Part shown: one piece after another, positions 1 to 64,000 of the stretch
Layout of the letters: every line of letters starts with the position of its first letter
Position numbering within the stretch: the first letter of the stretch is position 1
NCBI GenBank assembly: GCA_029781865.1
Contig: JAKOVW010000005.1
Location: forward strand, 42,059-106,058
Source: Bacteroidota bacterium
Lineage (GTDB): Bacteria; Bacteroidota; Bacteroidia; Chitinophagales; Saprospiraceae
Reading direction: 5' to 3'
DNA length: 64,000 nucleotides
Translations under genes and position numbers: made by a program
Notes under the pieces: model-generated
What the model was told of the DNA's origin: nothing
The model's input: the letters and a program-made list of their open reading frames with translations, nothing else
Databases searched by the model: none

Positions 1-131
1 AAATGGAATTTTTTGTTGTATTTAAAAAGGAAGATATTGTACAACGAAAAACGGGCATTCATCTTGGCGTTTATCAGGATGAGCAGAAAATACAAAGTAT
101 AACAACAAATTTTCTGGGGCCTTATCAATGA
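1..131 (+). CDS. ccoG: CcoG/FixG C-terminal end (partial)
   Basis: Partial gene entering from the left edge in frame 3 and stopping at the TGA at 129-131. The visible 42 residues form a beta-rich tail with the closing pattern T-x-F-x-G-P, which resembles the C-terminal domain of CcoG/FixG, the polyferredoxin-like copper-handling factor for cbb3 cytochrome oxidase assembly. The next gene is ccoH/fixH, the usual partner, which supports the call. The Fe-S and membrane parts lie outside the window, so identity rests on this short tail and on context. Confidence 0.6.
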   Translation, partial: MEFFVVFKKEDIVQRKTGIHLGVYQDEQKIQSITTNFLGPYQ

Positions 132-143
132 ATGGGGAGATGA

Positions 144-205
144 GTTAGGAGTTAGGAGTTAGGAGTTAGGAGTTGGGAGTTAGGAGTTAAGAGTTGGGAG
201 TTGGA
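144..205. repeat. Heptamer tandem repeat (GTTAGGA type)
   Basis: About nine direct units of seven bases, GTTAGGA with variants GTTGGGA and GTTAAGA, lie between ccoG and ccoH. No ORF with a plausible start uses the array. A related heptamer array with GAG-initial units is at 49443-49510, and a TAGGCTG-type pair is at 2845-3076, so the window holds at least three dispersed arrays with a 7-base period in gene-free DNA. Confidence 0.85.
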
Positions 206-271
206 TAAAAATATAGATTAAATAGGGAAATAATTTAAATGTATCGAGATAAGAAAAATATCATTCTTCAA

Positions 272-305
272 CCTATAGACTATAGACTATCACCTATAGA
301 CTATA
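272..305. repeat. Short CTATAGACTA repeat
   Basis: Three imperfect copies of CTATAGACTAT lie just before ccoH, 62-126 bases after the heptamer array. The unit is partly palindromic around TATA. It could be simple-sequence DNA or overlap the ccoH promoter; no TAnnTTTG box is evident here. Confidence 0.6.
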
Positions 306-321
306 TTCAAAAAACTAAAAT

Positions 322-765
322 ATGAGCTGGGGATATAAAATTGCATTTGCATATGGTTCATTTGTAATGATGATGCTTTTCTTTATTTTTATTGCATCCA
401 GACAAACCAATGATTTGGTGGAGGATCACTATTATGAAAAAGAATTGCAGTTTCAAAATGTACTGAATGCCATTCAGAATCTCTCAACACTTCATACGGC
501 ACCGCAACTAGTCATTGACAACAATGCCTTGAGCATACATTTACCGGAAGCAGCCAGTACTGATATTACCAATGGTAAAATTGAATTCATCCGCTTATCC
601 GATATTTCCAAAGACCTGACATTTGAATTTGTTTTGGATGAAAACAAAAGCTTTAAAATACCCGTGGATAAATTCCAGGTGGGTATTTACAAAATGGTAA
701 TACAATGGAAAAGTCATGGAGTACCATACATGTATGAAAATCAATTTAATTATGCAAAACCATGA
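322..765 (+). CDS. ccoH: FixH/CcoH-family protein
   Basis: A 147-residue protein with one N-terminal membrane segment (about residues 5-26, rich in Phe, Met and Ile) and a soluble extracytoplasmic domain of beta character. This matches the FixH/CcoH architecture. The family stabilises cbb3 cytochrome oxidase during assembly in the cytoplasmic membrane. The stop codon overlaps the start of the next gene (ATGA at 762-765), indicating translational coupling. The position after a ccoG-like tail and before a TauE/SafE-like gene is the common Bacteroidota ccoGH order. The family is sequence-poor, so the call relies on topology, size and neighbours together. Confidence 0.75.
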   Translation: MSWGYKIAFAYGSFVMMMLFFIFIASRQTNDLVEDHYYEKELQFQNVLNAIQNLSTLHTAPQLVIDNNALSIHLPEAASTDITNGKIEFIRLSDISKDLTFEFVLDENKSFKIPVDKFQVGIYKMVIQWKSHGVPYMYENQFNYAKP

Positions 766-1475
766 GTCTTCTTGAAATAAGTCTGGCCGGATTCACAATG
801 GGCATAGTCGGGAGCCTGCATTGTGTAGGTATGTGCGGACCAATTGCACTTGGCCTGGCCGGTAGTTTTGAACGTAAATCTGAACGCCTTCGAAATATCG
901 TTTTATACAATACCGGTCGTGCATTGTCGTATTCATCCATGGGCATAGTACTTGGACTCATTGGCAACCGGTTTGCTCTTGCCGGATTCCAGCAAACTTT
1001 ATCCATTGTTGCAGGCAGCCTGATTATAATTATGTTTTTAATGCATTATTCATTTAAGAAAAATACAATTCTGTTTAAGGCCTGGAATCTCAGAATTCAA
1101 AAACGGTTAGGTGAATTATTGAGCAGACCGAAAACATTTTGGTATCACCTTGAACTAGGAATCATCAATGCCTGGCTACCCTGCGGCCTGGTTTATCTTG
1201 CACTGGCCACGGCACTTGCTTCAGCTAATGCCTGGTACGGAGCCATATTTATGTTTCTGTTTGGCTTGGGCACTACCCCGCTCATGGCAAGCCTGATGCT
1301 CGCAGGGAATTACTTCTCCATCTCATTACGTACAAAAATAACAAGGTTGATTCCAGTGTTTATTCTGGCTTCAGCATCACTGTTGATTTTAAGAGGAATG
1401 AATCTCGGCATCCCATATGTAAGTCCATCCGTAGATGTCGTCCATAACTGTGTCAGCAAATGCTGTCACCGATAA
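762..1475 (+). CDS. TauE/SafE-like (UreH-type) membrane protein of the cbb3 cluster
   Basis: A 237-residue polytopic membrane protein with about six hydrophobic segments. The N-terminal motif GSLHCVGMCGP (residues 17-27) places paired cysteines in the first helix, and a second related motif, NAWLPCGLVYLAL, follows near residue 130. This duplicated C-bearing pattern is typical of the sulfite exporter TauE/SafE or UreH-like group that follows ccoH in Bacteroidota and is thought to act in copper delivery or oxidase assembly. The start overlaps the ccoH stop by four bases. The C-terminus ends in a short His- and Cys-containing tail that could bind metal. Transport substrate is unknown; a sulfite role is only a family name. 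Confidence 0.75.
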   Translation: MSLLEISLAGFTMGIVGSLHCVGMCGPIALGLAGSFERKSERLRNIVLYNTGRALSYSSMGIVLGLIGNRFALAGFQQTLSIVAGSLIIIMFLMHYSFKKNTILFKAWNLRIQKRLGELLSRPKTFWYHLELGIINAWLPCGLVYLALATALASANAWYGAIFMFLFGLGTTPLMASLMLAGNYFSISLRTKITRLIPVFILASASLLILRGMNLGIPYVSPSVDVVHNCVSKCCHR

Positions 1476-1498
1476 ATCACCTGAAGTAATAAATTGAT

Positions 1499-2806
1499 TT
1501 AAACGGAATCCCGGCTTTGCACCGAATCTACCAGATTATCCAATAAGCGTGTTAGCTTTCGAGTCAAATTCTTCCTGGAATACTGTTCTACTTTCTCTGT
1601 TTGAACATGGAAAGATCCCTTTTCTATGTCATTAAAAATCTGATCCAGGTTGAGTTGCAATTGCAGTTTATCATCAAAATCGGCATTGTATCCCGACCGG
1701 GTTTCTGTCAAGATTTCAACCAAATCGCTATTAGGTGGTGAAATAGAATAAATCGGTTTTTTCAAAAACATATACTCGAAAAACTTTCCGGTGATTACAC
1801 CGGGATGGCCGGGCACTCCAATTAACAACAGCAGATCTGCAATAGAAAAATGAGATTGTAATTCACTATGAGGAACAGCAGGAGAAATATGTAAGCAAGA
1901 TCTAAGACCGGAACTCGTCAACTCATGAATAATAGATTGATCCACATTGCCAACCAACCATAATTCAAATCGTTGTTTGTATTCCGGATGTGCATTCAAA
2001 TAGGATTCCAGCACACGCCAAAATTGAACAGGATTTCTATCCAGGCTTAATACACCGGCATAAAGCATTCTGATTTTGTCGTCGTTACGTAAACTTTGCT
2101 TTAACTCAAATTCTTCATAACCATTTGTGATCACCTGCACTACCCGTTTTACGATTTGTTGAAGTCCCGATGCACAATCTTTACTTACAGTTACAACTTC
2201 ATCCGCTTCATTCAAGACCGTTTTTTCCAGCTTGAGATGAATTTTTTTGACAAAAGCGGACATATGTAACTGGTTGAAAAAATAGATCTGAGTCCATGGA
2301 TCTCTGAAATCCGCTAACCAGGGAATCTTTAACTTACGCTTTAGATTTCGTGCAATGAGATGCATACTATGAGGTGGTCCTGTGCTCACGATTGCATCAA
2401 CCGGATTATTCATTAAATATTCTGTTAGAAAATGAACAGATGGCCTAACCCAAAAAACTCTGGGATCCGGAATAAATACGTTGCCACGAATCCATAAGGA
2501 GATGCGCTTAAAAAAACTTTGTTCTCCCTTTTCTGCAAAAATGGTGGGATTCACTCTACCCTTTTGTCCCGAAAGTTTTCGATAAAATCCATAAGGTTCA
2601 TTAATAGGCTTCCTGATGACCTGAATTCCTTGTGGAATATGTCTGGATAATCCTTCATCCAAATAGGGATACTCTCCATTTTCTACGGTATATACTATTG
2701 GTTCCCAACCATATAAACGAAGATATTTCACAAAATACAACCAACGTTGCACTCCTGACCCTCCGGAAGGAGGCCAATAGTAGGTAATAATGAGTACTTT
2801 TTTCAG
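1499..2806 (-). CDS. Glycosyltransferase family 4-type, apparent CTG start
   Basis: Predicted glycosyltransferase, about 435 residues, for surface polysaccharide. The N-terminal half shows the GT4 acceptor-domain opening K-K-V-L-I-I-T-Y-Y-W-P-P followed by GGSG. The C-terminal half carries a nucleotide-sugar-binding region with the GVPGHPGVITGKFFEYM segment and the acidic residue of the EX7E-like area. The open frame begins with family-like residues at a CTG codon (2806-2804). No ATG, GTG or TTG is present upstream before the in-frame stop, and the first conventional candidate, GTG at 2752, would delete the glycine-rich loop. CTG initiation, a mutated start or a sequencing error are all possible. 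It is divergent from asnB. Confidence 0.8.
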   Translation of the reverse strand: MKKVLIITYYWPPSGGSGVQRWLYFVKYLRLYGWEPIVYTVENGEYPYLDEGLSRHIPQGIQVIRKPINEPYGFYRKLSGQKGRVNPTIFAEKGEQSFFKRISLWIRGNVFIPDPRVFWVRPSVHFLTEYLMNNPVDAIVSTGPPHSMHLIARNLKRKLKIPWLADFRDPWTQIYFFNQLHMSAFVKKIHLKLEKTVLNEADEVVTVSKDCASGLQQIVKRVVQVITNGYEEFELKQSLRNDDKIRMLYAGVLSLDRNPVQFWRVLESYLNAHPEYKQRFELWLVGNVDQSIIHELTSSGLRSCLHISPAVPHSELQSHFSIADLLLLIGVPGHPGVITGKFFEYMFLKKPIYSISPPNSDLVEILTETRSGYNADFDDKLQLQLNLDQIFNDIEKGSFHVQTEKVEQYSRKNLTRKLTRLLDNLVDSVQSRDSV

Positions 2807-2844
2807 AAGAAGAAGGAATCTAAAGAAGCAAAATTAAGCATAAT

Positions 2845-3076
2845 GGCTGTAGGCTGTAGAGATTTAGGCTGTTAGTTAAAAGGATTGTGCTGCCAGGCTA
2901 CCATGCCTTTAGTTATTGTCTGAATTCCTAAAGTGCCTTACTTTTAGGTTGAAAGAAGGAAATTAATTTAGAATTAATTTCCATTCTCTTTAGTCTAAAA
3001 ACACAAATATTGACAGGAATAATTATTTCCTATAGGCTAAACTCCCAAATACCTAAAAGCCTACAGCCTGCAGCCT
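2845..3076. repeat. Inverted pair of TAGGCTG-type heptamer repeats
   Basis: Two or three GGCTGTA units at 2845-2874 face inverse units (GCCTACA, GCCTGCA) at 3051-3076. The pair brackets the intergenic region between the divergent glycosyltransferase and asnB. The stretch between them also contains a perfect palindrome at 2958-2982. No gene is apparent in this 304-base gap. Confidence 0.65.
2958..2982. promoter_or_regulatory. Perfect 11-base inverted repeat
   Basis: The arm GGAAATTAATT, the loop TAG and the exact reverse complement of the arm form a 25-base palindrome. It is in the divergent region between the glycosyltransferase (starting near 2806) and asnB (starting at 3111). It could be an operator or an AT-rich hairpin. 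No T-tract immediately follows, so a terminator is less likely. Confidence 0.5.
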
Positions 3077-3091
3077 TTTCACCTATTTGGT

Positions 3092-3099
3092 TACCTTTG
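3092..3099 (+). promoter_or_regulatory. Bacteroidota -7 box for asnB
   Basis: TACCTTTG fits the TAnnTTTG consensus exactly and sits 11 bases before the ATG at 3111. No clear -33 TTG is visible at the usual spacing. The position implies a very short leader and supports starting asnB at 3111 rather than at 3087, which lies upstream of the box. Confidence 0.5.
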
Positions 3100-3110
3100 C
3101 AGAAGTAATT

Positions 3111-5030
3111 ATGTGTGGATTAGCTGGTATATTCCATTTGGACGGATCGCCGATCGATTGTTCAAACTTATTAAATATGACCCGAATCATCAGACATCGC
3201 GGACCGGATGATGAAGGTTTTTTACTGGTGAACACGAATACTTCCGCAATTCAACACTATGTACATGATGATACGATAGCGGAAATTAAATCCATATCCA
3301 AAATACTGCCGGTGTCAACTGATTCAAATCTGGGGATCGGGTACAGAAGACTTTCCATTCTGGATATTTCTGCAGCTGGTCATCAACCCATGTCAGATCC
3401 GGAAGGAAATGTATGGATTGCATTCAACGGTGAAGCTTATAATTATATTGAAGTCAGATCTGAACTCATCTCACGTTCGCATCAATTTAAATCGAATGGA
3501 GATACTGAAGTTGTGCTTCATGCTTATCTCGAATGGGGTACAGAGTGTCTGCAGCGATTTATTGGAATGTTTTCTTTTATAATCTATGATCACCGCAAAA
3601 GAAGATTATTTATTGCCAGAGACCGAATGGGTGTCAAACCGCTAAATTATTATTTTGATGGCAAAAAATTTATATGGGCTTCAGAAGAAAAGCAAATCGC
3701 TGCAACTGCAATTGTTCGCTTATCCCCAAATGAAACCAAAATAAAAGAGTTTCTAAAAGACAATATTTACTTTGAAGACAATGAAACTTTTTTCACAGAG
3801 ATTAAACAATTGCAAGCAGGCCATTTTTTGCTGGTCGATAACAACGGACTAAACATACAAAAATACTGGGACCTATCCATCCCGCCTGCAGCAGACATGT
3901 ACAATGAATCACAGTCAACGGATTGTATTCTCGAATTATTAAACGATTCTGTAAAATTGAGATTGAGAAGTGATGTCCCTCTAGGCATTGCATTAAGTGG
4001 CGGCATTGATTCATCCAGTGTTAGTTGTCTGGCAAGGAACATGACACAATCCACAATACAAACCTTTTCAGTGTACTACGAAGGAAAAAAATATGATGAA
4101 CGAAAGTACATTGAAGCGGTATTGAACACAGGGGGATTCAATCCGACCTTTTATACTGCAAATGAAGATATTCGCATTGAAGAAATAAGCAATTGGATTT
4201 ACCAACAGGATGCGCCGAGTACAGGCGCGAGTCCGTTTTCAGCTTACCAGAATTATAAAAATGTCAGGGCTGCCGGAATCATAGTTCTATTGAATGGCCA
4301 GGGAGGTGATGAACTGTTTGCAGGCTATCCCTATTACCTGAAGTATTATTTAGCAGATCTGATCAAAACAAAAAAATGGGGAAAATTCCTCAATATATTA
4401 TTTCATCTATCCGCATCACAAGGAATAAAAACAACCGCTTCTCATACTTACCTTGCTGGAATTGCCCTGAGTAAAGACAAAAGTACTTTACGCAAAATGG
4501 AACATCAAAAATATTCCAATCGGGAATTCTATCCGGAAACTCAGCCAGACATCCACGAATATTATTCAGATTCTTTTATTACGCAGGCCTTGTACGACTC
4601 CATCAAAATCACACACCTCCCACATATGCTGCGTTGGGAAGACCGGAATTCAATGGCTAACTCGATTGAAAGCCGGGTGCCCTTTTTAGATCATCGCCTT
4701 GTAGAAAAATCATTCTACATACCCGCTGAATTTAAATTAAAGAATGGAGTAACCAAATTCGCTCTTCGCAAAGCGATGAAAAATACCGTACCTGATTTAA
4801 TTTTAAACCGCACTGATAAAATCGGATTTGGAACACCTACTGGTAAATGGACACGTTACTTTCTGGCTAATGAAATCCGCGAGTTAATCTATGACAAGGA
4901 ATTTGATCAACGCCCATGGTGGTATGCCAATAAAATCCGCAATCGTTTTTCAAAAGATCTTGACTCTTTTGGAGATAATGAATTATGGAGAATTATGACT
5001 TGCGAACTTTGGTCCCGACGTTTTTTTTAA
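3111..5030 (+). CDS. asnB: Asparagine synthetase (glutamine-hydrolysing)
   Basis: Converts aspartate, glutamine and ATP to asparagine; such genes in surface-glycan clusters may amidate a sugar or peptide acceptor. The start at 3111 exposes Cys2 (M-C-G-L-A-G), the glutaminase nucleophile, as the class II amidotransferase fold requires. The N-terminal domain (about 1-210) shows RHRGPD, the GYRRLSILD segment and FNGE. The synthetase domain (about 230-639) shows the ATP pyrophosphatase P-loop LSGGIDSS and the NGQGGDELFAGYP motif. Length (about 639) is normal. It is followed after 7 bases by the methyltransferase gene, so the two are probably co-transcribed. Confidence 0.95.
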   Translation: MCGLAGIFHLDGSPIDCSNLLNMTRIIRHRGPDDEGFLLVNTNTSAIQHYVHDDTIAEIKSISKILPVSTDSNLGIGYRRLSILDISAAGHQPMSDPEGNVWIAFNGEAYNYIEVRSELISRSHQFKSNGDTEVVLHAYLEWGTECLQRFIGMFSFIIYDHRKRRLFIARDRMGVKPLNYYFDGKKFIWASEEKQIAATAIVRLSPNETKIKEFLKDNIYFEDNETFFTEIKQLQAGHFLLVDNNGLNIQKYWDLSIPPAADMYNESQSTDCILELLNDSVKLRLRSDVPLGIALSGGIDSSSVSCLARNMTQSTIQTFSVYYEGKKYDERKYIEAVLNTGGFNPTFYTANEDIRIEEISNWIYQQDAPSTGASPFSAYQNYKNVRAAGIIVLLNGQGGDELFAGYPYYLKYYLADLIKTKKWGKFLNILFHLSASQGIKTTASHTYLAGIALSKDKSTLRKMEHQKYSNREFYPETQPDIHEYYSDSFITQALYDSIKITHLPHMLRWEDRNSMANSIESRVPFLDHRLVEKSFYIPAEFKLKNGVTKFALRKAMKNTVPDLILNRTDKIGFGTPTGKWTRYFLANEIRELIYDKEFDQRPWWYANKIRNRFSKDLDSFGDNELWRIMTCELWSRRFF

Positions 5031-5037
5031 ATAATTT

Positions 5038-6111
5038 ATGTTGAATAATAAAAAAATTCTTTACCCGGATTTACTTCGATTATCCCGTTCGCTGGAAAGG
5101 GAATTAGTACAGCTCGATTTTGAATCACTGCCTATTCATGAAAGCGTAAAAAGCTATTACCGTTTTGATCTCACCAAAATAAAGTATGTCAGTGAGTGCA
5201 ATGCTTATATGCTTTACCATATTCTTTCCAATACAGACAAACCTTTGAAAGAGTTACTCATCATTGACCACGGTGCAGGACTTGGATTTTTTTCCTTTTT
5301 TGCAAAAAAACTCGGCTTGCAATGTATTTGCCATGACATTTCTAATGAATACATCGAAGGAATAAAAGTAATTGGCAAGAAACTCAAGGTGATTCCGGAT
5401 CACTTTGTGACCGGAGACACGGATGCCCTGATTCAATATTGTAATTCTAATCAACTCCAGGCAGATGGTCTTGCTTCCAGAAATGTAATCGAACATATTC
5501 CGGATTACAAACTATTCTTTAAAGACTTAAGTTCTCTTTCCAAACCAGGATTTGTATCGGTCATCACTACTTCCGCTAATATTCACAATCCTTTGGTTAA
5601 AAATATTCATGTGAAAATTCATGCCCAGTACGAAAATACCGGCAGCAACACAGACATGGATAATCCAACATTAAACACCGATAATTGTGGAATAAAAATC
5701 AGAACTGAACTGATCCGGAAACATTTTCCGAAGTTAGATGACCAGAAAATTTTGCAGCTAGCTATCGTCAACCGCGGATTTGTCGAACATCAAATTCTTC
5801 ATCGGGTTAGCGAATTTATCAAAACCGGAAAACTGCCAGATCCATTTCCAGAACCTACAAATACCTGTGATCCGTATACAGGCGCCTGGGTAGAAAGGTT
5901 GGTACCATTTGGTGATTATAAAATTGCAGCAGAATCCTGTTCCTTTCAATTTGAGTTACTTCCCGGATTTTACAATACACACTACAATTCACCAATAAAA
6001 AATATCGTTTCCAAGGTCTTAAATCTTATATTAAAAATAAAAAATCCCTGGACTGTAAATTTATCTCCGTTTTTGGCATTCCGATTAATTAAGTCCGGTG
6101 GCACGCACTAA
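5038..6111 (+). CDS. SAM-dependent methyltransferase of a surface polysaccharide cluster
   Basis: A 357-residue class I SAM-dependent methyltransferase candidate. The motif I loop is IIDHGAGLGFFSFFA (about residues 79-93), followed by the acidic motif CHDIS after the second strand and a motif containing RNVIEHIPD before strand four. The C-terminal third is unusual and carries an extra domain of unknown role. It lies 7 bases after asnB and before the flippase, so the substrate is probably a polysaccharide intermediate, but nothing in the sequence fixes it. Confidence 0.8.
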   Translation: MLNNKKILYPDLLRLSRSLERELVQLDFESLPIHESVKSYYRFDLTKIKYVSECNAYMLYHILSNTDKPLKELLIIDHGAGLGFFSFFAKKLGLQCICHDISNEYIEGIKVIGKKLKVIPDHFVTGDTDALIQYCNSNQLQADGLASRNVIEHIPDYKLFFKDLSSLSKPGFVSVITTSANIHNPLVKNIHVKIHAQYENTGSNTDMDNPTLNTDNCGIKIRTELIRKHFPKLDDQKILQLAIVNRGFVEHQILHRVSEFIKTGKLPDPFPEPTNTCDPYTGAWVERLVPFGDYKIAAESCSFQFELLPGFYNTHYNSPIKNIVSKVLNLILKIKNPWTVNLSPFLAFRLIKSGGTH

Positions 6112-6278
6112 TGAAATAAAACAAATTATAAACTGAAATCAAAATTTTCAAATATCAAATGTGAAATTATTTCCGGATATCTTTTTAACCGGCAAGCATC
6201 TATATTCAACTTAACCTTTTCTTCAGTATATTATCCCTTTGACAGCGTTCAACATTCCATTAATCTTTACCACTATTA

Positions 6279-7565
6279 ATGAACTTCTATAAAACCAGTT
6301 TTCTGAGCGGTCTTTACTCGGTTATCAATTTGATGACCGGACTGGTCATCACTAAATTGACAGCCAGCCTTATAGGACCAATCGGGACTGCATTCATTGG
6401 GAAGTTTTCCAATATCAGTGGATGGATACTTTTGTTTTCAACGGCATCCATAGCTACAGGAATCGTAAAATATGTGGCGCAGTACAAAGAAGACCCGGTT
6501 CAACTTAAAAAGATTATCAATACGTCATTTGGCATCATTCTCATCGGATCGGTCATTGGTTCGGCCTTCGTATTTTGCACCTATCACTATCTCAATATCT
6601 GGGCATTTGGAGAATACAATTTCAGAAATGTTTTTTTACTATTTGGAGTTTTTCTTCTTGGTATTTCCTCCCAGGCTCTATTTACCGGAATATTAAATGG
6701 CCTGGGCGAAATCAAAATGCTCAGTTACATGAATATTGCGGCAGCCCTTTTAAACCTGGTATTCACTTCTTATTTTGTCTATCAATATAAAATTGCCGGC
6801 GCCCTATTCTCCAATTCCATGTATGGCGTTTTCGTAAGTTGTGCGGGAATCGTTGCATTTAAAAGACTGAATTTATTGAATTTGCAGTATTTCAATCCTA
6901 AAATTGATTTCACCGTTGCAAAAAAACTAATTCGATACGGAATGTTTACCGCTATTACTGCAACAAGCTGGATGTTGTCTATGTATATCATCCGCGAATT
7001 TGTGCAAAAACAACTTTCTACGACCGATGCCGGTATCTGGCAAGCTATGTTTAGTTTATCGGAACGCTATCTCGCGGTAATCACAACCATAATGATAGTC
7101 TATTTCATTCCCAGATTATCAGCGATTGAAGACACCCAGGAATTAGTTCATGAAATGCGCAAAAGTTTTAAGAGAATTGTCCCATTAATTATTTTGATAA
7201 CCGGCACCATATGGATTTGCAAAGATCTGATCATTTCTATTCTTCTCGCTGAATCCTTTAGACCTATGCGCCAGTTATTTACATTTCAAATGCTTGGTGA
7301 TGTTTTTCGCGTAACTGCGATGATCATGGCTTACCTGATTGCATCCAAAGCCATGTTTAGGTCAGGACTTAAAGCTGATCTATCGTTTCATTTGGTTTTG
7401 ATAACCAGTACTTATTTTATGGTAAAAGCTTATGGTTTAATAGGTGTCAGCTATGCCTATGCCATGTCGACATTTATTTATTTATTAATCTATATGTATA
7501 CCTTCAAAGATTTAATCGTATTAATCAAGAAAAGTGTAATCCCCAAACCCTGGTTAAACCGATAA
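6279..7565 (+). CDS. O-antigen/polysaccharide flippase (Wzx-like)
   Basis: A 428-residue protein of the MOP superfamily with about 10-12 hydrophobic helices. The N-terminus (N-x-x-T-G-L-V-I-T-K) and the segment GPIGTAFIGKF match O-antigen translocases of the polysaccharide biosynthesis family, which move undecaprenyl-linked oligosaccharides across the inner membrane. The clustering with glycosyltransferase, methyltransferase and AsnB genes agrees. It ends the rightward polysaccharide block and faces the leftward gene at 7742. No strong terminator is visible in the 176-base gap. Confidence 0.85.
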   Translation: MNFYKTSFLSGLYSVINLMTGLVITKLTASLIGPIGTAFIGKFSNISGWILLFSTASIATGIVKYVAQYKEDPVQLKKIINTSFGIILIGSVIGSAFVFCTYHYLNIWAFGEYNFRNVFLLFGVFLLGISSQALFTGILNGLGEIKMLSYMNIAAALLNLVFTSYFVYQYKIAGALFSNSMYGVFVSCAGIVAFKRLNLLNLQYFNPKIDFTVAKKLIRYGMFTAITATSWMLSMYIIREFVQKQLSTTDAGIWQAMFSLSERYLAVITTIMIVYFIPRLSAIEDTQELVHEMRKSFKRIVPLIILITGTIWICKDLIISILLAESFRPMRQLFTFQMLGDVFRVTAMIMAYLIASKAMFRSGLKADLSFHLVLITSTYFMVKAYGLIGVSYAYAMSTFIYLLIYMYTFKDLIVLIKKSVIPKPWLNR

Positions 7566-7741
7566 CTCAAAATCATAGATTGTGCAGGTGTAGAATCAAG
7601 ATGTTTACCGTCACTTGGTGCTTACCTTCCTGTCATAAAAAATACAACAAGGTGTACATCTGGGCTGATCTAAAAGAATGTAGTTTTTAAATTGATGTCC
7701 GGGGCACCATTACCTATTCATAGAATGCACCAAGAGCAATA

Positions 7742-8368
7742 TTAATTGTGAATAAGAAAAGACAAAAGACCTGTTATCACCATCGTTAATCCGGTTATTA
7801 TACCTGCATTGTGCTCCCACTTATGCGAGTTGATCTGCTGTAAACCCCTGAACGCAAAAAGAATCCAAAGAACAGTACCGAGTAGACTTATTACAATATA
7901 AATTAAAATACAAATAAACAACAACCATCCATTCTGCAAACTGGCATTTACAAAATAAGCTTCTATTTCAAGGCATGGTGATAAAAACATAAACGCCATT
8001 AAGGCATAAATAATTTGCTTACGTGTTTTTGTCTGATCCATCATATGATCATCGATGTGAAAATGATGATGCTTGTGATGCCTGTACATAAAATAAAAAC
8101 CGGATAACAGGAGTATAGCTGGGCCCAGCCAGTCCCAGGCTTTCCAAACTAAATTAAATTCATAGAATAAAGTACCTAATATCAACCCAAGAAGAACCGT
8201 ACTCAATACATGTGCAAGTCCAAGTCCGAAGGCTATCCGAATCGTCTCACGCTCAGACCAATTTTGAATTTTGGCCAAAGAAACAAGGGGCAACCAATGA
8301 CTGGGTATCAAGGCATGGAATAAGCTTATCAAAAAAGTACCCGCTAATAATTGATACATCAACGGCAA
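7742..8368 (-). CDS. Histidine-rich polytopic membrane protein (NicO/RcnA-like, putative metal permease)
   Basis: A 208-residue protein with about six membrane segments. A conserved HALIPSHWLP motif near the N-terminus and a cytoplasmic loop rich in histidine (HHKHHHFHIDDH, about residues 96-107) suggest a metal ion. The pattern recalls nickel/cobalt NicO/RcnA and UreH-like permeases, but homology is distant and function is inferred. It is divergent from the Usp gene at 8557, and the region between holds a paired FNR-like box (8444-8479), about 76 bases before this start. Co-regulation with the stress island is possible. Confidence 0.6.
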   Translation of the reverse strand: MPLMYQLLAGTFLISLFHALIPSHWLPLVSLAKIQNWSERETIRIAFGLGLAHVLSTVLLGLILGTLFYEFNLVWKAWDWLGPAILLLSGFYFMYRHHKHHHFHIDDHMMDQTKTRKQIIYALMAFMFLSPCLEIEAYFVNASLQNGWLLFICILIYIVISLLGTVLWILFAFRGLQQINSHKWEHNAGIITGLTMVITGLLSFLIHN

Positions 8369-8443
8369 AGATGCTTTAATTTTTCAAGAATCAGAAATCA
8401 GGCACCTTTATAGAATATCGTATGATACCATGAGACAGGTTCA

Positions 8444-8479
8444 ATGACACAAATCATAATGAATACTGATGACTATCAT
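8444..8479. promoter_or_regulatory. Paired FNR/CRP-like boxes, 22-base period
   Basis: Two imperfect palindromes, ATGAC-N4-ATCAT (8444-8457) and CTGAT-N4-ATCAT (8466-8479), are separated by exactly 8 bases. They lie nearly midway between the divergent genes at 8368 and 8557. The same 14-8-14 layout occurs at 11023, 13609 and 23243. The TGA-N8-TCA core (TGAY-N4-RTCA) is the CRP/FNR superfamily signature. Confidence 0.65.
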
Positions 8480-8556
8480 CTACATGGGCTACCCATGGCA
8501 TTACTTTTATGACAACTTATTAAAAGCCTATTTCTCGCAATCATATTAGTAGAATT

Positions 8557-9390
8557 ATGCATATATTAATTCCGATTGATTTTTCTACTGCTTCCAGGCA
8601 AGCCTTGAGATATGCCGCATATATTGGTGAACACACAGATGCACAATTAATTTTACTGCATATTTTTGATATTCCAGTGATGACAGCTGACGCTTATGTT
8701 TTTGTATTGCCCCAGGAAGAAATTGACAAAATAAAAGAGAATCATATCATACATCTCCACCAATTCGTTGAAAGTGATGCCCAACTGTCCTCTAAAAGCT
8801 TACATATAAAATACGAATGCATTTGCGGCAATGCATCCAGTCAAATCCTGGAATACGCCAAGGAAGAAAATATTGATACCATAATAATGGGTATTCAAGG
8901 AAAATGTGTCCAACCCAGCTATTTTATGGGCAGCACATTCATTCACATTATGAACCATTCTTCCATACCTGTGATTGGGCTACATAGCTCGACCCGATTT
9001 TCTGAATTAAATCACATATTGTTTACTTACGATCTGAAGAACTTTGATAAAAAAACCGTATTAAAACCGATTATTCAATTCGCAAATTATTTTAAAGCAC
9101 ATATATCTATACTGAATGTAAGCGAAGAGATTTCCGACTTCCCCATGCTATCAGAAAAACTCACAGAAAGTGATCTGGATCCAAGCATATTAAATTCTGA
9201 AATTTCATTTCATGTCATTCAAAACAAGGATGTAATTGAAGGGATAAAGGAATTTATTAAAACGCAGCCCGTTGATTTAATTTGCTTTATACCAAGAGAG
9301 CATGGTATGTTATCCCGAATTTTAAAAGAAAGCACCACACATAAAGCTGCTTTCCAGATTGATCTTCCATTAATGGCTATCCACAATTAA
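8557..9390 (+). CDS. Tandem-domain universal stress protein
   Basis: A 277-residue cytoplasmic protein with two UspA folds. The first (about 1-142) opens with I-L-I-P-I-D-F-S and ends with a complete ATP-binding signature G-x2-G-x9-G-S-T (GIQGKCVQPSYFMGST). The second (about 145-277) lacks this motif and probably does not bind ATP. The FNR-like pair at 8444-8479 lies 78 bases upstream. Usp proteins of this kind often respond to oxygen limitation or starvation; the specific role is inferred. A small unknown gene follows after 10 bases. Confidence 0.9.
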   Translation: MHILIPIDFSTASRQALRYAAYIGEHTDAQLILLHIFDIPVMTADAYVFVLPQEEIDKIKENHIIHLHQFVESDAQLSSKSLHIKYECICGNASSQILEYAKEENIDTIIMGIQGKCVQPSYFMGSTFIHIMNHSSIPVIGLHSSTRFSELNHILFTYDLKNFDKKTVLKPIIQFANYFKAHISILNVSEEISDFPMLSEKLTESDLDPSILNSEISFHVIQNKDVIEGIKEFIKTQPVDLICFIPREHGMLSRILKESTTHKAAFQIDLPLMAIHN

Positions 9391-9400
9391 ATCCATTTTT

Positions 9401-9808
9401 ATGCAAATCAGCATTTCAGACTCCTTAACGATAAAAGAAATACAGGATAAATTTTCCAAAAAATATCCTTATTTAAAAATTGAATTCTTTAGTAAGTCTC
9501 ACCGGATACATGCGGGTACACGAAAGGAATTTATGATTTCACCTGAAACCAGTATAATGGACTGCAGGTCAAATCACAAGATCGGCAGCCTGGATATCTA
9601 TCCCAATACAACAGTTGCCGAACTGGAAAAACAATTCCAGGATATCTTTGGATTATACATTCAGGTATTTAGAAAATCCGGAGATGTCTGGATTGAAACA
9701 ACGGTAACAGATGACTGGACATTAGAGAAACAAAATACAGAAGCTGAATCCTTTTATAACGATACGCAAACCCGCAACAAATCGAACCGGAATCATTTAT
9801 TGCTATAG
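9401..9808 (+). CDS. Hypothetical protein linked to a Usp gene
   Basis: A 135-residue soluble protein, not assigned to a family. It is predicted alpha/beta with no signal peptide or membrane helix. The segment SLDIYPNTTVAELEKQFQ and an aromatic-rich core near IQVFRKSGDVW suggest a small compact domain. A charged low-complexity tail follows from about residue 110. It lies 10 bases after the Usp gene and is probably co-transcribed with it, suggesting a stress-related or ligand-binding partner role. It ends near a convergent Usp gene with a 180-base gap. Confidence 0.65.
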   Translation: MQISISDSLTIKEIQDKFSKKYPYLKIEFFSKSHRIHAGTRKEFMISPETSIMDCRSNHKIGSLDIYPNTTVAELEKQFQDIFGLYIQVFRKSGDVWIETTVTDDWTLEKQNTEAESFYNDTQTRNKSNRNHLLL

Positions 9809-9988
9809 CTAAACAAACATCTTTATTATTCAAAATACAGGCATTCCATAATTAAGAAGATTAGAAAAATCAAAATGTTACCCCCTAAGGCCTTGAATAT
9901 ATTTTAAGATCTCTCTATATCCTGTTCTCAATTCAATTCCAAAAAACCAAAATGTGGTTAGTTCTGCCAATCAAACAAAGGCAGTAAT

Positions 9989-10444
9989 TTATTTAACGAT
10001 TAATACCGGACAGTCTACATTTCTAAGTACAGCTTCTGCAACGCTCCCCAGTAAGAAACGCTTTATTCCTTTCCGGCCATGGGATCCCATCACAATTAAG
10101 TCCGCTTTAGTCTCCTGTTGCAACTCATTAATTGCGTCTCCGATGTCGTTGTTCTCCCTAAGAACAATCTCTACATCCAATCCAGGATAATTTAGCTTTA
10201 ACTGGCTCATTACTGCATCGAGATGCTGCTTCTCCTCTGCCCTCATCTTATCCAGCAGATCTACCGCCAATACATTATTGCTCAGAATGGGATTGCCACC
10301 TTCGAAAATAAACGGGTTAATCATTACATATAAAATCGTCAATTTGTCTCCGTCATTTTTAGCAAGCTGCGCAGCATAATCCAGGGCTTTTTTTGCAAAG
10401 TCTGAATTATCAAAGGGACAAATTACATGTTTGAATAATTTCAT
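9989..10444 (-). CDS. Single-domain universal stress protein
   Basis: A UspA-family protein of 151 residues from the ATG at 10444. A longer frame begins at 10474, but the family N-terminus (hydrophobic strand V-I-C-P-F-D after M-K-L-F-K-H) fits the internal start. The ATP-binding signature G-x2-G-x9-G-S near the C-terminus (GSHGRKGIKRFLLGS) is intact. It lies downstream of the CBS gene (118-base gap, same strand) and so probably shares its FNR-like promoter at 11023-11058. CBS plus Usp is a common pair in low-oxygen or dormancy regulons. Confidence 0.9.
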   Translation of the reverse strand: MKLFKHVICPFDNSDFAKKALDYAAQLAKNDGDKLTILYVMINPFIFEGGNPILSNNVLAVDLLDKMRAEEKQHLDAVMSQLKLNYPGLDVEIVLRENNDIGDAINELQQETKADLIVMGSHGRKGIKRFLLGSVAEAVLRNVDCPVLIVK

Positions 10445-10562
10445 AATAGAGCGATTTAGTGAATCAGAATTCAAAATTAATAAAACTTATGCAGAGTTAG
10501 CTATTCCTTCCGGAATTACCATCTTTTCATAATGCACCTTTCAAATAATTCGAATAAAGTTG

Positions 10563-10985
10563 TTAAGCTTTGGAAATATAACGCAATATGTCATAAGGAG
10601 TCAGCAGACCCAGCAACTCTGCGCCCTTAACAACTGGCAGACAATGAAAATAATTAGTTAAAAAAACGTCTATCGCCACCTCAATACGGTCGTCATGCTC
10701 TAATTTTCCGAGACGAGTCACCATAATTTGTTTAACCTTGGTAAAATTCAATTTCTGGTCATCCAGGATATCCACCCGTCCGGAATCGAGCATAGAATTG
10801 GAATAGGCCAAAAAATCAGATTTACTCACCAGACCGACCAAATCTCTGAAGTGAACTACGGGAATATGATGAAATGAATGCGTATCAAAGATTTTCTTTA
10901 CCACAGACAGGTCGTCTTCGGGCGTTACCGTAACCAATTCTCTGGTCATAATAGAAGATACAGGCTCTTTTAAATTCATGCTCAT
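10563..10985 (-). CDS. CBS-domain pair protein
   Basis: A 140-residue protein made of two CBS motifs (about residues 8-65 and 85-138), which bind adenine nucleotides. The first contains IMTRELVTVTPEDD and FHHIPVVH; the second contains IMVTRLGKL and FHCLPVV. There are two close starts, at 10985 and 10979; the second leaves 44 bases to the nearest FNR-like box, like the spacing at 13609 and 23243. It has no other domain, so it probably senses energy state for a partner. A Usp gene follows on the same strand. Confidence 0.88.
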   Translation of the reverse strand: MSMNLKEPVSSIMTRELVTVTPEDDLSVVKKIFDTHSFHHIPVVHFRDLVGLVSKSDFLAYSNSMLDSGRVDILDDQKLNFTKVKQIMVTRLGKLEHDDRIEVAIDVFLTNYFHCLPVVKGAELLGLLTPYDILRYISKA

Positions 10986-11022
10986 TTTTATACTAAAATA
11001 GATGAATGATGAAGCTTTAATT

Positions 11023-11058
11023 ATGATCTTTGTCAGGAAATTATGTGATATTCGTCAA
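11023..11058. promoter_or_regulatory. Paired FNR/CRP-like boxes, 22-base period
   Basis: ATGAT-N4-GTCAG (11023-11036) and GTGAT-N4-GTCAA (11045-11058) are separated by 8 bases. They lie between the divergent CBS gene and the sensor kinase. The distance to the CBS start (38 or 44 bases) resembles the 46-47 bases at the benzoyl-CoA and 13562 genes. The second box ends only 9 bases before the kinase ATG and could repress that gene. Confidence 0.7.
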
Positions 11059-11067
11059 TAATTCAGG

Positions 11068-12357
11068 ATGAACCAAGCCTTTCAGGAATTTTATAAGAAT
11101 AACAATTTTTTGCAGTCTGTTTTAGAGACAGCAATCGATGCAATCATCATTATAAATCAATCCGGAATTATCGTTATTTTAAATAAAAGTGCAGCCACTT
11201 TATTCGGCTATACACAGGAGGAGTTGATTGGAAGAAATATAAACATACTTACACCCGAGCCACACAGAAGCTCCCATGATCAATATATCGAAAATCATTT
11301 AAAAACAGGTGTCAATAAAATCATTGGCATTGGTCGTGAGGTCGAAGGCGTCCGTAAGGATGGTAAAAAATTTCCGGTGCGATTGGCCGTAAGTAAATTT
11401 GTAACGGATAATCAGATTTATTTTACGGGAGTCATTCATGATTTGACACTTCAAAAAGAAGTAGAAAATAAATTGTGGTATCTTAATAAAAACCTGGAGA
11501 ATCTGGTTGATTCAAGAACCGGTCAACTACAGGAAAGTATACAGCAATTAAGTGCGATCAATACGCATCTGGAAAATGAAATTACGTACCGCCTTTCTGT
11601 AGAAACCAAACTTAAATCCAAAGAACAAGAATTGCTGACTGCCCTTGAAAAAGAAAGGGATCTTAGTATTTTAAAGTCCCGATTTGTTTCTATCGCCTCT
11701 CATGAATTCAGAACACCACTTGCCAATATCCTAAGCTCGATAAACCTAATTGATAAATATGAAGATATTGAATCTGTAGAAAAACGAAAAAAACACATTC
11801 TAAAGATCAAAAACAATATCCATTATTTGAATGGGGTACTCAACGAATTTCTGGTTCTGACCAGGATAGAAGAATCGCGGTTTGAAATAAAAATGGAACG
11901 ATTCTCCTTATTCCATCTTCTACATGATATTCTTGAAGACTTTAATCAGATTAAGAAACCAGGTCAGAAACTAAGTTTCATTTGTAACGATCCGGAACAT
12001 TCGGAAATTTATTCTGATAAAACTTGTCTTCGACACATAATGAACAATTTAATTTCTAACGCAATTAAATTTTCTGACGAATATTCTATCATTACAGTTC
12101 AGTTAAATCAAGACGGTAGTAACTATATTCTTAAAATTATCGATACAGGAATTGGCATTCCGGAAGAAGAACAAAAGTTTATATTTGATATCTTTTACAG
12201 AGCTTCCAATGTTCTTAATATTGCGGGAACAGGTCTTGGCCTGAACATCGTTAAAAAATACCTGGATGCCATCCAGGGGAAAATACAATTTGAATCTAAA
12301 GAAGGAAAAGGAACACAAATCACCATCACATTACCCGGAAATGAATATAAAAAGTAA
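11068..12357 (+). CDS. PAS-domain sensor histidine kinase
   Basis: A 429-residue kinase without membrane segments, so it senses a cytoplasmic signal. A PAS domain (about 12-130) contains GREVEGVRKDGKKFPVRL. A coiled coil (about 135-205) leads to the HisKA domain with the phospho-acceptor His212 in SHEFRTPL. The ATPase domain shows the N-box NNLISNAIKF, the G1 box DTGIGIPEE and the G2 box GTGLGLNIVKKYL. The PAS resembles FixL-like sensors, but there is no direct evidence of heme binding. It overlaps the response regulator gene by 17 bases, so the two are translationally coupled. Confidence 0.92.
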   Translation: MNQAFQEFYKNNNFLQSVLETAIDAIIIINQSGIIVILNKSAATLFGYTQEELIGRNINILTPEPHRSSHDQYIENHLKTGVNKIIGIGREVEGVRKDGKKFPVRLAVSKFVTDNQIYFTGVIHDLTLQKEVENKLWYLNKNLENLVDSRTGQLQESIQQLSAINTHLENEITYRLSVETKLKSKEQELLTALEKERDLSILKSRFVSIASHEFRTPLANILSSINLIDKYEDIESVEKRKKHILKIKNNIHYLNGVLNEFLVLTRIEESRFEIKMERFSLFHLLHDILEDFNQIKKPGQKLSFICNDPEHSEIYSDKTCLRHIMNNLISNAIKFSDEYSIITVQLNQDGSNYILKIIDTGIGIPEEEQKFIFDIFYRASNVLNIAGTGLGLNIVKKYLDAIQGKIQFESKEGKGTQITITLPGNEYKK

Positions 12358-13387
12358 AATTCTCATCATTGAAGACAATCAGGAGATGCGGGAAAACATT
12401 TCCGAAATCCTTGAACTCGCTGGCTATAACGTACATTCTGCACCGGATGGCCTTGCTGGTATACAAGAAGCAAGGCAGTTCCGGCCGGATCTGATATTAT
12501 GCGATATTATGATGCCTAATCTGGACGGTTTCGGAGTGCTCAAAATTCTACAGCAAGACGAGGGATTAAAAACAATTCCGCTAATATTTCTTACGGCGAA
12601 AGCAGAACGCGAAGATTTCAGAAAGGGCATGAATCTGGGCGCAGAAGATTACCTTCTAAAACCTTTCGAAGACTCCGATCTACTGGAAGTGATTGATAAG
12701 AAATTAAAGAAATACCAGGACCTATCATTAAACCGCACATCAAGAATTCTGACCGGCCTGATTCAATTTACTGAATTTGAAAAACTTCAAAGCGTACAGG
12801 AATTAATTCAAAGTACATCACCTAGGGAAATTGTAAAAAAATCAAAAATCTGGCAACAGCAGGACAATATCAATCATATTTATTATCTCGAAAAAGGCAC
12901 CATTAAAGAAGTCATTGACACAGTCGGCGGGAAGGAATTTATTTTAGAATTCTACTCAGCCCAGGGATTTGCAGGACTTCGTTATCTGTTTCAATCTAAA
13001 TATCCCAGTTATGCCGAATTTCTGGAAACATCTATTGTCAGAATCATTCCTAAAAAATCTTTGGAAGAAATCATTTTAAAAGACAACCTGCTTACGTCTT
13101 TCCTTCATTATACAAATAGTATTACACAGGATTATATTCAAAGGTTATCCATTAATTCATTTGGCAACGTCCGGGAAAAAGTGGCTTTTCATTTGTGTCA
13201 CTTAAGCAGTAAATTAAATTTATCCACCATCCATTTAAGTCGCGAAGACCTGGCAGGTTATTGCGGCATAGCCAAAGAAACTTTAATCCGCACACTAACG
13301 GAATTCAAAGATGAAAAACTAATTAAACTAAATCAGGATGGGCTGGTGATTATGCAGCAACAGAAACTGATTTCTCTTTTTCTTTAG
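12341..13387 (+). CDS. Response regulator fused to CRP/FNR-type effector
   Basis: The start is the ATG at 12341, which gives the canonical receiver N-terminus (K-I-L-I-I-E-D-N), rather than an earlier frame opening inside the kinase. Receiver domain (about 1-120): acidic pair E11-D12, phospho-acceptor D55 in LCDIMMP, LTAK and the LLKPFE lysine. A cyclic-nucleotide-binding-like beta barrel follows (about 155-265), then a winged-helix HTH_Crp (about 280-348). The recognition helix keeps Glu313 and Arg317 (K-E-T-L-I-R), the residues that read TGA half-sites in CRP and FNR. No FNR-type N-terminal cysteine cluster is present. Total length is about 348. It probably binds the paired boxes in this window. 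Confidence 0.9.
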   Translation: MNIKSKILIIEDNQEMRENISEILELAGYNVHSAPDGLAGIQEARQFRPDLILCDIMMPNLDGFGVLKILQQDEGLKTIPLIFLTAKAEREDFRKGMNLGAEDYLLKPFEDSDLLEVIDKKLKKYQDLSLNRTSRILTGLIQFTEFEKLQSVQELIQSTSPREIVKKSKIWQQQDNINHIYYLEKGTIKEVIDTVGGKEFILEFYSAQGFAGLRYLFQSKYPSYAEFLETSIVRIIPKKSLEEIILKDNLLTSFLHYTNSITQDYIQRLSINSFGNVREKVAFHLCHLSSKLNLSTIHLSREDLAGYCGIAKETLIRTLTEFKDEKLIKLNQDGLVIMQQQKLISLFL

Positions 13388-13562
13388 TTGAAAAGGCTTC
13401 CTCCTTTTGATGGCGCTTAAACTTGATTCCAAACATAGCACTCAGTAGTATAGGCAAGGCAATCAAAGCAAAAATTCCATATCCCAATAGAAATGGAACA
13501 ATGACCACCACCATCATTAAATAAAATCTCCAAATCAGACCTTCAATTGATAAATTGTACAT
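13350..13562 (-). CDS. Small two-helix membrane protein
   Basis: A 70-residue protein with two hydrophobic segments (about 11-28 and 29-45) and a charged C-terminal tail. The 3' end overlaps the convergent response regulator gene by 38 bases. The composition (Trp and Arg before the first helix, Lys-rich end) is typical of a real inner-membrane protein. The FNR-like pair at 13609-13644 begins 47 bases upstream of the start, the same distance as for the benzoyl-CoA operon, which supports it as a regulated gene. No family was recognised. Confidence 0.65.
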   Translation of the reverse strand: MYNLSIEGLIWRFYLMMVVVIVPFLLGYGIFALIALPILLSAMFGIKFKRHQKEEAFSTKEKEKSVSVAA

Positions 13563-13608
13563 AATTAGTAATTTTTAACAAAAATCCGAATCAACTTATC
13601 TGATCAAA

Positions 13609-13644
13609 TTGACGATGATCAACTTTTACAATGATTTTCATCAG
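13609..13644 (-). promoter_or_regulatory. Paired FNR/CRP-like boxes, 22-base period
   Basis: TTGAC-N4-ATCAA (13609-13622), one mismatch from the classic FNR box, and ATGAT-N4-ATCAG (13631-13644) are separated by 8 bases. They precede the small membrane gene ending its coding start at 13562. A weak -7-like element on the minus strand at about 13580-13587 would place the first box near -41, the class II position; this is inference. Confidence 0.7.
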
Positions 13645-14259
13645 ATCTCTGGCGCTGGTTGAAAATGCCCTAACCAGAAATACAGGCTCTTTTGGCGCAA
13701 CGGAAATGGGGCCGGAATGACCCCAAGATCTATCCGGATAAAGGTCAACATAATCCTACTATGTGGCAGAAGTAACTCTTTGATTTTCAAGATTCAATAT
13801 GAAAATTCAAAGGATCTGTAGCCTATAGATCTTATTAACAAAGTTAAAAATACATAAAATGTTGTATTGCAACATTTTAATAGTATTTTTTTAGAATAAT
13901 GGTCAGGTGAATGCTGATTAAAAAACAGGAAAAACCCTGTAGGTCCTAAGGTATTAATTCAGAAGGGCTAATGGTAGCTTTGCCATAGGATTTTAACCTT
14001 TGATATTCCATATATCCCTTAAACTTACATCTCCCCCTTAAATCGATTCTAGTAGTATTTCTAAATTGAGGAACAGCGGAATTTAGCGACGCAAAAAAGA
14101 ATTTGTGCCAGTTTATTCCACTACCCCTTAAATCCTCATGCTATTACTAAATGTAGTTATTGAAATTAAAAAAAATAGTACCAAAAAATGGGAAGCAATA
14201 ATCAATTTCGGATAGCTTTTAGTCAAACTACTTTTTAATTAACAAACACAAACCGGTTT
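13645..14259. other. Gene-free region with a perfect hairpin
   Basis: No convincing ORF is seen; the longest ATG frames are about 30 codons. It contains a 9-base perfect stem with a 5-base loop at 13856-13878 and AT-rich promoter-like DNA before the HEPN-like gene at 14260. A non-coding RNA ending at the hairpin is possible. Confidence 0.4.
13856..13878 (+). terminator. Perfect stem-loop with nearby T-run
   Basis: AAAATGTTG, a 5-base loop and CAACATTTT form a perfect stem, and a run of seven T follows at 13886-13892. The form suits a weak rho-independent terminator on the plus strand. There is no plus-strand gene directly upstream (the response regulator ends at 13387), so it could end a small RNA or act as an operator. 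Confidence 0.35.
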
Positions 14260-14925
14260 ATGAACATGAAAATAATCGAACTGAAAGATTCGAAAATCCA
14301 ATCTGATCTAGGCATCAAACAGGCTGGATTGAATTTTACCAAAAATATGCGCTTCGAAAAATATTTTCAAAGCCATAAGGAGGAATTCGAAATTCTTGGG
14401 AAACTGATTGAAGAGAATCCGGACAACATGACTTACAGGAGACTTATGGTGATGTCTGTATTTTCTTCACTTGAGATGACCGCAAGTGGTGTAATTGAAT
14501 ATGTGAAACCATATATTATCCCACTATTGCTCAGCCGTCTAGCCGATAACGAAGAAAATTCAGATTCTTCGGAAAAACATGACCATGACATCGATTATTC
14601 AATTTTATTTACCTTCTGCGCAGCGGATGATACAAACTACAGGATAGATGATTCCGGTTTGATAAAAATAGAAAAATTAAAAACATCATTACGGGACAAA
14701 TTATTATTTTCCATACAACTCCTATTTAAAATCAGAAACCAGGAATTGAATCCTAAAATGATGGAAGGTTGGGTTGAATTTCTGAAAGCAATACGAATCA
14801 GAGATCGCATTACTCATCCTCAAAAGCTTTCTGATCTGGAAATCACTAAAGAGGATTATGACAGTGTTATGGAAACCAATCGCTGGTTTCATAAGTGCAT
14901 CCTCTTTGAAAACCTGGAAGAATAA
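14260..14925 (+). CDS. HEPN-like protein, orphan
   Basis: A 221-residue, mostly helical, soluble protein not assigned to a named family. The C-terminal half contains R181-D-R-I-T-H186-P, which is the R-x4-H signature of HEPN ribonucleases and related helical-bundle proteins. The first half includes a predicted amphipathic region around YVKPYIIPLLLSRL and an acidic stretch near residue 100-110. HEPN proteins often act as toxins or RNA processing factors in defence or stress systems. No nucleotidyltransferase antitoxin is adjacent; the only neighbour is a tiny 58-residue ORF at 15011. The function assignment is tentative. Confidence 0.5.
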   Translation: MNMKIIELKDSKIQSDLGIKQAGLNFTKNMRFEKYFQSHKEEFEILGKLIEENPDNMTYRRLMVMSVFSSLEMTASGVIEYVKPYIIPLLLSRLADNEENSDSSEKHDHDIDYSILFTFCAADDTNYRIDDSGLIKIEKLKTSLRDKLLFSIQLLFKIRNQELNPKMMEGWVEFLKAIRIRDRITHPQKLSDLEITKEDYDSVMETNRWFHKCILFENLEE

Positions 14926-15010
14926 TTATTCATTCCATATTTAAACTATTACACAAGCTATACTACACTTTTAAACCGATACTATTTTTCAATTACCCAA
15001 AAACAAAATT

Positions 15011-15187
15011 ATGATTGACTACATCACTAAGATCTCTAACGAACTTGAAAAAGTTGACAATTTAATGCTCCAGGCCGAAATGGATTACGAGTCGCGCAAG
15101 GATAAAGAGAAAATTTCTCAAAAGAAAAATGCGATTCATCTGATGCATTCACTCATACTACAGCGATTGGATATCAGCTTGCTGTAG
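15011..15187 (+). CDS. Possible 58-residue charged protein
   Basis: ATG at 15011 to TAG at 15185-15187. The product is hydrophilic and helical, with a heptad-like pattern in the first half (K-I-S-N-E-L-E-K-V-D-N-L-M-L) followed by a basic-acidic middle. It lies 85 bases after the HEPN-like gene on the same strand and could be a partner or antitoxin. Evidence is only the open frame, the composition and the position. Confidence 0.4.
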   Translation: MIDYITKISNELEKVDNLMLQAEMDYESRKDKEKISQKKNAIHLMHSLILQRLDISLL

Positions 15188-15547
15188 TATAGTCGAATGT
15201 ATTTTATAGAATATCCAAAAGTATTCATACCCGTATATTTATAAAAGTCTCGGAGTGACTACGTCCATATCCGTGATTCAGATTCTTACATTATATGGCT
15301 GTAGATCGAACCCGGACTAAATAGGTTTAGATCACCCGGGCAATGGATATTCAAATAGCTGATCTGGATTAGAACGACTGCAATTATAGAGAGTGAATAA
15401 CACCTCTTCTGTGATTGCGAATTCAGCTGAGTCGGGTGCACCAAAATTCTTAGTCCTCAATAAATAGGTTTATGGCATCATGAGGTCATTATACTAAGAC
15501 GTAACGAAACTATTATGAATCAGGCATCCAAAACGCCCCAAATATAT
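15188..15547. other. Intergenic region without recognised feature
   Basis: No ORF of note, no tRNA fold and no strong repeat were found. A TTCGA-like motif on the minus strand near 15307-15320 was checked as a tRNA T-arm and does not pair. Confidence 0.5.
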
Positions 15548-16012
15548 TTATTCAAAATACCGGGTATACAAAATAACCTGATTTTGAATAGTCGCCCACA
15601 ATTGAGCACCTTCTGCATGTTTAGATGTCTTTCTTAACTCCGAGACCTTTTGAATTAATGGTTCAAGCCATTGGTGAAGAGCTTCATGAGCGGAGCCTTG
15701 CATCCTGCAATCAGTGACCATATTATTCAGTGCTTCTTCCATCTCTTTTGCGACATTATTATATGCTTTAACCGATTTGTCCGGATCTGCATTAAACTTC
15801 TGAACCATAGTCAACAATATCCGCACATTCTTATTGGTATTGCTGTCTGCCTTCCATCTTACCCCATTTTTCAGGCTGGGCGTACCCATTGATTGATTCC
15901 GTTCAACGGATTTGTCCGTCGAAGAAGTGCCAGCATTTTGACCGGTGGCATGATCATTTTTACAGGCTAACACAAGCAGGAGTAGCCATAACCCCAACAT
16001 AATCTGTCTCAT
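15548..16012 (-). CDS. Small lipoprotein of unknown function
   Basis: A 154-residue protein with a lipoprotein signal peptide: hydrophobic core and lipobox LVLAC ending at Cys17. The mature part begins with a low-complexity polar linker, then a helical domain (about 60-154) with few aromatic residues. It is predicted to sit in the membrane facing the periplasm or exported to the outer membrane. It lies downstream of RIC on the same strand with a gap of 115 bases. No family was recognised. Confidence 0.7.
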   Translation of the reverse strand: MRQIMLGLWLLLLVLACKNDHATGQNAGTSSTDKSVERNQSMGTPSLKNGVRWKADSNTNKNVRILLTMVQKFNADPDKSVKAYNNVAKEMEEALNNMVTDCRMQGSAHEALHQWLEPLIQKVSELRKTSKHAEGAQLWATIQNQVILYTRYFE

Positions 16013-16127
16013 TTGTATTCTATATTAGAACCTGGAAACTTGCTTCAATGGTAATGATTTTCATTTTCCGTTCACAAAACTATTCCGATATTTCAATTTT
16101 ACATTGGATCTATATGGAAGTTCAAAT

Positions 16128-17087
16128 TCAGTTCGCGGATAAACGTTCAAGTTCCAGGGCCTTAGGAAACAAAATATTATTTTCAAGGTGGATGTGCAAA
16201 TGTAAATCTTCTTCAAACTCATCCAACATCTTATACAATAAACGATAACTGGCACATGCATCTTCCGGCAAGGAATAATTGTTTGAAAGCTCTCTCAAAG
16301 CGGCAAGATTACTTCCGACTAATTCGTGTTCCATTTCCATCATATTAATTGGATTCTGAATAGTGCCAAGTTGCATGGCATGCCAAGAGCTTCCATTACT
16401 TCCTGCTTTAACCAATTCTTTAATATATGGAAACAACACTTTTTCCTCTTTAATCATATGTGCCGTTAATTCATCATTTACCTCAAAAATCAATTGAGTT
16501 ATTTGAATGAGTTCAGGATGCTGACTACCATGCGCTTTCATCACCTTTTCAGAATATGCCAAAAGATCAGGCAACATTTTTCTAACATAACTATGGTGCG
16601 TATTTACAATGTAATCAGCCAAAAAGTCAATACTCCAATCACCAAAAGGGATTGGCCTGGAATAGGTCAATTGATCGGATTGTTGAAGCTCGTGTTCAAT
16701 TTTGGCAACATCCAATCCTTTTTCAGAACAGGCTTCTTTAACCGTCTTTTTACCCCCGCAGCAAAAATCCAATCCATATTTCTTGAATATTTGCGCCTTC
16801 CGGACATCTTTAGCGGCAATTTGACCTAAGGTTTCGTCTATATCATTTTTCATTCGTTTGGTAATGCGGACTTTCCACCACTCCGGTCCTTGCTCAAGAT
16901 ATTCCCATTTAAATACATTTCCACGCTCACCAAGAAGCTGATAATACAATGGTTTGGGGTCATGATCATTGAATATAGTTACATGGTCTCCTTCAACTAA
17001 AGCATCAAAGCGTTTAAAAATTTCAGGATGTTTTTCTCCGGGTTTAAGCAAGGTAACGTCGAGAATATTTTCTGTCATTGTTTGCAT
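16128..17087 (-). CDS. ric: Iron-sulfur cluster repair di-iron protein (RIC)
   Basis: A 319-residue cytoplasmic protein that repairs Fe-S clusters damaged by nitric oxide or oxidants. An N-terminal DUF2249-like domain (about 8-80) contains the HPEIFKRFDAL segment and the ending WWKVRITKR. A ScdA/RIC N-terminal domain (about 88-130) has the FKKYGLDFCCGGKKT motif with vicinal cysteines. The C-terminal hemerythrin-like domain (about 150-310) provides ligands including HHSYV, HMIKEE and the HLHIHLENNILFP end motif. A TTGAT-N4-ATAAA box lies at 17130-17143, so regulation by an FNR-type factor fits. The adjacent ATG at 17078 is an alternative start. Confidence 0.93.
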   Translation of the reverse strand: MQTMTENILDVTLLKPGEKHPEIFKRFDALVEGDHVTIFNDHDPKPLYYQLLGERGNVFKWEYLEQGPEWWKVRITKRMKNDIDETLGQIAAKDVRKAQIFKKYGLDFCCGGKKTVKEACSEKGLDVAKIEHELQQSDQLTYSRPIPFGDWSIDFLADYIVNTHHSYVRKMLPDLLAYSEKVMKAHGSQHPELIQITQLIFEVNDELTAHMIKEEKVLFPYIKELVKAGSNGSSWHAMQLGTIQNPINMMEMEHELVGSNLAALRELSNNYSLPEDACASYRLLYKMLDEFEEDLHLHIHLENNILFPKALELERLSAN

Positions 17088-17129
17088 AATTCAATATTGA
17101 TTTTAAAAGGTTTAAAACGAATACACAAT

Positions 17130-17143
17130 TTGATATGGATAAA
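17130..17143 (-). promoter_or_regulatory. Single FNR-like box upstream of RIC
   Basis: TTGAT-N4-ATAAA differs from the FNR consensus by one base and begins 43 bases before the RIC start at 17087. No second box is seen at the 22-base period here, unlike the other four promoters. Confidence 0.5.
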
Positions 17144-17229
17144 AGGTTCTATTCGCTTATATTCATTATGGATACAATCCGGACTTAAGATTGTTTAGTT
17201 CCTGTTTACGCTAACTCAATTCATTTAAC

Positions 17230-17772
17230 CTAAAAACCAATCCCGACATGAAGACCAGCTAATTGTGTGTATCCTGAATTTTTGTATGGACCAAATCGAC
17301 CCGGTGCAACTAATTCGATAAAGAAAGTAGATCCATTATGCAATTTAAAACCCTTATTGAGCAATGGAGTAAATCCCAATTGCCCTTCCCCAGTTTCAAA
17401 CGCGAAACGCAAACCCAGAGTCCATCCTCCTTCCAGGGGATATAAGAATCCCGGATGAAATAACAAGTGAACACTATATGGCAAATCAGAATTAACATAG
17501 GGTTTTATAACCGGGACAAATTCCAGATCAAATTTTAATTTACAAGCCGTTTTAAATGTAACTCCGACCGGAAATCCTAACGAATAGAAATCAAGCTTAT
17601 CCAAAAAAGTCAGATCTCCCTTATTCACTCCAAAAATAATCTGAACCACACCAAAGTGATAACCTAAAACCTTGGATGACTCTGTATGCAGGGTATCCTT
17701 ATTCATTTGAGCCCGCAGACCAGAACAAGTCATCAATAAAACAAATGTCCATAAACCCAACATTTTGTTCAT
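17230..17772 (-). CDS. Secreted beta-barrel-like protein
   Basis: A 180-residue protein with a signal peptide (N-K-M-L-G-L-W-T-F-V-L-L, cleavage near G-L-R-A-Q). The mature chain has alternating beta-strand character, repeated aromatic/Gly ends and no cysteines, as in small outer-membrane barrels of Bacteroidota. It has no recognised domain. It lies upstream of the divergent tryptophanase gene and could be an outer-membrane protein for a small molecule, but nothing specific supports this. Confidence 0.55.
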   Translation of the reverse strand: MNKMLGLWTFVLLMTCSGLRAQMNKDTLHTESSKVLGYHFGVVQIIFGVNKGDLTFLDKLDFYSLGFPVGVTFKTACKLKFDLEFVPVIKPYVNSDLPYSVHLLFHPGFLYPLEGGWTLGLRFAFETGEGQLGFTPLLNKGFKLHNGSTFFIELVAPGRFGPYKNSGYTQLAGLHVGIGF

Positions 17773-18015
17773 AACATTCCTGTTTAATTAGTTAATTTAT
17801 AATACGCTAGATGGTATATTTAAGACAAATTTATCTTATTTTTGTAAATTGAAAAATTTTTGGTCTCTTTTTTTTCAACTTTTTTCTTTCACTGATGACA
17901 AAAAAGAATGAACCTTAACCGAAAGATGTGCTTGTAAACCAATAGCTGAAGCCATTTAAGAATAAATATCATCTACAGGGCCAATAAATATCATGCCCCT
18001 GGCTTCCTCAATTTC

Positions 18016-18023
18016 TAATTTTG
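18016..18023 (+). promoter_or_regulatory. Bacteroidota -7 box for tryptophanase
   Basis: TAATTTTG fits TAnnTTTG and lies at 18016-18023. It overlaps the TTG codon at 18021 that would otherwise open the reading frame. If it is the promoter, translation should start at the GTG at 18069, 45 bases downstream. Confidence 0.45.
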
Positions 18024-18068
18024 CCTCAACTTACCAAAGCTAAAGAAGTTCAAAGCAAAATACAAACT

Positions 18069-19448
18069 GTGAAAACGATTATCGAACCGTTCCGCATAAA
18101 ATCCGTTGAACCTATTTATTTCAACACGGTCCAGGAACGAAAAGAAATTTTAGAAAAAGCCTGTTTTAATCCATTTCTCATCCATGCAAATGACGTATTA
18201 ATCGATTTGCTTACAGACAGTGGTACAAGTGCGATGAGTAGCCAGCAATGGGCTGGAATTATGCAAGGGGATGAATCCTATGCCGGCAGTCCAAGCTTTT
18301 ATCATTTTGAAGAAACGGTACAAAGAATAACTGGAATGCCATTTATCATTCCAACTCACCAGGGCAGAGCCTCAGAAAAAATACTGTTCTCCATTCTGGG
18401 AGGCAAAGGAAAATATTTTTTAAGCAATACGTTATTTGACACAACAAGAGCAAATATTGAGTACACCGGGGCTGAAGGAATCGACTTGATTTGTGATGAA
18501 GGAAAACATCCAACAATACCCGCACCTTTTAAAGGAAATATAAACACCAAAGCACTTGAAAAAAAGATAGCAGAATTAGGAGCTGAAAATATTCCGCTAT
18601 GTATAATCACAATAACCAATAATTCAGGTGGAGGTCAGCCGGTAAGCATGAATAATATTGTCGAAACAAAAAAAATCTGCCAAAAAAATAACATACCACT
18701 TTTCCTCGATGCCTGTCGTTTTGCAGAGAATGCTTACTTTATAAAACTGCGGGAAGAGGGATATGCAGAAGTTCCTGTCTCAGAAATTGTAAAGGAACTA
18801 TTTTCATATGCCGATGGCTGCACCATGAGTGCAAAGAAAGATGCCTTTGCCAATATTGGTGGATTCCTGGCTTTCCACGACGAAAAACTGGCACAGCAAA
18901 GCAGAAACCTCCTGATCATCACTGAAGGTTTTCCAACTTACGGAGGACTGGCAGGAAGAGATCTTGAAGCTATTGCCATAGGACTCAATGAGATTATGGA
19001 CGAACACTATCTGCAATATCGCATTCGAAGCATAGAATATCTTACACACAAACTAATAGCAGCTGGAGTACCGGTTATGCAGCCTGCAGGAGGACACGCC
19101 GTGTATATTGATGCAAAAGGATTTTTACCTCATATACCTGTGTCTCAATATCCGGGACAAGCTTTGGTAGGTGCCATATATGTTGAAGGAGGTATCCGAA
19201 GTGTGGAAATTGGTTCTTTGATGTTTGGCAAATACGATTCAACCGGAAATCTGATTCCTGCCCCATTGGAATTAGTTCGACTTGCTATTCCGCGACGGGT
19301 TTACACGCAAAGTCATATTGATTATGTAGCGGAGGTGATTATTGAAGTATTTCAAAACAGAAACAGCATCAATGGACTTGAGATTACAGAAGAATCACCG
19401 ATGCTTAGACATTTCACGGCTAAATTGAAACCGGTAAACTCAGATTAA
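18069..19448 (+). CDS. tnaA: Tryptophanase (tryptophan indole-lyase)
   Basis: PLP enzyme splitting L-tryptophan into indole, pyruvate and ammonia. The GTG at 18069 gives the family N-terminus (V-K-T-I-I-E-P-F-R-I-K-S-V-E-P); the upstream TTG at 18021 falls inside a promoter-like box. Visible features: [10 protein letters not shown], the THQGRASE phosphate region, LFDTTR (the Asp here is the tryptophanase version), the PLP lysine in MSAKKDAF and the C-terminal SVEIGS and HFTAKLK. Length about 459 is normal. It is followed 93 bases later by tyrosine phenol-lyase. Divergent from a barrel gene. Confidence 0.93.
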   Translation: MKTIIEPFRIKSVEPIYFNTVQERKEILEKACFNPFLIHANDVLIDLLTDSGTSAMSSQQWAGIMQGDESYAGSPSFYHFEETVQRITGMPFIIPTHQGRASEKILFSILGGKGKYFLSNTLFDTTRANIEYTGAEGIDLICDEGKHPTIPAPFKGNINTKALEKKIAELGAENIPLCIITITNNSGGGQPVSMNNIVETKKICQKNNIPLFLDACRFAENAYFIKLREEGYAEVPVSEIVKELFSYADGCTMSAKKDAFANIGGFLAFHDEKLAQQSRNLLIITEGFPTYGGLAGRDLEAIAIGLNEIMDEHYLQYRIRSIEYLTHKLIAAGVPVMQPAGGHAVYIDAKGFLPHIPVSQYPGQALVGAIYVEGGIRSVEIGSLMFGKYDSTGNLIPAPLELVRLAIPRRVYTQSHIDYVAEVIIEVFQNRNSINGLEITEESPMLRHFTAKLKPVNSD

Positions 19449-19532
19449 AATCCCTGGCTTAATACGACGAGAAAATACTTTTTAATTAAGTGCCATTTGT
19501 CAAACTTATAAACTTTCAATATTTCATATTAA

Positions 19533-20927
<1,395 letters not shown>

Positions 20928-20996
20928 ATTATAACGGTTTTACTGCTTGTCGAATGTTACTTGCCAGAATTTAGTAATGATTCATAAGTAACTAAA

Positions 20997-22058
20997 TTAC
21001 TGTTTCGCATACTCCGGTCTCAAAGACCAGCTTGTCTTTCTTTTATTGCGAAATACAATCCACCAAAAAAAGAAGCCAGTCGTCAAAACGTTTAATAAGT
21101 ACATACTCCAATGAGGTAAATTCTGACTTAAATCCAGTAAAACACCATTTGTTTGCAAAGAACCAAAACCAAGTAATAATGGAATTCGAAACCAGTAATA
21201 ACAAGAGACAGCGGCTGATGCAAAAAGACTGACGAGCATAGCTTTCTTGCTTTTATCAAAAATTTGATTGGATAATATATAAATTGAAATTGTAATTGCA
21301 GCTCCCAGAATTGGATACCCGTATACAATATGCAGATTTTGCCATCCCTCCAAACCTTTATAATCGGGAACATGAAACCAACCCCATATATAACCTGGAA
21401 AACCACCGACCATAAAAATTTCAATGGCCCGGTCTATATTTGTTTTTCTTGACAGGAATGGTTTTACATTCAACGTACTGTCCGGACAAGGCACAGAACA
21501 TTTCACGCATTCATTACAATGTGTATTAGGCAAGGTATAGGCTACGCATGAACCATACAGTTTTTCTACCGGATGAACAGGACATAAACCGGAACACCAG
21601 GCACTCTTACGCTCATAGACAATACCCGATAATAATGCAATTGCAGCCATAACAATTAGTATAATAGCAGTGGCAGCTCCATTACGGTCAAACAAAACAT
21701 GTCGTAATGGTATAATTAACAAAAGCAAAATAACACCCACCAAATTAAATGCCGATTGATTGGATGTGTCTAATTTCAATTTTTTGGAATAACCGGCCTT
21801 ATCGGGCAGCAAAGCTGTTGTACCTAGTGGGCAAACATTTCGCCAAACTCCAGTTGCAATTACAAGAAGTGCAGGAGCTATAGGAATTAATACATTCCAA
21901 AACAATGTGAGGCCTAGTGCCGGAACTAATATCATAGTCATTAGGAGTGTTAGGCCAATTACCCAAAATACGAGTTGAAGTATTTTCCAGGTAAACATAG
22001 CCTTCGGACTTACCTGATGGCAAGATTTGAATTCAGACTTTAAATTTTTTGCTTCCAT
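20997..22058 (-). CDS. Membrane-bound 4Fe-4S protein (NapH/CcoG-like)
   Basis: A 353-residue protein with about eight or nine membrane segments and cytoplasmic cysteine motifs. Two clusters of cysteine occur around residues 75 and 150-205 (NVCPLGTTAL; GLCPVHPVEKLYGSC; HCNECVKCSVPCP). This recalls NapH/NosR/CcoG polyferredoxin-type quinol dehydrogenases. It is on the minus strand next to tpl and faces QueD. It might transfer electrons between quinone and a soluble ferredoxin, which would be relevant to low-potential reductases in the array, but that link is inference. Confidence 0.65.
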   Translation of the reverse strand: MEAKNLKSEFKSCHQVSPKAMFTWKILQLVFWVIGLTLLMTMILVPALGLTLFWNVLIPIAPALLVIATGVWRNVCPLGTTALLPDKAGYSKKLKLDTSNQSAFNLVGVILLLLIIPLRHVLFDRNGAATAIILIVMAAIALLSGIVYERKSAWCSGLCPVHPVEKLYGSCVAYTLPNTHCNECVKCSVPCPDSTLNVKPFLSRKTNIDRAIEIFMVGGFPGYIWGWFHVPDYKGLEGWQNLHIVYGYPILGAAITISIYILSNQIFDKSKKAMLVSLFASAAVSCYYWFRIPLLLGFGSLQTNGVLLDLSQNLPHWSMYLLNVLTTGFFFWWIVFRNKRKTSWSLRPEYAKQ

Positions 22059-22535
22059 GATGCTTCGTATAAATTAAATTATATAAATCGATATTCAATA
22101 CGAACCTACAATCCTTACAGGATACAAACACACAGATCAATGTTAAAGCATTTATTTTATGGATCAGGTAAAAGCAGTTTATATAGCCGCCTATGCAAAC
22201 CATTATGATAACAGATTTGCTCCTTCAATTAGTAGTAGTTGACAGGTTGTTATGCTATTTTAAAATAACCTCAACCAGATGGAAATTCACGTAAAACTAT
22301 AGAATTTCTCTTTATTAAGATTAATTTGTCTCATATATTTTTCAAAACCATATAGTCCAACTGGTTTGCTGTATATCTTGCTTTTATCTATAATCATTGA
22401 ATCGATATGTTCCGTAATTAAGAAAAATAAAAAATAAAACCTCCCCGATCCAACTTAAATTTGCCCCCCTATTTATCGAATCCAAGTAAACGAACTGACT
22501 AATATCCTTCTATTAGACCTACTAATATTATATAG
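22059..22535. other. Divergent intergenic region
   Basis: No ORF or RNA fold was recognised in this 477-base AT-rich stretch between the Fe-S membrane gene and queD. No TGAY-N4-RTCA box was found here by eye. Confidence 0.4.
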
Positions 22536-22973
22536 ATGATTAAATTGACTAAAATTTTCCATTTTGAAATGGCCCATGCAATCCATGGTTATAATGGCCC
22601 CTGTAAAAACATACATGGCCATTCCTATGAGCTTCATGTTACTGTTGCAACCAGGTCTATTATTCCATCGTATATACCAGATCCGGGTTTTATTATTGAC
22701 TTCAAGGAATTAGCAAAAATTGTATCTACTTCTGTAATTGTAAATTTCGATCATAAATTGATGTTATCCAGGCCTTTTGTAAACCTTTATCCGTCATTTC
22801 CCTCCCTTGAAAACCTTGTAATTGTTGAATTTGAGCCCACCGTCGAAAATATGCTCATCCTCATTAAGGACAGGATCAACCATTCGCTATCAGATCATTT
22901 AAGTCTGTTGGCATTAAAGTTATATGAGACCAAAAGTTCTTATGCTGAATGGACAGACACAAATTTGCTTTAA
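22536..22973 (+). CDS. queD: 6-pyruvoyl-tetrahydropterin synthase family protein (QueD-like)
   Basis: A 145-residue homologue of QueD/PTPS, which converts 7,8-dihydroneopterin triphosphate to a carboxy- or pyruvoyl-tetrahydropterin. Zinc ligands are His15 in FEMAHAIHG and the pair in NIHGHSYEL; the nucleophile Cys is in GPCKNIHGH. The acidic residue binding the pterin is in the FEPTVENM segment. It may serve queuosine biosynthesis or another pterin; the neighbours do not settle this. The stop codon is part of a 7-base hairpin (22972-22988). Confidence 0.9.
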   Translation: MIKLTKIFHFEMAHAIHGYNGPCKNIHGHSYELHVTVATRSIIPSYIPDPGFIIDFKELAKIVSTSVIVNFDHKLMLSRPFVNLYPSFPSLENLVIVEFEPTVENMLILIKDRINHSLSDHLSLLALKLYETKSSYAEWTDTNLL

Positions 22974-22988
22974 AGGTTCGTAACCTTT
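22972..22988 (+). terminator. Short hairpin at the queD stop
   Basis: AAAGGTT, a CGT loop and AACCTTT form a perfect 7-base stem immediately after the queD coding end. No T-run follows, so termination efficiency is doubtful. The rest of the gap to 23242 has no recognised gene. Confidence 0.35.
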
Positions 22989-23242
22989 ATGCGCTCTAAT
23001 TCGAATGACATCGCACTACCTTTTGCATGGGATCTCTAAGGACCTCAATTTTAATATTCCCGAAGCAGCCTTATCATTTAGGAAACATTGCAATCTAAAG
23101 TAATTCATTTCACATGAAATGGATTTCACAATTCAACGAAACCGTTTTTACTCTAACTTGAATTTAATTTCCCCTAATATTATTTGGCTTAAATGCATTC
23201 TTTAGCCAATGCTTCCTATTATAATTCGGAATTTCAAAAAGC

Positions 23243-23278
23243 ATGATTTTTATCATAGCGCTTCTTGATATCTATCAC
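23243..23278 (+). promoter_or_regulatory. Paired FNR/CRP-like boxes before the benzoyl-CoA operon
   Basis: ATGAT-N4-ATCAT (23243-23256) and TTGAT-N4-ATCAC (23265-23278), the second one base from the FNR consensus, are separated by 8 bases. They end 45 bases before the ATG at 23324. A weak -7-like element near 23301-23308 would place the nearer box close to -41, as for class II activation (inference). This is the only FNR-like site seen near the start of the 26-kb array. Confidence 0.75.
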
Positions 23279-23323
23279 ATTCTTAATTAAGGACATTCAT
23301 GAACATTGTACAATTTATATCTT

Positions 23324-23866
23324 ATGAAGAGTTTTTTGTCTCAATTGTTGCTTACAGAACATGGCGTTATACTTAGCGCCGAAGACCTGATCACAAGCCT
23401 GGAAGACAGCTGGAAATCCAATCCTCATGAATACCAAAATCAGATCAAGCAGTTGATTTCGTTCTTCAAAATTTATGGCGATGAATATCATCATCAAAAA
23501 GAAGAAGACATCCTATTCCCTGCCATTTACATGAAAAGCGAAATGAGCGGAAACGGAATTGTACAGGAATTAATTGAACAGCATGAATATTTCAGGGATA
23601 TTCTGAATACCATACAATTGGCTCTAGATGTAGAAGATTATGCAAATGCAGAAAAACTGTTAAGGAAATACATCAATGATCTAAAAGATCATATAGCCAT
23701 TGAAAATAATGAATTATTGCCCATGACAGAGAATCTTTTTACCAATGATGAATTGGAGAAGCTCTACTATAGAAGTCTGGATAAAGACAGAATGTTAGGC
23801 CTGGAGAAGAAGGAAGAACTTGTACATTTTATACAAAAATTCCGATTCAATGAGACAGCTCAATGA
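23324..23866 (+). CDS. Hemerythrin-domain protein
   Basis: A 180-residue hemerythrin-like four-helix bundle. The start ATG at 23324 is preferred over a TTG at 23306. Iron ligands are H7x-like residues: EHGVI near the N-terminus, HHQKEEDILFP, EQHEYF and DHIAIENNELLP. Such proteins bind oxygen or nitric oxide at a di-iron site. It is the first gene of the array, next to the paired FNR-like boxes, and overlaps bcrC by 17 bases. It may protect or signal for the oxygen-sensitive benzoyl-CoA reductase; this is inferred from position. Confidence 0.85.
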   Translation: MKSFLSQLLLTEHGVILSAEDLITSLEDSWKSNPHEYQNQIKQLISFFKIYGDEYHHQKEEDILFPAIYMKSEMSGNGIVQELIEQHEYFRDILNTIQLALDVEDYANAEKLLRKYINDLKDHIAIENNELLPMTENLFTNDELEKLYYRSLDKDRMLGLEKKEELVHFIQKFRFNETAQ

Positions 23867-25013
23867 GATATTAGAAGAATGTTCTGTTCAGGCATTTGAT
23901 CTTCAATTTAACAAAGCCAGAAGCTGGAAACAGGAATCGGACGGCCGCGTCCTTGTCGGATATCTACCGATTTATTTTCCGCGGGAAATCGTTCACGCTT
24001 TAAATGGACTTGCAGTAGGAATATTAGGTACTGGTGACCGCAAGCAAATTATCAAAGGGGATGCCTATTATCAATCTTATATCTGCCATCTGCCAAGAGG
24101 AATTGTAGAGATGGCTTTAGACAGCAGTCTATTGGAGTTTGATGGATTTATCTTTCCTGCCATCTGCGATTGTATTCGAAATCTTTCCGGGATGTTCAAA
24201 TTAGCAGACAAAGGCAAATTCCAACGTTACTTTGATTACCCTCAGAATTTCAATCCTACCATTGGGGGTCGTTTTTACCGCCATGAAATTCAAAAAATTA
24301 TCGATGATATTCAATCAATTAACGGCGCAACTCTTGATTTTGAAAAACTCAACCATTCTATTGGTCTATTCAATAAGAACAGACAATTAATCGAAGAGAT
24401 TTACAACATCCGGCAGGAATACCCCTGGAGACTTTCTGCAGTTGACACTTATCACATCCTTCGTGCCGGGTTGGTCATTCCAGTTGAAGAGCACAATAAA
24501 ATTCTTGAAGACGTCATCGCTCATTTGCATGAAGAACGCGGCGAACCTGTTGATAATATCCGCGTAGTCATAACAGGTTCGTTTTGCGAGCAACCTCCTG
24601 TTGGATTGATAAAATCAATAGAAATGGCCGGTTGTTATATAGTTGATGACGATTATATGCTTGGCTCAAGATGGATACAAGGAGATGTCCCTGACAACAC
24701 AGATGATCCCTTAGGAGCATTGGTTAATGCATTTCTTACCCAAAGCACTTTCTCTTCTGCAATATATGATATAGACAATTCCAAAGGCCGAAAATTAGTT
24801 GAACGGGTTAAATCACGTAATGCTGAAGGAGTCATTTTTAGTGCAGCTAGTTTTTGCGACCCCGCTTTGCTTGATAGACCAGATTTGCAAAAGGTTTGTG
24901 ATGCCTCGGGAATTCCCAATATCAATTTTCAATATCATGAAAACACTGGTCAGTTTAAGGTGATCAAGGAGCAGGCAGGAACATTTTCGGATTCTATAAA
25001 ACTTTGGGCTTAA
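23850..25013 (+). CDS. bcrC: Benzoyl-CoA reductase subunit C
   Basis: One of two catalytic subunits of class I ATP-dependent benzoyl-CoA reductase, in the HgdB/D-component family. It binds a [4Fe-4S] cluster and substrate. The start at 23850 gives M-R-Q-L-N-E; a longer frame from 23820 lies inside the upstream gene. Diagnostic segments are VGYLPIYFPREIVHA, GDAYYQSYICHLPRG and FPAICDCIRNLSGMFK, with cysteines conserved as in BcrC of Thauera and BadD. Length about 387 is as expected. It overlaps the hemerythrin gene by 17 bases; bcrB follows after 48 bases. Confidence 0.92.
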   Translation: MRQLNEILEECSVQAFDLQFNKARSWKQESDGRVLVGYLPIYFPREIVHALNGLAVGILGTGDRKQIIKGDAYYQSYICHLPRGIVEMALDSSLLEFDGFIFPAICDCIRNLSGMFKLADKGKFQRYFDYPQNFNPTIGGRFYRHEIQKIIDDIQSINGATLDFEKLNHSIGLFNKNRQLIEEIYNIRQEYPWRLSAVDTYHILRAGLVIPVEEHNKILEDVIAHLHEERGEPVDNIRVVITGSFCEQPPVGLIKSIEMAGCYIVDDDYMLGSRWIQGDVPDNTDDPLGALVNAFLTQSTFSSAIYDIDNSKGRKLVERVKSRNAEGVIFSAASFCDPALLDRPDLQKVCDASGIPNINFQYHENTGQFKVIKEQAGTFSDSIKLWA

Positions 25014-25061
25014 TTAGTAAGTACTCCAATAGATTCAAATGAATTAAAAGCGATCATTATA

Positions 25062-26363
25062 ATGGCAAATCCAAGAGAAGCAATAAAAGAAGACAGCATG
25101 ATTTTGCAAAAAGAAATGCTGGCTAATCTCTTCAAAGAACTGGGCAACACCAAAGAGACCGGAAAAAAGGTAGTGTATACATTTGTTCCCGGCAATCTTA
25201 CGGAGTTGATCCTGTCTTTCGATATGCTTCCGGTTTATCCTGAAATCAATGCCTTGCAGTCCGGCATGCGCAAAAAATCTGCAGCATATATCCGTGAAGC
25301 GGAAAAACTTGGATTCAGCGAAGATGTGTGCACTTATGTTAAGTGCGATATCGGAATGATGTTGAATGGAAATATCGGTCCCACTGGTGAATCCATTCCC
25401 CCACCCGATTTACTTTTATTAAGTTATACCGGCTGCTTTACATTTATGAAATGGTTCGAGAATCTCGAACGACTCTATCCCGGCGTTCCAATTGCCATGT
25501 TACATACTCCTTACCAGGAAGATGGCCAAATCACTTCAGATCAGGTCGAATACATGGTCAAACAATTAAAGGAAGAAGTGATTCCCAAAATGGAAATGGT
25601 GGCAGGGAAAAAATTGGATATGCAGCGATTGTCAAACATGATGTCAAAATCAGCTGAAGCTGAAGATCTTCTTGTGAAGATACTGGAGACTGCAAAAAAC
25701 AAACCCTCCCCGATCGATGCTTATTTTGCTGGTGTATATTACATCGGTCCAATCTTTACTGCATTTCGTGGAACAGATGAGGCTGTCAATTACTATAAGG
25801 AACTTTACAAAGAAGTTGAGCAACGATTAAAACTTGGATTAGGTCCAATCACTCCTGAAGGTGAATTGAAAGAAGAAAAATTCCGTCTTGTTGTTGAAGG
25901 ACCGCCGAATTGGACCAACTTCCGGGAATTCTGGAAAATATTTTACGATATGGGGGCAGTGATTGTAGCTTCATCCTATACCAAAGTCGGAGGTGTATAT
26001 GACCTTGGATTTCGGCATAACCCGAATGAACCCCTGGAAAGCCTTGCAAAGTACTGCATGGGTTGTTATACAAATATGAATTTACCCCAACGCGTAAATT
26101 TTTTAGCAGATTATATTAAAGATTATCAGGCCGACGGCTTCCTGATCAATTCAATAAAAAGTTGTAATTCATTTTCTGCCGGTCAACTGATGATGATGAG
26201 GGAAATTGAAAAAAGAATGGAGGTTCCGGTTGGATTTATTGAAAGTGACCTGGTCGATCCCAGATATTTTTCTTATGCCAACATCAAGAACCGCCTGGAA
26301 TCGTATTTTCAAATGCTTGAGCAACGAAAAATAATAATGACACAGGAAGCGGAAACAGCATAA
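25062..26363 (+). CDS. bcrB: Benzoyl-CoA reductase subunit B
   Basis: Second catalytic subunit of class I benzoyl-CoA reductase, 433 residues, HgdB-like. Conserved features are FVPGNLTELILSFDMLPVYPE near the N-terminus, the cysteine segments VCTYVKCDIGMM, KYCMGCYTNMNLP and IKSCNSFSAGQ, and the DLVDPRYFSYANI C-terminal segment. Together with BcrC it forms the heterodimer where the aromatic ring is reduced. Gene order C-B-A-D is that of Thauera. Stop and next start are separated by 45 bases. Confidence 0.92.
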   Translation: MANPREAIKEDSMILQKEMLANLFKELGNTKETGKKVVYTFVPGNLTELILSFDMLPVYPEINALQSGMRKKSAAYIREAEKLGFSEDVCTYVKCDIGMMLNGNIGPTGESIPPPDLLLLSYTGCFTFMKWFENLERLYPGVPIAMLHTPYQEDGQITSDQVEYMVKQLKEEVIPKMEMVAGKKLDMQRLSNMMSKSAEAEDLLVKILETAKNKPSPIDAYFAGVYYIGPIFTAFRGTDEAVNYYKELYKEVEQRLKLGLGPITPEGELKEEKFRLVVEGPPNWTNFREFWKIFYDMGAVIVASSYTKVGGVYDLGFRHNPNEPLESLAKYCMGCYTNMNLPQRVNFLADYIKDYQADGFLINSIKSCNSFSAGQLMMMREIEKRMEVPVGFIESDLVDPRYFSYANIKNRLESYFQMLEQRKIIMTQEAETA

Positions 26364-26408
26364 AATAATCTATAGAATAAAAATGAATTTTATAAACATA
26401 ATGTACAA

Positions 26409-27830
26409 ATGACTAAATATTATCTCGGTGTTGATTTAGGATCTACAACTTCCAAAGCAGTTATCATTAATGACCAGGATGAAATCATTGGCCGGGGAAT
26501 AACCAATACAAGAGCGAATTACTCCATTGCCGCAGATATTGCCAAAGATGAAGCGATTTACAATGCTCGATTTTCCATTTTGAAAAAGAGGCTGGAAAAT
26601 GAAATCAATACCACTCCGGAATATGAACGGTACATTATGGATCTGGAGAGTGTGTTTCAATATGAACAGTTTAAAGTCAGACTGGATAAACTGGGGGATG
26701 AATTGGTCAAAACTTGCAAAGCCTTTTTTAAAGATGAAAAAACACAAGAAACGATTCTCAATCATCTAAGGACTATTCGCAAGACTTTTAAACCCGTAAT
26801 CAAAAGAGATTACTTGTACAATAACTTAGGTTCCAAAAATCAATTTTTCCGTGATATCGTATCTGAGAAATACAATGAAGAAGTCAATAAGCTGGATATT
26901 TCGCTATTCGAACCTTTGATGACGGTTTGGGATAAAAGCATCAGTCCTGCTGAAAACCAACTGATCATTTTTGACTTTAAAGAACTCATTCATAAAGCTA
27001 TGGATGATCTTCATGAAAAATATGCAAACCCTCCTGAAATTAATGACCACACACACGTAAATTTTGAAGACGAATTAAAATTACTAAAAGGCAACTTCAA
27101 ACAAATCTCAGAATCTCTCCGCGAACACATTGATGCCATCTCCGATTTAGAATTTGAAATTACCAATATGACCGGAACAGGGTACGGCAGGGCATTATTA
27201 CCTTTTCCACAAAATTGCATTCGCTCTGAAATACTTTGTCATGCTTTTGGTGCACATGCCGTATTTCCTAAAACCAGATCGGTACTGGACATTGGCGGAC
27301 AAGATACCAAAGCCATTCAGGTAGATAAATATGGATTGGTAACCAGCTTTCAGATGAATGATCGCTGCGCTGCAGGATGTGGAAGGTATCTTGGCTATAT
27401 AGCTGATGAGATGAGCATCTCACTGAATGAACTCGGACCCATGGCATTGCTAGCAGAAAAGGAAGTCAATATATGTTCGACCTGTACGGTATTTGCAGGA
27501 GCGGAATTGAGAGAATTGACGAATCTCGGAGAGAAACGCGAAGATATATTAGGTGGCTTACACAAAGCAATTATAATGCGCGCCATGTCTTTAATTGCCA
27601 GATCAGGAGGCATATTCAATGAATTTACATTTACCGGCGGCGTAGCAAGGAATCCTGCAGTTATAAAATATTTATCACAGCTGGTCAAAGAAAATTATGG
27701 GGATGACATAAAAATCAACATACACTCAGATTCAATTTTTATGGGTGCTTTAGGTGGCGCCATGTTTGCCAGGAGAAATTTAAATTTAGAATTACCCGCT
27801 ACCAAACAAGAAGTTGCTGAAATGAATTAG
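26409..27830 (+). CDS. bcrA: Benzoyl-CoA reductase subunit A (ATPase)
   Basis: Electron-activating ASKHA ATPase subunit of class I benzoyl-CoA reductase, 473 residues. Phosphate 1 loop YYLGVDLGSTTSKAVII starts the protein. The centre has TGTGYGRALLPFPQN, LDIGGQDTKAIQ and the cluster motifs NDRCAAGCGRYLG and CSTCTVFAGAEL, whose cysteines bridge the [4Fe-4S] cluster between the two ATPase subunits. The end has FTFTGGVARNPAV and the SIFMGALGGAMFA segment. A helical insertion of about 180 residues after the first loop is typical of BcrA/BadF. It pairs with BcrD. Confidence 0.93.
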   Translation: MTKYYLGVDLGSTTSKAVIINDQDEIIGRGITNTRANYSIAADIAKDEAIYNARFSILKKRLENEINTTPEYERYIMDLESVFQYEQFKVRLDKLGDELVKTCKAFFKDEKTQETILNHLRTIRKTFKPVIKRDYLYNNLGSKNQFFRDIVSEKYNEEVNKLDISLFEPLMTVWDKSISPAENQLIIFDFKELIHKAMDDLHEKYANPPEINDHTHVNFEDELKLLKGNFKQISESLREHIDAISDLEFEITNMTGTGYGRALLPFPQNCIRSEILCHAFGAHAVFPKTRSVLDIGGQDTKAIQVDKYGLVTSFQMNDRCAAGCGRYLGYIADEMSISLNELGPMALLAEKEVNICSTCTVFAGAELRELTNLGEKREDILGGLHKAIIMRAMSLIARSGGIFNEFTFTGGVARNPAVIKYLSQLVKENYGDDIKINIHSDSIFMGALGGAMFARRNLNLELPATKQEVAEMN

Positions 27831-27855
27831 TTCAACCAAATGTAATATCCGGAAA

Positions 27856-28695
27856 ATGAAATCTACACTTTTAACGATGGGCATTGATATCGGTAGCAAT
27901 TATATCAAGCTGGTGTTGATGGATTATAACGAGAAACCGGCACTATTGGATTCCCAAACAGAAAAAATCCGGAAAAGAAATCCAACACAGGTTGCGGATG
28001 AAATGATTCAGCTCATGTTACAAAAGCATGAATTGCAATATGAGGATATTGCATATCTCGCAACAACAGGCGAAGGAGATTTGGTTAAAAGAAAACGCGG
28101 ACATTTTTATGGAATGACGACTCATGCCAAAGGCGCCAACTATTTCTTTCCTGATGCCAGAAGCGTTGTTGACCTGGGTGCATTATATGTGCGTGCCATA
28201 AAAATTTCACCGGATGCACGAGTCCAGGATTACAAGATGACCGGTCAATGCGCTTCCGGCTCCGGCCAATTCATTGAAAACATTTCGCGTTACCTGGGAT
28301 TGTCCATTGAGGAAGTGGGTGAAATATCCATGCAGGCAGATAATCCTGAAGTATCCTCCGGAATCTGTGCCGTTCTGGCAGAAACAGATGTAATCAATAT
28401 GGTTTCCCGTGGCATTTCCACGCCAAACATCATTAAAGGAATCCATTTATCAATTGCAAACCGGATCATTAAACTGATGAGTTCACTCAAGGCAGAATCG
28501 CCGATTGTACTGACCGGAGGAATGGCCCTGAATAAAGGCATGCTGCAGGCTCTGGAAGATCAACTTAAAGAATCCGGAAAAAAATTTGAAATAAAAACGA
28601 CTCCGCAAGCTGCTTATGCAGGCGCTATCGGAGCTGCATTATGGGGTGGATACCGGCACAATAAACTAAAAGAAAAAAAAACAATGGCCGTATAA
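27856..28695 (+). CDS. bcrD: Benzoyl-CoA reductase subunit D (ATPase)
   Basis: Second ASKHA ATPase subunit, 279 residues, the smaller partner of BcrA as in other class I enzymes. Shows GIDIGSNYIKLVL near the N-terminus, ATTGEGD in place of the usual TGYGR, VVDLGALYVRAI, GQCASGSGQFIENI, SGICAVLAETDV and VLTGGMALNKG. The two cysteines that share the [4Fe-4S] cluster are present (in QCASG and GICAV). Coupled with a gap of 25 bases to bcrA, it completes the four-subunit set; ATP hydrolysis drives electron transfer from reduced ferredoxin. Confidence 0.92.
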   Translation: MKSTLLTMGIDIGSNYIKLVLMDYNEKPALLDSQTEKIRKRNPTQVADEMIQLMLQKHELQYEDIAYLATTGEGDLVKRKRGHFYGMTTHAKGANYFFPDARSVVDLGALYVRAIKISPDARVQDYKMTGQCASGSGQFIENISRYLGLSIEEVGEISMQADNPEVSSGICAVLAETDVINMVSRGISTPNIIKGIHLSIANRIIKLMSSLKAESPIVLTGGMALNKGMLQALEDQLKESGKKFEIKTTPQAAYAGAIGAALWGGYRHNKLKEKKTMAV

Positions 28696-28705
28696 AACAT
28701 TTACC

Positions 28706-30466
28706 ATGCAAAAACTTGAATCCAATATTGCATTAGGCGAAATCATACCGAACATAGCCACCTTATTGCAACGCAACGTCCGATTGTTTGAGAACAAAAC
28801 CGTATATAGCGAAAACAAATCCGGACAATATGAAGGGATCAGCTGGAGGCAATTTTATAACAACATTCTAACGATTGCCTTTAACTTAAAAAGACATGGA
28901 TTTAACACGGGCGATAAAATGGTAATCTATTCTCCAAATCGCCTTGAGATGCTGGAACTGGAGTTAGCCTTAATGGCATCGGGTGGAATTGCCGTTCCCA
29001 TTTTTGCTTACTTCTACAAAGAAACCGCACAACTCCTGATCAATCATTGCGAAGCAAAGTTTATTGCCGTGGCCGGAGAGCTCCAATTAGGTAGAATTCC
29101 GGATGTCCATGTTAAATCCATTTTTGTATTTGATCATTTCGACAAACCTCAATACAAAAACCAACATTCGTTTAATGAACTATTGCAAACAAAACCAGAT
29201 GAATCCTTTTCATTCTGCTTTGATGAAGCACCGGAATCAATTTGCTTAAACATGTATACATCCGGAACAATGGGCATTCCAAAATGTGTACAACTCTCTC
29301 ACAAAAATATTTTATCACAGCAGGCTGCATTGGCAAAACTATGGCGACTGGATGAGACGGATCGCTTCCTGTCTTATTTGCCCTGGCATCACAGTTTTGG
29401 TGGCATCTTCGAATTATTCTCTGCATTGTACAACGGAGCTGAACTATCCCTTGAATCCGGATATGGAAAAGATCCGGTCACCATTATGGAAAATTGGAAA
29501 ATGATTCAGCCCACCGTATTTTTTAGTGTACCGAAAGTGTATCAGGCCTTAGTTGAATTGACAAAAAGGGATAAAAATGCAGAAGCTTTATTTTTTCATT
29601 CGAAACTGAAATTTATTTTCACAGCAGCTGCTTCCTTACCACAAAAATTATCTGATGAATTTGAAAAAAGAAATATACCTGTTATTGAAGGTTGGGGGCT
29701 CACAGAGACATCGCCTTGCTGCACATTGACAGATCCTGCCAAAAAAAGATTATCCGGAATAGTTGGCTATCCCATTCCCGGTGTTAGTATACGACTTTCC
29801 GATGACGGCGAAATTCAGGTAAAAGGTCCTAATGTCATGAAATGCTATTTCAAAAACGATGAGGCCAATGCAGGATTGTTTACGGAAGACGGTTGGTTCT
29901 GCACCGGAGACATAGGAGAAATCACCGACAACGGATTAAAACTGATCACGCGCAAAGACAGAATTTTTAAACTTTCAAATGGTGAAAAAGTAATTCCATC
30001 TGATCTGGAAAAATTAATTGAATTAAAGTGTCACTATATCTCATTCGCAATGGTGGTTGGACATGGGGAAGAATACCCGGTAGCCCTTTTGTTTCCCAAT
30101 AAAAAACTAATGGATCAACCGGATTATGCCATATCCCCTGAAGAAGGTTGTTACTGTCCAAGGGATTTGAATGAACTCGGCAAATGTTTGCGGGGCTGTC
30201 TGCATGATGCCAACTGCGGTATCGGACAAAAATTTGCAAAAATCAAATCAGCGATGATCATTGATGACGAATTATCCTTTGATAAAGGCACTTTAACCTC
30301 CTCAATGAAAGTAGCACCAAAAAATGTATTAAATGCATATAAAGCACATCTGGAAAATATTTACGGAGCCCAAAACCCAATAGACAATGAAGTTTATATT
30401 ATTCAACTGGAAGATTTTGAGAAAATGCCGGGAAGAAAAACGCAATTAGATCATGTACAATCTTGA
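28706..30466 (+). CDS. AMP-forming acyl-CoA ligase with Cys-rich segment
   Basis: A 586-residue ANL-superfamily ligase, closer in type to long-chain acyl-CoA synthetases than to benzoate-CoA ligases. Motifs: YTSGTMGIPK for ATP, WGLTETSP, TGDIGEI and the LITRKDRIFKLSNGEKV hinge, with the C-terminal Lys region SSMKV. Uniquely, residues 482-504 contain five cysteines (C-Y-C-x9-C-x3-C-x5-C), an unusual insertion that could bind a metal or cluster. It lies 10 bases after bcrD. Substrate is unknown: aromatic acid, cyclohexane carboxylate or a dicarboxylic acid are all possible. It overlaps the next gene by 14 bases. Confidence 0.85.
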   Translation: MQKLESNIALGEIIPNIATLLQRNVRLFENKTVYSENKSGQYEGISWRQFYNNILTIAFNLKRHGFNTGDKMVIYSPNRLEMLELELALMASGGIAVPIFAYFYKETAQLLINHCEAKFIAVAGELQLGRIPDVHVKSIFVFDHFDKPQYKNQHSFNELLQTKPDESFSFCFDEAPESICLNMYTSGTMGIPKCVQLSHKNILSQQAALAKLWRLDETDRFLSYLPWHHSFGGIFELFSALYNGAELSLESGYGKDPVTIMENWKMIQPTVFFSVPKVYQALVELTKRDKNAEALFFHSKLKFIFTAAASLPQKLSDEFEKRNIPVIEGWGLTETSPCCTLTDPAKKRLSGIVGYPIPGVSIRLSDDGEIQVKGPNVMKCYFKNDEANAGLFTEDGWFCTGDIGEITDNGLKLITRKDRIFKLSNGEKVIPSDLEKLIELKCHYISFAMVVGHGEEYPVALLFPNKKLMDQPDYAISPEEGCYCPRDLNELGKCLRGCLHDANCGIGQKFAKIKSAMIIDDELSFDKGTLTSSMKVAPKNVLNAYKAHLENIYGAQNPIDNEVYIIQLEDFEKMPGRKTQLDHVQS

Positions 30467-31667
30467 TTCAACCAAATTATTAAAAAATCTGATGAAAGAT
30501 TATTTCACAGATTTTCAACACGCAAAGAAAATTGCGTGGTGCACGAGTGTTGGTCCTGCTGAATTGTTGCGTGCGTTTGGCTTCCAGGTTTATTTTCCGG
30601 AAAATCATGGAGCGTTACTTGGTGCGACCAGAATGGCAGGAGATTATATTCCTTCCACAATCAATTTGGGATATTCCGGAGACGTATGCTCTTATCTTAC
30701 CAGTGACATAGGTGCATACCTGAACAAACAAACTCCTTTATTACAACATTATGGATTGGCAGGTATTCCTAAACCTGATCTGATCGTCTACAATACTAAT
30801 CAATGCCGGGAAGTACAGGAATGGTTTAATTATTATGCTACTGAATTTAAATGTCCGGTAATCGGAATATTTCCTCCACGCCATATAGATGAAATAACAA
30901 AAGCTGAAATACAGGTAGTCAGTGAACAATTCAAAGCCATGATTCCGGTCTGCGAACAAATCAGTGGAAATAAATTTGACCTGGATCTATTCAAATCAAC
31001 CCTTGGCTTAAGCAAGCAGGCAGCTACCTTATGGAAGGATGTACTGGCAACGGCCAAAAATTCACCATCCCCTTTAAGCTTTTTTGATGCGACCATTCAT
31101 ATGGGACCAATTGTAGTCCTGAGAGGCACTGTTTCTGCAAACCACTACTATCAAAACTTACTCAATGAATTAAACGAAAATGTCCGAAATAAAAGGAGTA
31201 TGGTCAAAGAAGAAAACAGTAGAATCTTTTGGGATGGAATGCCCATCTGGGGAAAACTAAGAACACTATCAGATTTGTTTATACAAAACAATTCATCCGT
31301 AGTTGCTTCAACGTATTGCAACAGCTGGGTTTTTGATTCATTTGATGAGAATGATCCTTTTACTTCTTCCGCTAAAGCATATACAGAGATTTTCATCAAC
31401 AGAAGCGAAGGAGCAAAGATGAGGATACTGAAAGAGATGGTTGATGAATTCAGAATTGATGGAATCCTATTTCATGATGCCAAAACCTGTTTCAATAACT
31501 CCAATTCGAGATTCGGACTCCCCTTGCGATTTTATAAAGAATTTGGAATTCCCGTACTTGTCATCGAAGGTGACTTATGCGATTTACGCTTTTATTCAGA
31601 AGGTCAATCCACGACAAAAATCGAAACATTTATCGAACAACTTGAAATGCATAAAGTAATGAATTGA
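30453..31667 (+). CDS. HgdB/BcrB-like 2-hydroxyacyl-CoA dehydratase-type subunit
   Basis: A 404-residue member of the 2-hydroxyacyl-CoA dehydratase and benzoyl-CoA reductase D-component family. Conserved cysteines occur near the N-terminus (K-K-I-A-W-C-T and D-V-C-S-Y), in NTNQCREV and in the C-terminal segments DAKTCFNNSNSRF and EGDLCDLRFYSE. It lacks an adjacent second family subunit that dehydratases (A/B, C/B) normally have; BcrC and BcrB are separate. It overlaps the ligase by 14 bases and is followed after 1 base by an activator fusion. The partner and substrate are unknown. It may act with the fusion as a radical reductase or dehydratase. Confidence 0.75.
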   Translation: MYNLDSTKLLKNLMKDYFTDFQHAKKIAWCTSVGPAELLRAFGFQVYFPENHGALLGATRMAGDYIPSTINLGYSGDVCSYLTSDIGAYLNKQTPLLQHYGLAGIPKPDLIVYNTNQCREVQEWFNYYATEFKCPVIGIFPPRHIDEITKAEIQVVSEQFKAMIPVCEQISGNKFDLDLFKSTLGLSKQAATLWKDVLATAKNSPSPLSFFDATIHMGPIVVLRGTVSANHYYQNLLNELNENVRNKRSMVKEENSRIFWDGMPIWGKLRTLSDLFIQNNSSVVASTYCNSWVFDSFDENDPFTSSAKAYTEIFINRSEGAKMRILKEMVDEFRIDGILFHDAKTCFNNSNSRFGLPLRFYKEFGIPVLVIEGDLCDLRFYSEGQSTTKIETFIEQLEMHKVMN

Positions 31668-31668
31668 A

Positions 31669-33528
31669 ATGCCCGAAAGAATCATCAATCGGATTGGTAT
31701 TATCGGATTAGGTCCAGTAGGATCGATACTGTCATGCCACTTCCTGGAAGCAGGATTTGAAGTAGCCATTTGCGATCTGGATAAATTAAAAATGAATCTC
31801 ATCAAAAAAGAAGGCATTACTCTTGAAGGTGTCATTACCAGGAAAGTACACTTCGCAAACGTATTTACATCTGTATCTGAATTCGAATCCTTTCAACCGG
31901 ACATGTTGGTTGTCAGTGTAAAAACAACCCAACTTGAATCCCTGATGAATGAAATTTCCAGGCTCAGCAATAAATCATCAAGTGTCGTGTGCGCAATGAA
32001 TGGAATTGATGTCGAGCAAATGATTTCGAATCTAATTGGCGAAACGAGAACATTCAGAATGGTTATAAATTTTGCAGGCAATCTGACCGCCCCAAATACC
32101 ACCAAAGTCACTTTCTTTAATCCTCCTAATTATATCTCATCCCTGGATGACAGCCGCAAAGACATCACAACGGAACTAGCGGGAGCATTGACTTCCTTGT
32201 CATTGGAAACAAAATCAATCACTTCATTTGAAATGCTCAGATGTGTCTGGGAAAAAACGATTCTGAATTCTTCTTTAAGTGCACTATGTGCGTTAGGAAG
32301 AATGACCATTAAAGAAGCTATGAGTATTCCGGATACCGTTGAATTAATCGAGCAAGTCATAGAAGAAGCTCTGGATGTTGCGGAGGCGGAAAAAATAAAA
32401 TTTGAAGATGATTTTATTCGAAAATGCATGAGATATCTCGGTAAAGCAGGCAATCACTTCCCTTCCCTGGCTGTTGATCTTTTGAATAACCGGCCGACAG
32501 AAATCGATTATATGAACGGCAAAATCGTAGAGTATGGGAGGAAACATTATGTTCGAACTTCTTTGAATCTCACATTCACTAACATGGTGAAAGCCGTATC
32601 CAACAAAGATCGCAGCGCCAAAATACAAACTGCAAAATCGGCGGTACTGCAAAGTGATCTAAGTAAAAACATTATAAGTACTCATTACAGGGGGGATGGT
32701 AAAAATTATTTTCTTGGTGTAGACCTGGGCTCTGCTTACACCAAATTTACCATCATAGACGATCAGGAAAACGTGTTATTTCAAACTGCACTGAAAACAC
32801 TGAACAGAGACCGGATTTCGATCCGTCATGTCATGGACGTCCTGAAAACTGAATTTAATATTGCCTGCATTTGTTCAACCGGTTATGGACGAAAGCACTT
32901 AATCGATGCAGATGTTGTTAAAACAGAATTGAATTGCGCTGCCCTTGCTGCAGCCAGATATTTCTCCGGTGCAAAAAATATAATAGACATAGGAGGCGAA
33001 GATATTAAAGTGATCAAGTGCAATGCTGATGATGCCATTGAAAATTTTTATCTCAATGACAAATGTGCTGCCGGCACCGGCTCGTTTCTGACTGAAGTAG
33101 CTGAACGAGCTGATATCAGTATCGCCGAAATGAGTGACCTGGCTTCGAAATCTTCTTATGCCAAAGAACTAAACAGTTTTTGTACCGTCTTTGCAAAAAC
33201 CGAAATAATGTCCTGGATATTTGAAGGATTACCCATTGAAGACATTGCGAAAGGAATTTATTTATCTATTCTAAACAGGATTATTAAACTAAGGATTGAT
33301 CCTTCGGTGCCCATATTTTTAGTCGGGGGAGTTATTGCTTATCATCCTTATTTGAAAAAATTATTGCAGGAAAAATTCAAAAAGGAAGTCCACTTGATCG
33401 ACAAACCTCAATATGCTGTATCCTTTGGAGCAAGCAGATATGCAAAGCAAACCTGGGCTATGGAATTGGAATCGTCTTCCGGAAACGCATCCGGATCAAC
33501 AATTGAAAAACATGAAAGGGTTTCATAA
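31669..33528 (+). CDS. Fusion: ketopantoate reductase-like dehydrogenase + HgdC/BcrA-type activator ATPase
   Basis: A 619-residue two-domain protein. The N-terminal domain (about 1-315) is of the 6-phosphogluconate dehydrogenase-like 2-dehydropantoate 2-reductase family: Rossmann GLGPVGS, the Asn in CAMNGID, the Lys in VWEKTILNSS and Glu in RPTEIDYMNGKIVEYG, all catalytic positions in PanE. The C-terminal domain (about 345-605) is an ASKHA activator: FLGVDLGSAYTKFT, STGYGRKHL, DIGGEDIKV, NDKCAAGTGSF and FCTVFAKTE, with both cluster cysteines. A linker of about 30 residues joins them. This combination is not one I know. It follows an HgdB-like gene by 1 base and overlaps the thiolase by 17. 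Confidence 0.9.
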   Translation: MPERIINRIGIIGLGPVGSILSCHFLEAGFEVAICDLDKLKMNLIKKEGITLEGVITRKVHFANVFTSVSEFESFQPDMLVVSVKTTQLESLMNEISRLSNKSSSVVCAMNGIDVEQMISNLIGETRTFRMVINFAGNLTAPNTTKVTFFNPPNYISSLDDSRKDITTELAGALTSLSLETKSITSFEMLRCVWEKTILNSSLSALCALGRMTIKEAMSIPDTVELIEQVIEEALDVAEAEKIKFEDDFIRKCMRYLGKAGNHFPSLAVDLLNNRPTEIDYMNGKIVEYGRKHYVRTSLNLTFTNMVKAVSNKDRSAKIQTAKSAVLQSDLSKNIISTHYRGDGKNYFLGVDLGSAYTKFTIIDDQENVLFQTALKTLNRDRISIRHVMDVLKTEFNIACICSTGYGRKHLIDADVVKTELNCAALAAARYFSGAKNIIDIGGEDIKVIKCNADDAIENFYLNDKCAAGTGSFLTEVAERADISIAEMSDLASKSSYAKELNSFCTVFAKTEIMSWIFEGLPIEDIAKGIYLSILNRIIKLRIDPSVPIFLVGGVIAYHPYLKKLLQEKFKKEVHLIDKPQYAVSFGASRYAKQTWAMELESSSGNASGSTIEKHERVS

Positions 33529-34774
33529 CACATCAAAAGGCATTGGAATTCTATTGGATGAAATTTATCTGGTAGATGGATTGCGTACCCCATTTGGAAA
33601 ATATTGCGGATCACTTGCGCATATCTCTCCTACTGATCTTGGCATTATCTCATCACGAGCGGCAATAGAAAGATGTAACATCAAACCACAGGATATTGAT
33701 CAATTGATTGCAGCAAATATTGGACAAAGTTCATATGATGCTTATTTCCTCCCAAGGCATATCAGCTTGTTTTCAGGAATACCAAAAGAAGTTCCTGCAT
33801 TAATGGTACAACGAATTTGCGGGTCAGGATTTGAAACATTGATTACAGGCGCCGAACAAATCATCCTGGGTAAAGCAGATTGTGTATTGTGTACAGGTAC
33901 TGAAAACATGTCACTATCCCCAACTGTAAGCTTTGGCAACCGGATGGGCTATATGCTTGGCAGACCGGTATTCAAAGACATGTTATGGGAAGCACTGGAT
34001 GATACAGCGGCAGGTTATCCAATGGGCTTTACGGCTGAAAATGTAGCAAAGAAATATCACATTAGCCGAACTGATGCTGATGCGTTTGCGAAAATGTCAT
34101 TCGACAGGGCGATTGCAGCCAATGAAAAGGGATTTTTTCAAAATGAAATCACACCAGTACAATCGGCAATCTTCGAAGTTGAAGGACTAAAATCAAGAAA
34201 AGTCTCTCTTCCAAAATCCATTTCTAATTTCAATACCGATGAGCAAGTAAGACCGACAACTCAGGATGCATTAGCTAAACTTCCGACTGTATTTAGTGAA
34301 GTAGGTGTACTAACTGCCGGAAATTGTAGTGGAATAGTAGACGGTGCAGCTTCTGCTGTTGTTGTCAACAAAGATTTTATTCAAAGTAGAAATCTGAATC
34401 CTATCGCCAAAATCATTGGCGCAGCCAGCTGCGGAATTGATCCAAAAATGATGGGATTAGGTCCAGTCCCTTCTATTACCTATTTGTTGGAAATGTCAGG
34501 TTTGGCTCTTTCAGAAATTGGTTTATTTGAAATCAACGAAGCTTTTTCCGCACAAGTTATTGGATGTGAACGCGAATTACAACTCGACAGAGATACGCTC
34601 AATGTAAATGGTGGAGCCATTGCAATTGGCCATCCACTTGCGGCAAGCGGCCTGAGATTAGCTATTACTCTTTCCAAAGAAATGAAAAACCGAAATATTA
34701 AATATGGAATTGCTTCAGCCTGTATCGGTGGCGGACAAGGCACAGCTATATTGCTTCAAAACACAACAGCATGA
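33512..34774 (+). CDS. Acetyl-CoA acyltransferase (thiolase)
   Basis: Thiolase of about 420 residues from the ATG at 33512 (the longer frame from 33413 overlaps the fusion gene more and adds a non-homologous stretch). Motifs: nucleophile Cys in VQRICGSGFE, NEAFSAQ, NVNGGAIAIGHPLAASG and the second Cys in SACIGGGQG. It probably cleaves 3-oxopimeloyl-CoA or acetoacetyl-CoA in the terminal step of the pathway. Overlap with the previous gene by 17 bases and with had by 4 supports co-expression. Confidence 0.9.
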   Translation: MKGFHNTSKGIGILLDEIYLVDGLRTPFGKYCGSLAHISPTDLGIISSRAAIERCNIKPQDIDQLIAANIGQSSYDAYFLPRHISLFSGIPKEVPALMVQRICGSGFETLITGAEQIILGKADCVLCTGTENMSLSPTVSFGNRMGYMLGRPVFKDMLWEALDDTAAGYPMGFTAENVAKKYHISRTDADAFAKMSFDRAIAANEKGFFQNEITPVQSAIFEVEGLKSRKVSLPKSISNFNTDEQVRPTTQDALAKLPTVFSEVGVLTAGNCSGIVDGAASAVVVNKDFIQSRNLNPIAKIIGAASCGIDPKMMGLGPVPSITYLLEMSGLALSEIGLFEINEAFSAQVIGCERELQLDRDTLNVNGGAIAIGHPLAASGLRLAITLSKEMKNRNIKYGIASACIGGGQGTAILLQNTTA

Positions 34775-35835
34775 GTACAGGAACTATCTATCAATGGCAA
34801 ATGAATGAAGCTAATAAGGAATTTCAATTAATTCGAAATTCCATTCCGATTATCGAAAAAGGCAAAGCACTGATTAAAGTTGCCGGATGCGGAGTGTGCC
34901 ACACTGATATTAGTTTTTGGCATCATGGCGTGCAGACAAAACACCAGCTACCCCTGACGTTAGGACATGAAATAAGCGGGACTGTCGTCGATGGTGATAT
35001 GCAGTGGATTGGCAAACATGTAATTATACCTGCAGTGCTACCCTGCGGGGAATGCGACTTTTGTAAAAAGGGACGAAGTAATATTTGCAGAAATCAATTA
35101 ATGCCAGGTAATGATTTTCATGGTGGTTTTGCCTCTCATATTATAGTTCCATCCAGATTTCTTTGCGAAGTTCCTGCAGACATTTTACATAAATATTCGT
35201 TGGCACAATTAGCTGTGATAGCTGATGCCATTTCAACACCTTATCAGGTGATCAAAAAATCCGAATTGGAATCCGGTGATTTAGCGATTGTAATAGGCGT
35301 TGGCGGCGTTGGTATATATGGGGCGCTAATCGCAAAAATATACGGAGCAAAAGTAATTGCCCTGGACCTCAGTGATGAAAAGCTGGCCAATGCCAAATCC
35401 AATGGTATTGATGCCACAATAAATATTAAAGGACTGGACCAGAAACAAATTAAAGACAGAGTCAAAGAACTGGCAAGTGAATTGAACGCGCCTAAGTTTG
35501 GGTGGAAAATATTTGAAATATCCGGTACAAAAGCAGGCCAGGAATTAGCATTTCAATTAATCACATTTGCTTCAACACTGTCCATTGTCGGTTTCACTAT
35601 GGACAAAGTGGAATTGAGATTAAGCAATCTAATGGCATTTGATGCCAAATTAATAGGCACCTGGGGCTGCCGTGCTGAATTATACCCGGATGTTCTGACT
35701 TTGATTGCAAATGATCAATTAAAAATCGGACATTTTATCGAAACCTTTCCCATGTCGCAAATTAATGAGGTGTTTAAAAATACGTTGAATCAGGTCTACT
35801 CCAAACGCTCCATTCTTTTACCGGATTTTAATTAA
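34771..35835 (+). CDS. had: 6-hydroxycyclohex-1-ene-1-carbonyl-CoA dehydrogenase
   Basis: A 354-residue zinc-type medium-chain dehydrogenase that oxidises 6-hydroxycyclohex-1-ene-1-carbonyl-CoA to the 6-oxo compound with NAD+. Residues: GCGVCHTDISFW (catalytic zinc Cys), LGHEISGTV, structural zinc cysteines in LPCGECDFCKKGRSNIC, the nucleotide loop GVGGVG, and GWKIFEISGTKAGQE and LMAFDAKLIGTWGC, which match Had proteins from denitrifying aromatic degraders. Next to oah and dch, this is the expected place. The start overlaps the thiolase stop (4 bases). Confidence 0.9.
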   Translation: MSTGTIYQWQMNEANKEFQLIRNSIPIIEKGKALIKVAGCGVCHTDISFWHHGVQTKHQLPLTLGHEISGTVVDGDMQWIGKHVIIPAVLPCGECDFCKKGRSNICRNQLMPGNDFHGGFASHIIVPSRFLCEVPADILHKYSLAQLAVIADAISTPYQVIKKSELESGDLAIVIGVGGVGIYGALIAKIYGAKVIALDLSDEKLANAKSNGIDATINIKGLDQKQIKDRVKELASELNAPKFGWKIFEISGTKAGQELAFQLITFASTLSIVGFTMDKVELRLSNLMAFDAKLIGTWGCRAELYPDVLTLIANDQLKIGHFIETFPMSQINEVFKNTLNQVYSKRSILLPDFN

Positions 35836-35847
35836 ACAAAATACAAG

Positions 35848-36966
35848 ATGATGAAAGAACTAAAAAATCACAATCTGACGGAAGTTCATTACGAGCATAT
35901 ATTATTTGAAAAACGTTCTTGTCTGGATGCGCATGGCATGCCCGTAAATGAATTATACAATTGCTGGATTATTCTCAACAATCCAAAACAATACAATTCC
36001 TATACAACAGCTGCAATAAAAGAAATAATACTTGCACTCGGTGAAGCATCCAATGACCGAAGCATTGTTGCTGTTGTATTAACTGCGGTGGGTGATAAAG
36101 CCTTTTGTACCGGCGGAAATACAAAAGAATACGCAGAATACTATTCCGGAAATCCCCAGGAATACTCCCAATACATGCGGCTTTTTAATGACATGGTCAG
36201 TGCAGTCCTCAAATGTGAAAAACCGGTCATATGCAGAGTGAATGGTTTGCGGATTGGAGGCGGCCAGGAATTGGGAATGGCCTGTGATTTCAGCATTTCC
36301 AGTGATCTCGCACGTTTTGGACAGGCCGGTCCCAAACATGGAAGTGCTCCTATTGGAGGCGCCACTGATTTTCTTCCATTATTTGTAGGGATTGAAAGAG
36401 CGATGATGTCCTTAACTCTTTGCGAACCCTGGACAGCACACCAGGCGTACTACTTTGGAATGCTTACGGACATCGCACCGGTTTTAAAACTGAATGGAAA
36501 ATTCATTCCCAATCCAATGGTGATAACAGATAAAATCACAGATGAGTATGGTAAAATTATTTTTGGAAACGTCAAGACAGGTGAAGAATTAAAAAAAGCA
36601 AAAGAACTCATGTCATTTGCAGAAATTGATTTTGAGAAACTGGATGAAAGCTTGAATAGTTTAATCACAAAAATACTTTACACATTCCCGAATTGTATGA
36701 CTAAGACCATTAGCGAAGTTAGAAAATTCAAATTAGAACACTGGAATCAAAACAAAGAATCCAGCAGAGAATGGCTCGCATTGAATATGGTTACCGAAGC
36801 TAAAGCCGGATTTAAAGCATTTAATGAAGGTCCAAAGGAAAATCGCGAAATTGATTTTGTCTTGCTACGGCAGAAGCTTTCACAGGGTCATGAATGGAAT
36901 GATGAATTACACCAACTGATTTCACCACAATATCAAAATAAGACATATAGCCATGTTACCCGATAA
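35848..36966 (+). CDS. oah: 6-oxocyclohex-1-ene-1-carbonyl-CoA hydrolase
   Basis: Ring-cleaving enzyme (Oah/BamA) of the crotonase superfamily that opens the ring to 3-hydroxypimeloyl-CoA. A 372-residue sequence with the diagnostic segments CWIILNNPKQYNSYTT, VGDKAFCTGGNTKEYAEYYSG, YMRLFNDMVSAVLKCEKPVICRVNGLRIGGGQELG and FGQAGPKHGSAPIGG, given here in pieces. BamA genes are used as markers of anaerobic aromatic degradation. It lies 12 bases after had and just before dch. Confidence 0.95.
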   Translation: MMKELKNHNLTEVHYEHILFEKRSCLDAHGMPVNELYNCWIILNNPKQYNSYTTAAIKEIILALGEASNDRSIVAVVLTAVGDKAFCTGGNTKEYAEYYSGNPQEYSQYMRLFNDMVSAVLKCEKPVICRVNGLRIGGGQELGMACDFSISSDLARFGQAGPKHGSAPIGGATDFLPLFVGIERAMMSLTLCEPWTAHQAYYFGMLTDIAPVLKLNGKFIPNPMVITDKITDEYGKIIFGNVKTGEELKKAKELMSFAEIDFEKLDESLNSLITKILYTFPNCMTKTISEVRKFKLEHWNQNKESSREWLALNMVTEAKAGFKAFNEGPKENREIDFVLLRQKLSQGHEWNDELHQLISPQYQNKTYSHVTR

Positions 36967-37009
36967 TTCCACATTAAACTTTACCACCCTCACATTTAAC
37001 TACAAACAA

Positions 37010-37783
37010 ATGGAAACAATAAGTATCAGCTATAGAGATGATAATTCAGTAGCCAGAATCGTACTGGGCGACGGAAAAGGAAATATAATGAATCACGTGA
37101 TGATGAGTGAATTGCAAAACGTATTAAGTTCCTTCTCCAAAAATTCTCATATTAAATTAATTGTATTTGAAGGTGCAGGCAAACATTTTTCCTTTGGAGC
37201 AAGTGTTGAAGAACATCAAAAAGAATATGCCGCTACTATGCTACGAGGATTTCACCAACTATTTTACACGCTTAGAGATTTATCCATTCCAACTTTAGCC
37301 AAAGTCTCCGGACAATGTTTAGGTGGTGGGCTTGAACTAGCATTGATGTGTAATTTCATTTTCGCTGACGCAACTGCAAGATTAGGTCAGCCAGAAATTT
37401 GTCTTGGGGTATTCCCGCCGCCTGCTTCCATACTGTTACCCGAAAAAATTGGATTAGCAAGAGCAGAAGAGCTACTTATAACCGGAAAAACCATTTCTGC
37501 TGAAGAAGCCTTAAAAATTGGTTTGGTAAACCAACTATTTACAGATGTAAACGAAATGGAATCAGAAATGAATTCATGGATTAAAGAATACATCTTACCT
37601 AAAAGTGCCTCTTCCCTTCGCTATGCCGTAAAAGCATCAAGAATTAAGTTCAATCATGTCCTGAGTAATTTTCTTCCGCAATTGGAATCTGTATATGTAA
37701 ATCAATTGATGAATACTCATGACGCTAATGAAGGGATTGCTTCATTTATTGAAAAAAAGAATCCTGTCTGGCTAAATAATTAA
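37010..37783 (+). CDS. dch: Cyclohexa-1,5-diene-1-carbonyl-CoA hydratase
   Basis: A crotonase-family hydratase that adds water to the diene product of benzoyl-CoA reductase. The ATG at 37010 gives about 257 residues, the family length; an earlier ATG at 36953 overlaps oah by 14 bases and adds an unlikely Thr-rich stretch. The FSFGASVEEHQKEY segment is a Dch hallmark, with the CoA oxyanion pair around GQCLGGGLELALMC and the ARLGQPEICLGVFPPPA segment. Gap to the next gene is 10 bases. With had and oah it completes the ring opening to 3-hydroxypimeloyl-CoA. Confidence 0.92.
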   Translation: METISISYRDDNSVARIVLGDGKGNIMNHVMMSELQNVLSSFSKNSHIKLIVFEGAGKHFSFGASVEEHQKEYAATMLRGFHQLFYTLRDLSIPTLAKVSGQCLGGGLELALMCNFIFADATARLGQPEICLGVFPPPASILLPEKIGLARAEELLITGKTISAEEALKIGLVNQLFTDVNEMESEMNSWIKEYILPKSASSLRYAVKASRIKFNHVLSNFLPQLESVYVNQLMNTHDANEGIASFIEKKNPVWLNN

Positions 37784-37793
37784 TCATCGAAGC

Positions 37794-39797
37794 ATGACAA
37801 AAATTGAACATATAGGGGTCGTGGGCGCAGGCACAATGGGTGCCGCACTTGCACAAAAATTTGCTACCGAAGGACTTCAAGTGATTTTGGTGGACCAGGT
37901 GCCGAGTGCTGTAGAAAAAGCATTGACAAATATTAAAAACATGCTGGAAGAAGGCATCGAAAGAAATGTCTTCACAAAAGAACGGGTAGCTACAATTCAA
38001 TCAAACATACAGGGCAGTCATCAATTGATAGAACTCATGAATTGCAATCTGATTGTTGAAGCTATTTTTGAAAACCTGGAGGCAAAAAAAGAATTGTTTA
38101 AATCGTTGAGCACGATTGTTCAGAAAGATTGCATTATTGCTTCCAATACCTCTTCTTTTTCCATTTCGGATCTTTCGACCAGTGTCCTATATCCGGAGCG
38201 ATTTATCGGCATGCACTTCTTCTATCATGCAGCTAAAAATCGCCTGGTAGAAATAATACCGGGAATGAAAACCTCAGTTCAAACTCTGGAAACCACGAAG
38301 CTATTTGCTTCCATAATCGGGAAAGACGCCATCGAGTGTAAAGACAAATTCGGATTTGCAGTCAACCGTTTCTTTGTACCCTGGTTAAATGAAGCCGTAC
38401 GCATTTTGGAAGAAGGAATCGCGAATACAGCAACAATTGATAACGTTTGCAAGACAACATTTGGCATTGGAATGGGCCCCTTTGCATTGATGAACGCCAC
38501 TGGAATTCCAATAGCATATCATTCTGAAAAAACACTTGAGGTATTCGGAAAAGCGTATGAAGTAGCGCCACTCTTAAAAACCCAGGCAGAATCCGGAAAG
38601 AATTGGACAATCAATGACGAATTAATTGAATCGAATGACCAGGAAACGAAAAGCATAATCAAAGACAGAATGCTTGCTATTGTATTTTTAATCTCATCCC
38701 AGATACTTGATGAGGAAGTATGCACAGCCACACATCTGAACCGAGGAGCAAAAATAGGTCTCCGTTGGAAAAAAGGGCCTGTTGAGTTAATGCTTTCATA
38801 TGGCTTTGATGAAGTAGTTCGTCTGATTTCAAGCCTCACAAATAAATATAATCTTCCTATGCCTGTTCGCATTGGTGGTGAATTCTTGAAGATGGAAAGC
38901 GTTACATTAAATACAAATAAGGATTTTGCAGTAATCACTATAGATCAACCCGAAAACCTGAATGCATTGAGTGAAACAACAGTTGATGAACTGTATGAAA
39001 AATTTTGCCTAGCCGAAAACAATCCACAAATCACTACCATATTTATAACCGGTTCAGGTAAAGCATTTGTAGCTGGTGCAGATATTAAATTTTTTGTACG
39101 GAATATTAAACAGCATACCATAGAAGAAATAGAGACATTTACGCGCTTTACCCAAAACGTATTTGATCATATAGATCATTCAACTAAAAAGGTGATCATG
39201 ATCATCAACGGCCTTGCCTTAGGAGGCGGATTAGAACTCGCCCTATGTGCAGACCAGTTGTTTGCTCTTCCAACCGCTCAATTTGCATTTCCTGAAACAG
39301 GTATCGGAATCTACCCGGCTCTGGGAGGTACTCAACGCTGTGCTAAAAAAATTGGAAAAGGTCTAAGCAAATATTTAATACACACCGGGAAAATGCTCTC
39401 CTCAACAGAAGCATTAGAAATTGGGCTGGCGGATCAGATCATTTCCAAAGAACAAGCCATCGGGATCTTAGCAGGCAACCAGCCAGTTCCCGCAATCCAT
39501 AAAAAAGAATTAAAACAACATTGGAAAGATATACAACAGTTTTTTGAAAAATATCCGTTAGCCGAAATTCAAAATAAATCCATTGAGGAAGCTACACTAA
39601 CAAATGAGGAATTAACAAAAATAATAAAATCTATTTCATATAAAGCTCCAATTGCAATCCGCATTGCAGATAGGTTAATTGAAGAAGCAAAAGGTTGCGA
39701 TTCAGAACTTAACTACCTAAGTGAAATATTTTCTACTTCTGATGCATTAGCAGGTCTGACATCCATTGGTCAAAAAATAAAATACACTGGAAAATGA
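37794..39797 (+). CDS. 3-hydroxyacyl-CoA dehydrogenase/enoyl-CoA hydratase fusion
   Basis: A 667-residue bifunctional protein. The dehydrogenase comes first (about 1-370): Rossmann GVVGAGTMGAALA, the SNTSSFSISDL segment and the MHFFYHAAKNRLVEI active-site His region, FVNR-like FAVNRFF. The hydratase follows (about 385-667): GSGKAFVAGADI, the INGLALGGGLELALCAD oxyanion loop and PETGIGIYPALGGTQR with catalytic Glu residues. This order is reverse to the classic FadB fusion and is more like archaeal-type crotonyl-CoA hydratase/3-hydroxybutyryl-CoA dehydrogenase. It could oxidise 3-hydroxypimeloyl-CoA and crotonyl-CoA. Confidence 0.92.
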   Translation: MTKIEHIGVVGAGTMGAALAQKFATEGLQVILVDQVPSAVEKALTNIKNMLEEGIERNVFTKERVATIQSNIQGSHQLIELMNCNLIVEAIFENLEAKKELFKSLSTIVQKDCIIASNTSSFSISDLSTSVLYPERFIGMHFFYHAAKNRLVEIIPGMKTSVQTLETTKLFASIIGKDAIECKDKFGFAVNRFFVPWLNEAVRILEEGIANTATIDNVCKTTFGIGMGPFALMNATGIPIAYHSEKTLEVFGKAYEVAPLLKTQAESGKNWTINDELIESNDQETKSIIKDRMLAIVFLISSQILDEEVCTATHLNRGAKIGLRWKKGPVELMLSYGFDEVVRLISSLTNKYNLPMPVRIGGEFLKMESVTLNTNKDFAVITIDQPENLNALSETTVDELYEKFCLAENNPQITTIFITGSGKAFVAGADIKFFVRNIKQHTIEEIETFTRFTQNVFDHIDHSTKKVIMIINGLALGGGLELALCADQLFALPTAQFAFPETGIGIYPALGGTQRCAKKIGKGLSKYLIHTGKMLSSTEALEIGLADQIISKEQAIGILAGNQPVPAIHKKELKQHWKDIQQFFEKYPLAEIQNKSIEEATLTNEELTKIIKSISYKAPIAIRIADRLIEEAKGCDSELNYLSEIFSTSDALAGLTSIGQKIKYTGK

Positions 39798-40414
39798 GCA
39801 TTCAAGATGATATATCCGTAATTATTCTGTCTTCAGGAAATTCAACCAGAATGAATACCCCAAAGGCATTCCTGATGTTTGACAACAGCAAAACATTCCT
39901 GGAAAAAATCATTGAAACTTATATTGAGAGTGGCATCCTAAACATCATTCTGGTTGTAAATCCCGGTTTGTATGGACGGGCAAGTTCAATGCTATCAAAA
40001 TACAAGGTAAACAGCAACGTAAAGTTGATTCCAAACCGCTTTAGTGACCTGGGCAGATTTTATTCCATACGATTGGGGCTTTTTAATTGTGACACACCAC
40101 ATACGTTCCTACAAAATATAGACAATCCCTTTATAAGCGCTGACCTCATTGAAGAAATGACGCGATTATCTTCCAATTCAAATTATGTTGTACCGGCATA
40201 CAAAAATCAAGAGGCTCACCCTATTTTGATATCTAAAAAAATAATAGACTCCATTGTAACTACCAAAGGAGTAAATTATCATCTTAAAACTATGCTGCAA
40301 ACATTTCCTAAATCAGTATTGGACTGGAATGATAAAAATATTTTATTGAATATTAATACAGTTGATGAATACCGAAAATATGTAATCGAATGCTCAACAT
40401 TTATCAACTTTTAA
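39794..40414 (+). CDS. MobA/MocA-like nucleotidyltransferase
   Basis: A 206-residue nucleotidyltransferase of the MobA-like type: VIILSSGNSTRMNTPKAF with the Arg-Met and Lys positions of the GxxSRM-PK motif (here S-G-N-S-T-R-M), and LQNIDNPFISADLIEE for the metal site. In this context it should attach cytidine to molybdopterin (MocA role), as xanthine-oxidase-family enzymes require. It overlaps the previous gene by 4 bases and xdhC-like by 25, and the Mo enzyme genes follow. Confidence 0.82.
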   Translation: MSIQDDISVIILSSGNSTRMNTPKAFLMFDNSKTFLEKIIETYIESGILNIILVVNPGLYGRASSMLSKYKVNSNVKLIPNRFSDLGRFYSIRLGLFNCDTPHTFLQNIDNPFISADLIEEMTRLSSNSNYVVPAYKNQEAHPILISKKIIDSIVTTKGVNYHLKTMLQTFPKSVLDWNDKNILLNINTVDEYRKYVIECSTFINF

Positions 40415-41244
40415 CGGAAATACAAAGCAAAAGGGAAAATGCTGCACTCTGTGTGATCACTGAGACACAGGGCTCTACTCCACTCAAAGCAGGAGCCAAA
40501 ATGATCGTCTGGGAAGACCAGAAAATTGCCGGCACTATTGGAGGAGGTAATCTGGAATTTCGTGTCATTGAAAACGCACTCACTGTCATAAGAAATCAAA
40601 AAGCATCAAGCATTAAACACCACCTGGTAAAAGATCACCACATGTGCTGCGGCGGATCTGTCACGATCTACATTGAACCTATATTGAAATTGAAAAATCT
40701 ATATGTGTTTGGAGCAGGTCATATTGCCAAAGAAATAATCCGTTATATGCTTCCTTTGGATTTTAAAGTTCATGTTGTTGACGAAAGAAATAACATAGCA
40801 GATAATTTTGTGGATCAAGACACCCACTTCGTTCACACGAATCATAATTCATTTCTTCCCCAACTTGATTTTAATCCGGATACCTACATCGTTATATGCA
40901 CCCACTTGCATGAGTATGACCGTGAAATTCTAGCCTATTGCATTCACAAACCTTTTGCTTATTTAGGAATGATTGGAAGCAGGCGAAAGGTAGCCATAAC
41001 CAGGGCACGATTTTTCAACAATGGCATTGCAACAGAATCCGATTTTCAAAAAGTAGATATGCCTATGGGATTTGATATTGGAGCAATTAGCCCTGCTGAA
41101 ATTGCCATTAGCATTGTAGCTAAAATAGTAGAAGTAAAAAACCGAAAAGGACAGAAGCCATCAGAAAAAGAACTACCTGGATTCAATCACAAGTTTAATA
41201 ATCATTATGCGGAAGCGGATAGCATTGGTAACGGGTGCTGCTAA
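40390..41244 (+). CDS. XdhC/CoxI-family Mo-cofactor maturation protein
   Basis: A 284-residue XdhC-family protein. It shows an N-terminal XdhC_CoxI segment (VITETQGSTPLKAGAKM, IGGGNLEF) and a C-terminal Rossmann domain (VFGAGHIAKEI, MIGSRRKVA, DIGAISPAEIAISI). XdhC binds sulfurated molybdenum cofactor and delivers it to xanthine dehydrogenase-type enzymes. Here the client should be the 4-hydroxybenzoyl-CoA reductase encoded at 41981-45735. Overlaps of 25 and 38 bases with its neighbours indicate translational coupling. Confidence 0.9.
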   Translation: MLNIYQLLTEIQSKRENAALCVITETQGSTPLKAGAKMIVWEDQKIAGTIGGGNLEFRVIENALTVIRNQKASSIKHHLVKDHHMCCGGSVTIYIEPILKLKNLYVFGAGHIAKEIIRYMLPLDFKVHVVDERNNIADNFVDQDTHFVHTNHNSFLPQLDFNPDTYIVICTHLHEYDREILAYCIHKPFAYLGMIGSRRKVAITRARFFNNGIATESDFQKVDMPMGFDIGAISPAEIAISIVAKIVEVKNRKGQKPSEKELPGFNHKFNNHYAEADSIGNGCC

Positions 41245-41944
41245 AGGAATAGGAAAAGCGATTGCAACGAGGCTCGTGCAAGATGGACTATTTGTGATCC
41301 TGGTCGATTCCGATCAAAAAAGTACGCAGGAAACTGCAAAGTTGCTCGGAGAAAAAAATGTTGCTGTTCATTTTGCTGATATCAGCGAGGAATTCCAGGT
41401 AATTCAATTATTTGAAACCATTGTCCAACATTATCAAAAACTGGATGCCGTAATCAATAATGCCGGAATTATCAATGATAATTTAATTTGGAATATGAGC
41501 GCTGAAGAATTTGATCAGGTGGTAAGAATAAATCTAAAAGGAACCTGGCTCATGTGCCGCGAAGCAGCAAAACTTATGAAGCTGCAACAAAGTGGCCGGA
41601 TCATCAACATTTCATCACGCGCCTGGATGGGTAACAGAGGCCAGACAAATTACTCCGCATCAAAAGCTGGTGTCATCGGCTTGACCAGAGCACTTGCTTT
41701 GGAACTGGGTCCATACAACGTTCTTGTAAATGCAATAGCGCCAGGACTTATTGATACCCCATTAACTCAAAAACTAAAACCGGAAATTTTAGAAAAACTC
41801 ATTCAGGCTCAGCCCACAAAATCAATAGGTAGCCCAGATGATGTTGCAAATGCAGTTTCATTTCTGGTGTCTCCAAAAACAAATTTTATCAGCGGACAGC
41901 TTATTTATGTGGATGGAGGAAAAAGCATTGGAGCAGCAATTTAA
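41207..41944 (+). CDS. Short-chain dehydrogenase/reductase (FabG-like)
   Basis: A 245-residue classical SDR. Cofactor motif TGAAKGIGKAIA, NNAGI, active-site Ser-Tyr-Lys in INISSRAWMGNRGQTNYSASKAG, and the C-terminal ISGQLIYVDGG segment. Acidic residue D35-region (LVDSD) favours NAD+ over NADP+. Its role in the pathway is uncertain; a 3-hydroxyacyl-CoA dehydrogenase or alcohol dehydrogenase step is plausible. It overlaps xdhC-like by 38 bases and precedes the Mo-enzyme by 36. Confidence 0.85.
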   Translation: MRKRIALVTGAAKGIGKAIATRLVQDGLFVILVDSDQKSTQETAKLLGEKNVAVHFADISEEFQVIQLFETIVQHYQKLDAVINNAGIINDNLIWNMSAEEFDQVVRINLKGTWLMCREAAKLMKLQQSGRIINISSRAWMGNRGQTNYSASKAGVIGLTRALALELGPYNVLVNAIAPGLIDTPLTQKLKPEILEKLIQAQPTKSIGSPDDVANAVSFLVSPKTNFISGQLIYVDGGKSIGAAI

Positions 41945-41980
41945 CAGATAAACAATCAAGAATCCGCGAGCACATAAAGA

Positions 41981-44797
41981 ATGGACAAATTAAAAATAAC
42001 GGTTAATCAAAATGAACACGAATTGTTGATTGGTGTGCACGACACACTTTCTTCAGTGCTGCGAAAACATTTAGGATTAACAGGAACAAAAATCGGATGC
42101 GAACAAGGAAGCTGCGGAGCATGTACTGTATTGCTAAATGATCAACCGGTTCTTAGCTGTATCACCCCTGCATTGCGATGCCACAATGCTAACATTACAA
42201 CCATTGAAGGACTCGCTCAACAAGGTGAATTGGAGTTACTTCAAATCAAATTTGTAGAGAAAGGAGCAATTCAATGCGGTTTTTGTACCTCAGGAATGGT
42301 ACTTACTTCTTATGACTTCATCAAAAAAAATCCAAATGCCACAGTTGATGAAATAAAATTGGCCTTATCCGGAAATTTGTGCCGTTGCACAGGCTATAAA
42401 AAAATTATTGAGGCGGTTTCTGAAACGATTCATATCCAGAATCATCCCGGCTATCAAACCTTACCAAATAAAACATCAAAAGATATTGTTGGTGTTGGCA
42501 GACCTTATATCGAAGCCACTAAAAAAGTGCGTGGCTCTGCGGAGTTTGCAGATGACATTCAAATGAAAAATGTTTTACATTGTACCTTTTTAAGAAGTCC
42601 TTATCCGCATGCAACCATTGAGGCTATAGATAAAACTGCGGCAGAATCCCTGAACGGTGTAAAATATGTACTAACCGGAGAAGAACTGCCAATTCAATTT
42701 GGAGTCTTACCCATATCTCAGGATGAAACTGCTCTTGCCATTCATAAAGTCCGATATGCAGGTGAGATTGTCGCTGCAGTTGCTGCCGAATCAGAAGAAT
42801 TGGCGATAAAAGCATGCGAGTTAATTAAAGTACGTTACAAGCCTTTGCATCCATTTTTAGAAATTGATGATTCCCTTAATGATATTGGCACGAATGAAAA
42901 AATTCATTCGCATACTAAATTCAATAATAATATTCATAAAAAAGCGGAATTGCGCTTTGGCGATCAACAACTGGCTTTGTCAAATTCAGATGTACGTAGC
43001 AAAATGAATTTTGAATTCCGCGGAGTCAATCATGGATTTACCGAACCACATGCCGCCATTGCTTATTGGGATGATAATGGATTAACTATTCATACAGCAA
43101 CACAGGTCCCCCATTATTTGCACAGGGCACTGGCGAAAGTACTCGAAGTCCCATTATCAAAAGTGCGCGTTATAAAACCATATATCGGAGGTGGATTTGG
43201 CGGCAAAAGCGACCCCTTTCCTCATGAGATTATCATTTCCTTTCTGGCTAAAAAAACCGGACGGCCTGTTAAGGTTCGCTTAAACCGTGAAGAAGTATTT
43301 CTATGCAATCACGGCAGGCATCCTTCTGTTATCACCATGGAGATCGGGGCCACTAATGAAGGAAAATTAACTGCAATAGATACCGGGATAGCTATCGACG
43401 GTGGAGCATACGGTAGTTTTGGAGTCGTGACTTCATACTATAACGGAGTCTTGTTGCAAGCTCCTTATGAAATAGACAACTTAGGATTTAAAACATTGCG
43501 CGTATATACAAACAAACCACAAAGTGGCGCCATGCGGGGACATGGAGCTGTTAATTCCAGATTCGCAATGGAAACACTGATGGACGAACTTGCAATTAAA
43601 CTAAACATTGATCCCTGTGAGTTGAGGTTAAAAAATTTCATGACATCCAATGTCTTTACGATCGGCAAATTCAGGATCACTTCCAATGGAAGCAGAGAAT
43701 CGCTTTTAAAAGTAATGGAGCAATCTGGATGGAAAGAAAGACATGGCAATCTTTCCTTTGGTCATGGACTTGGTGTTGGCTGCGGATTTTTCATCAGTGG
43801 AAGTGCATTGCCAATTATCTGGAATGAACTTCCACAATCCACTGTTCATCTGAAAGTAGATTTTGATGGGCGGATTTTAATTAGTTCGGGATCGAGTGAC
43901 ATAGGGCAAGGCAGCGACACCATGTTGGCTATGATTGTTGCCGAAGTTCTTTCCATATCTATGGACAAAATTTATGTATTGGCCGGTGACACTTTAATGA
44001 CCCCGGTCGATCTCGGATCCTATTCCAGCAGAGTTACTTTTATGGCGGGCAATGCTGCAAAAACAGCTGCTGAAAATTTAAAACACGAAATAGTCACAGC
44101 CATTGCTAAAAAATTCAATATAGAAGCTGCTGAATTAAATTGCTACGATGAAAAAATTGTTTCCAACAATAAAACACTTGAACTTAGCTGGAATGAAGCA
44201 ATTGATTGCGTTACTGCCAATCGCGGAGCAATTACAGTTAGCGGGAAATACATTTCACCAAAACTGGGTGGTGACTTCAAAGGAGCCGGTGCCGGATTAA
44301 GTCCATCGTATAGTTTCGGTGCTGTAATCGCTGAGGTAAAAGTAGATGTTGAAACAGGTTTGGTTAAAGTAATAAATATCTGGGGAGCCCATGATTGCGG
44401 AAAAGCAATCAATCCTTTGGCCGTTGAAGGCCAACTCGAAGGATCCTGGCACATGGGAATGGGACAGGCCCTCAGTGAACAAATGACTTATTTTAATGGA
44501 TTACTTCTGAATAGCAACTTCCTCAATTACAAAATTCCAACCTCTATGGATACTCCTCCGATTTATACCAATATTATTGAATCGGAAGATCCGGAGGGAC
44601 CATTTGGAGCCAAGGAATGTGGTGAAGGTGCTTTACATCCTGTCATTCCGGCCATTGCAAATGCCATCTACAATGCTATAGGCGTTCGCATAACTAAATT
44701 GCCAATTAACCCGGAGGATATTTTAAATCAATTAAATCAGACAGCAACAACCACTATGATAAAGGAAAATTTCAGTATTGAATCCGAAATCCAATGA
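41981..44797 (+). CDS. 4-hydroxybenzoyl-CoA reductase, fused gamma and alpha subunits
   Basis: A 938-residue fusion in the xanthine oxidase family. N-terminal part (about 1-155, HcrC-like) has two [2Fe-2S] sites: GCEQGSCGACTVL with a later Cys in VLSC, and CGFCTSGM with LCRCTGYKKI. The rest (about 165-938, HcrA-like) is the molybdopterin subunit: FRSPYPHATIE-like LRSPYPHA, GGGFGGKSDPF, AMRGHGAVNSRF and active-site Glu in KECGEGALHPVIPAIANA. Together with the next gene this forms an enzyme removing the para-hydroxyl group of 4-hydroxybenzoyl-CoA. In Thauera these are separate subunits. The name HcrCA is a proposed label. Confidence 0.85.
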   Translation: MDKLKITVNQNEHELLIGVHDTLSSVLRKHLGLTGTKIGCEQGSCGACTVLLNDQPVLSCITPALRCHNANITTIEGLAQQGELELLQIKFVEKGAIQCGFCTSGMVLTSYDFIKKNPNATVDEIKLALSGNLCRCTGYKKIIEAVSETIHIQNHPGYQTLPNKTSKDIVGVGRPYIEATKKVRGSAEFADDIQMKNVLHCTFLRSPYPHATIEAIDKTAAESLNGVKYVLTGEELPIQFGVLPISQDETALAIHKVRYAGEIVAAVAAESEELAIKACELIKVRYKPLHPFLEIDDSLNDIGTNEKIHSHTKFNNNIHKKAELRFGDQQLALSNSDVRSKMNFEFRGVNHGFTEPHAAIAYWDDNGLTIHTATQVPHYLHRALAKVLEVPLSKVRVIKPYIGGGFGGKSDPFPHEIIISFLAKKTGRPVKVRLNREEVFLCNHGRHPSVITMEIGATNEGKLTAIDTGIAIDGGAYGSFGVVTSYYNGVLLQAPYEIDNLGFKTLRVYTNKPQSGAMRGHGAVNSRFAMETLMDELAIKLNIDPCELRLKNFMTSNVFTIGKFRITSNGSRESLLKVMEQSGWKERHGNLSFGHGLGVGCGFFISGSALPIIWNELPQSTVHLKVDFDGRILISSGSSDIGQGSDTMLAMIVAEVLSISMDKIYVLAGDTLMTPVDLGSYSSRVTFMAGNAAKTAAENLKHEIVTAIAKKFNIEAAELNCYDEKIVSNNKTLELSWNEAIDCVTANRGAITVSGKYISPKLGGDFKGAGAGLSPSYSFGAVIAEVKVDVETGLVKVINIWGAHDCGKAINPLAVEGQLEGSWHMGMGQALSEQMTYFNGLLLNSNFLNYKIPTSMDTPPIYTNIIESEDPEGPFGAKECGEGALHPVIPAIANAIYNAIGVRITKLPINPEDILNQLNQTATTTMIKENFSIESEIQ

Positions 44798-45735
44798 TTG
44801 AAGAAAAAAGATATTTGCAACCCCGGTCGATCGCAGAAACAATTGCCATGGCTGATGCCCAACAATCTGATTTTCGTTTTATAGCCGGAGGTACTGATTT
44901 AATGGTGAATAAATTCCAGGAAAATGAAAATTCTTCCTGCCTGATTGATTTATTCGGAGTAGAAGAATTAAAAGAAATGACAAGCGATGAAAGTTTTCTT
45001 TACATTGGTGCACTAACAACGTTAGACGAATTAAAAAAACATCCTCTTATCGTACAGCAATTCAAGGTATTGATAGAAGCGGCAGAAGCAGTTGCAACTC
45101 CTGTAATCAGAAAGACAGCCACTTTAGGCGGAAACATCCTCTGTGAAAACAGATGCATTTTTTATAACCAGTCAAAATGGTGGCGTGATGCTGTTGGTAA
45201 TTGTCTGAAATGCGAGGGCAACATCTGCATTGCCACCGGCAGTAAAAAGCATTGCTATTCGGAATTCGTATCCGATACGGCTATTGCTTTGATCAGCATG
45301 GATGCCATGATTGAATTCGTTGATCACAACGGATCACATAAAATAGCCTTACATAAAATATTCTCAGGAGACGGAGTGCATCCGGTAAATTTAAATAAAT
45401 CAAGTTTGATAAAATCGATCATTCTACCCTTGAATCAAAATTTCAAATCCGTTTTTTATAAACTAAGATTAAGAGAAAGCATGGATTTTACTTCACTGAC
45501 TACTGTTGTAACAAAAAACAAAGAAGGTAAATGGAATATAGTCCTGGGCGGAGTGGACCCCAAACCCGTTCTTATCCATGGGAACAAAGAAAGTGATCAC
45601 GCTGAATGGATCCAGCAGGCACTCAAAAATTCGAGAGCAATAGATAATGAAGTTTTCTCGAGAAAATACAGAAGAAAAATGATTCAGGTTTACTTAAAAC
45701 GGAGTTTCGACATTATTGAAAAAACGCAATACTAA
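44794..45735 (+). CDS. hcrB: 4-hydroxybenzoyl-CoA reductase beta (FAD) subunit
   Basis: A 313-residue FAD subunit. FAD-binding region FRFIAGGTDLMVN and TLGGNILCENR are visible. Residues C121, C137, C145 and C154 (spacing x15, x7, x8) lie in a loop with NQSKWWRDAVGNC, as in HcrB, where such cysteines bind the extra [4Fe-4S] cluster that distinguishes 4-hydroxybenzoyl-CoA reductase from other xanthine oxidase relatives. This is the strongest evidence that the Mo enzyme is Hcr rather than a general dehydrogenase. The start overlaps the upstream stop by 4 bases. Confidence 0.9.
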   Translation: MIEEKRYLQPRSIAETIAMADAQQSDFRFIAGGTDLMVNKFQENENSSCLIDLFGVEELKEMTSDESFLYIGALTTLDELKKHPLIVQQFKVLIEAAEAVATPVIRKTATLGGNILCENRCIFYNQSKWWRDAVGNCLKCEGNICIATGSKKHCYSEFVSDTAIALISMDAMIEFVDHNGSHKIALHKIFSGDGVHPVNLNKSSLIKSIILPLNQNFKSVFYKLRLRESMDFTSLTTVVTKNKEGKWNIVLGGVDPKPVLIHGNKESDHAEWIQQALKNSRAIDNEVFSRKYRRKMIQVYLKRSFDIIEKTQY

Positions 45736-45812
45736 TTCAATGAGATTACTACTGATTGACCGGAACGACAAGTTGAATAAAATCATAAAGTGAATACTAT
45801 AAATCAATATAT

Positions 45813-48800
45813 ATGGAAACCGTAATGCTTCAAAAAGATACAGAGCTTGAAAATATCCAATTCAAACAAGAGACTATTATCGATGGGAATGAAGCTGCCG
45901 CATACATCGCCTATAAATGCAGTGAAGTTTGCGCGATTTATCCGATTACCCCATCATCTGCAATGGGAGAATGGGCTGATGAATGGTCATCTGAAGGCCG
46001 GAAAAATATATTTGGCGATATTCCAACAGTCATTGAAATGCAAAGCGAAGCAGGCGCTGCAGGCGCCTTGCATGGAGCTATACAAGGCGGAGTGCTCGCT
46101 ACTACTTTTACCTGTTCTCAGGGATTGTTATTAATGATACCGAATATGTTTAAACTGGCTGGTGAACTTTCCCCGGCTGTATTCCATATTGCTGCAAGAG
46201 CATTGGCAACACATGCGCTTTCTATCTTCGGTGATCACTCCGACGTGATGGCTGTTCGCGCTACCGGATTCGCCATGTTATTTGGCAACAATGCTCAGGA
46301 AGCACATGATATGGCTTTAATTGCTCATGCTACTGCTTTAAAATCAAGAATTCCATTTCTAAATGTTTTTGATGGATTCCGCACATCTCATGAATTAACC
46401 CGTGTACATATCATTCCGGACGAAGTAATTAAATCAATGATTGATTTAAGATCATTAATCGAATTTAGAAAAAGATCGCTTACCCCGGATCATCCTGTCA
46501 TTCGTGGTACGGCACAAAATCCGGATGTCTTTTTTCAAAGTCGCGAAGCTTCAAATTTATATTATGAGAATGTGCCTTCCATTGTGCAGGAATTAATGGA
46601 AAAATTTCATCAACATACCGGAAGATCCTATGCTCCATTTGAATACCATGGTTCACCTGTCGCAAAACATATTATTGTTGTCATGGGCTCCGCATGCGGC
46701 GCTGTACGCGAAATGGTAGATTATTTAAACAGCACCGGAGAGGAAGTAGGATATATTACGGTCCGTTTGTTTCGTCCTTTTTCTGTAGATCAATTCATTC
46801 AATGTATTCCATCCACGGTGAACCGAATTACCGTGCTCGATCGTTGCAAAGAACCCGGAAGCATTGGAGAACCTTTGTATATGGATGTTGTCAACGCCAT
46901 GAATGAAGCATGGCCTTACTCGATTCCTAAAATAACAGGAGGCAGATATGGTTTGGCTTCAAAAGAATTTACTCCTGCTATGGTCAAAGCGATTTTTGAT
47001 GAGATGGATAAAGGGAAACCAGCAAATCATTTTACCATAGGAATTCACGATGACGTTACCAACCGAAGCCTGGCCTGGGATCCTTCATTGTCATTGGAAG
47101 GACAGCATAAATTCAGAGGAATATTTTATGGCCTTGGAGCTGATGGCACCGTGAGCGCGAATAAAAATTCCATTAAATTAATTGGTGAACTCACAGATTA
47201 TTATGTACAGGGCTATTTTGTTTATGACTCAAAAAAATCAGGATCACTTACCGTTTCTCATCTTCGCTTTGGAAATAAAGCCATTCATTCCACTTATCTG
47301 ATTGACTCAGCTAATTTCATTGCTTGCCACCATTTCCGTTATTTGGAAAAATATGAAATACTGAAATATGCAGAAGAAGGAGCTACTTTTCTATTAAATA
47401 CTCCATACGATTCAACTGAAGTCTGGCAACATCTACCGGAATCTATTCAATCCGAAATTATTCGTAAAAAATTAAAATTTTTTGTGGTCAATGCATCACA
47501 AGTCGCCCATCAAACCGGAATGGGTTCAAAAATCAATACCATTCTTCAAACTTGTTTTTTTTCTATCTCAGGCATTTTGCCGGAACACGAAGCTGTCTCC
47601 CATATCAAAGAAACCATACGCAACTCATATTCTAAAAAAGGTGAAAAGGTAGTTCTCAAAAATTTTGAAGCTGTAGATCAGGCCTTAAAGAGTCTACGCC
47701 AAATTGATTATTCAGGCTACCCTGCCGCCCATTTTGAAACCCATTCCATCATGCCTGAGAAAGCGCCGGAATTTGTAAAACATGTGATTGGAAAAATAAT
47801 TGCCGGTCATGGAGACGAGTTGCCGGTCAGTTGCTTTCCGGTAGACGGAACATATCCTACATCGACTTCACAATGGGAAAAACGAAATATCGCAGAACTC
47901 ATACCTGTATGGGATGAAGAGTTGTGTTCACAATGTGGCAAATGTTTTATCATCTGTCCGCATGCTGCGATCCGTTGCAAAATTTATGATAAATCCTTAT
48001 TGAGCGAAGCGCCGACCACCTTTAAACATACAAACCCAATTGGCAAAGAATTCAACAAGGAAACAGAAGCATACACGCTGCAAGTATCGGTAGAAGATTG
48101 TACGGGATGTAAACTTTGTGTGGAATATTGCCCTGTGGAAAGCAAATCAACTCCGGGACATAAAGCAATAAATATGGCTGACCCTATTGAATTGAAAGAA
48201 CCCGAAAAAGTCAATTGGGATTATTTCCTTTCCCTTCCTGAAATTGACCGGAATCGGGTAAATTTGCAATCTGTAAAAGGTACACAATTCTTACAACCCC
48301 TGTTTGAATTTTCTGGTGCCTGTTCCGGCTGTGGTGAAACCCCTTATCTTAAATTACTAACACAACTCTATGGAGATCGTATGCTCGTTGCCAATGCAAC
48401 CGGTTGTTCATCGATTTTCGGCGCAAACCTACCCACGACTCCATGGACTGTAAATCATGAAGGATTAGGACCCGCATGGGCCAACTCCCTGTTTGAGGAT
48501 AATGCAGAATTTGGATTGGGTCTTAAACTTGCATCTGACAAAATGTATGAAAAAGCAGTTTCATTATTACTCGAATTGAAAGAGGAAGTCGGTCCAGAGC
48601 TAACCAATGATCTTTTGAATAATTCAGACAATTCAGAAAATGCAATTGCTCAAATGCGTAAAACTATTTTTAGCCTTAAATCCATTTTACGCAAAATAAA
48701 TACTGAAGCTTCACGCAATTTATTGTTAATAGCAGATTCACTGGTGAAAAAATCAATATGGATAATTGGAGGAGATGGATGGGCGTACGACATTGGATTC

Positions 48801-49385
48801 AGCGGACTTGATCATGTCTTATCCACCGGTGAAAATGTAAACATTTTTGTTTTGGATACAGAGGTATATTCCAATACCGGAGGACAGAAATCAAAATCAA
48901 CTCCTTTAGGTGCTTGTGCAAAATTTGCAATAAAAGGAAAAGCAACTTCCAAAAAGAATCTTGCTATGCAGGCCATTGCACATGGAGGCGCTTATGTTGC
49001 TCAAATTGCACTAGGCGCGAATGATGCTCATGCAATCCGCATAATTCGCGAAGCTGAAGCTTTTCCCGGTACGTCGATTATCATAGCATATAGCCATTGT
49101 ATATCTCATGGTTATGACATGATGTATGGAGCCGCTCAACAAAACAATGCCGTCAAATCGGGTTATTGGCCCTTATTCCATTTTAATCCATTAAAACCAA
49201 AAGGAGAGCGATTCATACTTGACTCGAAAGATCCCAGCCTGGCCGTATCCGAATTCCTGGTCAACGAAAACCGCTTCAGTGCAATTCATGTGAATGATCC
49301 TGATTTGCCACATGAACTTCTGGACAAAGTACAATCCGAAATAGACCTTAAATGGGAACGCCTAATGGCTTTAAAGACACTTTAA
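45813..49385 (+). CDS. nifJ: Pyruvate:ferredoxin (flavodoxin) oxidoreductase
   Basis: A 1190-residue single-chain PFOR. Domains: YPITPSSAMGEWAD (about 42-55) and QSEAGAAGALHGA; the SRIPFLNVFDGFRTSHE segment; two ferredoxin-type [4Fe-4S] sites CSQCGKCFIICPHAA and CTGCKLCVEYCP; a proximal cluster in FSGACSGCGETPY; and the TPP-binding GGDGWAYDIGFSGLDH and LDTEVYSNTGGQ. It oxidises pyruvate to acetyl-CoA and reduces ferredoxin, so it is a good electron source for benzoyl-CoA reductase, and pyruvate is a product of both lyases encoded upstream. It ends the array; the gap from hcrB is 77 bases. Confidence 0.95.
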   Translation: METVMLQKDTELENIQFKQETIIDGNEAAAYIAYKCSEVCAIYPITPSSAMGEWADEWSSEGRKNIFGDIPTVIEMQSEAGAAGALHGAIQGGVLATTFTCSQGLLLMIPNMFKLAGELSPAVFHIAARALATHALSIFGDHSDVMAVRATGFAMLFGNNAQEAHDMALIAHATALKSRIPFLNVFDGFRTSHELTRVHIIPDEVIKSMIDLRSLIEFRKRSLTPDHPVIRGTAQNPDVFFQSREASNLYYENVPSIVQELMEKFHQHTGRSYAPFEYHGSPVAKHIIVVMGSACGAVREMVDYLNSTGEEVGYITVRLFRPFSVDQFIQCIPSTVNRITVLDRCKEPGSIGEPLYMDVVNAMNEAWPYSIPKITGGRYGLASKEFTPAMVKAIFDEMDKGKPANHFTIGIHDDVTNRSLAWDPSLSLEGQHKFRGIFYGLGADGTVSANKNSIKLIGELTDYYVQGYFVYDSKKSGSLTVSHLRFGNKAIHSTYLIDSANFIACHHFRYLEKYEILKYAEEGATFLLNTPYDSTEVWQHLPESIQSEIIRKKLKFFVVNASQVAHQTGMGSKINTILQTCFFSISGILPEHEAVSHIKETIRNSYSKKGEKVVLKNFEAVDQALKSLRQIDYSGYPAAHFETHSIMPEKAPEFVKHVIGKIIAGHGDELPVSCFPVDGTYPTSTSQWEKRNIAELIPVWDEELCSQCGKCFIICPHAAIRCKIYDKSLLSEAPTTFKHTNPIGKEFNKETEAYTLQVSVEDCTGCKLCVEYCPVESKSTPGHKAINMADPIELKEPEKVNWDYFLSLPEIDRNRVNLQSVKGTQFLQPLFEFSGACSGCGETPYLKLLTQLYGDRMLVANATGCSSIFGANLPTTPWTVNHEGLGPAWANSLFEDNAEFGLGLKLASDKMYEKAVSLLLELKEEVGPELTNDLLNNSDNSENAIAQMRKTIFSLKSILRKINTEASRNLLLIADSLVKKSIWIIGGDGWAYDIGFSGLDHVLSTGENVNIFVLDTEVYSNTGGQKSKSTPLGACAKFAIKGKATSKKNLAMQAIAHGGAYVAQIALGANDAHAIRIIREAEAFPGTSIIIAYSHCISHGYDMMYGAAQQNNAVKSGYWPLFHFNPLKPKGERFILDSKDPSLAVSEFLVNENRFSAIHVNDPDLPHELLDKVQSEIDLKWERLMALKTL

Positions 49386-49442
49386 AATGCAAGAATGGCC
49401 TTCATCATTGACAACGGAACCAATATAATTCTAGTTGAATTG

Positions 49443-49510
49443 GAGCTAAGAACTAGGAGCTAGGAGTGATGAGTGATGAGTGATGAGTGATATGTGAGGA
49501 GTTAGGGGTT
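49443..49510. repeat. Heptamer tandem repeat (GAGTGAT type)
   Basis: Four perfect units of GAGTGAT (49464-49491) lie between diverged units such as GAGCTAG and GAGTTAG. It lies just past the end of the benzoyl-CoA array and before the convergent mntH. It is related in period and composition to the array at 144-205. Confidence 0.8.
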
Positions 49511-49522
49511 GAATAAATGCAA

Positions 49523-51436
49523 TTAGCTAACAATCAGAACGGGGATCTTCAAATTATGTCGAACGGTATCAATGGTAGATCCAAAAACGAGGTCTTTCAA
49601 TCCTCTGTGGCCATGTGAACCCATGACGAGAAAATCAATTTTATTTTCAGAGACAATTTTTGTTATGGCTTTAGTTGTATCCCCAAAGCCTATTTTATAA
49701 TCTGCATGGTAATCCAATTCGGCGAGATCTTCGACATACTTCCTTAAGTATTCCTCATCCAGCTGGGTTTCTTTATCCATGGCATAATTGCCATAATATC
49801 GTGCTCCCGCAGTTTCCACAACGTGTATAATAGTATACGTGGCTTTTTTGCCGCCCTGAAACAAAGCATTACTTATAATCTTATGATCATTGCCTGTAAA
49901 ATCGATTGCAATTCCGATATGATTATAATGAACATCCAATCCCTCTCTAAAATCCAAAGCATGTCCATGTGGCAATTGTTTTCTTGTCCGTGAAACTTTG
50001 TGTATAAAAGGTTGAATTAAAATGTACAAAAGTAAAAGCGCGCAAACAATGACCACCGGAATGACCACTCCATAAATGATGTACTTTCGCTCTCCTGCAG
50101 ATTCAATCCAACCTGTTAATTCTTCGATGACCAATTGCACATTGAGATAAATAATGATAGCCGCACTGATCCAGGCAAGGACCTTAACCCAGGGCTTTAT
50201 GACAAAACCTTTCATCGTTTTTTTGTCAGAGGTAAAATGAATGAGCGGAATTACAGCAAATCCCAATTGCAAACTTAATACAACCTGACTTAACACCAGT
50301 AAACTACCCAAAGCGGAATCACCCATGAATATGATTGTGCATAAGGCTGGAATGATGGCGAGCAATCTGGTTATTATTCTCCGCAACCAAGGTTGAATAC
50401 GCAAATTCAAATATCCCTCCATGATAATCTGACCGGTCAGTGTACCTGTAATTGTCGAACTTTGGCCCGCCGCCACTAATGCAATTCCGAATAAAGCAGG
50501 AGCAGCATTGCCAAACAATTTCTCCAACAACATGGAGGCATCCTGAATTTCAGCCACTTTGTAATATCCATTGACATAAAAAGCAGCTGCTGCTAATATC
50601 AAAATTGCTGCGTTGGCAAAAAATGCCATATTCAATGCAATAGCTGTATCAAATAAATTAAATTTCAAAGCCCGTTGAATACCGGTTGGTGTCTGATCTA
50701 TTTTCCTGGTTTGTACCAAAGAAGAATGCAAATACAAATTATGAGGCATCACTGTAGCGCCAATAATTCCAATCGCAATATATAAAGCGGACCCTTCCAA
50801 CGTTCCCGGAATAAATCCTTTTACTACATCCTGATACACCGGATGAACAATGAACATCTCAGCAATAAAACAAACCCCAATAATAAATACCAGGGAAATG
50901 ATAAACATCTCCATATAACGCATACCCCTGTTCATTAAATAAAGCAATAGTATGGTATCAAAGACTGTAATGCAAACACCCCAAATAAGTGGCAAACCGA
51001 ACAAAAGATTTAAACCGATGGCCATTCCAACTATTTCGGCGAGATCACAAGCTACAATTGCTATTTCTGCAAGTATCCAAAGCGGTATATTAATCCAGTT
51101 CGGGTAAGATTCTTTGGAAGCTTGCGCCAGATCTAATCCTCTGACTATTCCCAGTCTGGCGCTGAGGGATTGCAATAAAACTGCAATCAGGTTGGACATT
51201 AGCAATACCCAGATCAGTTTATATCCAAATTGAGATCCTCCGGCTATATCCGTTGCCCAATTACCTGGATCCATATACCCAACACTCACCAAATAGGCAG
51301 GGCCCAGAAAGGCAAACATACTTTTCCATCCCTTCCGTTGATTAGTGCGGACCGTACCGTGAACCTCACTTAATGATTTTCTAAGCTCAATACTCATAAA
51401 TCCTGAATAGCTTATCTTTTCAATTGCTGTTATCAC
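49523..51436 (-). CDS. mntH: Nramp-type Mn2+/Fe2+ transporter fused to a Usp domain
   Basis: A 637-residue protein. The Nramp part (about 40-480) has DPGNWATDIAGG in the first helix and MPHNLYLHS in the sixth, the metal-binding pair of this family, and about 11 helices. The C-terminal domain (about 500-637) is a universal stress domain with the ATP signature GSHGHRGLKDLVFGS. The membrane protein takes up Mn2+ or Fe2+; the fused Usp domain probably senses nucleotide state. The ATG at 51397 is an alternative start. It is divergent from mntR with a shared palindrome. Confidence 0.93.
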   Translation of the reverse strand: MITAIEKISYSGFMSIELRKSLSEVHGTVRTNQRKGWKSMFAFLGPAYLVSVGYMDPGNWATDIAGGSQFGYKLIWVLLMSNLIAVLLQSLSARLGIVRGLDLAQASKESYPNWINIPLWILAEIAIVACDLAEIVGMAIGLNLLFGLPLIWGVCITVFDTILLLYLMNRGMRYMEMFIISLVFIIGVCFIAEMFIVHPVYQDVVKGFIPGTLEGSALYIAIGIIGATVMPHNLYLHSSLVQTRKIDQTPTGIQRALKFNLFDTAIALNMAFFANAAILILAAAAFYVNGYYKVAEIQDASMLLEKLFGNAAPALFGIALVAAGQSSTITGTLTGQIIMEGYLNLRIQPWLRRIITRLLAIIPALCTIIFMGDSALGSLLVLSQVVLSLQLGFAVIPLIHFTSDKKTMKGFVIKPWVKVLAWISAAIIIYLNVQLVIEELTGWIESAGERKYIIYGVVIPVVIVCALLLLYILIQPFIHKVSRTRKQLPHGHALDFREGLDVHYNHIGIAIDFTGNDHKIISNALFQGGKKATYTIIHVVETAGARYYGNYAMDKETQLDEEYLRKYVEDLAELDYHADYKIGFGDTTKAITKIVSENKIDFLVMGSHGHRGLKDLVFGSTIDTVRHNLKIPVLIVS

Positions 51437-51490
51437 CTCAGAAGCTTCGTTTTCTTTTAAAAAACAATTTGCAGATGAGGTTTAGAGATA

Positions 51491-51498
51491 CAAATATA
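51491..51498 (-). promoter_or_regulatory. Minus-strand -7 box for mntH
   Basis: CAAATATA reads TATATTTG on the minus strand, fitting TAnnTTTG, and lies 55 bases before the mntH start at 51436. The operator at 51503-51518 lies just upstream. Confidence 0.5.
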
Positions 51499-51502
51499 AT
51501 AT

Positions 51503-51518
51503 GTTAGACGTTTCTAAC
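51503..51518. promoter_or_regulatory. Shared palindromic operator between mntH and mntR
   Basis: GTTAGA-N4-TCTAAC is a perfect 6+4+6 palindrome. It lies between the opposing -7 boxes and so would block both promoters when bound. It fits the TTAG/CTAA theme of DtxR-family operators. The adjacent regulator is of that family, so autoregulation and repression of mntH are likely. Confidence 0.7.
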
Positions 51519-51540
51519 TTTAATTTTAGAGTATATTTAT

Positions 51541-51548
51541 TACATTTG
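51541..51548 (+). promoter_or_regulatory. Plus-strand -7 box for mntR
   Basis: TACATTTG fits TAnnTTTG exactly and lies 20 bases before the ATG at 51569. The operator at 51503-51518 falls in the -33 region of this promoter. Confidence 0.6.
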
Positions 51549-51568
51549 TTCTCTATTTCTGCAAACCC

Positions 51569-52237
51569 ATGGCTTCACAGACAGAAGAAAACTATTTAAA
51601 ATCCCTTTTTTTGTTGGCGAACTCCAAAGGCGAAATCAACTTGACCGATTTGAGTAAAATGCTGGAAATCAGCATTCCTACAGCAAATAGCATGGTAAAC
51701 AAACTACATGAAAAAGGATTGCTGAATTATGAAAAATACAAACCGCTGGTTTTAACCGCCAAAGGCAAAAAAGAAGCCGCGTTGATCATCAGGAAACACC
51801 GGCTGACTGAAATGTACCTGGTTGAAATCATGGGATTCGGATGGGAGCAGGTGCATGAAATTGCCGAGCAAATTGAACACATCAATTCCAACGCGTTCTT
51901 TGACCGAATGGACGAATTACTTTCTTTTCCTACAATTGATCCTCATGGCTCGCCGATTCCTGATAAAAACGGAAAGATTTCCTGGAAGTCTTATGATAAA
52001 TTAAGTGAGTGCAAAGCCGGCCAAACGGTCAAGTTGGCGGCATTGACCCATTCGTCTTCTGATTTTCTAAAATTTTTAAACAGCAAAGGATTGTCCCTGG
52101 GATTAAAGCTTAAAATCCATTCCATAGAGGCTTTTGATAAAAGTATGATCGTCAGTTACCATAATCACAAACAGGAACAATTCAGTCAAATGGTTAGTGA
52201 ACGATTGCTGGTCGAAACTACTAACCCTAATTTATAA
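51569..52237 (+). CDS. mntR: DtxR/MntR-family metal-dependent repressor
   Basis: A 222-residue regulator. The N-terminal winged helix (about 1-70) starts T-E-E-N-Y-L-K-S-L-F as in the family, with recognition helix SIPTANSMVNKLHEKG. The dimerisation and metal-binding domain follows (about 75-140) with RKHRLTEMYL, HEIAEQIEH and DPHGSPIP. The C-terminal FeoA-like SH3 domain (about 148-218) is present. It probably senses Mn2+ or Fe2+ and represses mntH and itself through the palindrome at 51503-51518. Confidence 0.9.
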   Translation: MASQTEENYLKSLFLLANSKGEINLTDLSKMLEISIPTANSMVNKLHEKGLLNYEKYKPLVLTAKGKKEAALIIRKHRLTEMYLVEIMGFGWEQVHEIAEQIEHINSNAFFDRMDELLSFPTIDPHGSPIPDKNGKISWKSYDKLSECKAGQTVKLAALTHSSSDFLKFLNSKGLSLGLKLKIHSIEAFDKSMIVSYHNHKQEQFSQMVSERLLVETTNPNL

Positions 52238-52455
52238 ATCACATCGATTATTGGATGTACACTCTCTGAAAAAGAAAATGAAGCCTACCCTTGTGAATTC
52301 ATTAATCACTGCACATCTAAACTAATAACTAGAATCAACAAAATAAAATGAGACCTGAATATCCTATTAAAAAATGAAGCATACCACAATACTCCTGAAA
52401 TACACTTTTACAAAAAATAAATTTCAGTTATTAAAAAATGAAATGCTGATTCCGC

Positions 52456-52638
52456 TTATGACCAACATCCACCTACCCCTTCATGCCACTCACAAAAACA
52501 ACTACCTTTCTCGCAAAAACAACATCCACATGCCATTTTGGTCTTGTAGATCGTTCCACCCGGGCAAAAAGCAGATTCTTTAGCAATCTTTTCAGTTAAT
52601 TGAGCTTGCGCCTCGCTAATCATTGCTTGTGCTTCCAT
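52456..52638 (-). CDS. Small cysteine-rich peptide
   Basis: A 60-residue ORF. The first 22 residues are helical and polar (M-E-A-Q-A-M-I-S-E-A-Q-A-Q-L), the rest holds nine cysteines (ACGCCFCEKGSCFCEW plus others) and ends in a Gly-rich, Cys-Trp-Ser tail. No signal peptide. A perfect TAnnTTTG box and a TTG at the right distance lie at 52680-52710, supporting expression. It could be a metal-binding metallothionein-like protein or a ribosomal peptide precursor; no modification enzyme was seen nearby. It lies between mntR and the adhesin gene. Confidence 0.55.
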   Translation of the reverse strand: MEAQAMISEAQAQLTEKIAKESAFCPGGTIYKTKMACGCCFCEKGSCFCEWHEGVGGCWS

Positions 52639-52679
52639 GTTCTTTTCTGGTTAACTTGAAATAAATAAAATCAAGTATC

Positions 52680-52710
52680 CAAATGTATTATAAATGAGTC
52701 AAACGAACAA
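52680..52710 (-). promoter_or_regulatory. Promoter of the Cys-rich peptide gene
   Basis: On the minus strand TACATTTG (52687-52680) matches TAnnTTTG, with a TTG at 52710-52708, 20 bases away. The leader to the ATG at 52638 would be about 35 bases. This is the best-matched -33/-7 pair I found in the window. Confidence 0.6.
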
Positions 52711-52862
52711 GAGGTAAAAGCAATCTATTTATATGAATAAAATACATGCATATCCTTTTAAGGTAAAATACAATTTACTTTGAAGTGAATACTGCAATAG
52801 CAGTTTAATTGATGTCTTTAATTTGTTTTTAGCTGAAATAATAAAATCACCAAAAAAAGTTA

Positions 52863-52899
52863 TTAAATAAAAACAGCCCTCGCTCATACACGAAGGCTG
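52863..52899 (-). terminator. Rho-independent terminator after the adhesin gene
   Basis: On the minus strand, CAGCCTTCG, a loop of 8 bases and CGAGGGCTG form a 9-base stem with one mismatch, followed by TTTTTATTT. It begins 32 bases beyond the stop codon at 52932. Confidence 0.85.
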
Positions 52900-52931
52900 C
52901 TTCATTACTACAATAATATCGCTTTTCTCTG

Positions 52932-55900
52932 TTATTTGGCAATAACCATTTTACGGGTTATCGTATTCGTCAGATAATCTACCTGGTAATAGTAAACTCC
53001 GGAATGAATCAATGAGGCATCTCCAAGGATATATTCATTGTACCCTTTGTTCATTTGTGCCTTTTCACGAAGATATACTTTACCGGCAACGTCATATAAT
53101 GTAAGATTCACTTCACCTGCAGCAGGCAAGATCATTCCGATTGTCGTTTCATGACTCCATGGATTGGGCTCATTTTGCAAAACGATAAAAGCATTCGAAC
53201 TGCTTCCATTGAAATTCAATACGACCTGCCCTTCTTCAATGTTGTCTTTTACGACTGATACAGCAGGCGTAATGGATGAATTTACAGTAATCGCTTCAGA
53301 AACCTTGATGGTCTGTTTTGCTTTGAATTTTAATTTCAAAATCCAGTCGTAGTTATTCATCTCACCATTCCAGCTAAATGTAAGTTTTCCGTCATTGCTT
53401 CGGACCATTGAATAATTATCCTCCCTGATTTTTATTTCTTCATTGCCAAAAGCTCCTTCCAATTGCAATTGGTTCACATCCCATTGCAGGGTAAATTGCA
53501 TACCTTCGAATGCTGATCCGTTAGCTACCCGAACTTCTATATCCTGAGTTTGGTCTTTTGATAATTCTTGTTCATCGACTTGCAATTCCAGCATATAGCG
53601 ATTACGGTTTGTATTGGTATTGTATCCTCTTGTAGCCGCAGTACCGTTCACATCTCCGGTTTTCACCGCATAGAAATCAAGATTCATATTATTATTTAAT
53701 GAATTGATATCGTAGGATTCCGGGAAGTTTTGATCCAATGCGGTTTTCACATCATTAAATGAATATAATTGATGGATAAATCTCCAACTGGTATTTCCGG
53801 GTATTTCCGTAGTTACACCCAAAATCAATCTTCGCAAATCGGAAACATCCTTAGCCGTAATGGTTCTGCTTTTATTGACATCTGCCGCGATCATTTTATA
53901 CGCTGAACTCAACGGTTCGATGCCTAAAATATGTCGTTGAATTTTTACAATGTCCGCAGTAGTGACGCCATTTAACCAACCATCTGTTTTAGAAGGCTTA
54001 ACAGTAACCGCTTGTCCGTTGGGAATCTGTTGGAACGAATATTTTCCATCTGCATTGGTTTTTACATCGTTCATTCCGGAATTTCTTAAAGAGATCGTAA
54101 CGTTTTCTACTTTCTCATTTTTCTCCGTAGCAACGATACCTTCCACATTAGAGCTTTTTATGTTTGAAGGGCAGAATCCCGTATTATCCTGAACGTCTAT
54201 AAATGTTCTGCAGAATGAAGTATTGCCATTGATATCAGTGACCCACATTTCAACCGCTCTTGATCCGATACTATCACAGTTATACACGACATACGTGTCG
54301 TTCAAATCTGCCGAAAAACTAATAGATACCGGATAACCACAAGTATGATATGATCCTGCATCAAAATCTTTTGCCCAAACGGTATCAATAGCGATATCCG
54401 GAATTCCATCACCGGTGGTATCCATTGGCGTAAGATTGGTTGATAAACCATTCAAACAATAAGCAACCGGCGATTTGCAATTTTGAAGATCAAGTACAAA
54501 TTGCGATGTAGCTGTATTTCCACAGCGGTCTTCAACAACCCATTTTACAATGTGGCGTCCAAGAGGCCAGGTACCTTCTGCAACTGCTCCGCCAATTGCC
54601 GAATGAATCACATCAAAAGTACCGTCCCCATCAAAATCTATTTTATAGGTGTACAACATCTGTGCAGGATCTGTACAATCATCCGTTGCTTCAATTGAAA
54701 AACGCACCGGGATAGGTCTGCAATTGATGTCATAACTGCATATCGTGGTATCCTGTGTAACTCTGGTGATAACCGGATCAACTGCATTCATAACCCTTAT
54801 AATCTGATCATGAGTCCACACGATGATATTTCCGTCAATATCTCTCTGACACCAGTCTATCACTTTCCAGGTTCTGATTATTTTAAAACAGGGATCTCCG
54901 GGTAATGTCGCAGAATACACAACATCACTATAACTGTAACCAATTAAACTACATTCATCATCATTGGTAACCGGTTTGTCATACGGGGCACTTAGGTGTT
55001 CCGCAATCAATTCATTGGGATTGCAAATACCAAGTGTATCCAGATCCAAAGGCCATACAATATCATTGATATCAAACGTATCGTGATTGATAATGGTAAT
55101 GTATTGATAACAAATGTCACTGACATTGCCTTGCTGATCGATTGCCTGGAATTGCCTGATGATAGTACCTATACCACACTGATTGATATTGCTGGTATCA
55201 ACCGATTCCAATATAGTAGGCGGACAATTGTCCTGGGCATATCCGTCTAAGGGATGTCCGTCGATGACATGGTAATATACCGGATCAATGATGATTGTAT
55301 CGCGTATTGCCTGATCAACCACGATTTTACCAAAAACATCCAGATGATTATAATCAATGTCAAATCTGCAATCAACTGTGATATTCGGTAAGCAGGTAAT
55401 CAATGGTCTGTCTTTATCCTGTACATCTACGTTAACCATACATATTGCTTCATTCCCACTCTGATCTACTGCTTTGAACGCAACCATTATTGTATTGCCA
55501 ATATCTTCGCAACAAAAGCCAACTTCCGGACCCCAATCATCTTCTCCGACACCGCCACAAAAATCACGATCCATTCTCCTGACTTCAAAATGATCCAGCG
55601 TACATTCATCAAAACTGCCATCATCAAATACTTCAGCCGGCACCCAATTATATCCAGCATGATTTAAGCTGACAACTGTGTTTCGGTCACAAACTGCAAC
55701 CGGCGATGTCTGATCAGCTACATGTATTATTATATAGTAATTGGTAAGATTATAACATCCATCATACACCCGATAAAAGATGGTATCCTCGCCAACCGGC
55801 AAATCGACATAGCCTCCGTTTTGATTCAATAATATTCCACCGGGATAAGCAATATCAATACGTATATCATTGTGACATGCATCTTCAGCTTCTATAGAAG

Positions 55901-58871
55901 GCAATAAGACACGAGCTATGCAATCCCGCTCACCTGTTGTGGCATCAAAACCATTTGGGGCACGTATTATTTCAGGACCTTCAACATCTTTGATGATGAT
56001 CACTTGATTTGACTGCCTGGTTATTTCTGTGTTACACCACCACTCTCTTACAGTCCAGATGCGCATTATTTTCCAGACACAATTGATCTCACCTAAATCA
56101 ATATCTTCATAACTAATCAGCAAATTACAATCCAACAATTGATTAAGTGGCCAGATATCCTTTTTAGTTCCATCGCTCAACACAATATAAGGAACTCTGG
56201 TAACCAGCGGACTTGGGTGTCCATTTTGATCTTTTAGAAACTTTGTTGTGCAGCTAAAATTAGTAAAACTAAGTGTTGGCAGCACTACATCTTCCGCTTT
56301 AATCCTTTTCACAAAAATAGTATCGGTACATTGATCCGTATTTCCGCCTTGATCTGTAATCAAAATATCCCTATACACTGCTTTAAGGAAAACGGAATCG
56401 CAATTGAAATGCTCTATACGTTCATCTAAAGTGGTAACAGTATAGGCACTGCAATCCTGTCCAGTGTAACTTAATGGAAAATTGAATTTAAATGAATAAC
56501 AATCTGTGGTATCTGCTCTGCAAATTGCAACCGGCGCTAATTTATCTTCAATAGTTACATTACTCCAGCATGAATTCCCGGTAGTTGGATCTGAAATAGT
56601 TGCAATTATATGTTGTCCCAAATAATGCGAATCAATAGGATTAGGTACAGGAATACCATAATGACTTAGTGCAACATTGAATACATCATAACAGTTATAT
56701 TCACCTGCTAGAACCATTTGAGGAGTTACTAAAGCTTCACAATTCTGATTGAGGGAAACATTGATGTCTTTGCAAACCAGACTCGTCGAACCAATTACAT
56801 TTACTGAAAAGCTGCACGTAGCTGTTTGTCCATAGGCATCCGTCACCTGATACGTATTGGTTGTAACTCCCGGAGGGAATGGACTTCCTGAAGGAATTCC
56901 GGATAACAACTGAATCTGGAGTCCGCCTTCAAACTCAACGATAAATCGCCTGTTTAATAATGAAGGTGAATCCCACCAGGTTCCAAAAGCAGCATCCCAG
57001 AAATACACATAGTCTCCTGGAATAATTCCCGGTTGGCCAAATCCCCAATTTGCATAATTAAAATCTTCGCAAGTGGTCCAACGGAATTGATTAAAAAATG
57101 GCATGTATCGCAAACCAATCCAATATTGATTATTTGTCGTATCAAAAGGATTAAATGTGGAAAATATAGTTGATGCAAGAAATGCATTCTCAGCTGAATC
57201 CGCAATGGTTACAAGATGTCCGCCTAATTGTGCTGCAATTAAATTGGCATTCAGCCAGGTTGTCTTATTAGGTGCTCCTGGAGGAGACAAATAATAAGTG
57301 TTACCATTATGTGTACCGAGATAAGTATAGCCCGGAATATTCAGATTCGTATTGACACAATTATCCGTGGCGCGTACATTATAACAATAAACGCGATTGC
57401 AATCAAACGTATCGAGGTTTACAATTACGTCTTCAGGACAGGTTATTGTAGGTGGAGCGTCAGTAGTTGTTATCGTAAAACTGCGGGTGGAAGAGTTTCC
57501 TGCACAATCCATAACCTGATAAACTACAGTATGAACTCCGGTATCAATTGGCGTACCATCACCGGCACCTGGTGATGAATCCGGCGAAGGACCACTAATT
57601 ATGGCAATTTGAAGATTGTCAAACTTTATATTGCTTATTGTTAAATAAGTCTGAGCGCCAAAATTATTGGAAGCTACCCTAAAACATAGTTCATCTCCGG
57701 AAGCTACGGACAATTTAATATGCCCATGAGCAGAGAGGCCACTCAATGGTGTAAGAATATGAGTAACTCCATTCAATACATAATACGCTTCATCTCCTGA
57801 AAATGATAAGCTAAATCCGGTTTTACGAACCAACCAATCAAAATCAACATTTCCTGAACAGTCAAATCGAACACACATTTCTGCAGTGGAACTAGTCCCA
57901 ATGACACCACCGGATGCACCCCTGATTCGAATTGAATCCGGTGTAAAATCAGAATATACCGGTGTACCGGATCCTGTCGTGTTTTTGACCCAGTTACCAT
58001 AAGACATAAAATCAGTAAAGCCTGTAACAATTTGACGACAATCATCAAAAATTTGCGGAGTCGGCCAGTATAAGGTAGGTTGACAGCTCGTCTGGCTGTT
58101 AATTTCAAAACTTGTATCCTTTGGTATACTTAAAATTAATGGAACACTTTGATCCGGATCACAATTTCCTGAGACTGTACAAGCTGTATCAAGTGTTACT
58201 GTATTAGTTGTCAATGAAATTGCTCCGGCCCTGGAAAGGCCTCTTCCATAAAGTGAAGCGCCGCTAGAAAAACTGAGCGCTCCATTAGCAACTATTGTCC
58301 CTCTGAAAGTGGAATTATTACCTATTGATACAGAACCGTTAATCCACCAAAACACATTGCATATTGATGCAGCGTTTGTTAAAGTCACACTTGAGTTTGC
58401 ATTGCTGGTAAATGCTCCATCTATTTTGATAATAAAAACAGCATTGGGATTTCCCTGACCATCCAGCGTTAGGTTTCCATTTAATACAGAAGCAGCGCCA
58501 AGACAATATATGTCAGGGGTCAGAATCTGACCGTTTCCTAAAGTTGTACCGAGTACCTGTCCGCAAGTGAGGCCACCTAAATTCATGAATGCAGAATTAA
58601 CATCAGTTGCCGCCTGAGCTGAAATTGGATCGACTACGTGTTGGCTGCCTATCAGTGTCCCTGGAGGAAATGCTGCAAATGCCCCGGCATTCGTACCGAC
58701 ATCACCTGTAACTACAGTACCTGCTCCGGTATTGGCAAAGGCTCCTGTTGCAGTAAACAAGGCAAATCCTGATGCTGCACCTAATCCTTGGGCTGTCAGA
58801 GTAGAGCATTGAAGAAAAGTGTTTAATAAAATAATACAGAGTGTGGCACTCAGCGAAGTCGTAGTTTTCAT
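52932..58871 (-). CDS. Giant secreted adhesin-like protein (DUF3494, HYR and lectin domains, T9SS)
   Basis: About 1979 residues from the ATG at 58871. Signal peptide then a DUF3494 ice-binding-like domain (about 30-235: ALFTATGAFANTGAGTVVTGDVG, in part), HYR-type beta domains, a C-type lectin domain (about 510-650, motif NQYWIGLRYM and WTTCEDFNYANW), many further HYR repeats each with paired Cys, a dockerin-like segment (ADVNKSRTITAKDVSDLRRL in part), a cohesin-like domain, and a type IX secretion sorting domain (NEPNPWSHETTIGM ... GVYYYQVD). It is exported by T9SS and anchored on the surface or released; adhesion or ice/polysaccharide binding is likely. Confidence 0.9.
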   Translation of the reverse strand: MKTTTSLSATLCIILLNTFLQCSTLTAQGLGAASGFALFTATGAFANTGAGTVVTGDVGTNAGAFAAFPPGTLIGSQHVVDPISAQAATDVNSAFMNLGGLTCGQVLGTTLGNGQILTPDIYCLGAASVLNGNLTLDGQGNPNAVFIIKIDGAFTSNANSSVTLTNAASICNVFWWINGSVSIGNNSTFRGTIVANGALSFSSGASLYGRGLSRAGAISLTTNTVTLDTACTVSGNCDPDQSVPLILSIPKDTSFEINSQTSCQPTLYWPTPQIFDDCRQIVTGFTDFMSYGNWVKNTTGSGTPVYSDFTPDSIRIRGASGGVIGTSSTAEMCVRFDCSGNVDFDWLVRKTGFSLSFSGDEAYYVLNGVTHILTPLSGLSAHGHIKLSVASGDELCFRVASNNFGAQTYLTISNIKFDNLQIAIISGPSPDSSPGAGDGTPIDTGVHTVVYQVMDCAGNSSTRSFTITTTDAPPTITCPEDVIVNLDTFDCNRVYCYNVRATDNCVNTNLNIPGYTYLGTHNGNTYYLSPPGAPNKTTWLNANLIAAQLGGHLVTIADSAENAFLASTIFSTFNPFDTTNNQYWIGLRYMPFFNQFRWTTCEDFNYANWGFGQPGIIPGDYVYFWDAAFGTWWDSPSLLNRRFIVEFEGGLQIQLLSGIPSGSPFPPGVTTNTYQVTDAYGQTATCSFSVNVIGSTSLVCKDINVSLNQNCEALVTPQMVLAGEYNCYDVFNVALSHYGIPVPNPIDSHYLGQHIIATISDPTTGNSCWSNVTIEDKLAPVAICRADTTDCYSFKFNFPLSYTGQDCSAYTVTTLDERIEHFNCDSVFLKAVYRDILITDQGGNTDQCTDTIFVKRIKAEDVVLPTLSFTNFSCTTKFLKDQNGHPSPLVTRVPYIVLSDGTKKDIWPLNQLLDCNLLISYEDIDLGEINCVWKIMRIWTVREWWCNTEITRQSNQVIIIKDVEGPEIIRAPNGFDATTGERDCIARVLLPSIEAEDACHNDIRIDIAYPGGILLNQNGGYVDLPVGEDTIFYRVYDGCYNLTNYYIIIHVADQTSPVAVCDRNTVVSLNHAGYNWVPAEVFDDGSFDECTLDHFEVRRMDRDFCGGVGEDDWGPEVGFCCEDIGNTIMVAFKAVDQSGNEAICMVNVDVQDKDRPLITCLPNITVDCRFDIDYNHLDVFGKIVVDQAIRDTIIIDPVYYHVIDGHPLDGYAQDNCPPTILESVDTSNINQCGIGTIIRQFQAIDQQGNVSDICYQYITIINHDTFDINDIVWPLDLDTLGICNPNELIAEHLSAPYDKPVTNDDECSLIGYSYSDVVYSATLPGDPCFKIIRTWKVIDWCQRDIDGNIIVWTHDQIIRVMNAVDPVITRVTQDTTICSYDINCRPIPVRFSIEATDDCTDPAQMLYTYKIDFDGDGTFDVIHSAIGGAVAEGTWPLGRHIVKWVVEDRCGNTATSQFVLDLQNCKSPVAYCLNGLSTNLTPMDTTGDGIPDIAIDTVWAKDFDAGSYHTCGYPVSISFSADLNDTYVVYNCDSIGSRAVEMWVTDINGNTSFCRTFIDVQDNTGFCPSNIKSSNVEGIVATEKNEKVENVTISLRNSGMNDVKTNADGKYSFQQIPNGQAVTVKPSKTDGWLNGVTTADIVKIQRHILGIEPLSSAYKMIAADVNKSRTITAKDVSDLRRLILGVTTEIPGNTSWRFIHQLYSFNDVKTALDQNFPESYDINSLNNNMNLDFYAVKTGDVNGTAATRGYNTNTNRNRYMLELQVDEQELSKDQTQDIEVRVANGSAFEGMQFTLQWDVNQLQLEGAFGNEEIKIREDNYSMVRSNDGKLTFSWNGEMNNYDWILKLKFKAKQTIKVSEAITVNSSITPAVSVVKDNIEEGQVVLNFNGSSSNAFIVLQNEPNPWSHETTIGMILPAAGEVNLTLYDVAGKVYLREKAQMNKGYNEYILGDASLIHSGVYYYQVDYLTNTITRKMVIAK

Positions 58872-58950
58872 GTCGTACGTATTTTGTAATATGCTTACTT
58901 CGCTAAATCCGCTATGCAAAAAAGAACGACCGGTTTGGGCTAAACCAAGG

Positions 58951-58958
58951 CAAAGCTA
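58951..58958 (-). promoter_or_regulatory. Possible -7 box of the adhesin gene
   Basis: CAAAGCTA reads TAGCTTTG on the minus strand, fitting TAnnTTTG, 80 bases before the start at 58871. No -33 TTG at suitable spacing was seen. The remainder of the gap to 59335 contains no recognised gene or structure. Confidence 0.4.
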
Positions 58959-59335
58959 AAATTAGTTTCTTATATATTATAATTTTTTTTCATATTTTAT
59001 ACTCAGACAACACAGGCATTAGCTTAAATAATGGATAGAATCCGTTACCAAAAGTCCGCAAAATCGCATTAATCAGATCAGAATATCCATATAAAAAGAT
59101 CAACTTAAAATGAATGCCTGGGATTTAAATCCTGAAATTGATTAAATTTACTACACATAAAAGAGACTGGAATTCTCAATCCAGGATAGAATAGTTGTAA
59201 ATCCACAGTCGTCCGGCGATGGATCGGTTAGCTTGAGTGCTAAAGAAATGAATATCAAAGCCATACATGCTCCGGACTGAAGCCAGCAAACAGAGATTTT
59301 GCAAATACCATTTTTTCACATTTAAATTATTTAAG

Positions 59336-59773
59336 ATGAAAAAATCTATTGTACCTGGAATTTTATCCATGGTCACTGCGGCATTATTTTGCCTGCTACC
59401 CCATTTTGCTTTCGGACAAGGCAAAAACGAAATCACAGTTACCAACAAAGAAGGCGGGCCATTGCCTGGAATATCGGTTCATATTTTTGAAAGCAAAAGT
59501 GGCAAATGCACCTGCTTTATGGGCGGCTGCATTCCGGCACCTTTCGATCAGGATGTTACGGACAAACATGGAAAGACTTCATTCAAGGGAGGGAAAAACA
59601 GACCTGACCTAAAACCCAATACAGATTATGTTGCTTCCATAGATGATAAATGCATGACAGTGCAGCAAAGACAATGTAACAATGCAACTCAGGATTGCAG
59701 TTTCAGTGCGACGTGGTATATGTTTACTACAGATAAAAATGGAAAATTTGATGGCTTTGTAATTAAGAAGTAA
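59336..59773 (+). CDS. Secreted Ig-like (carboxypeptidase regulatory-like) protein
   Basis: A 145-residue protein from the ATG at 59336, with a signal peptide (M-K-K-S-I-V-P-G-I-L..., cleavage near A-F-G-Q). The mature chain is a single beta-sandwich: ITVTNKEGGPLPGISVHIFES as in carboxypeptidase regulatory-like domains, with TDKHGKTSFKGGK in the middle. Five or six cysteines around KCTCFMGGC and CNNATQDC suggest disulfides or a binding site. No sorting domain. It stands alone and is convergent with the CHAT gene at 59919. Function unknown. Confidence 0.75.
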   Translation: MKKSIVPGILSMVTAALFCLLPHFAFGQGKNEITVTNKEGGPLPGISVHIFESKSGKCTCFMGGCIPAPFDQDVTDKHGKTSFKGGKNRPDLKPNTDYVASIDDKCMTVQQRQCNNATQDCSFSATWYMFTTDKNGKFDGFVIKK

Positions 59774-59918
59774 TCAGGCTGAAGAATGCATAAGGTATCT
59801 CATGATAAAAATGAAATACCTGGTTTAATCAATTGCTAAAGTCGGAAAATGTAAATGCGATTTCTGTAAAAGATAATTGCAGTGCATTCTTTTTGCTTTT
59901 AGAAAGTGAATTATACTT

Positions 59919-62900
59919 TTATTCGACGAGGACAAATCCTGCCCATTGATATGGATCCAATCCGGCATTGCGCAATTCTTTTTGAGCTGCATGAAATGCC
60001 TGTGGTATTTCCATTTTATTCCCGCCCTTGTCGGGACCTTCGGCTCCCAGCCATTTTGTATAGAATGTATTCATCAGCAAAGAAGTTTGTTTATCCGGTA
60101 CCTGCCATAAACTCATGATCAGATATTTTGCACCTGCTATTTTAAAAGCTCGCTGCAAACCATATACACCCTCATTTTCATCAATATGTCCCAATCCTGT
60201 TTCACATGCCGACAAAACAATTAATTCGGTGTTTGATAAATTCATCTGACTAATTTCATCGGCTGTCAGAATCCCGTCCTCCTTACCGTTTGACCCCGAA
60301 TGGCCTTTCCAGGTATTATTTCCGTTAGCCAGGATGAGTCCAGAACGTAGCATCGGCTGATCGCTGGTTTTAAATACGGGTTCGTTGCTGTTCTTATAAT
60401 GTATGTTAAATTGATCTTCATTCAAATCTGGGAAAAAATACCCATGTGTTGCAAAATGAAGAATCCGGGGCGAAGCCTTTTTTGATTCCAAAAGTTTAAA
60501 GGACTCTTCCGTTGCACTGCATCCCTTAAGTGTTTCAGCTCTTACTCCTGCTTTATTCATTAGTCCTTCAATCTGCTCAACTTCGCGAAGTGTTCCCGGC
60601 AAATAATCCCAGTTCGTTCCCCGTATAGCCGGAAGTGTTTGAAAAGAAACCAGATTGCCTTGTCTTTCATGGCTATTAATGGCAGTAGAATCTCCATGAT
60701 TGTCGCAATCAAATTCAATTCCTCCGTACAACAATGCATCATTATTCTCCGGTTTAAATCGAACCGGATTCAACAATTGCCTGGTACTGTTCAATGCAAC
60801 CCAATGATACCGGTCTGCAAATACTTCCGTTTCGTTTAATGGAATGGCATCCAGATTTATTCTGTATAACATTCCGGTTGGTGCATAATAAATGGTTTGA
60901 ATACCCTGTAATTCCGACTGCAAAGGCTGAAAAATCAACTCCGCCAAACTTCTTTTCCTTGTTTCCAACATCCGCGCTCCCCGCTGATTTATTGAATAAA
61001 GTGCATTCACATAATCAGCCTGTCGCTCTACTCCTTTGGCTAGCAATGAATCTACCGATTTTTCTTCAAATAATAATACGAAATGCGGCCTGACATAATT
61101 TTTTTTCACCACCAATGCTGCATAATAGACTTTGTTACTGGTATCCAGATAGCGATTTTGGAAATGGACAAATTCAATCACTGCTTCATTTCCTTCCAGT
61201 TTTTCTTGTAGCTCACTCCAGTGAATTTCAGCATTGACATTGAATTCAACATGCACACGCCGTGCTAATTCCTTTTCCAGTTTATTCACTTTTTCTTCAA
61301 GATCCTTAACCCCATTTTGTTCTGAAATTGATTTAGCATATTCTTTTGATAGCCGTCTTTTAAATGACTTTACATCATTTAATAAAGAGCCTGAAACAGA
61401 ATCTTTTTTTGACTCAGCATTAATTTGCCTGAGTGTACTGAGCAGATAGGATTTATAAAACAAGATGTTATCCATTGCCACTTCACTGTAATCAGGATAT
61501 AACTGAGTCAATAAATTATCATCATTTAGTTTGGATTCAAATTGCCGGATAAATAATTGCAATTCATATTCCGACAAATGATTGGTAGCCTGTAGTAATT
61601 GCTTTTTGTATATCAAAGCAGATTGTTTGGCATATTCTGAAGCTGCTTTTGCATTTCCTTTCCTGATTTCAAACTCAGTAAGACCATCCAGACATTTAGA
61701 TAATTCCGGATGTAGATTCCCAAATGTATTTCTGAATAATTGCTCGGCCTGTTTTAAAAATAGTCCGGCTTTATCCAAATTCCCAGTTGCAAGATAAAAG
61801 TAACCCAGCTCGGATAAAGTCAGCAGATAATTCAGGTGCTGCTTGTCTTTCAGGTGTTCTTCTATGTTCAGACAATTCAACCAGAATGATTCAGCCTTAT
61901 CAAATTCCTTTTGGTCCTGATAAAAGCGGGCAAGACCTGAAAGGCAATTTGCATACTCCTGATGTTCTTTGCCAAAAATAGTTTCACGTATGACAAGTGC
62001 TTCCTGATAAGCAATCTCAGCTTTTTTGATTTCGCCTTTATATGCTAAAATTTCAGCTATGGAAATCAACGCACTTGCATAATCCGCATGTTTCTTGCCT
62101 AGAGTTTGTTCGCGGATCCGTAGTACTTCATTCAGACAATTTTCTGCTTTATCATAATTTCCGAGCAATTTATACAAGGAAGCCAAATTGCCCTGGTTCC
62201 AGGCATAATCCGGATGATCCTTTCCCCTTGTTTTCAGAAATACGTCCATAGCTTCAAGATGCAATTTCTCAGAACGCTCGTAATTTCCCATATTCCGGTA
62301 TAGAATAGCAAGATGATTTAAACTATATGCATAATCTACACTTTGCTTCCCGGGTGCAACAGAGCGAATCGCCATTGCCTGCAAATACAGAGATTCCGCT
62401 TTTTCATAATAGCCCATATCCACATATAATATCCCCAGGTTGTGTAAGCTCCATGCATAATCAGAATGTTGTGCACCAAAAATATTCTTTCTGGCAGCGC
62501 ATGCTTCCAGGTAATAGGTTTCAGCAGCATTGTAATCCCCTTTTTGCCAATAAAGTCCCCCCAGATTATTCAAACTCCAGGCATAATCCGGATGCAAAAT
62601 TCCCAAGGTGTTTTTCCGGATTACCAGTGCTTTTAGATACAAGGTTTCAGCATCATCCAGATGTCCGAATAAATACTGAGTTCTGCCATGAAAAAACAAA
62701 CAGCTGGCATATCTTGGATGATTTGCATTCAGCGCTTTTGAAGATAGTTTCTCCGCTTCGACAATTACCCGGATTGCTTCATCATAATTTGCTTTTGCCG
62801 TGAATTGCTTATTCAAAACAATTAAACTATCAATTTGACTGATAACTGAGATGGTATCCTGTTGTTGTCCAGGCAAGTTACCGCAGAATATATGAATGAA

Positions 62901-63035
62901 GGTAAATACGTGAATCCATGCATGTTTACGGATAGCCGGCGGCAATCTCAATAAGCTGAACTGGATGACTATACTACCCAAATGATATTTACTAATATCA
63001 TGAAAATAATTAATGGATATCCTCAATTTGTTCAT
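59919..63035 (-). CDS. TPR-CHAT domain protein (caspase-like)
   Basis: A 1038-residue protein. A hydrophobic N-terminal region (about 40-55) ending L-P-G-Q-Q may be a signal peptide. About ten kinesin-light-chain-type tetratricopeptide repeats of 42 residues follow (about 70-480, e.g. HPDYAWSLNNLGGLYWQKGDY). After a helical linker the C-terminal CHAT domain (about 700-1038) has the caspase-type dyad: His864 in HFATHGYFF and Cys944 in LSACETGLG. CHAT proteins act as proteases or as scaffolds in defence and stress. No effector gene was seen adjacent. Confidence 0.88.
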   Translation of the reverse strand: MNKLRISINYFHDISKYHLGSIVIQFSLLRLPPAIRKHAWIHVFTFIHIFCGNLPGQQQDTISVISQIDSLIVLNKQFTAKANYDEAIRVIVEAEKLSSKALNANHPRYASCLFFHGRTQYLFGHLDDAETLYLKALVIRKNTLGILHPDYAWSLNNLGGLYWQKGDYNAAETYYLEACAARKNIFGAQHSDYAWSLHNLGILYVDMGYYEKAESLYLQAMAIRSVAPGKQSVDYAYSLNHLAILYRNMGNYERSEKLHLEAMDVFLKTRGKDHPDYAWNQGNLASLYKLLGNYDKAENCLNEVLRIREQTLGKKHADYASALISIAEILAYKGEIKKAEIAYQEALVIRETIFGKEHQEYANCLSGLARFYQDQKEFDKAESFWLNCLNIEEHLKDKQHLNYLLTLSELGYFYLATGNLDKAGLFLKQAEQLFRNTFGNLHPELSKCLDGLTEFEIRKGNAKAASEYAKQSALIYKKQLLQATNHLSEYELQLFIRQFESKLNDDNLLTQLYPDYSEVAMDNILFYKSYLLSTLRQINAESKKDSVSGSLLNDVKSFKRRLSKEYAKSISEQNGVKDLEEKVNKLEKELARRVHVEFNVNAEIHWSELQEKLEGNEAVIEFVHFQNRYLDTSNKVYYAALVVKKNYVRPHFVLLFEEKSVDSLLAKGVERQADYVNALYSINQRGARMLETRKRSLAELIFQPLQSELQGIQTIYYAPTGMLYRINLDAIPLNETEVFADRYHWVALNSTRQLLNPVRFKPENNDALLYGGIEFDCDNHGDSTAINSHERQGNLVSFQTLPAIRGTNWDYLPGTLREVEQIEGLMNKAGVRAETLKGCSATEESFKLLESKKASPRILHFATHGYFFPDLNEDQFNIHYKNSNEPVFKTSDQPMLRSGLILANGNNTWKGHSGSNGKEDGILTADEISQMNLSNTELIVLSACETGLGHIDENEGVYGLQRAFKIAGAKYLIMSLWQVPDKQTSLLMNTFYTKWLGAEGPDKGGNKMEIPQAFHAAQKELRNAGLDPYQWAGFVLVE

Positions 63036-63400
63036 ACTGATCAGTCAGACTATTCCCTAGCGTTTTTGTTTGCTTTAATCGGGCTGGACAATCTATCACA
63101 AGATAAGTTTTTCCAAAACAATATCAATATAATTTACTTTTCCAATGACTCTCCGGAAAATGAAGTTGACTATTCTGATTCAATTATTTATGGGCTCTCA
63201 ATTAGTGTTGGTAACCTGTTCAAATTTCTTTGTCAATATGCGTTTTCTCCTTTACTCTGTATGGTCTGTATTTTTGTCTTAAACAAAATTTAATCAATTA
63301 TCCTTTTAAGATACAAACTTGAATTTTGTTAAAACGGCAAAGCAATGAACATTTCCAAAAATTGGATTCTCACCTGAAATTAAAAATCACATTGCCGAAA
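63036..63400. other. Gap without convincing gene
   Basis: Between the CHAT and the small membrane gene. One plus-strand frame (62982-63293) overlaps the CHAT start and has no family support; I leave it out. No RNA or repeat was recognised. Confidence 0.4.
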
Positions 63401-63730
63401 TTATTCAAAAACCAAAAAACAACCGATTAGGACAATTATGATGGCCAGTGTGGTAAATCCATATAGAAACACGCCGGTAAATGAAGGAATTAAATCCATC
63501 ATAGTCAGAACACAACTTATAAATCCTAGAAAAGCTCCTGCTGCCATACAAACAAAACCAATTGTCCGTCTTTTCTCTTCCTGCAACTTTTGGTATGCTT
63601 TAATCATGACGGCGATATCTTCCTCTGTATTTCCGGCGCGGGTCAATTCCAAGCGGATCTCGTCTAAAGAATAGTTTTTAGCTTTCCAATCCTGCAAGAG
63701 CTGATCCCGGGAAGAGATAGAATTATCCAT
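63401..63730 (-). CDS. Small membrane protein with N-terminal helical domain
   Basis: A 109-residue protein. The first half is charged and helical (W-K-A-K-N-Y-S-L-D-E-I-R-L-E-L-T-R-A-G), like small helical domains that precede membrane segments; two hydrophobic helices follow (about 57-78 and 84-107). No signal peptide. The family was not recognised, but the arrangement is common in Bacteroidota. It is last before the window end; 63731-64000 shows no feature I can support. Confidence 0.65.
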   Translation of the reverse strand: MDNSISSRDQLLQDWKAKNYSLDEIRLELTRAGNTEEDIAVMIKAYQKLQEEKRRTIGFVCMAAGAFLGFISCVLTMMDLIPSFTGVFLYGFTTLAIIIVLIGCFLVFE

Positions 63731-64000
63731 ATGCTATATTGATATGATAAAATGACTAAGCGAATATAAAAAAATCTTCGTAATCACTGCTTTTTTGTGA
63801 AATTAACTGTCAGCGAAAGCAATGCTTTTTGCTGCTGAAGCCGCAACCCTAATGTCCAGCTTCAAAACTCTTTGCCCTGCCCAACCGGCTTACTGATTTC
63901 CAAGTTGACTAGCTAGCATCATCAGCTAAGGAATTAGGACTTAATCAGAGCTCAATTGGTTAATGAGAATGGGTATGCTTAGTTACTTTCCGATACAAAA

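Follow-up and report, generated by a model that had tools for sequence, protein, structure and literature searches.

In Thauera aromatica, the class I benzoyl-CoA pathway is encoded by bcrCBAD with dch, had and oah, and an oxoglutarate:ferredoxin oxidoreductase stands where the locus reported here has a pyruvate:ferredoxin oxidoreductase (PFOR). In Rhodopseudomonas, Thauera and Aromatoleum, the degradation of p-coumarate or phenylalanine leads to 4-hydroxybenzoyl-CoA or benzoyl-CoA, and Clostridium sporogenes possesses a phenyllactyl-CoA dehydratase with an activase, of the same kind as the dehydratase considered below. To our knowledge, cleavage of the benzene ring by a pathway independent of oxygen has no tested example in Bacteroidota. 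The class I heterotetramer and its operon are named in excerpts of PMC7701123 and PMC11971306, the latter also being the source of the cluster types of the reductase subunits. Excerpts of PMC11574389 describe the known 2-hydroxyacyl-CoA dehydratases as alpha-beta heterodimers in which the activase reduces the cluster of the beta subunit. According to excerpts of PMC10936416, metagenome-assembled genomes (MAGs) of Krumholzibacteriota carry bcrABCD; like the present locus, they are MAG data on class I bcr genes outside Proteobacteria and within the wider FCB group, but they belong to another phylum, and those excerpts mention no dehydratase module.

Organization of the array

The window, that is, the whole stretch of 64,000 nucleotides analyzed, contains a 26-kb one-strand array (23324-49385, + strand) whose genes overlap or are separated by short gaps. 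Its features and two upstream neighbors are given below with their profile scores in bits; NCBIfam/TIGR scores were read against curated cut-offs and Pfam scores against family cut-offs.

18021..19448, +, tryptophanase-family beta-eliminating lyase, upstream neighbor (NF009709, 683.6 over 285)
19542..20927, +, tyrosine phenol-lyase, upstream neighbor (TIGR02618, 751.3 over 720.7)
23324..23866, +, hemerythrin-domain protein, first gene of the array (PF01814, 62.9 over 25.3)
23850..25013, +, BcrC, benzoyl-CoA reductase subunit C (TIGR02263, 454.9 over 421.2; start taken as the first ATG of its frame)
25062..26363, +, BcrB, active-site subunit (TIGR02260, 694.9 over 486.6)
26409..27830, +, BcrA, ATPase subunit (TIGR02259, 434.6, best model, below its cut-off of 578; PF01869, 219.7 over 31.5)
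27856..28695, +, BcrD, ATPase subunit (TIGR02261, 316.5 over 312.9)
28706..30466, +, AMP-forming acyl/aryl-CoA ligase with Cys-rich C-terminal lid (PF00501, 223.1; PF23562, 43.9)
30453..31667, +, HgdX, alpha-type 2-hydroxyacyl-CoA dehydratase subunit without beta partner (PF06050, 197.4)
31669..33528, +, fusion of a ketopantoate-reductase-like 2-hydroxyacid dehydrogenase (residues ~1-330; TIGR00745, 159 over 141) and a dehydratase activase (~345-595; TIGR00241, 170 over 125)
33512..34774, +, beta-ketothiolase (TIGR01930, 382.7 over 240.6)
34771..35835, +, Had (TIGR03201, 426.3 over 338.7)
35848..36966, +, Oah (TIGR03200, 567.1 over 464.5)
37010..37783, +, Dch, cyclohexa-1,5-dienecarbonyl-CoA hydratase (TIGR03189, 225.9, best model, below its cut-off of 292.5)
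37794..39797, +, 3-hydroxyacyl-CoA dehydrogenase/enoyl-CoA hydratase fusion (PF02737, PF00725 and PF00378 over cut-off)
39794..40414, +, MocA-like molybdenum cofactor nucleotidyltransferase (TIGR03310, 98.6, under 186.5; PF12804, 78.4 over 27)
40390..41244, +, XdhC-like maturation factor (PF13478, 118.2 over 29.7)
41207..41944, +, short-chain dehydrogenase, adjoining bcr in many loci (PF13561, 217.7 over 27)
41981..44797, +, 4-hydroxybenzoyl-CoA reductase, gamma and alpha parts fused (TIGR03194, 821.4 under 994.6; next model 546)
44794..45735, +, 4-hydroxybenzoyl-CoA reductase beta subunit with four-Cys insert (TIGR03195, 208 under 404.6; next model 108)
45813..49385, +, PFOR (TIGR02176, 1694.3 over 911.4)

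The thiolase start was placed where its homologues begin (they align from residue 32-34, the longest frame running from 33413); the longest Dch frame runs from 36953, and its homologues align from about residue 20.

The array thus matches BcrC-BcrB-BcrA-BcrD, Had, Oah, Dch, thiolase, the beta-oxidation fusion, 4-hydroxybenzoyl-CoA reductase with its maturation genes, and PFOR. Profile matches and positions bear out the genes named in a previous sequence-only reading of this DNA, which had also noted the single strand and the overlaps. Five of its assignments (BcrC, BcrB, BcrD, Had and Oah) are over their curated cut-offs; for BcrA and Dch the corresponding model is indeed the best match, although the scores stay below cut-off. 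The BZD-type models gave 78 and 88 bits on BcrB and BcrC. In BcrB, C90, C125 and C368 are kept in 83 of 83 rows. In BcrC, the same holds for C89, C116, C256, C272 and C346 (77 of 77 rows), with C360 in 15 of 16, and by analogy with BzdN, where six Cys serve a double-cubane cluster, these six residues may be cluster ligands.

In the 4-hydroxybenzoyl-CoA reductase, C121, C137, C145 and C154 of the beta subunit were present in 22 of 22 rows; we take this four-Cys insert to be the mark of the enzyme. The array thus shares with the known enzyme the insert and the best models for alpha and beta, and differs from it in that gamma and alpha form one chain and in scores below the curated cut-offs; the gamma part reached 160 bits against a cut-off of 258, and the HcrC model ranks third for it. 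The PFOR is the likely electron source. It was found inside 2 of 59 related loci, a count limited by the locus ends, and adjoins hcr in L030 and L034.

The sequence-only reading had listed glutaryl-CoA dehydrogenase as missing. Contig C10 of the same genome encodes a protein 69% identical to an acyl-CoA dehydrogenase that adjoins hcr in five related loci. The best model for the latter is glutaryl-CoA dehydrogenase (276.5, below the cut-off of 470), and the C10 copy scores 236 with that model against 258 with acryloyl-CoA reductase, both below cut-off. Regarding the upstream neighbors, the first lyase does not reach the cut-off of either equivalog, TnaA or TPL, in the profile search, and the tyrosine phenol-lyase gene lies 2.4 kb upstream of the array; neither was found close to bcr in any of the 59 related loci.

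The predicted entry module

The same reading had taken the array as a benzoyl-CoA pathway. That core is supported, but the array also holds a conserved, predicted entry module that was not named, consisting of the Cys-rich-lid ligase, HgdX and the dehydrogenase-activase fusion. Together with the Bacteroidota host and the single-chain PFOR, this dehydratase module distinguishes the locus from that of T. aromatica. Both by sequence and by predicted fold, the closest solved structure to HgdX is HadB, and the active-site Ser and Glu and three Cys (S32, E50, C79, C118 and C346) are kept in 54 of 54 rows. The dehydrogenase half has the GxGxxG motif (G13, G15, G18) and K196, N200 and E278, presumably the catalytic Lys, Asn and Glu, in every row having the column (53 or 54). 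Of 51 loci in which the dehydrogenase gene is complete, 38 have it joined to the activase in one gene. In line with such a module, HgdX distances correlate with those of dehydrogenase and activase (r 0.70 and 0.68) more than with those of BcrC (0.54).

As in the HadBC-HadI dehydratases, an alpha-type active-site subunit with three Cys, Ser and Glu is accompanied by an activase. In contrast to these and to phenyllactyl-CoA dehydratase, the beta subunit is lacking, the activase is fused to a dehydrogenase, and the module is tied to ring reduction. The own genome has three HGD-D genes, and a fourth, which could encode a beta subunit for HgdX, was absent in 23 of the 24 bcr-positive genomes examined, the three being confirmed by position as BcrB, BcrC and HgdX in G059 and G294 only. 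HgdX would work as a homodimer or borrow BcrC.

The lid of the ligase contains C442, C482-x-C484-P and C494-x3-C498 (protein numbering), and is a possible metal site. In the class sample of 395 genomes, the Cys-rich ligase occurs in 29, all of them bcrB-positive. Some two fifths of the related loci have an ADP-forming synthetase in its place; a swap between AMP- and ADP-forming ligases at the same position is what an acid-activating role would lead one to expect. Of 55 aligned rows, 17 show the lid as a separate protein of 134-176 aa, in each case together with an ADP-forming ligase in the array, and its motif was found in 51 of 1802 ORFs of 80 loci, every one a ligase or a lone lid. In the phylum sample, 392 genomes have no BcrB above the cut-off, and a lid match was found in none of them. 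The persistence as a lone protein, the confinement of the motif and this last result made it attractive to regard the lid as an obligatory substitute for the missing beta subunit. The idea was dropped because no lid ORF of at least 60 aa lies within the array of five loci (L063, L068, L069, L071 and L080; L069 has two lid-pattern matches, in ORFs outside the array) and lid distances do not track those of HgdX (r 0.17).

Proposed pathway and alternatives

We favor, with a probability of roughly 55%, a reading in which the array would join a class I benzoyl-CoA pathway to an interleaved entry module for aromatic 2-oxo and 2-hydroxy acids from tyrosine and phenylalanine. Gene families, their order, conserved residues, co-occurrence and the absence of an additional HGD-D gene are observed, whereas the substrates, the direction of every step, the electron route and the subunit make-up of HgdX are inferred. 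The dehydrogenase half of the fusion would reduce (4-hydroxy)phenylpyruvate to the (R)-aryl-lactate, which the ligase, AMP- or ADP-forming depending on the locus, would convert to its CoA ester. Once the activase half has charged it with an electron at the expense of ATP, HgdX would remove water from aryl-lactyl-CoA to yield (4-hydroxy)cinnamoyl-CoA, from which the hydratase-dehydrogenase fusion and the thiolase would release acetyl-CoA, leaving (4-hydroxy)benzoyl-CoA. The molybdenum reductase would take off the para-hydroxyl of 4-hydroxybenzoyl-CoA, BcrCBAD would reduce the ring with electrons passed from PFOR through ferredoxin, and Dch, Had and Oah would open it; the same beta-oxidation enzymes, with an acyl-CoA dehydrogenase from elsewhere in the genome, could complete the chain. 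The co-occurrence of HgdX with bcrB, the confinement of the Cys-rich ligase to bcrB-positive genomes, the genome-wide lack of a benzoate-CoA ligase over the cut-off and the tyrosine phenol-lyase gene upstream speak for this reading. Against it speak the lack of a beta candidate for HgdX, the weak agreement of the module trees with those of Bcr, the genomes with only one of HgdX and bcr, the absence of the two lyases near bcr in the related loci, the few loci with PFOR inside, the scores of BcrA, Dch and the three Hcr parts below their cut-offs, and a fold comparison of the ligase that did not single out aryl acids. The routes of Rhodopseudomonas, Thauera and Aromatoleum run via coumarate itself or phenylacetate, in contrast to the aryl-lactyl-CoA dehydration proposed here. 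Full-text searches found no paper describing this combination; the parts are known and their combination is new.

Alternatively, the array could serve benzoate and 4-hydroxybenzoate only, with an unusual benzoate/4-hydroxybenzoate-CoA ligase and with HgdX, dehydrogenase and activase as a separate 2-hydroxy acid route sharing the operon. In agreement with this, the trees of the dehydratase group differ from those of Bcr: HgdX, dehydrogenase and activase track Bcr weakly (r 0.35-0.55, versus 0.88-0.95 within Bcr). Additionally, the dehydrogenase is apart from HgdX, though still inside the array, in L063, L069 and L071, and the ligase matches include benzoate-CoA ligase chimeras as well as 4-coumarate- and feruloyl-CoA ligases. 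However, an HgdX-like protein is encoded in 51 of 51 bcrB-positive genomes and in 1 of the 344 others of the class sample. Across the genomes examined, G160 and G702 have such a protein without bcrB. HgdX is within reach of bcr in 47 of 59 loci and elsewhere in the genome for 11 of the remaining 12 (L021 has bcr without HgdX), and in many loci the HgdX gene group sits between ligase and thiolase. Moreover, TIGR02262, the model for benzoate-CoA ligase, gives the ligase of the array 81.6 bits against a cut-off of 375.3. The lack of a usual benzoate-CoA ligase, already remarked in the sequence-only reading, extends to the whole 99.2% complete genome, where nothing exceeds that cut-off (best 244.8). 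We consider this explanation unlikely.

It is less probable still that the substrate of HgdX and activase is a 2-hydroxyacyl-CoA without an aromatic ring, for instance 2-hydroxyglutaryl-CoA, which would give glutaconyl-CoA. The closest solved relative of HgdX does act on 2-hydroxyisocaproyl-CoA, and glutaconyl-CoA occurs both in the oxidation of glutaryl-CoA and in the lower benzoyl-CoA pathway, but the 4-hydroxybenzoyl-CoA reductase and the bond with bcr would be left without a role, since the benzoyl-CoA pathway has no need of such an entry. It seems to us very improbable that HgdX and activase, instead of acting as a dehydratase, form an additional reductase for an aromatic or alicyclic CoA ester.

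Host and distribution

The 93 contigs of the assembly and the failure to find a 16S gene in the genome might suggest that the contig was misassembled or is foreign to its Bacteroidota bin. This is hardly credible in view of the 99.24% completeness and 0.55% contamination, the level G+C content of the window (0.34-0.41), the presence of the array in two genomes of this phylum that each consist of a single contig, and the position of window BcrB among Bacteroidota MAGs in a BcrB tree (46 of 83 rows, midpoint-rooted and with no proteobacterial row, and hence uninformative as to where the array came from). With 80 kept relatives, 71 of them named Bacteroidota, this upholds the earlier assignment of the pathway to Bacteroidota. 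The gene order is conserved in many loci. Of the two genome features on which that assignment had leaned, the type IX sorting domain was recovered (PF18962, 31.7 bits over 27, window 52932-53234). The TAnnTTTG promoters failed as a sign: TTG-N18-23-TAnnTTTG occurs 10 times on the two strands of the window together, and 20 first-order Markov sequences gave an expectation of 11.9. The claim that anaerobic aromatic degradation is hereby extended to the phylum stands as to the genes, which are not unique to this genome: BcrB is found in 51 of the 395 genomes of one class sample, and benzoyl-CoA reductase is already the given name in public records of Bacteroidota MAGs.

For a proteobacterial outgroup, plasmid records yielded only relatives of 21.8-25.8% identity. 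L019, a MAG titled Competibacteraceae (G+C 0.42), was rejected for this use; it sits in the class holding 13 of the Bacteroidota loci, and its title is therefore probably wrong. Record titles of the relatives mention groundwater, lake, palsa and bog among other source environments.

More tentatively, and at somewhat less than even odds, we propose a widespread, uncharacterized Bacteroidota route that would lead without oxygen from tyrosine and phenylalanine through aryl-lactyl-CoA and aryl-acryloyl-CoA to class I ring reduction. Its radical dehydratase would consist of one subunit, the beta partner having been lost, and the activase would share a chain with the dehydrogenase that supplies the substrate. 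The ligase lid would be a new metal-binding domain with five Cys, standing alone when the ligase is replaced. If this is true, Bacteroidota, a common environmental phylum, would join the mineralizers of aromatic rings without oxygen, with a likely substrate derived from protein and not from pollutants. The dehydratases of amino acid fermentation would be linked to the benzoyl-CoA pathway, a radical dehydratase would function without an electron-storing beta subunit, and genes now called "2-dehydropantoate 2-reductase" or "hypothetical protein" would gain a testable role.

Organization of the Array

The array at window positions 23324-49385 consisted of 19 genes, all on the + strand, of which the first encodes a hemerythrin-domain protein and the last PFOR. 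The one-strand organization with overlaps claimed in the sequence-only reading was confirmed, given that the intergenic gaps ranged from -38 to +77 bases, with one exception of -116 that became a 17-base overlap once the thiolase start was placed at the beginning of its homologues. Regarding the bcrCBAD, dch, had and oah genes named in that reading, BcrC, BcrB, BcrD, Had and Oah passed the curated NCBIfam cut-offs, as did PFOR, while BcrA and Dch remained under them, yet with their own named models ranking first. The three parts of 4-hydroxybenzoyl-CoA reductase (Hcr) were also under the cut-offs, the own model being the top one for the alpha and beta parts and only the third for the gamma part. 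Pfam matches were consistent with these assignments. The Hcr beta subunit contains a short insert whose four Cys are kept in all 22 aligned rows (window counted), a feature that marks this enzyme.

The genes neighboring the array include:
16128-17087, - strand, DUF2249-ScdA_N-hemerythrin protein of the Fe-S repair type
22536-22973, + strand, 6-pyruvoyl-tetrahydropterin-synthase-family protein, between two lyases and the array
52932-58919, - strand, surface protein of 1995 aa that has a type IX sorting tail and combines ice-binding-like, HYR and C-type lectin domains
59919-63035, - strand, TPR-CHAT protein of 1038 aa

The first of them lies near an array which itself begins with a hemerythrin-domain gene. 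In related loci, a U32 (TrhP/UbiU-like) protein was found near SDR and 4-hydroxybenzoyl-CoA reductase genes (L006, L030, L051, L074, and L078), and an ORF of about 380 aa with a Rossmann-like start, with no NCBIfam match at 1e-10, near bcrA/bcrD (L006, 14667-15812, and eight other loci).

Predicted Route

The clostridial conversion of aryl-lactate to aryl-acrylate draws on a 2-oxoacid reductase, a ligase that activates the acid, an alpha-type dehydratase and its activase. This tool set is matched here by a ketopantoate-reductase-like dehydrogenase fused to an activase (31669-33528) and by the adjoining HgdX, a lone alpha-type 2-hydroxyacyl-CoA dehydratase (30453-31667), and AMP-forming acyl/aryl-CoA ligase (28706-30466). 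In the predicted route, (4-hydroxy)phenylpyruvate would be converted to aryl-lactate, this to aryl-lactyl-CoA and then to (4-hydroxy)cinnamoyl-CoA, which would yield (4-hydroxy)benzoyl-CoA plus acetyl-CoA; (4-hydroxy)benzoyl-CoA would in turn give benzoyl-CoA, followed by ring reduction and opening. Since the entry genes share the array with those of beta-oxidation, 4-hydroxybenzoyl-CoA reductase and benzoyl-CoA reductase, this aryl-lactate-to-benzoyl-CoA sequence, with its predicted substrate, is the simplest single pathway for the array and most likely the way it works. The aryl-lactate entry would also explain that the usual benzoate-CoA ligase was not found in the window's own genome (GCA_029781865.1).

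Two lyases located 2.4-5.3 kb upstream of the array, one of them a tyrosine phenol-lyase over cut-off, speak for aromatic amino acids as far as this genome is concerned; such lyases were near bcr in none of 59 related loci. In five loci, an acyl-CoA dehydrogenase adjoins hcr, its best model being glutaryl-CoA dehydrogenase, under cut-off. The own genome encodes a 69% identical relative, for which that model is not the best.

Distribution and Host

A scan of GTDB genomes gave 197 stretches encoding a BcrB relative. The best 80 of these 197, all titled as MAGs, were named Bacteroidota (71), Chlorobiota (4), Ignavibacteria/Ignavibacteriales (2), unnamed bacterium (1), Competibacteraceae (1), and Armatimonadetes (1). 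The Competibacteraceae locus (L019, JACSSC010000026.1) belongs to a genome falling in the class of many Bacteroidota loci and is probably misnamed or a mixed bin. The Armatimonadetes one (L021, JACPDT010000275.1; G+C 0.54) has bcrCBAD yet no HgdX, for which transfer or bin error is the reading offered.

Among 395 genomes sampled from the window's phylum, 371 with a completeness of 90% or more, BcrB was over cut-off in 3, the own genome included; among 395 from the class of genome G409, it was over cut-off in 50. Neither rate is to be read as a natural prevalence, and the gap between them is probably due to the class collection being richer in MAGs. Genome G584 of the class sample adds one, with BcrB split across two contigs. 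A second, HgdX-like match (153-189 bits) was present in all 51 BcrB genomes of the class sample and in 1 of the 344 without BcrB (G702); in the phylum sample, genome G160 showed an HgdX-like match only. The full ligase (E 1e-100) was detected in 29 of the 395 class genomes, all 29 within the 51 bearing BcrB.

The sequence-only reading had proposed phylogenies of BcrA/B/C/D and Oah and a search of other Bacteroidota for the same order. The window BcrB formed a supported group with that of a Saprospiraceae MAG and other Bacteroidota, and the arrangement was conserved over many Bacteroidota genomes, including G059 and G294, each a single contig. The type IX sorting domain noted in that reading was likewise found, as a tail, in the window. 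Immediately upstream of the window there is a cbb3 oxidase (region L101, 7269-10731; fused CcoN-CcoO, then CcoP), and two further COX1-family genes, one aa3-like under cut-off, lie elsewhere in the genome; therefore, judging from gene content, the host is probably facultative.

Co-occurrence and Partly Separate Histories

In 59 of the 80 loci, the sequence continues downstream of bcrB for 8 kb or more. Of these 59, 49 have the dehydrogenase, 47 HgdX, 47 the Cys-rich ligase lid, 44 the third activase, 32 the AMP ligase and 23 an ADP-forming ligase (counting L042, where a 30% identical protein lies apart from the array). All three of HgdX, dehydrogenase and lid were present in 45. When the whole genomes of the 12 HgdX-less loci were followed up, HgdX was found elsewhere in 11; L021 was the sole one of 16 tested genomes lacking it. 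In the 51 loci or regions where the dehydrogenase gene is whole, its product is fused to the activase in 38 cases and separate from it in 13. All 120 fusion matches listed, of 712 in a large protein set, had the activase domain, and the organism-named ones among those listed were Bacteroidota, Ignavibacteria or soil metagenome.

Pairwise-distance correlations over the 42 loci with all parts were 0.88-0.95 within BcrC, B, A and D and 0.91 between dehydrogenase and activase; for HgdX they were 0.70 with the dehydrogenase, 0.68 with the activase and 0.49-0.55 with Bcr. Therefore, the dehydratase group coheres and accompanies bcr everywhere, yet with a partly separate history.

The Dehydratase and the Ligase Lid

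According to one review, 2-hydroxyacyl-CoA dehydratases are alpha-beta heterodimers whose activase reduces the beta-subunit cluster (PMC11574389). HgdX is alpha-type, and no beta subunit, a defining partner in its family, was found. The own genome has three genes of the HGD-D family, which includes BcrB, BcrC and HgdX. In a count of 25 genomes, exactly three were present in 23 of the 24 bearing bcr and five in G400, with four in G160, which lacks bcr; in G059 and G294, two of the 23, their positions identified them as BcrB, BcrC and HgdX. Given the three genes in 23 of 24, HgdX probably works with itself or with BcrC. The HgdX relative of G160 (64% identity; L099, 16723-17922) has unrelated gene neighbors and no bcrB in its genome. 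In G400, a second, divergent BcrA/B/C/D-like set (L046, 21-44% identity) adjoins bcr on the opposite strand.

The C-terminal lid of the ligase carries C442, C482-x-C484-P and C494-x3-C498, taken for a putative metal site; across the 55 aligned rows (loci with cut genes excluded), four of these Cys never vary and C484 is kept in 53. In 17 of the 55 rows the lid is a stand-alone protein, always in loci with an ADP-forming acyl-CoA synthetase (17/17), directly after HgdX in 15 and before the synthetase in two (L038 and L040). In L006 the ligase is cut at residue 520 next to an ADP-forming ligase, a pair that looks like a half-way state. In the phylum sample, no genome had the lid except the three in which BcrB passed the cut-off, and the motif occurred in no ORF of at least 350 aa at three other ligase places of the own genome. 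The lone lid was matched by 76 short proteins of the large protein set, the organism-named ones being Bacteroidota. An obligatory link between lid and HgdX is opposed by five loci whose array misses the motif and by lid distances that track neither HgdX nor Bcr (r from -0.04 to 0.20, 42 loci).

In a full-text literature search, with most subscription journals and all preprints outside its scope, no description of the array or module in Bacteroidota was found; another study reports bcrABCD in Krumholzibacteriota MAGs (PMC10936416). As judged by sequence, each part of the array comes from a known family, and many Bacteroidota share the arrangement.
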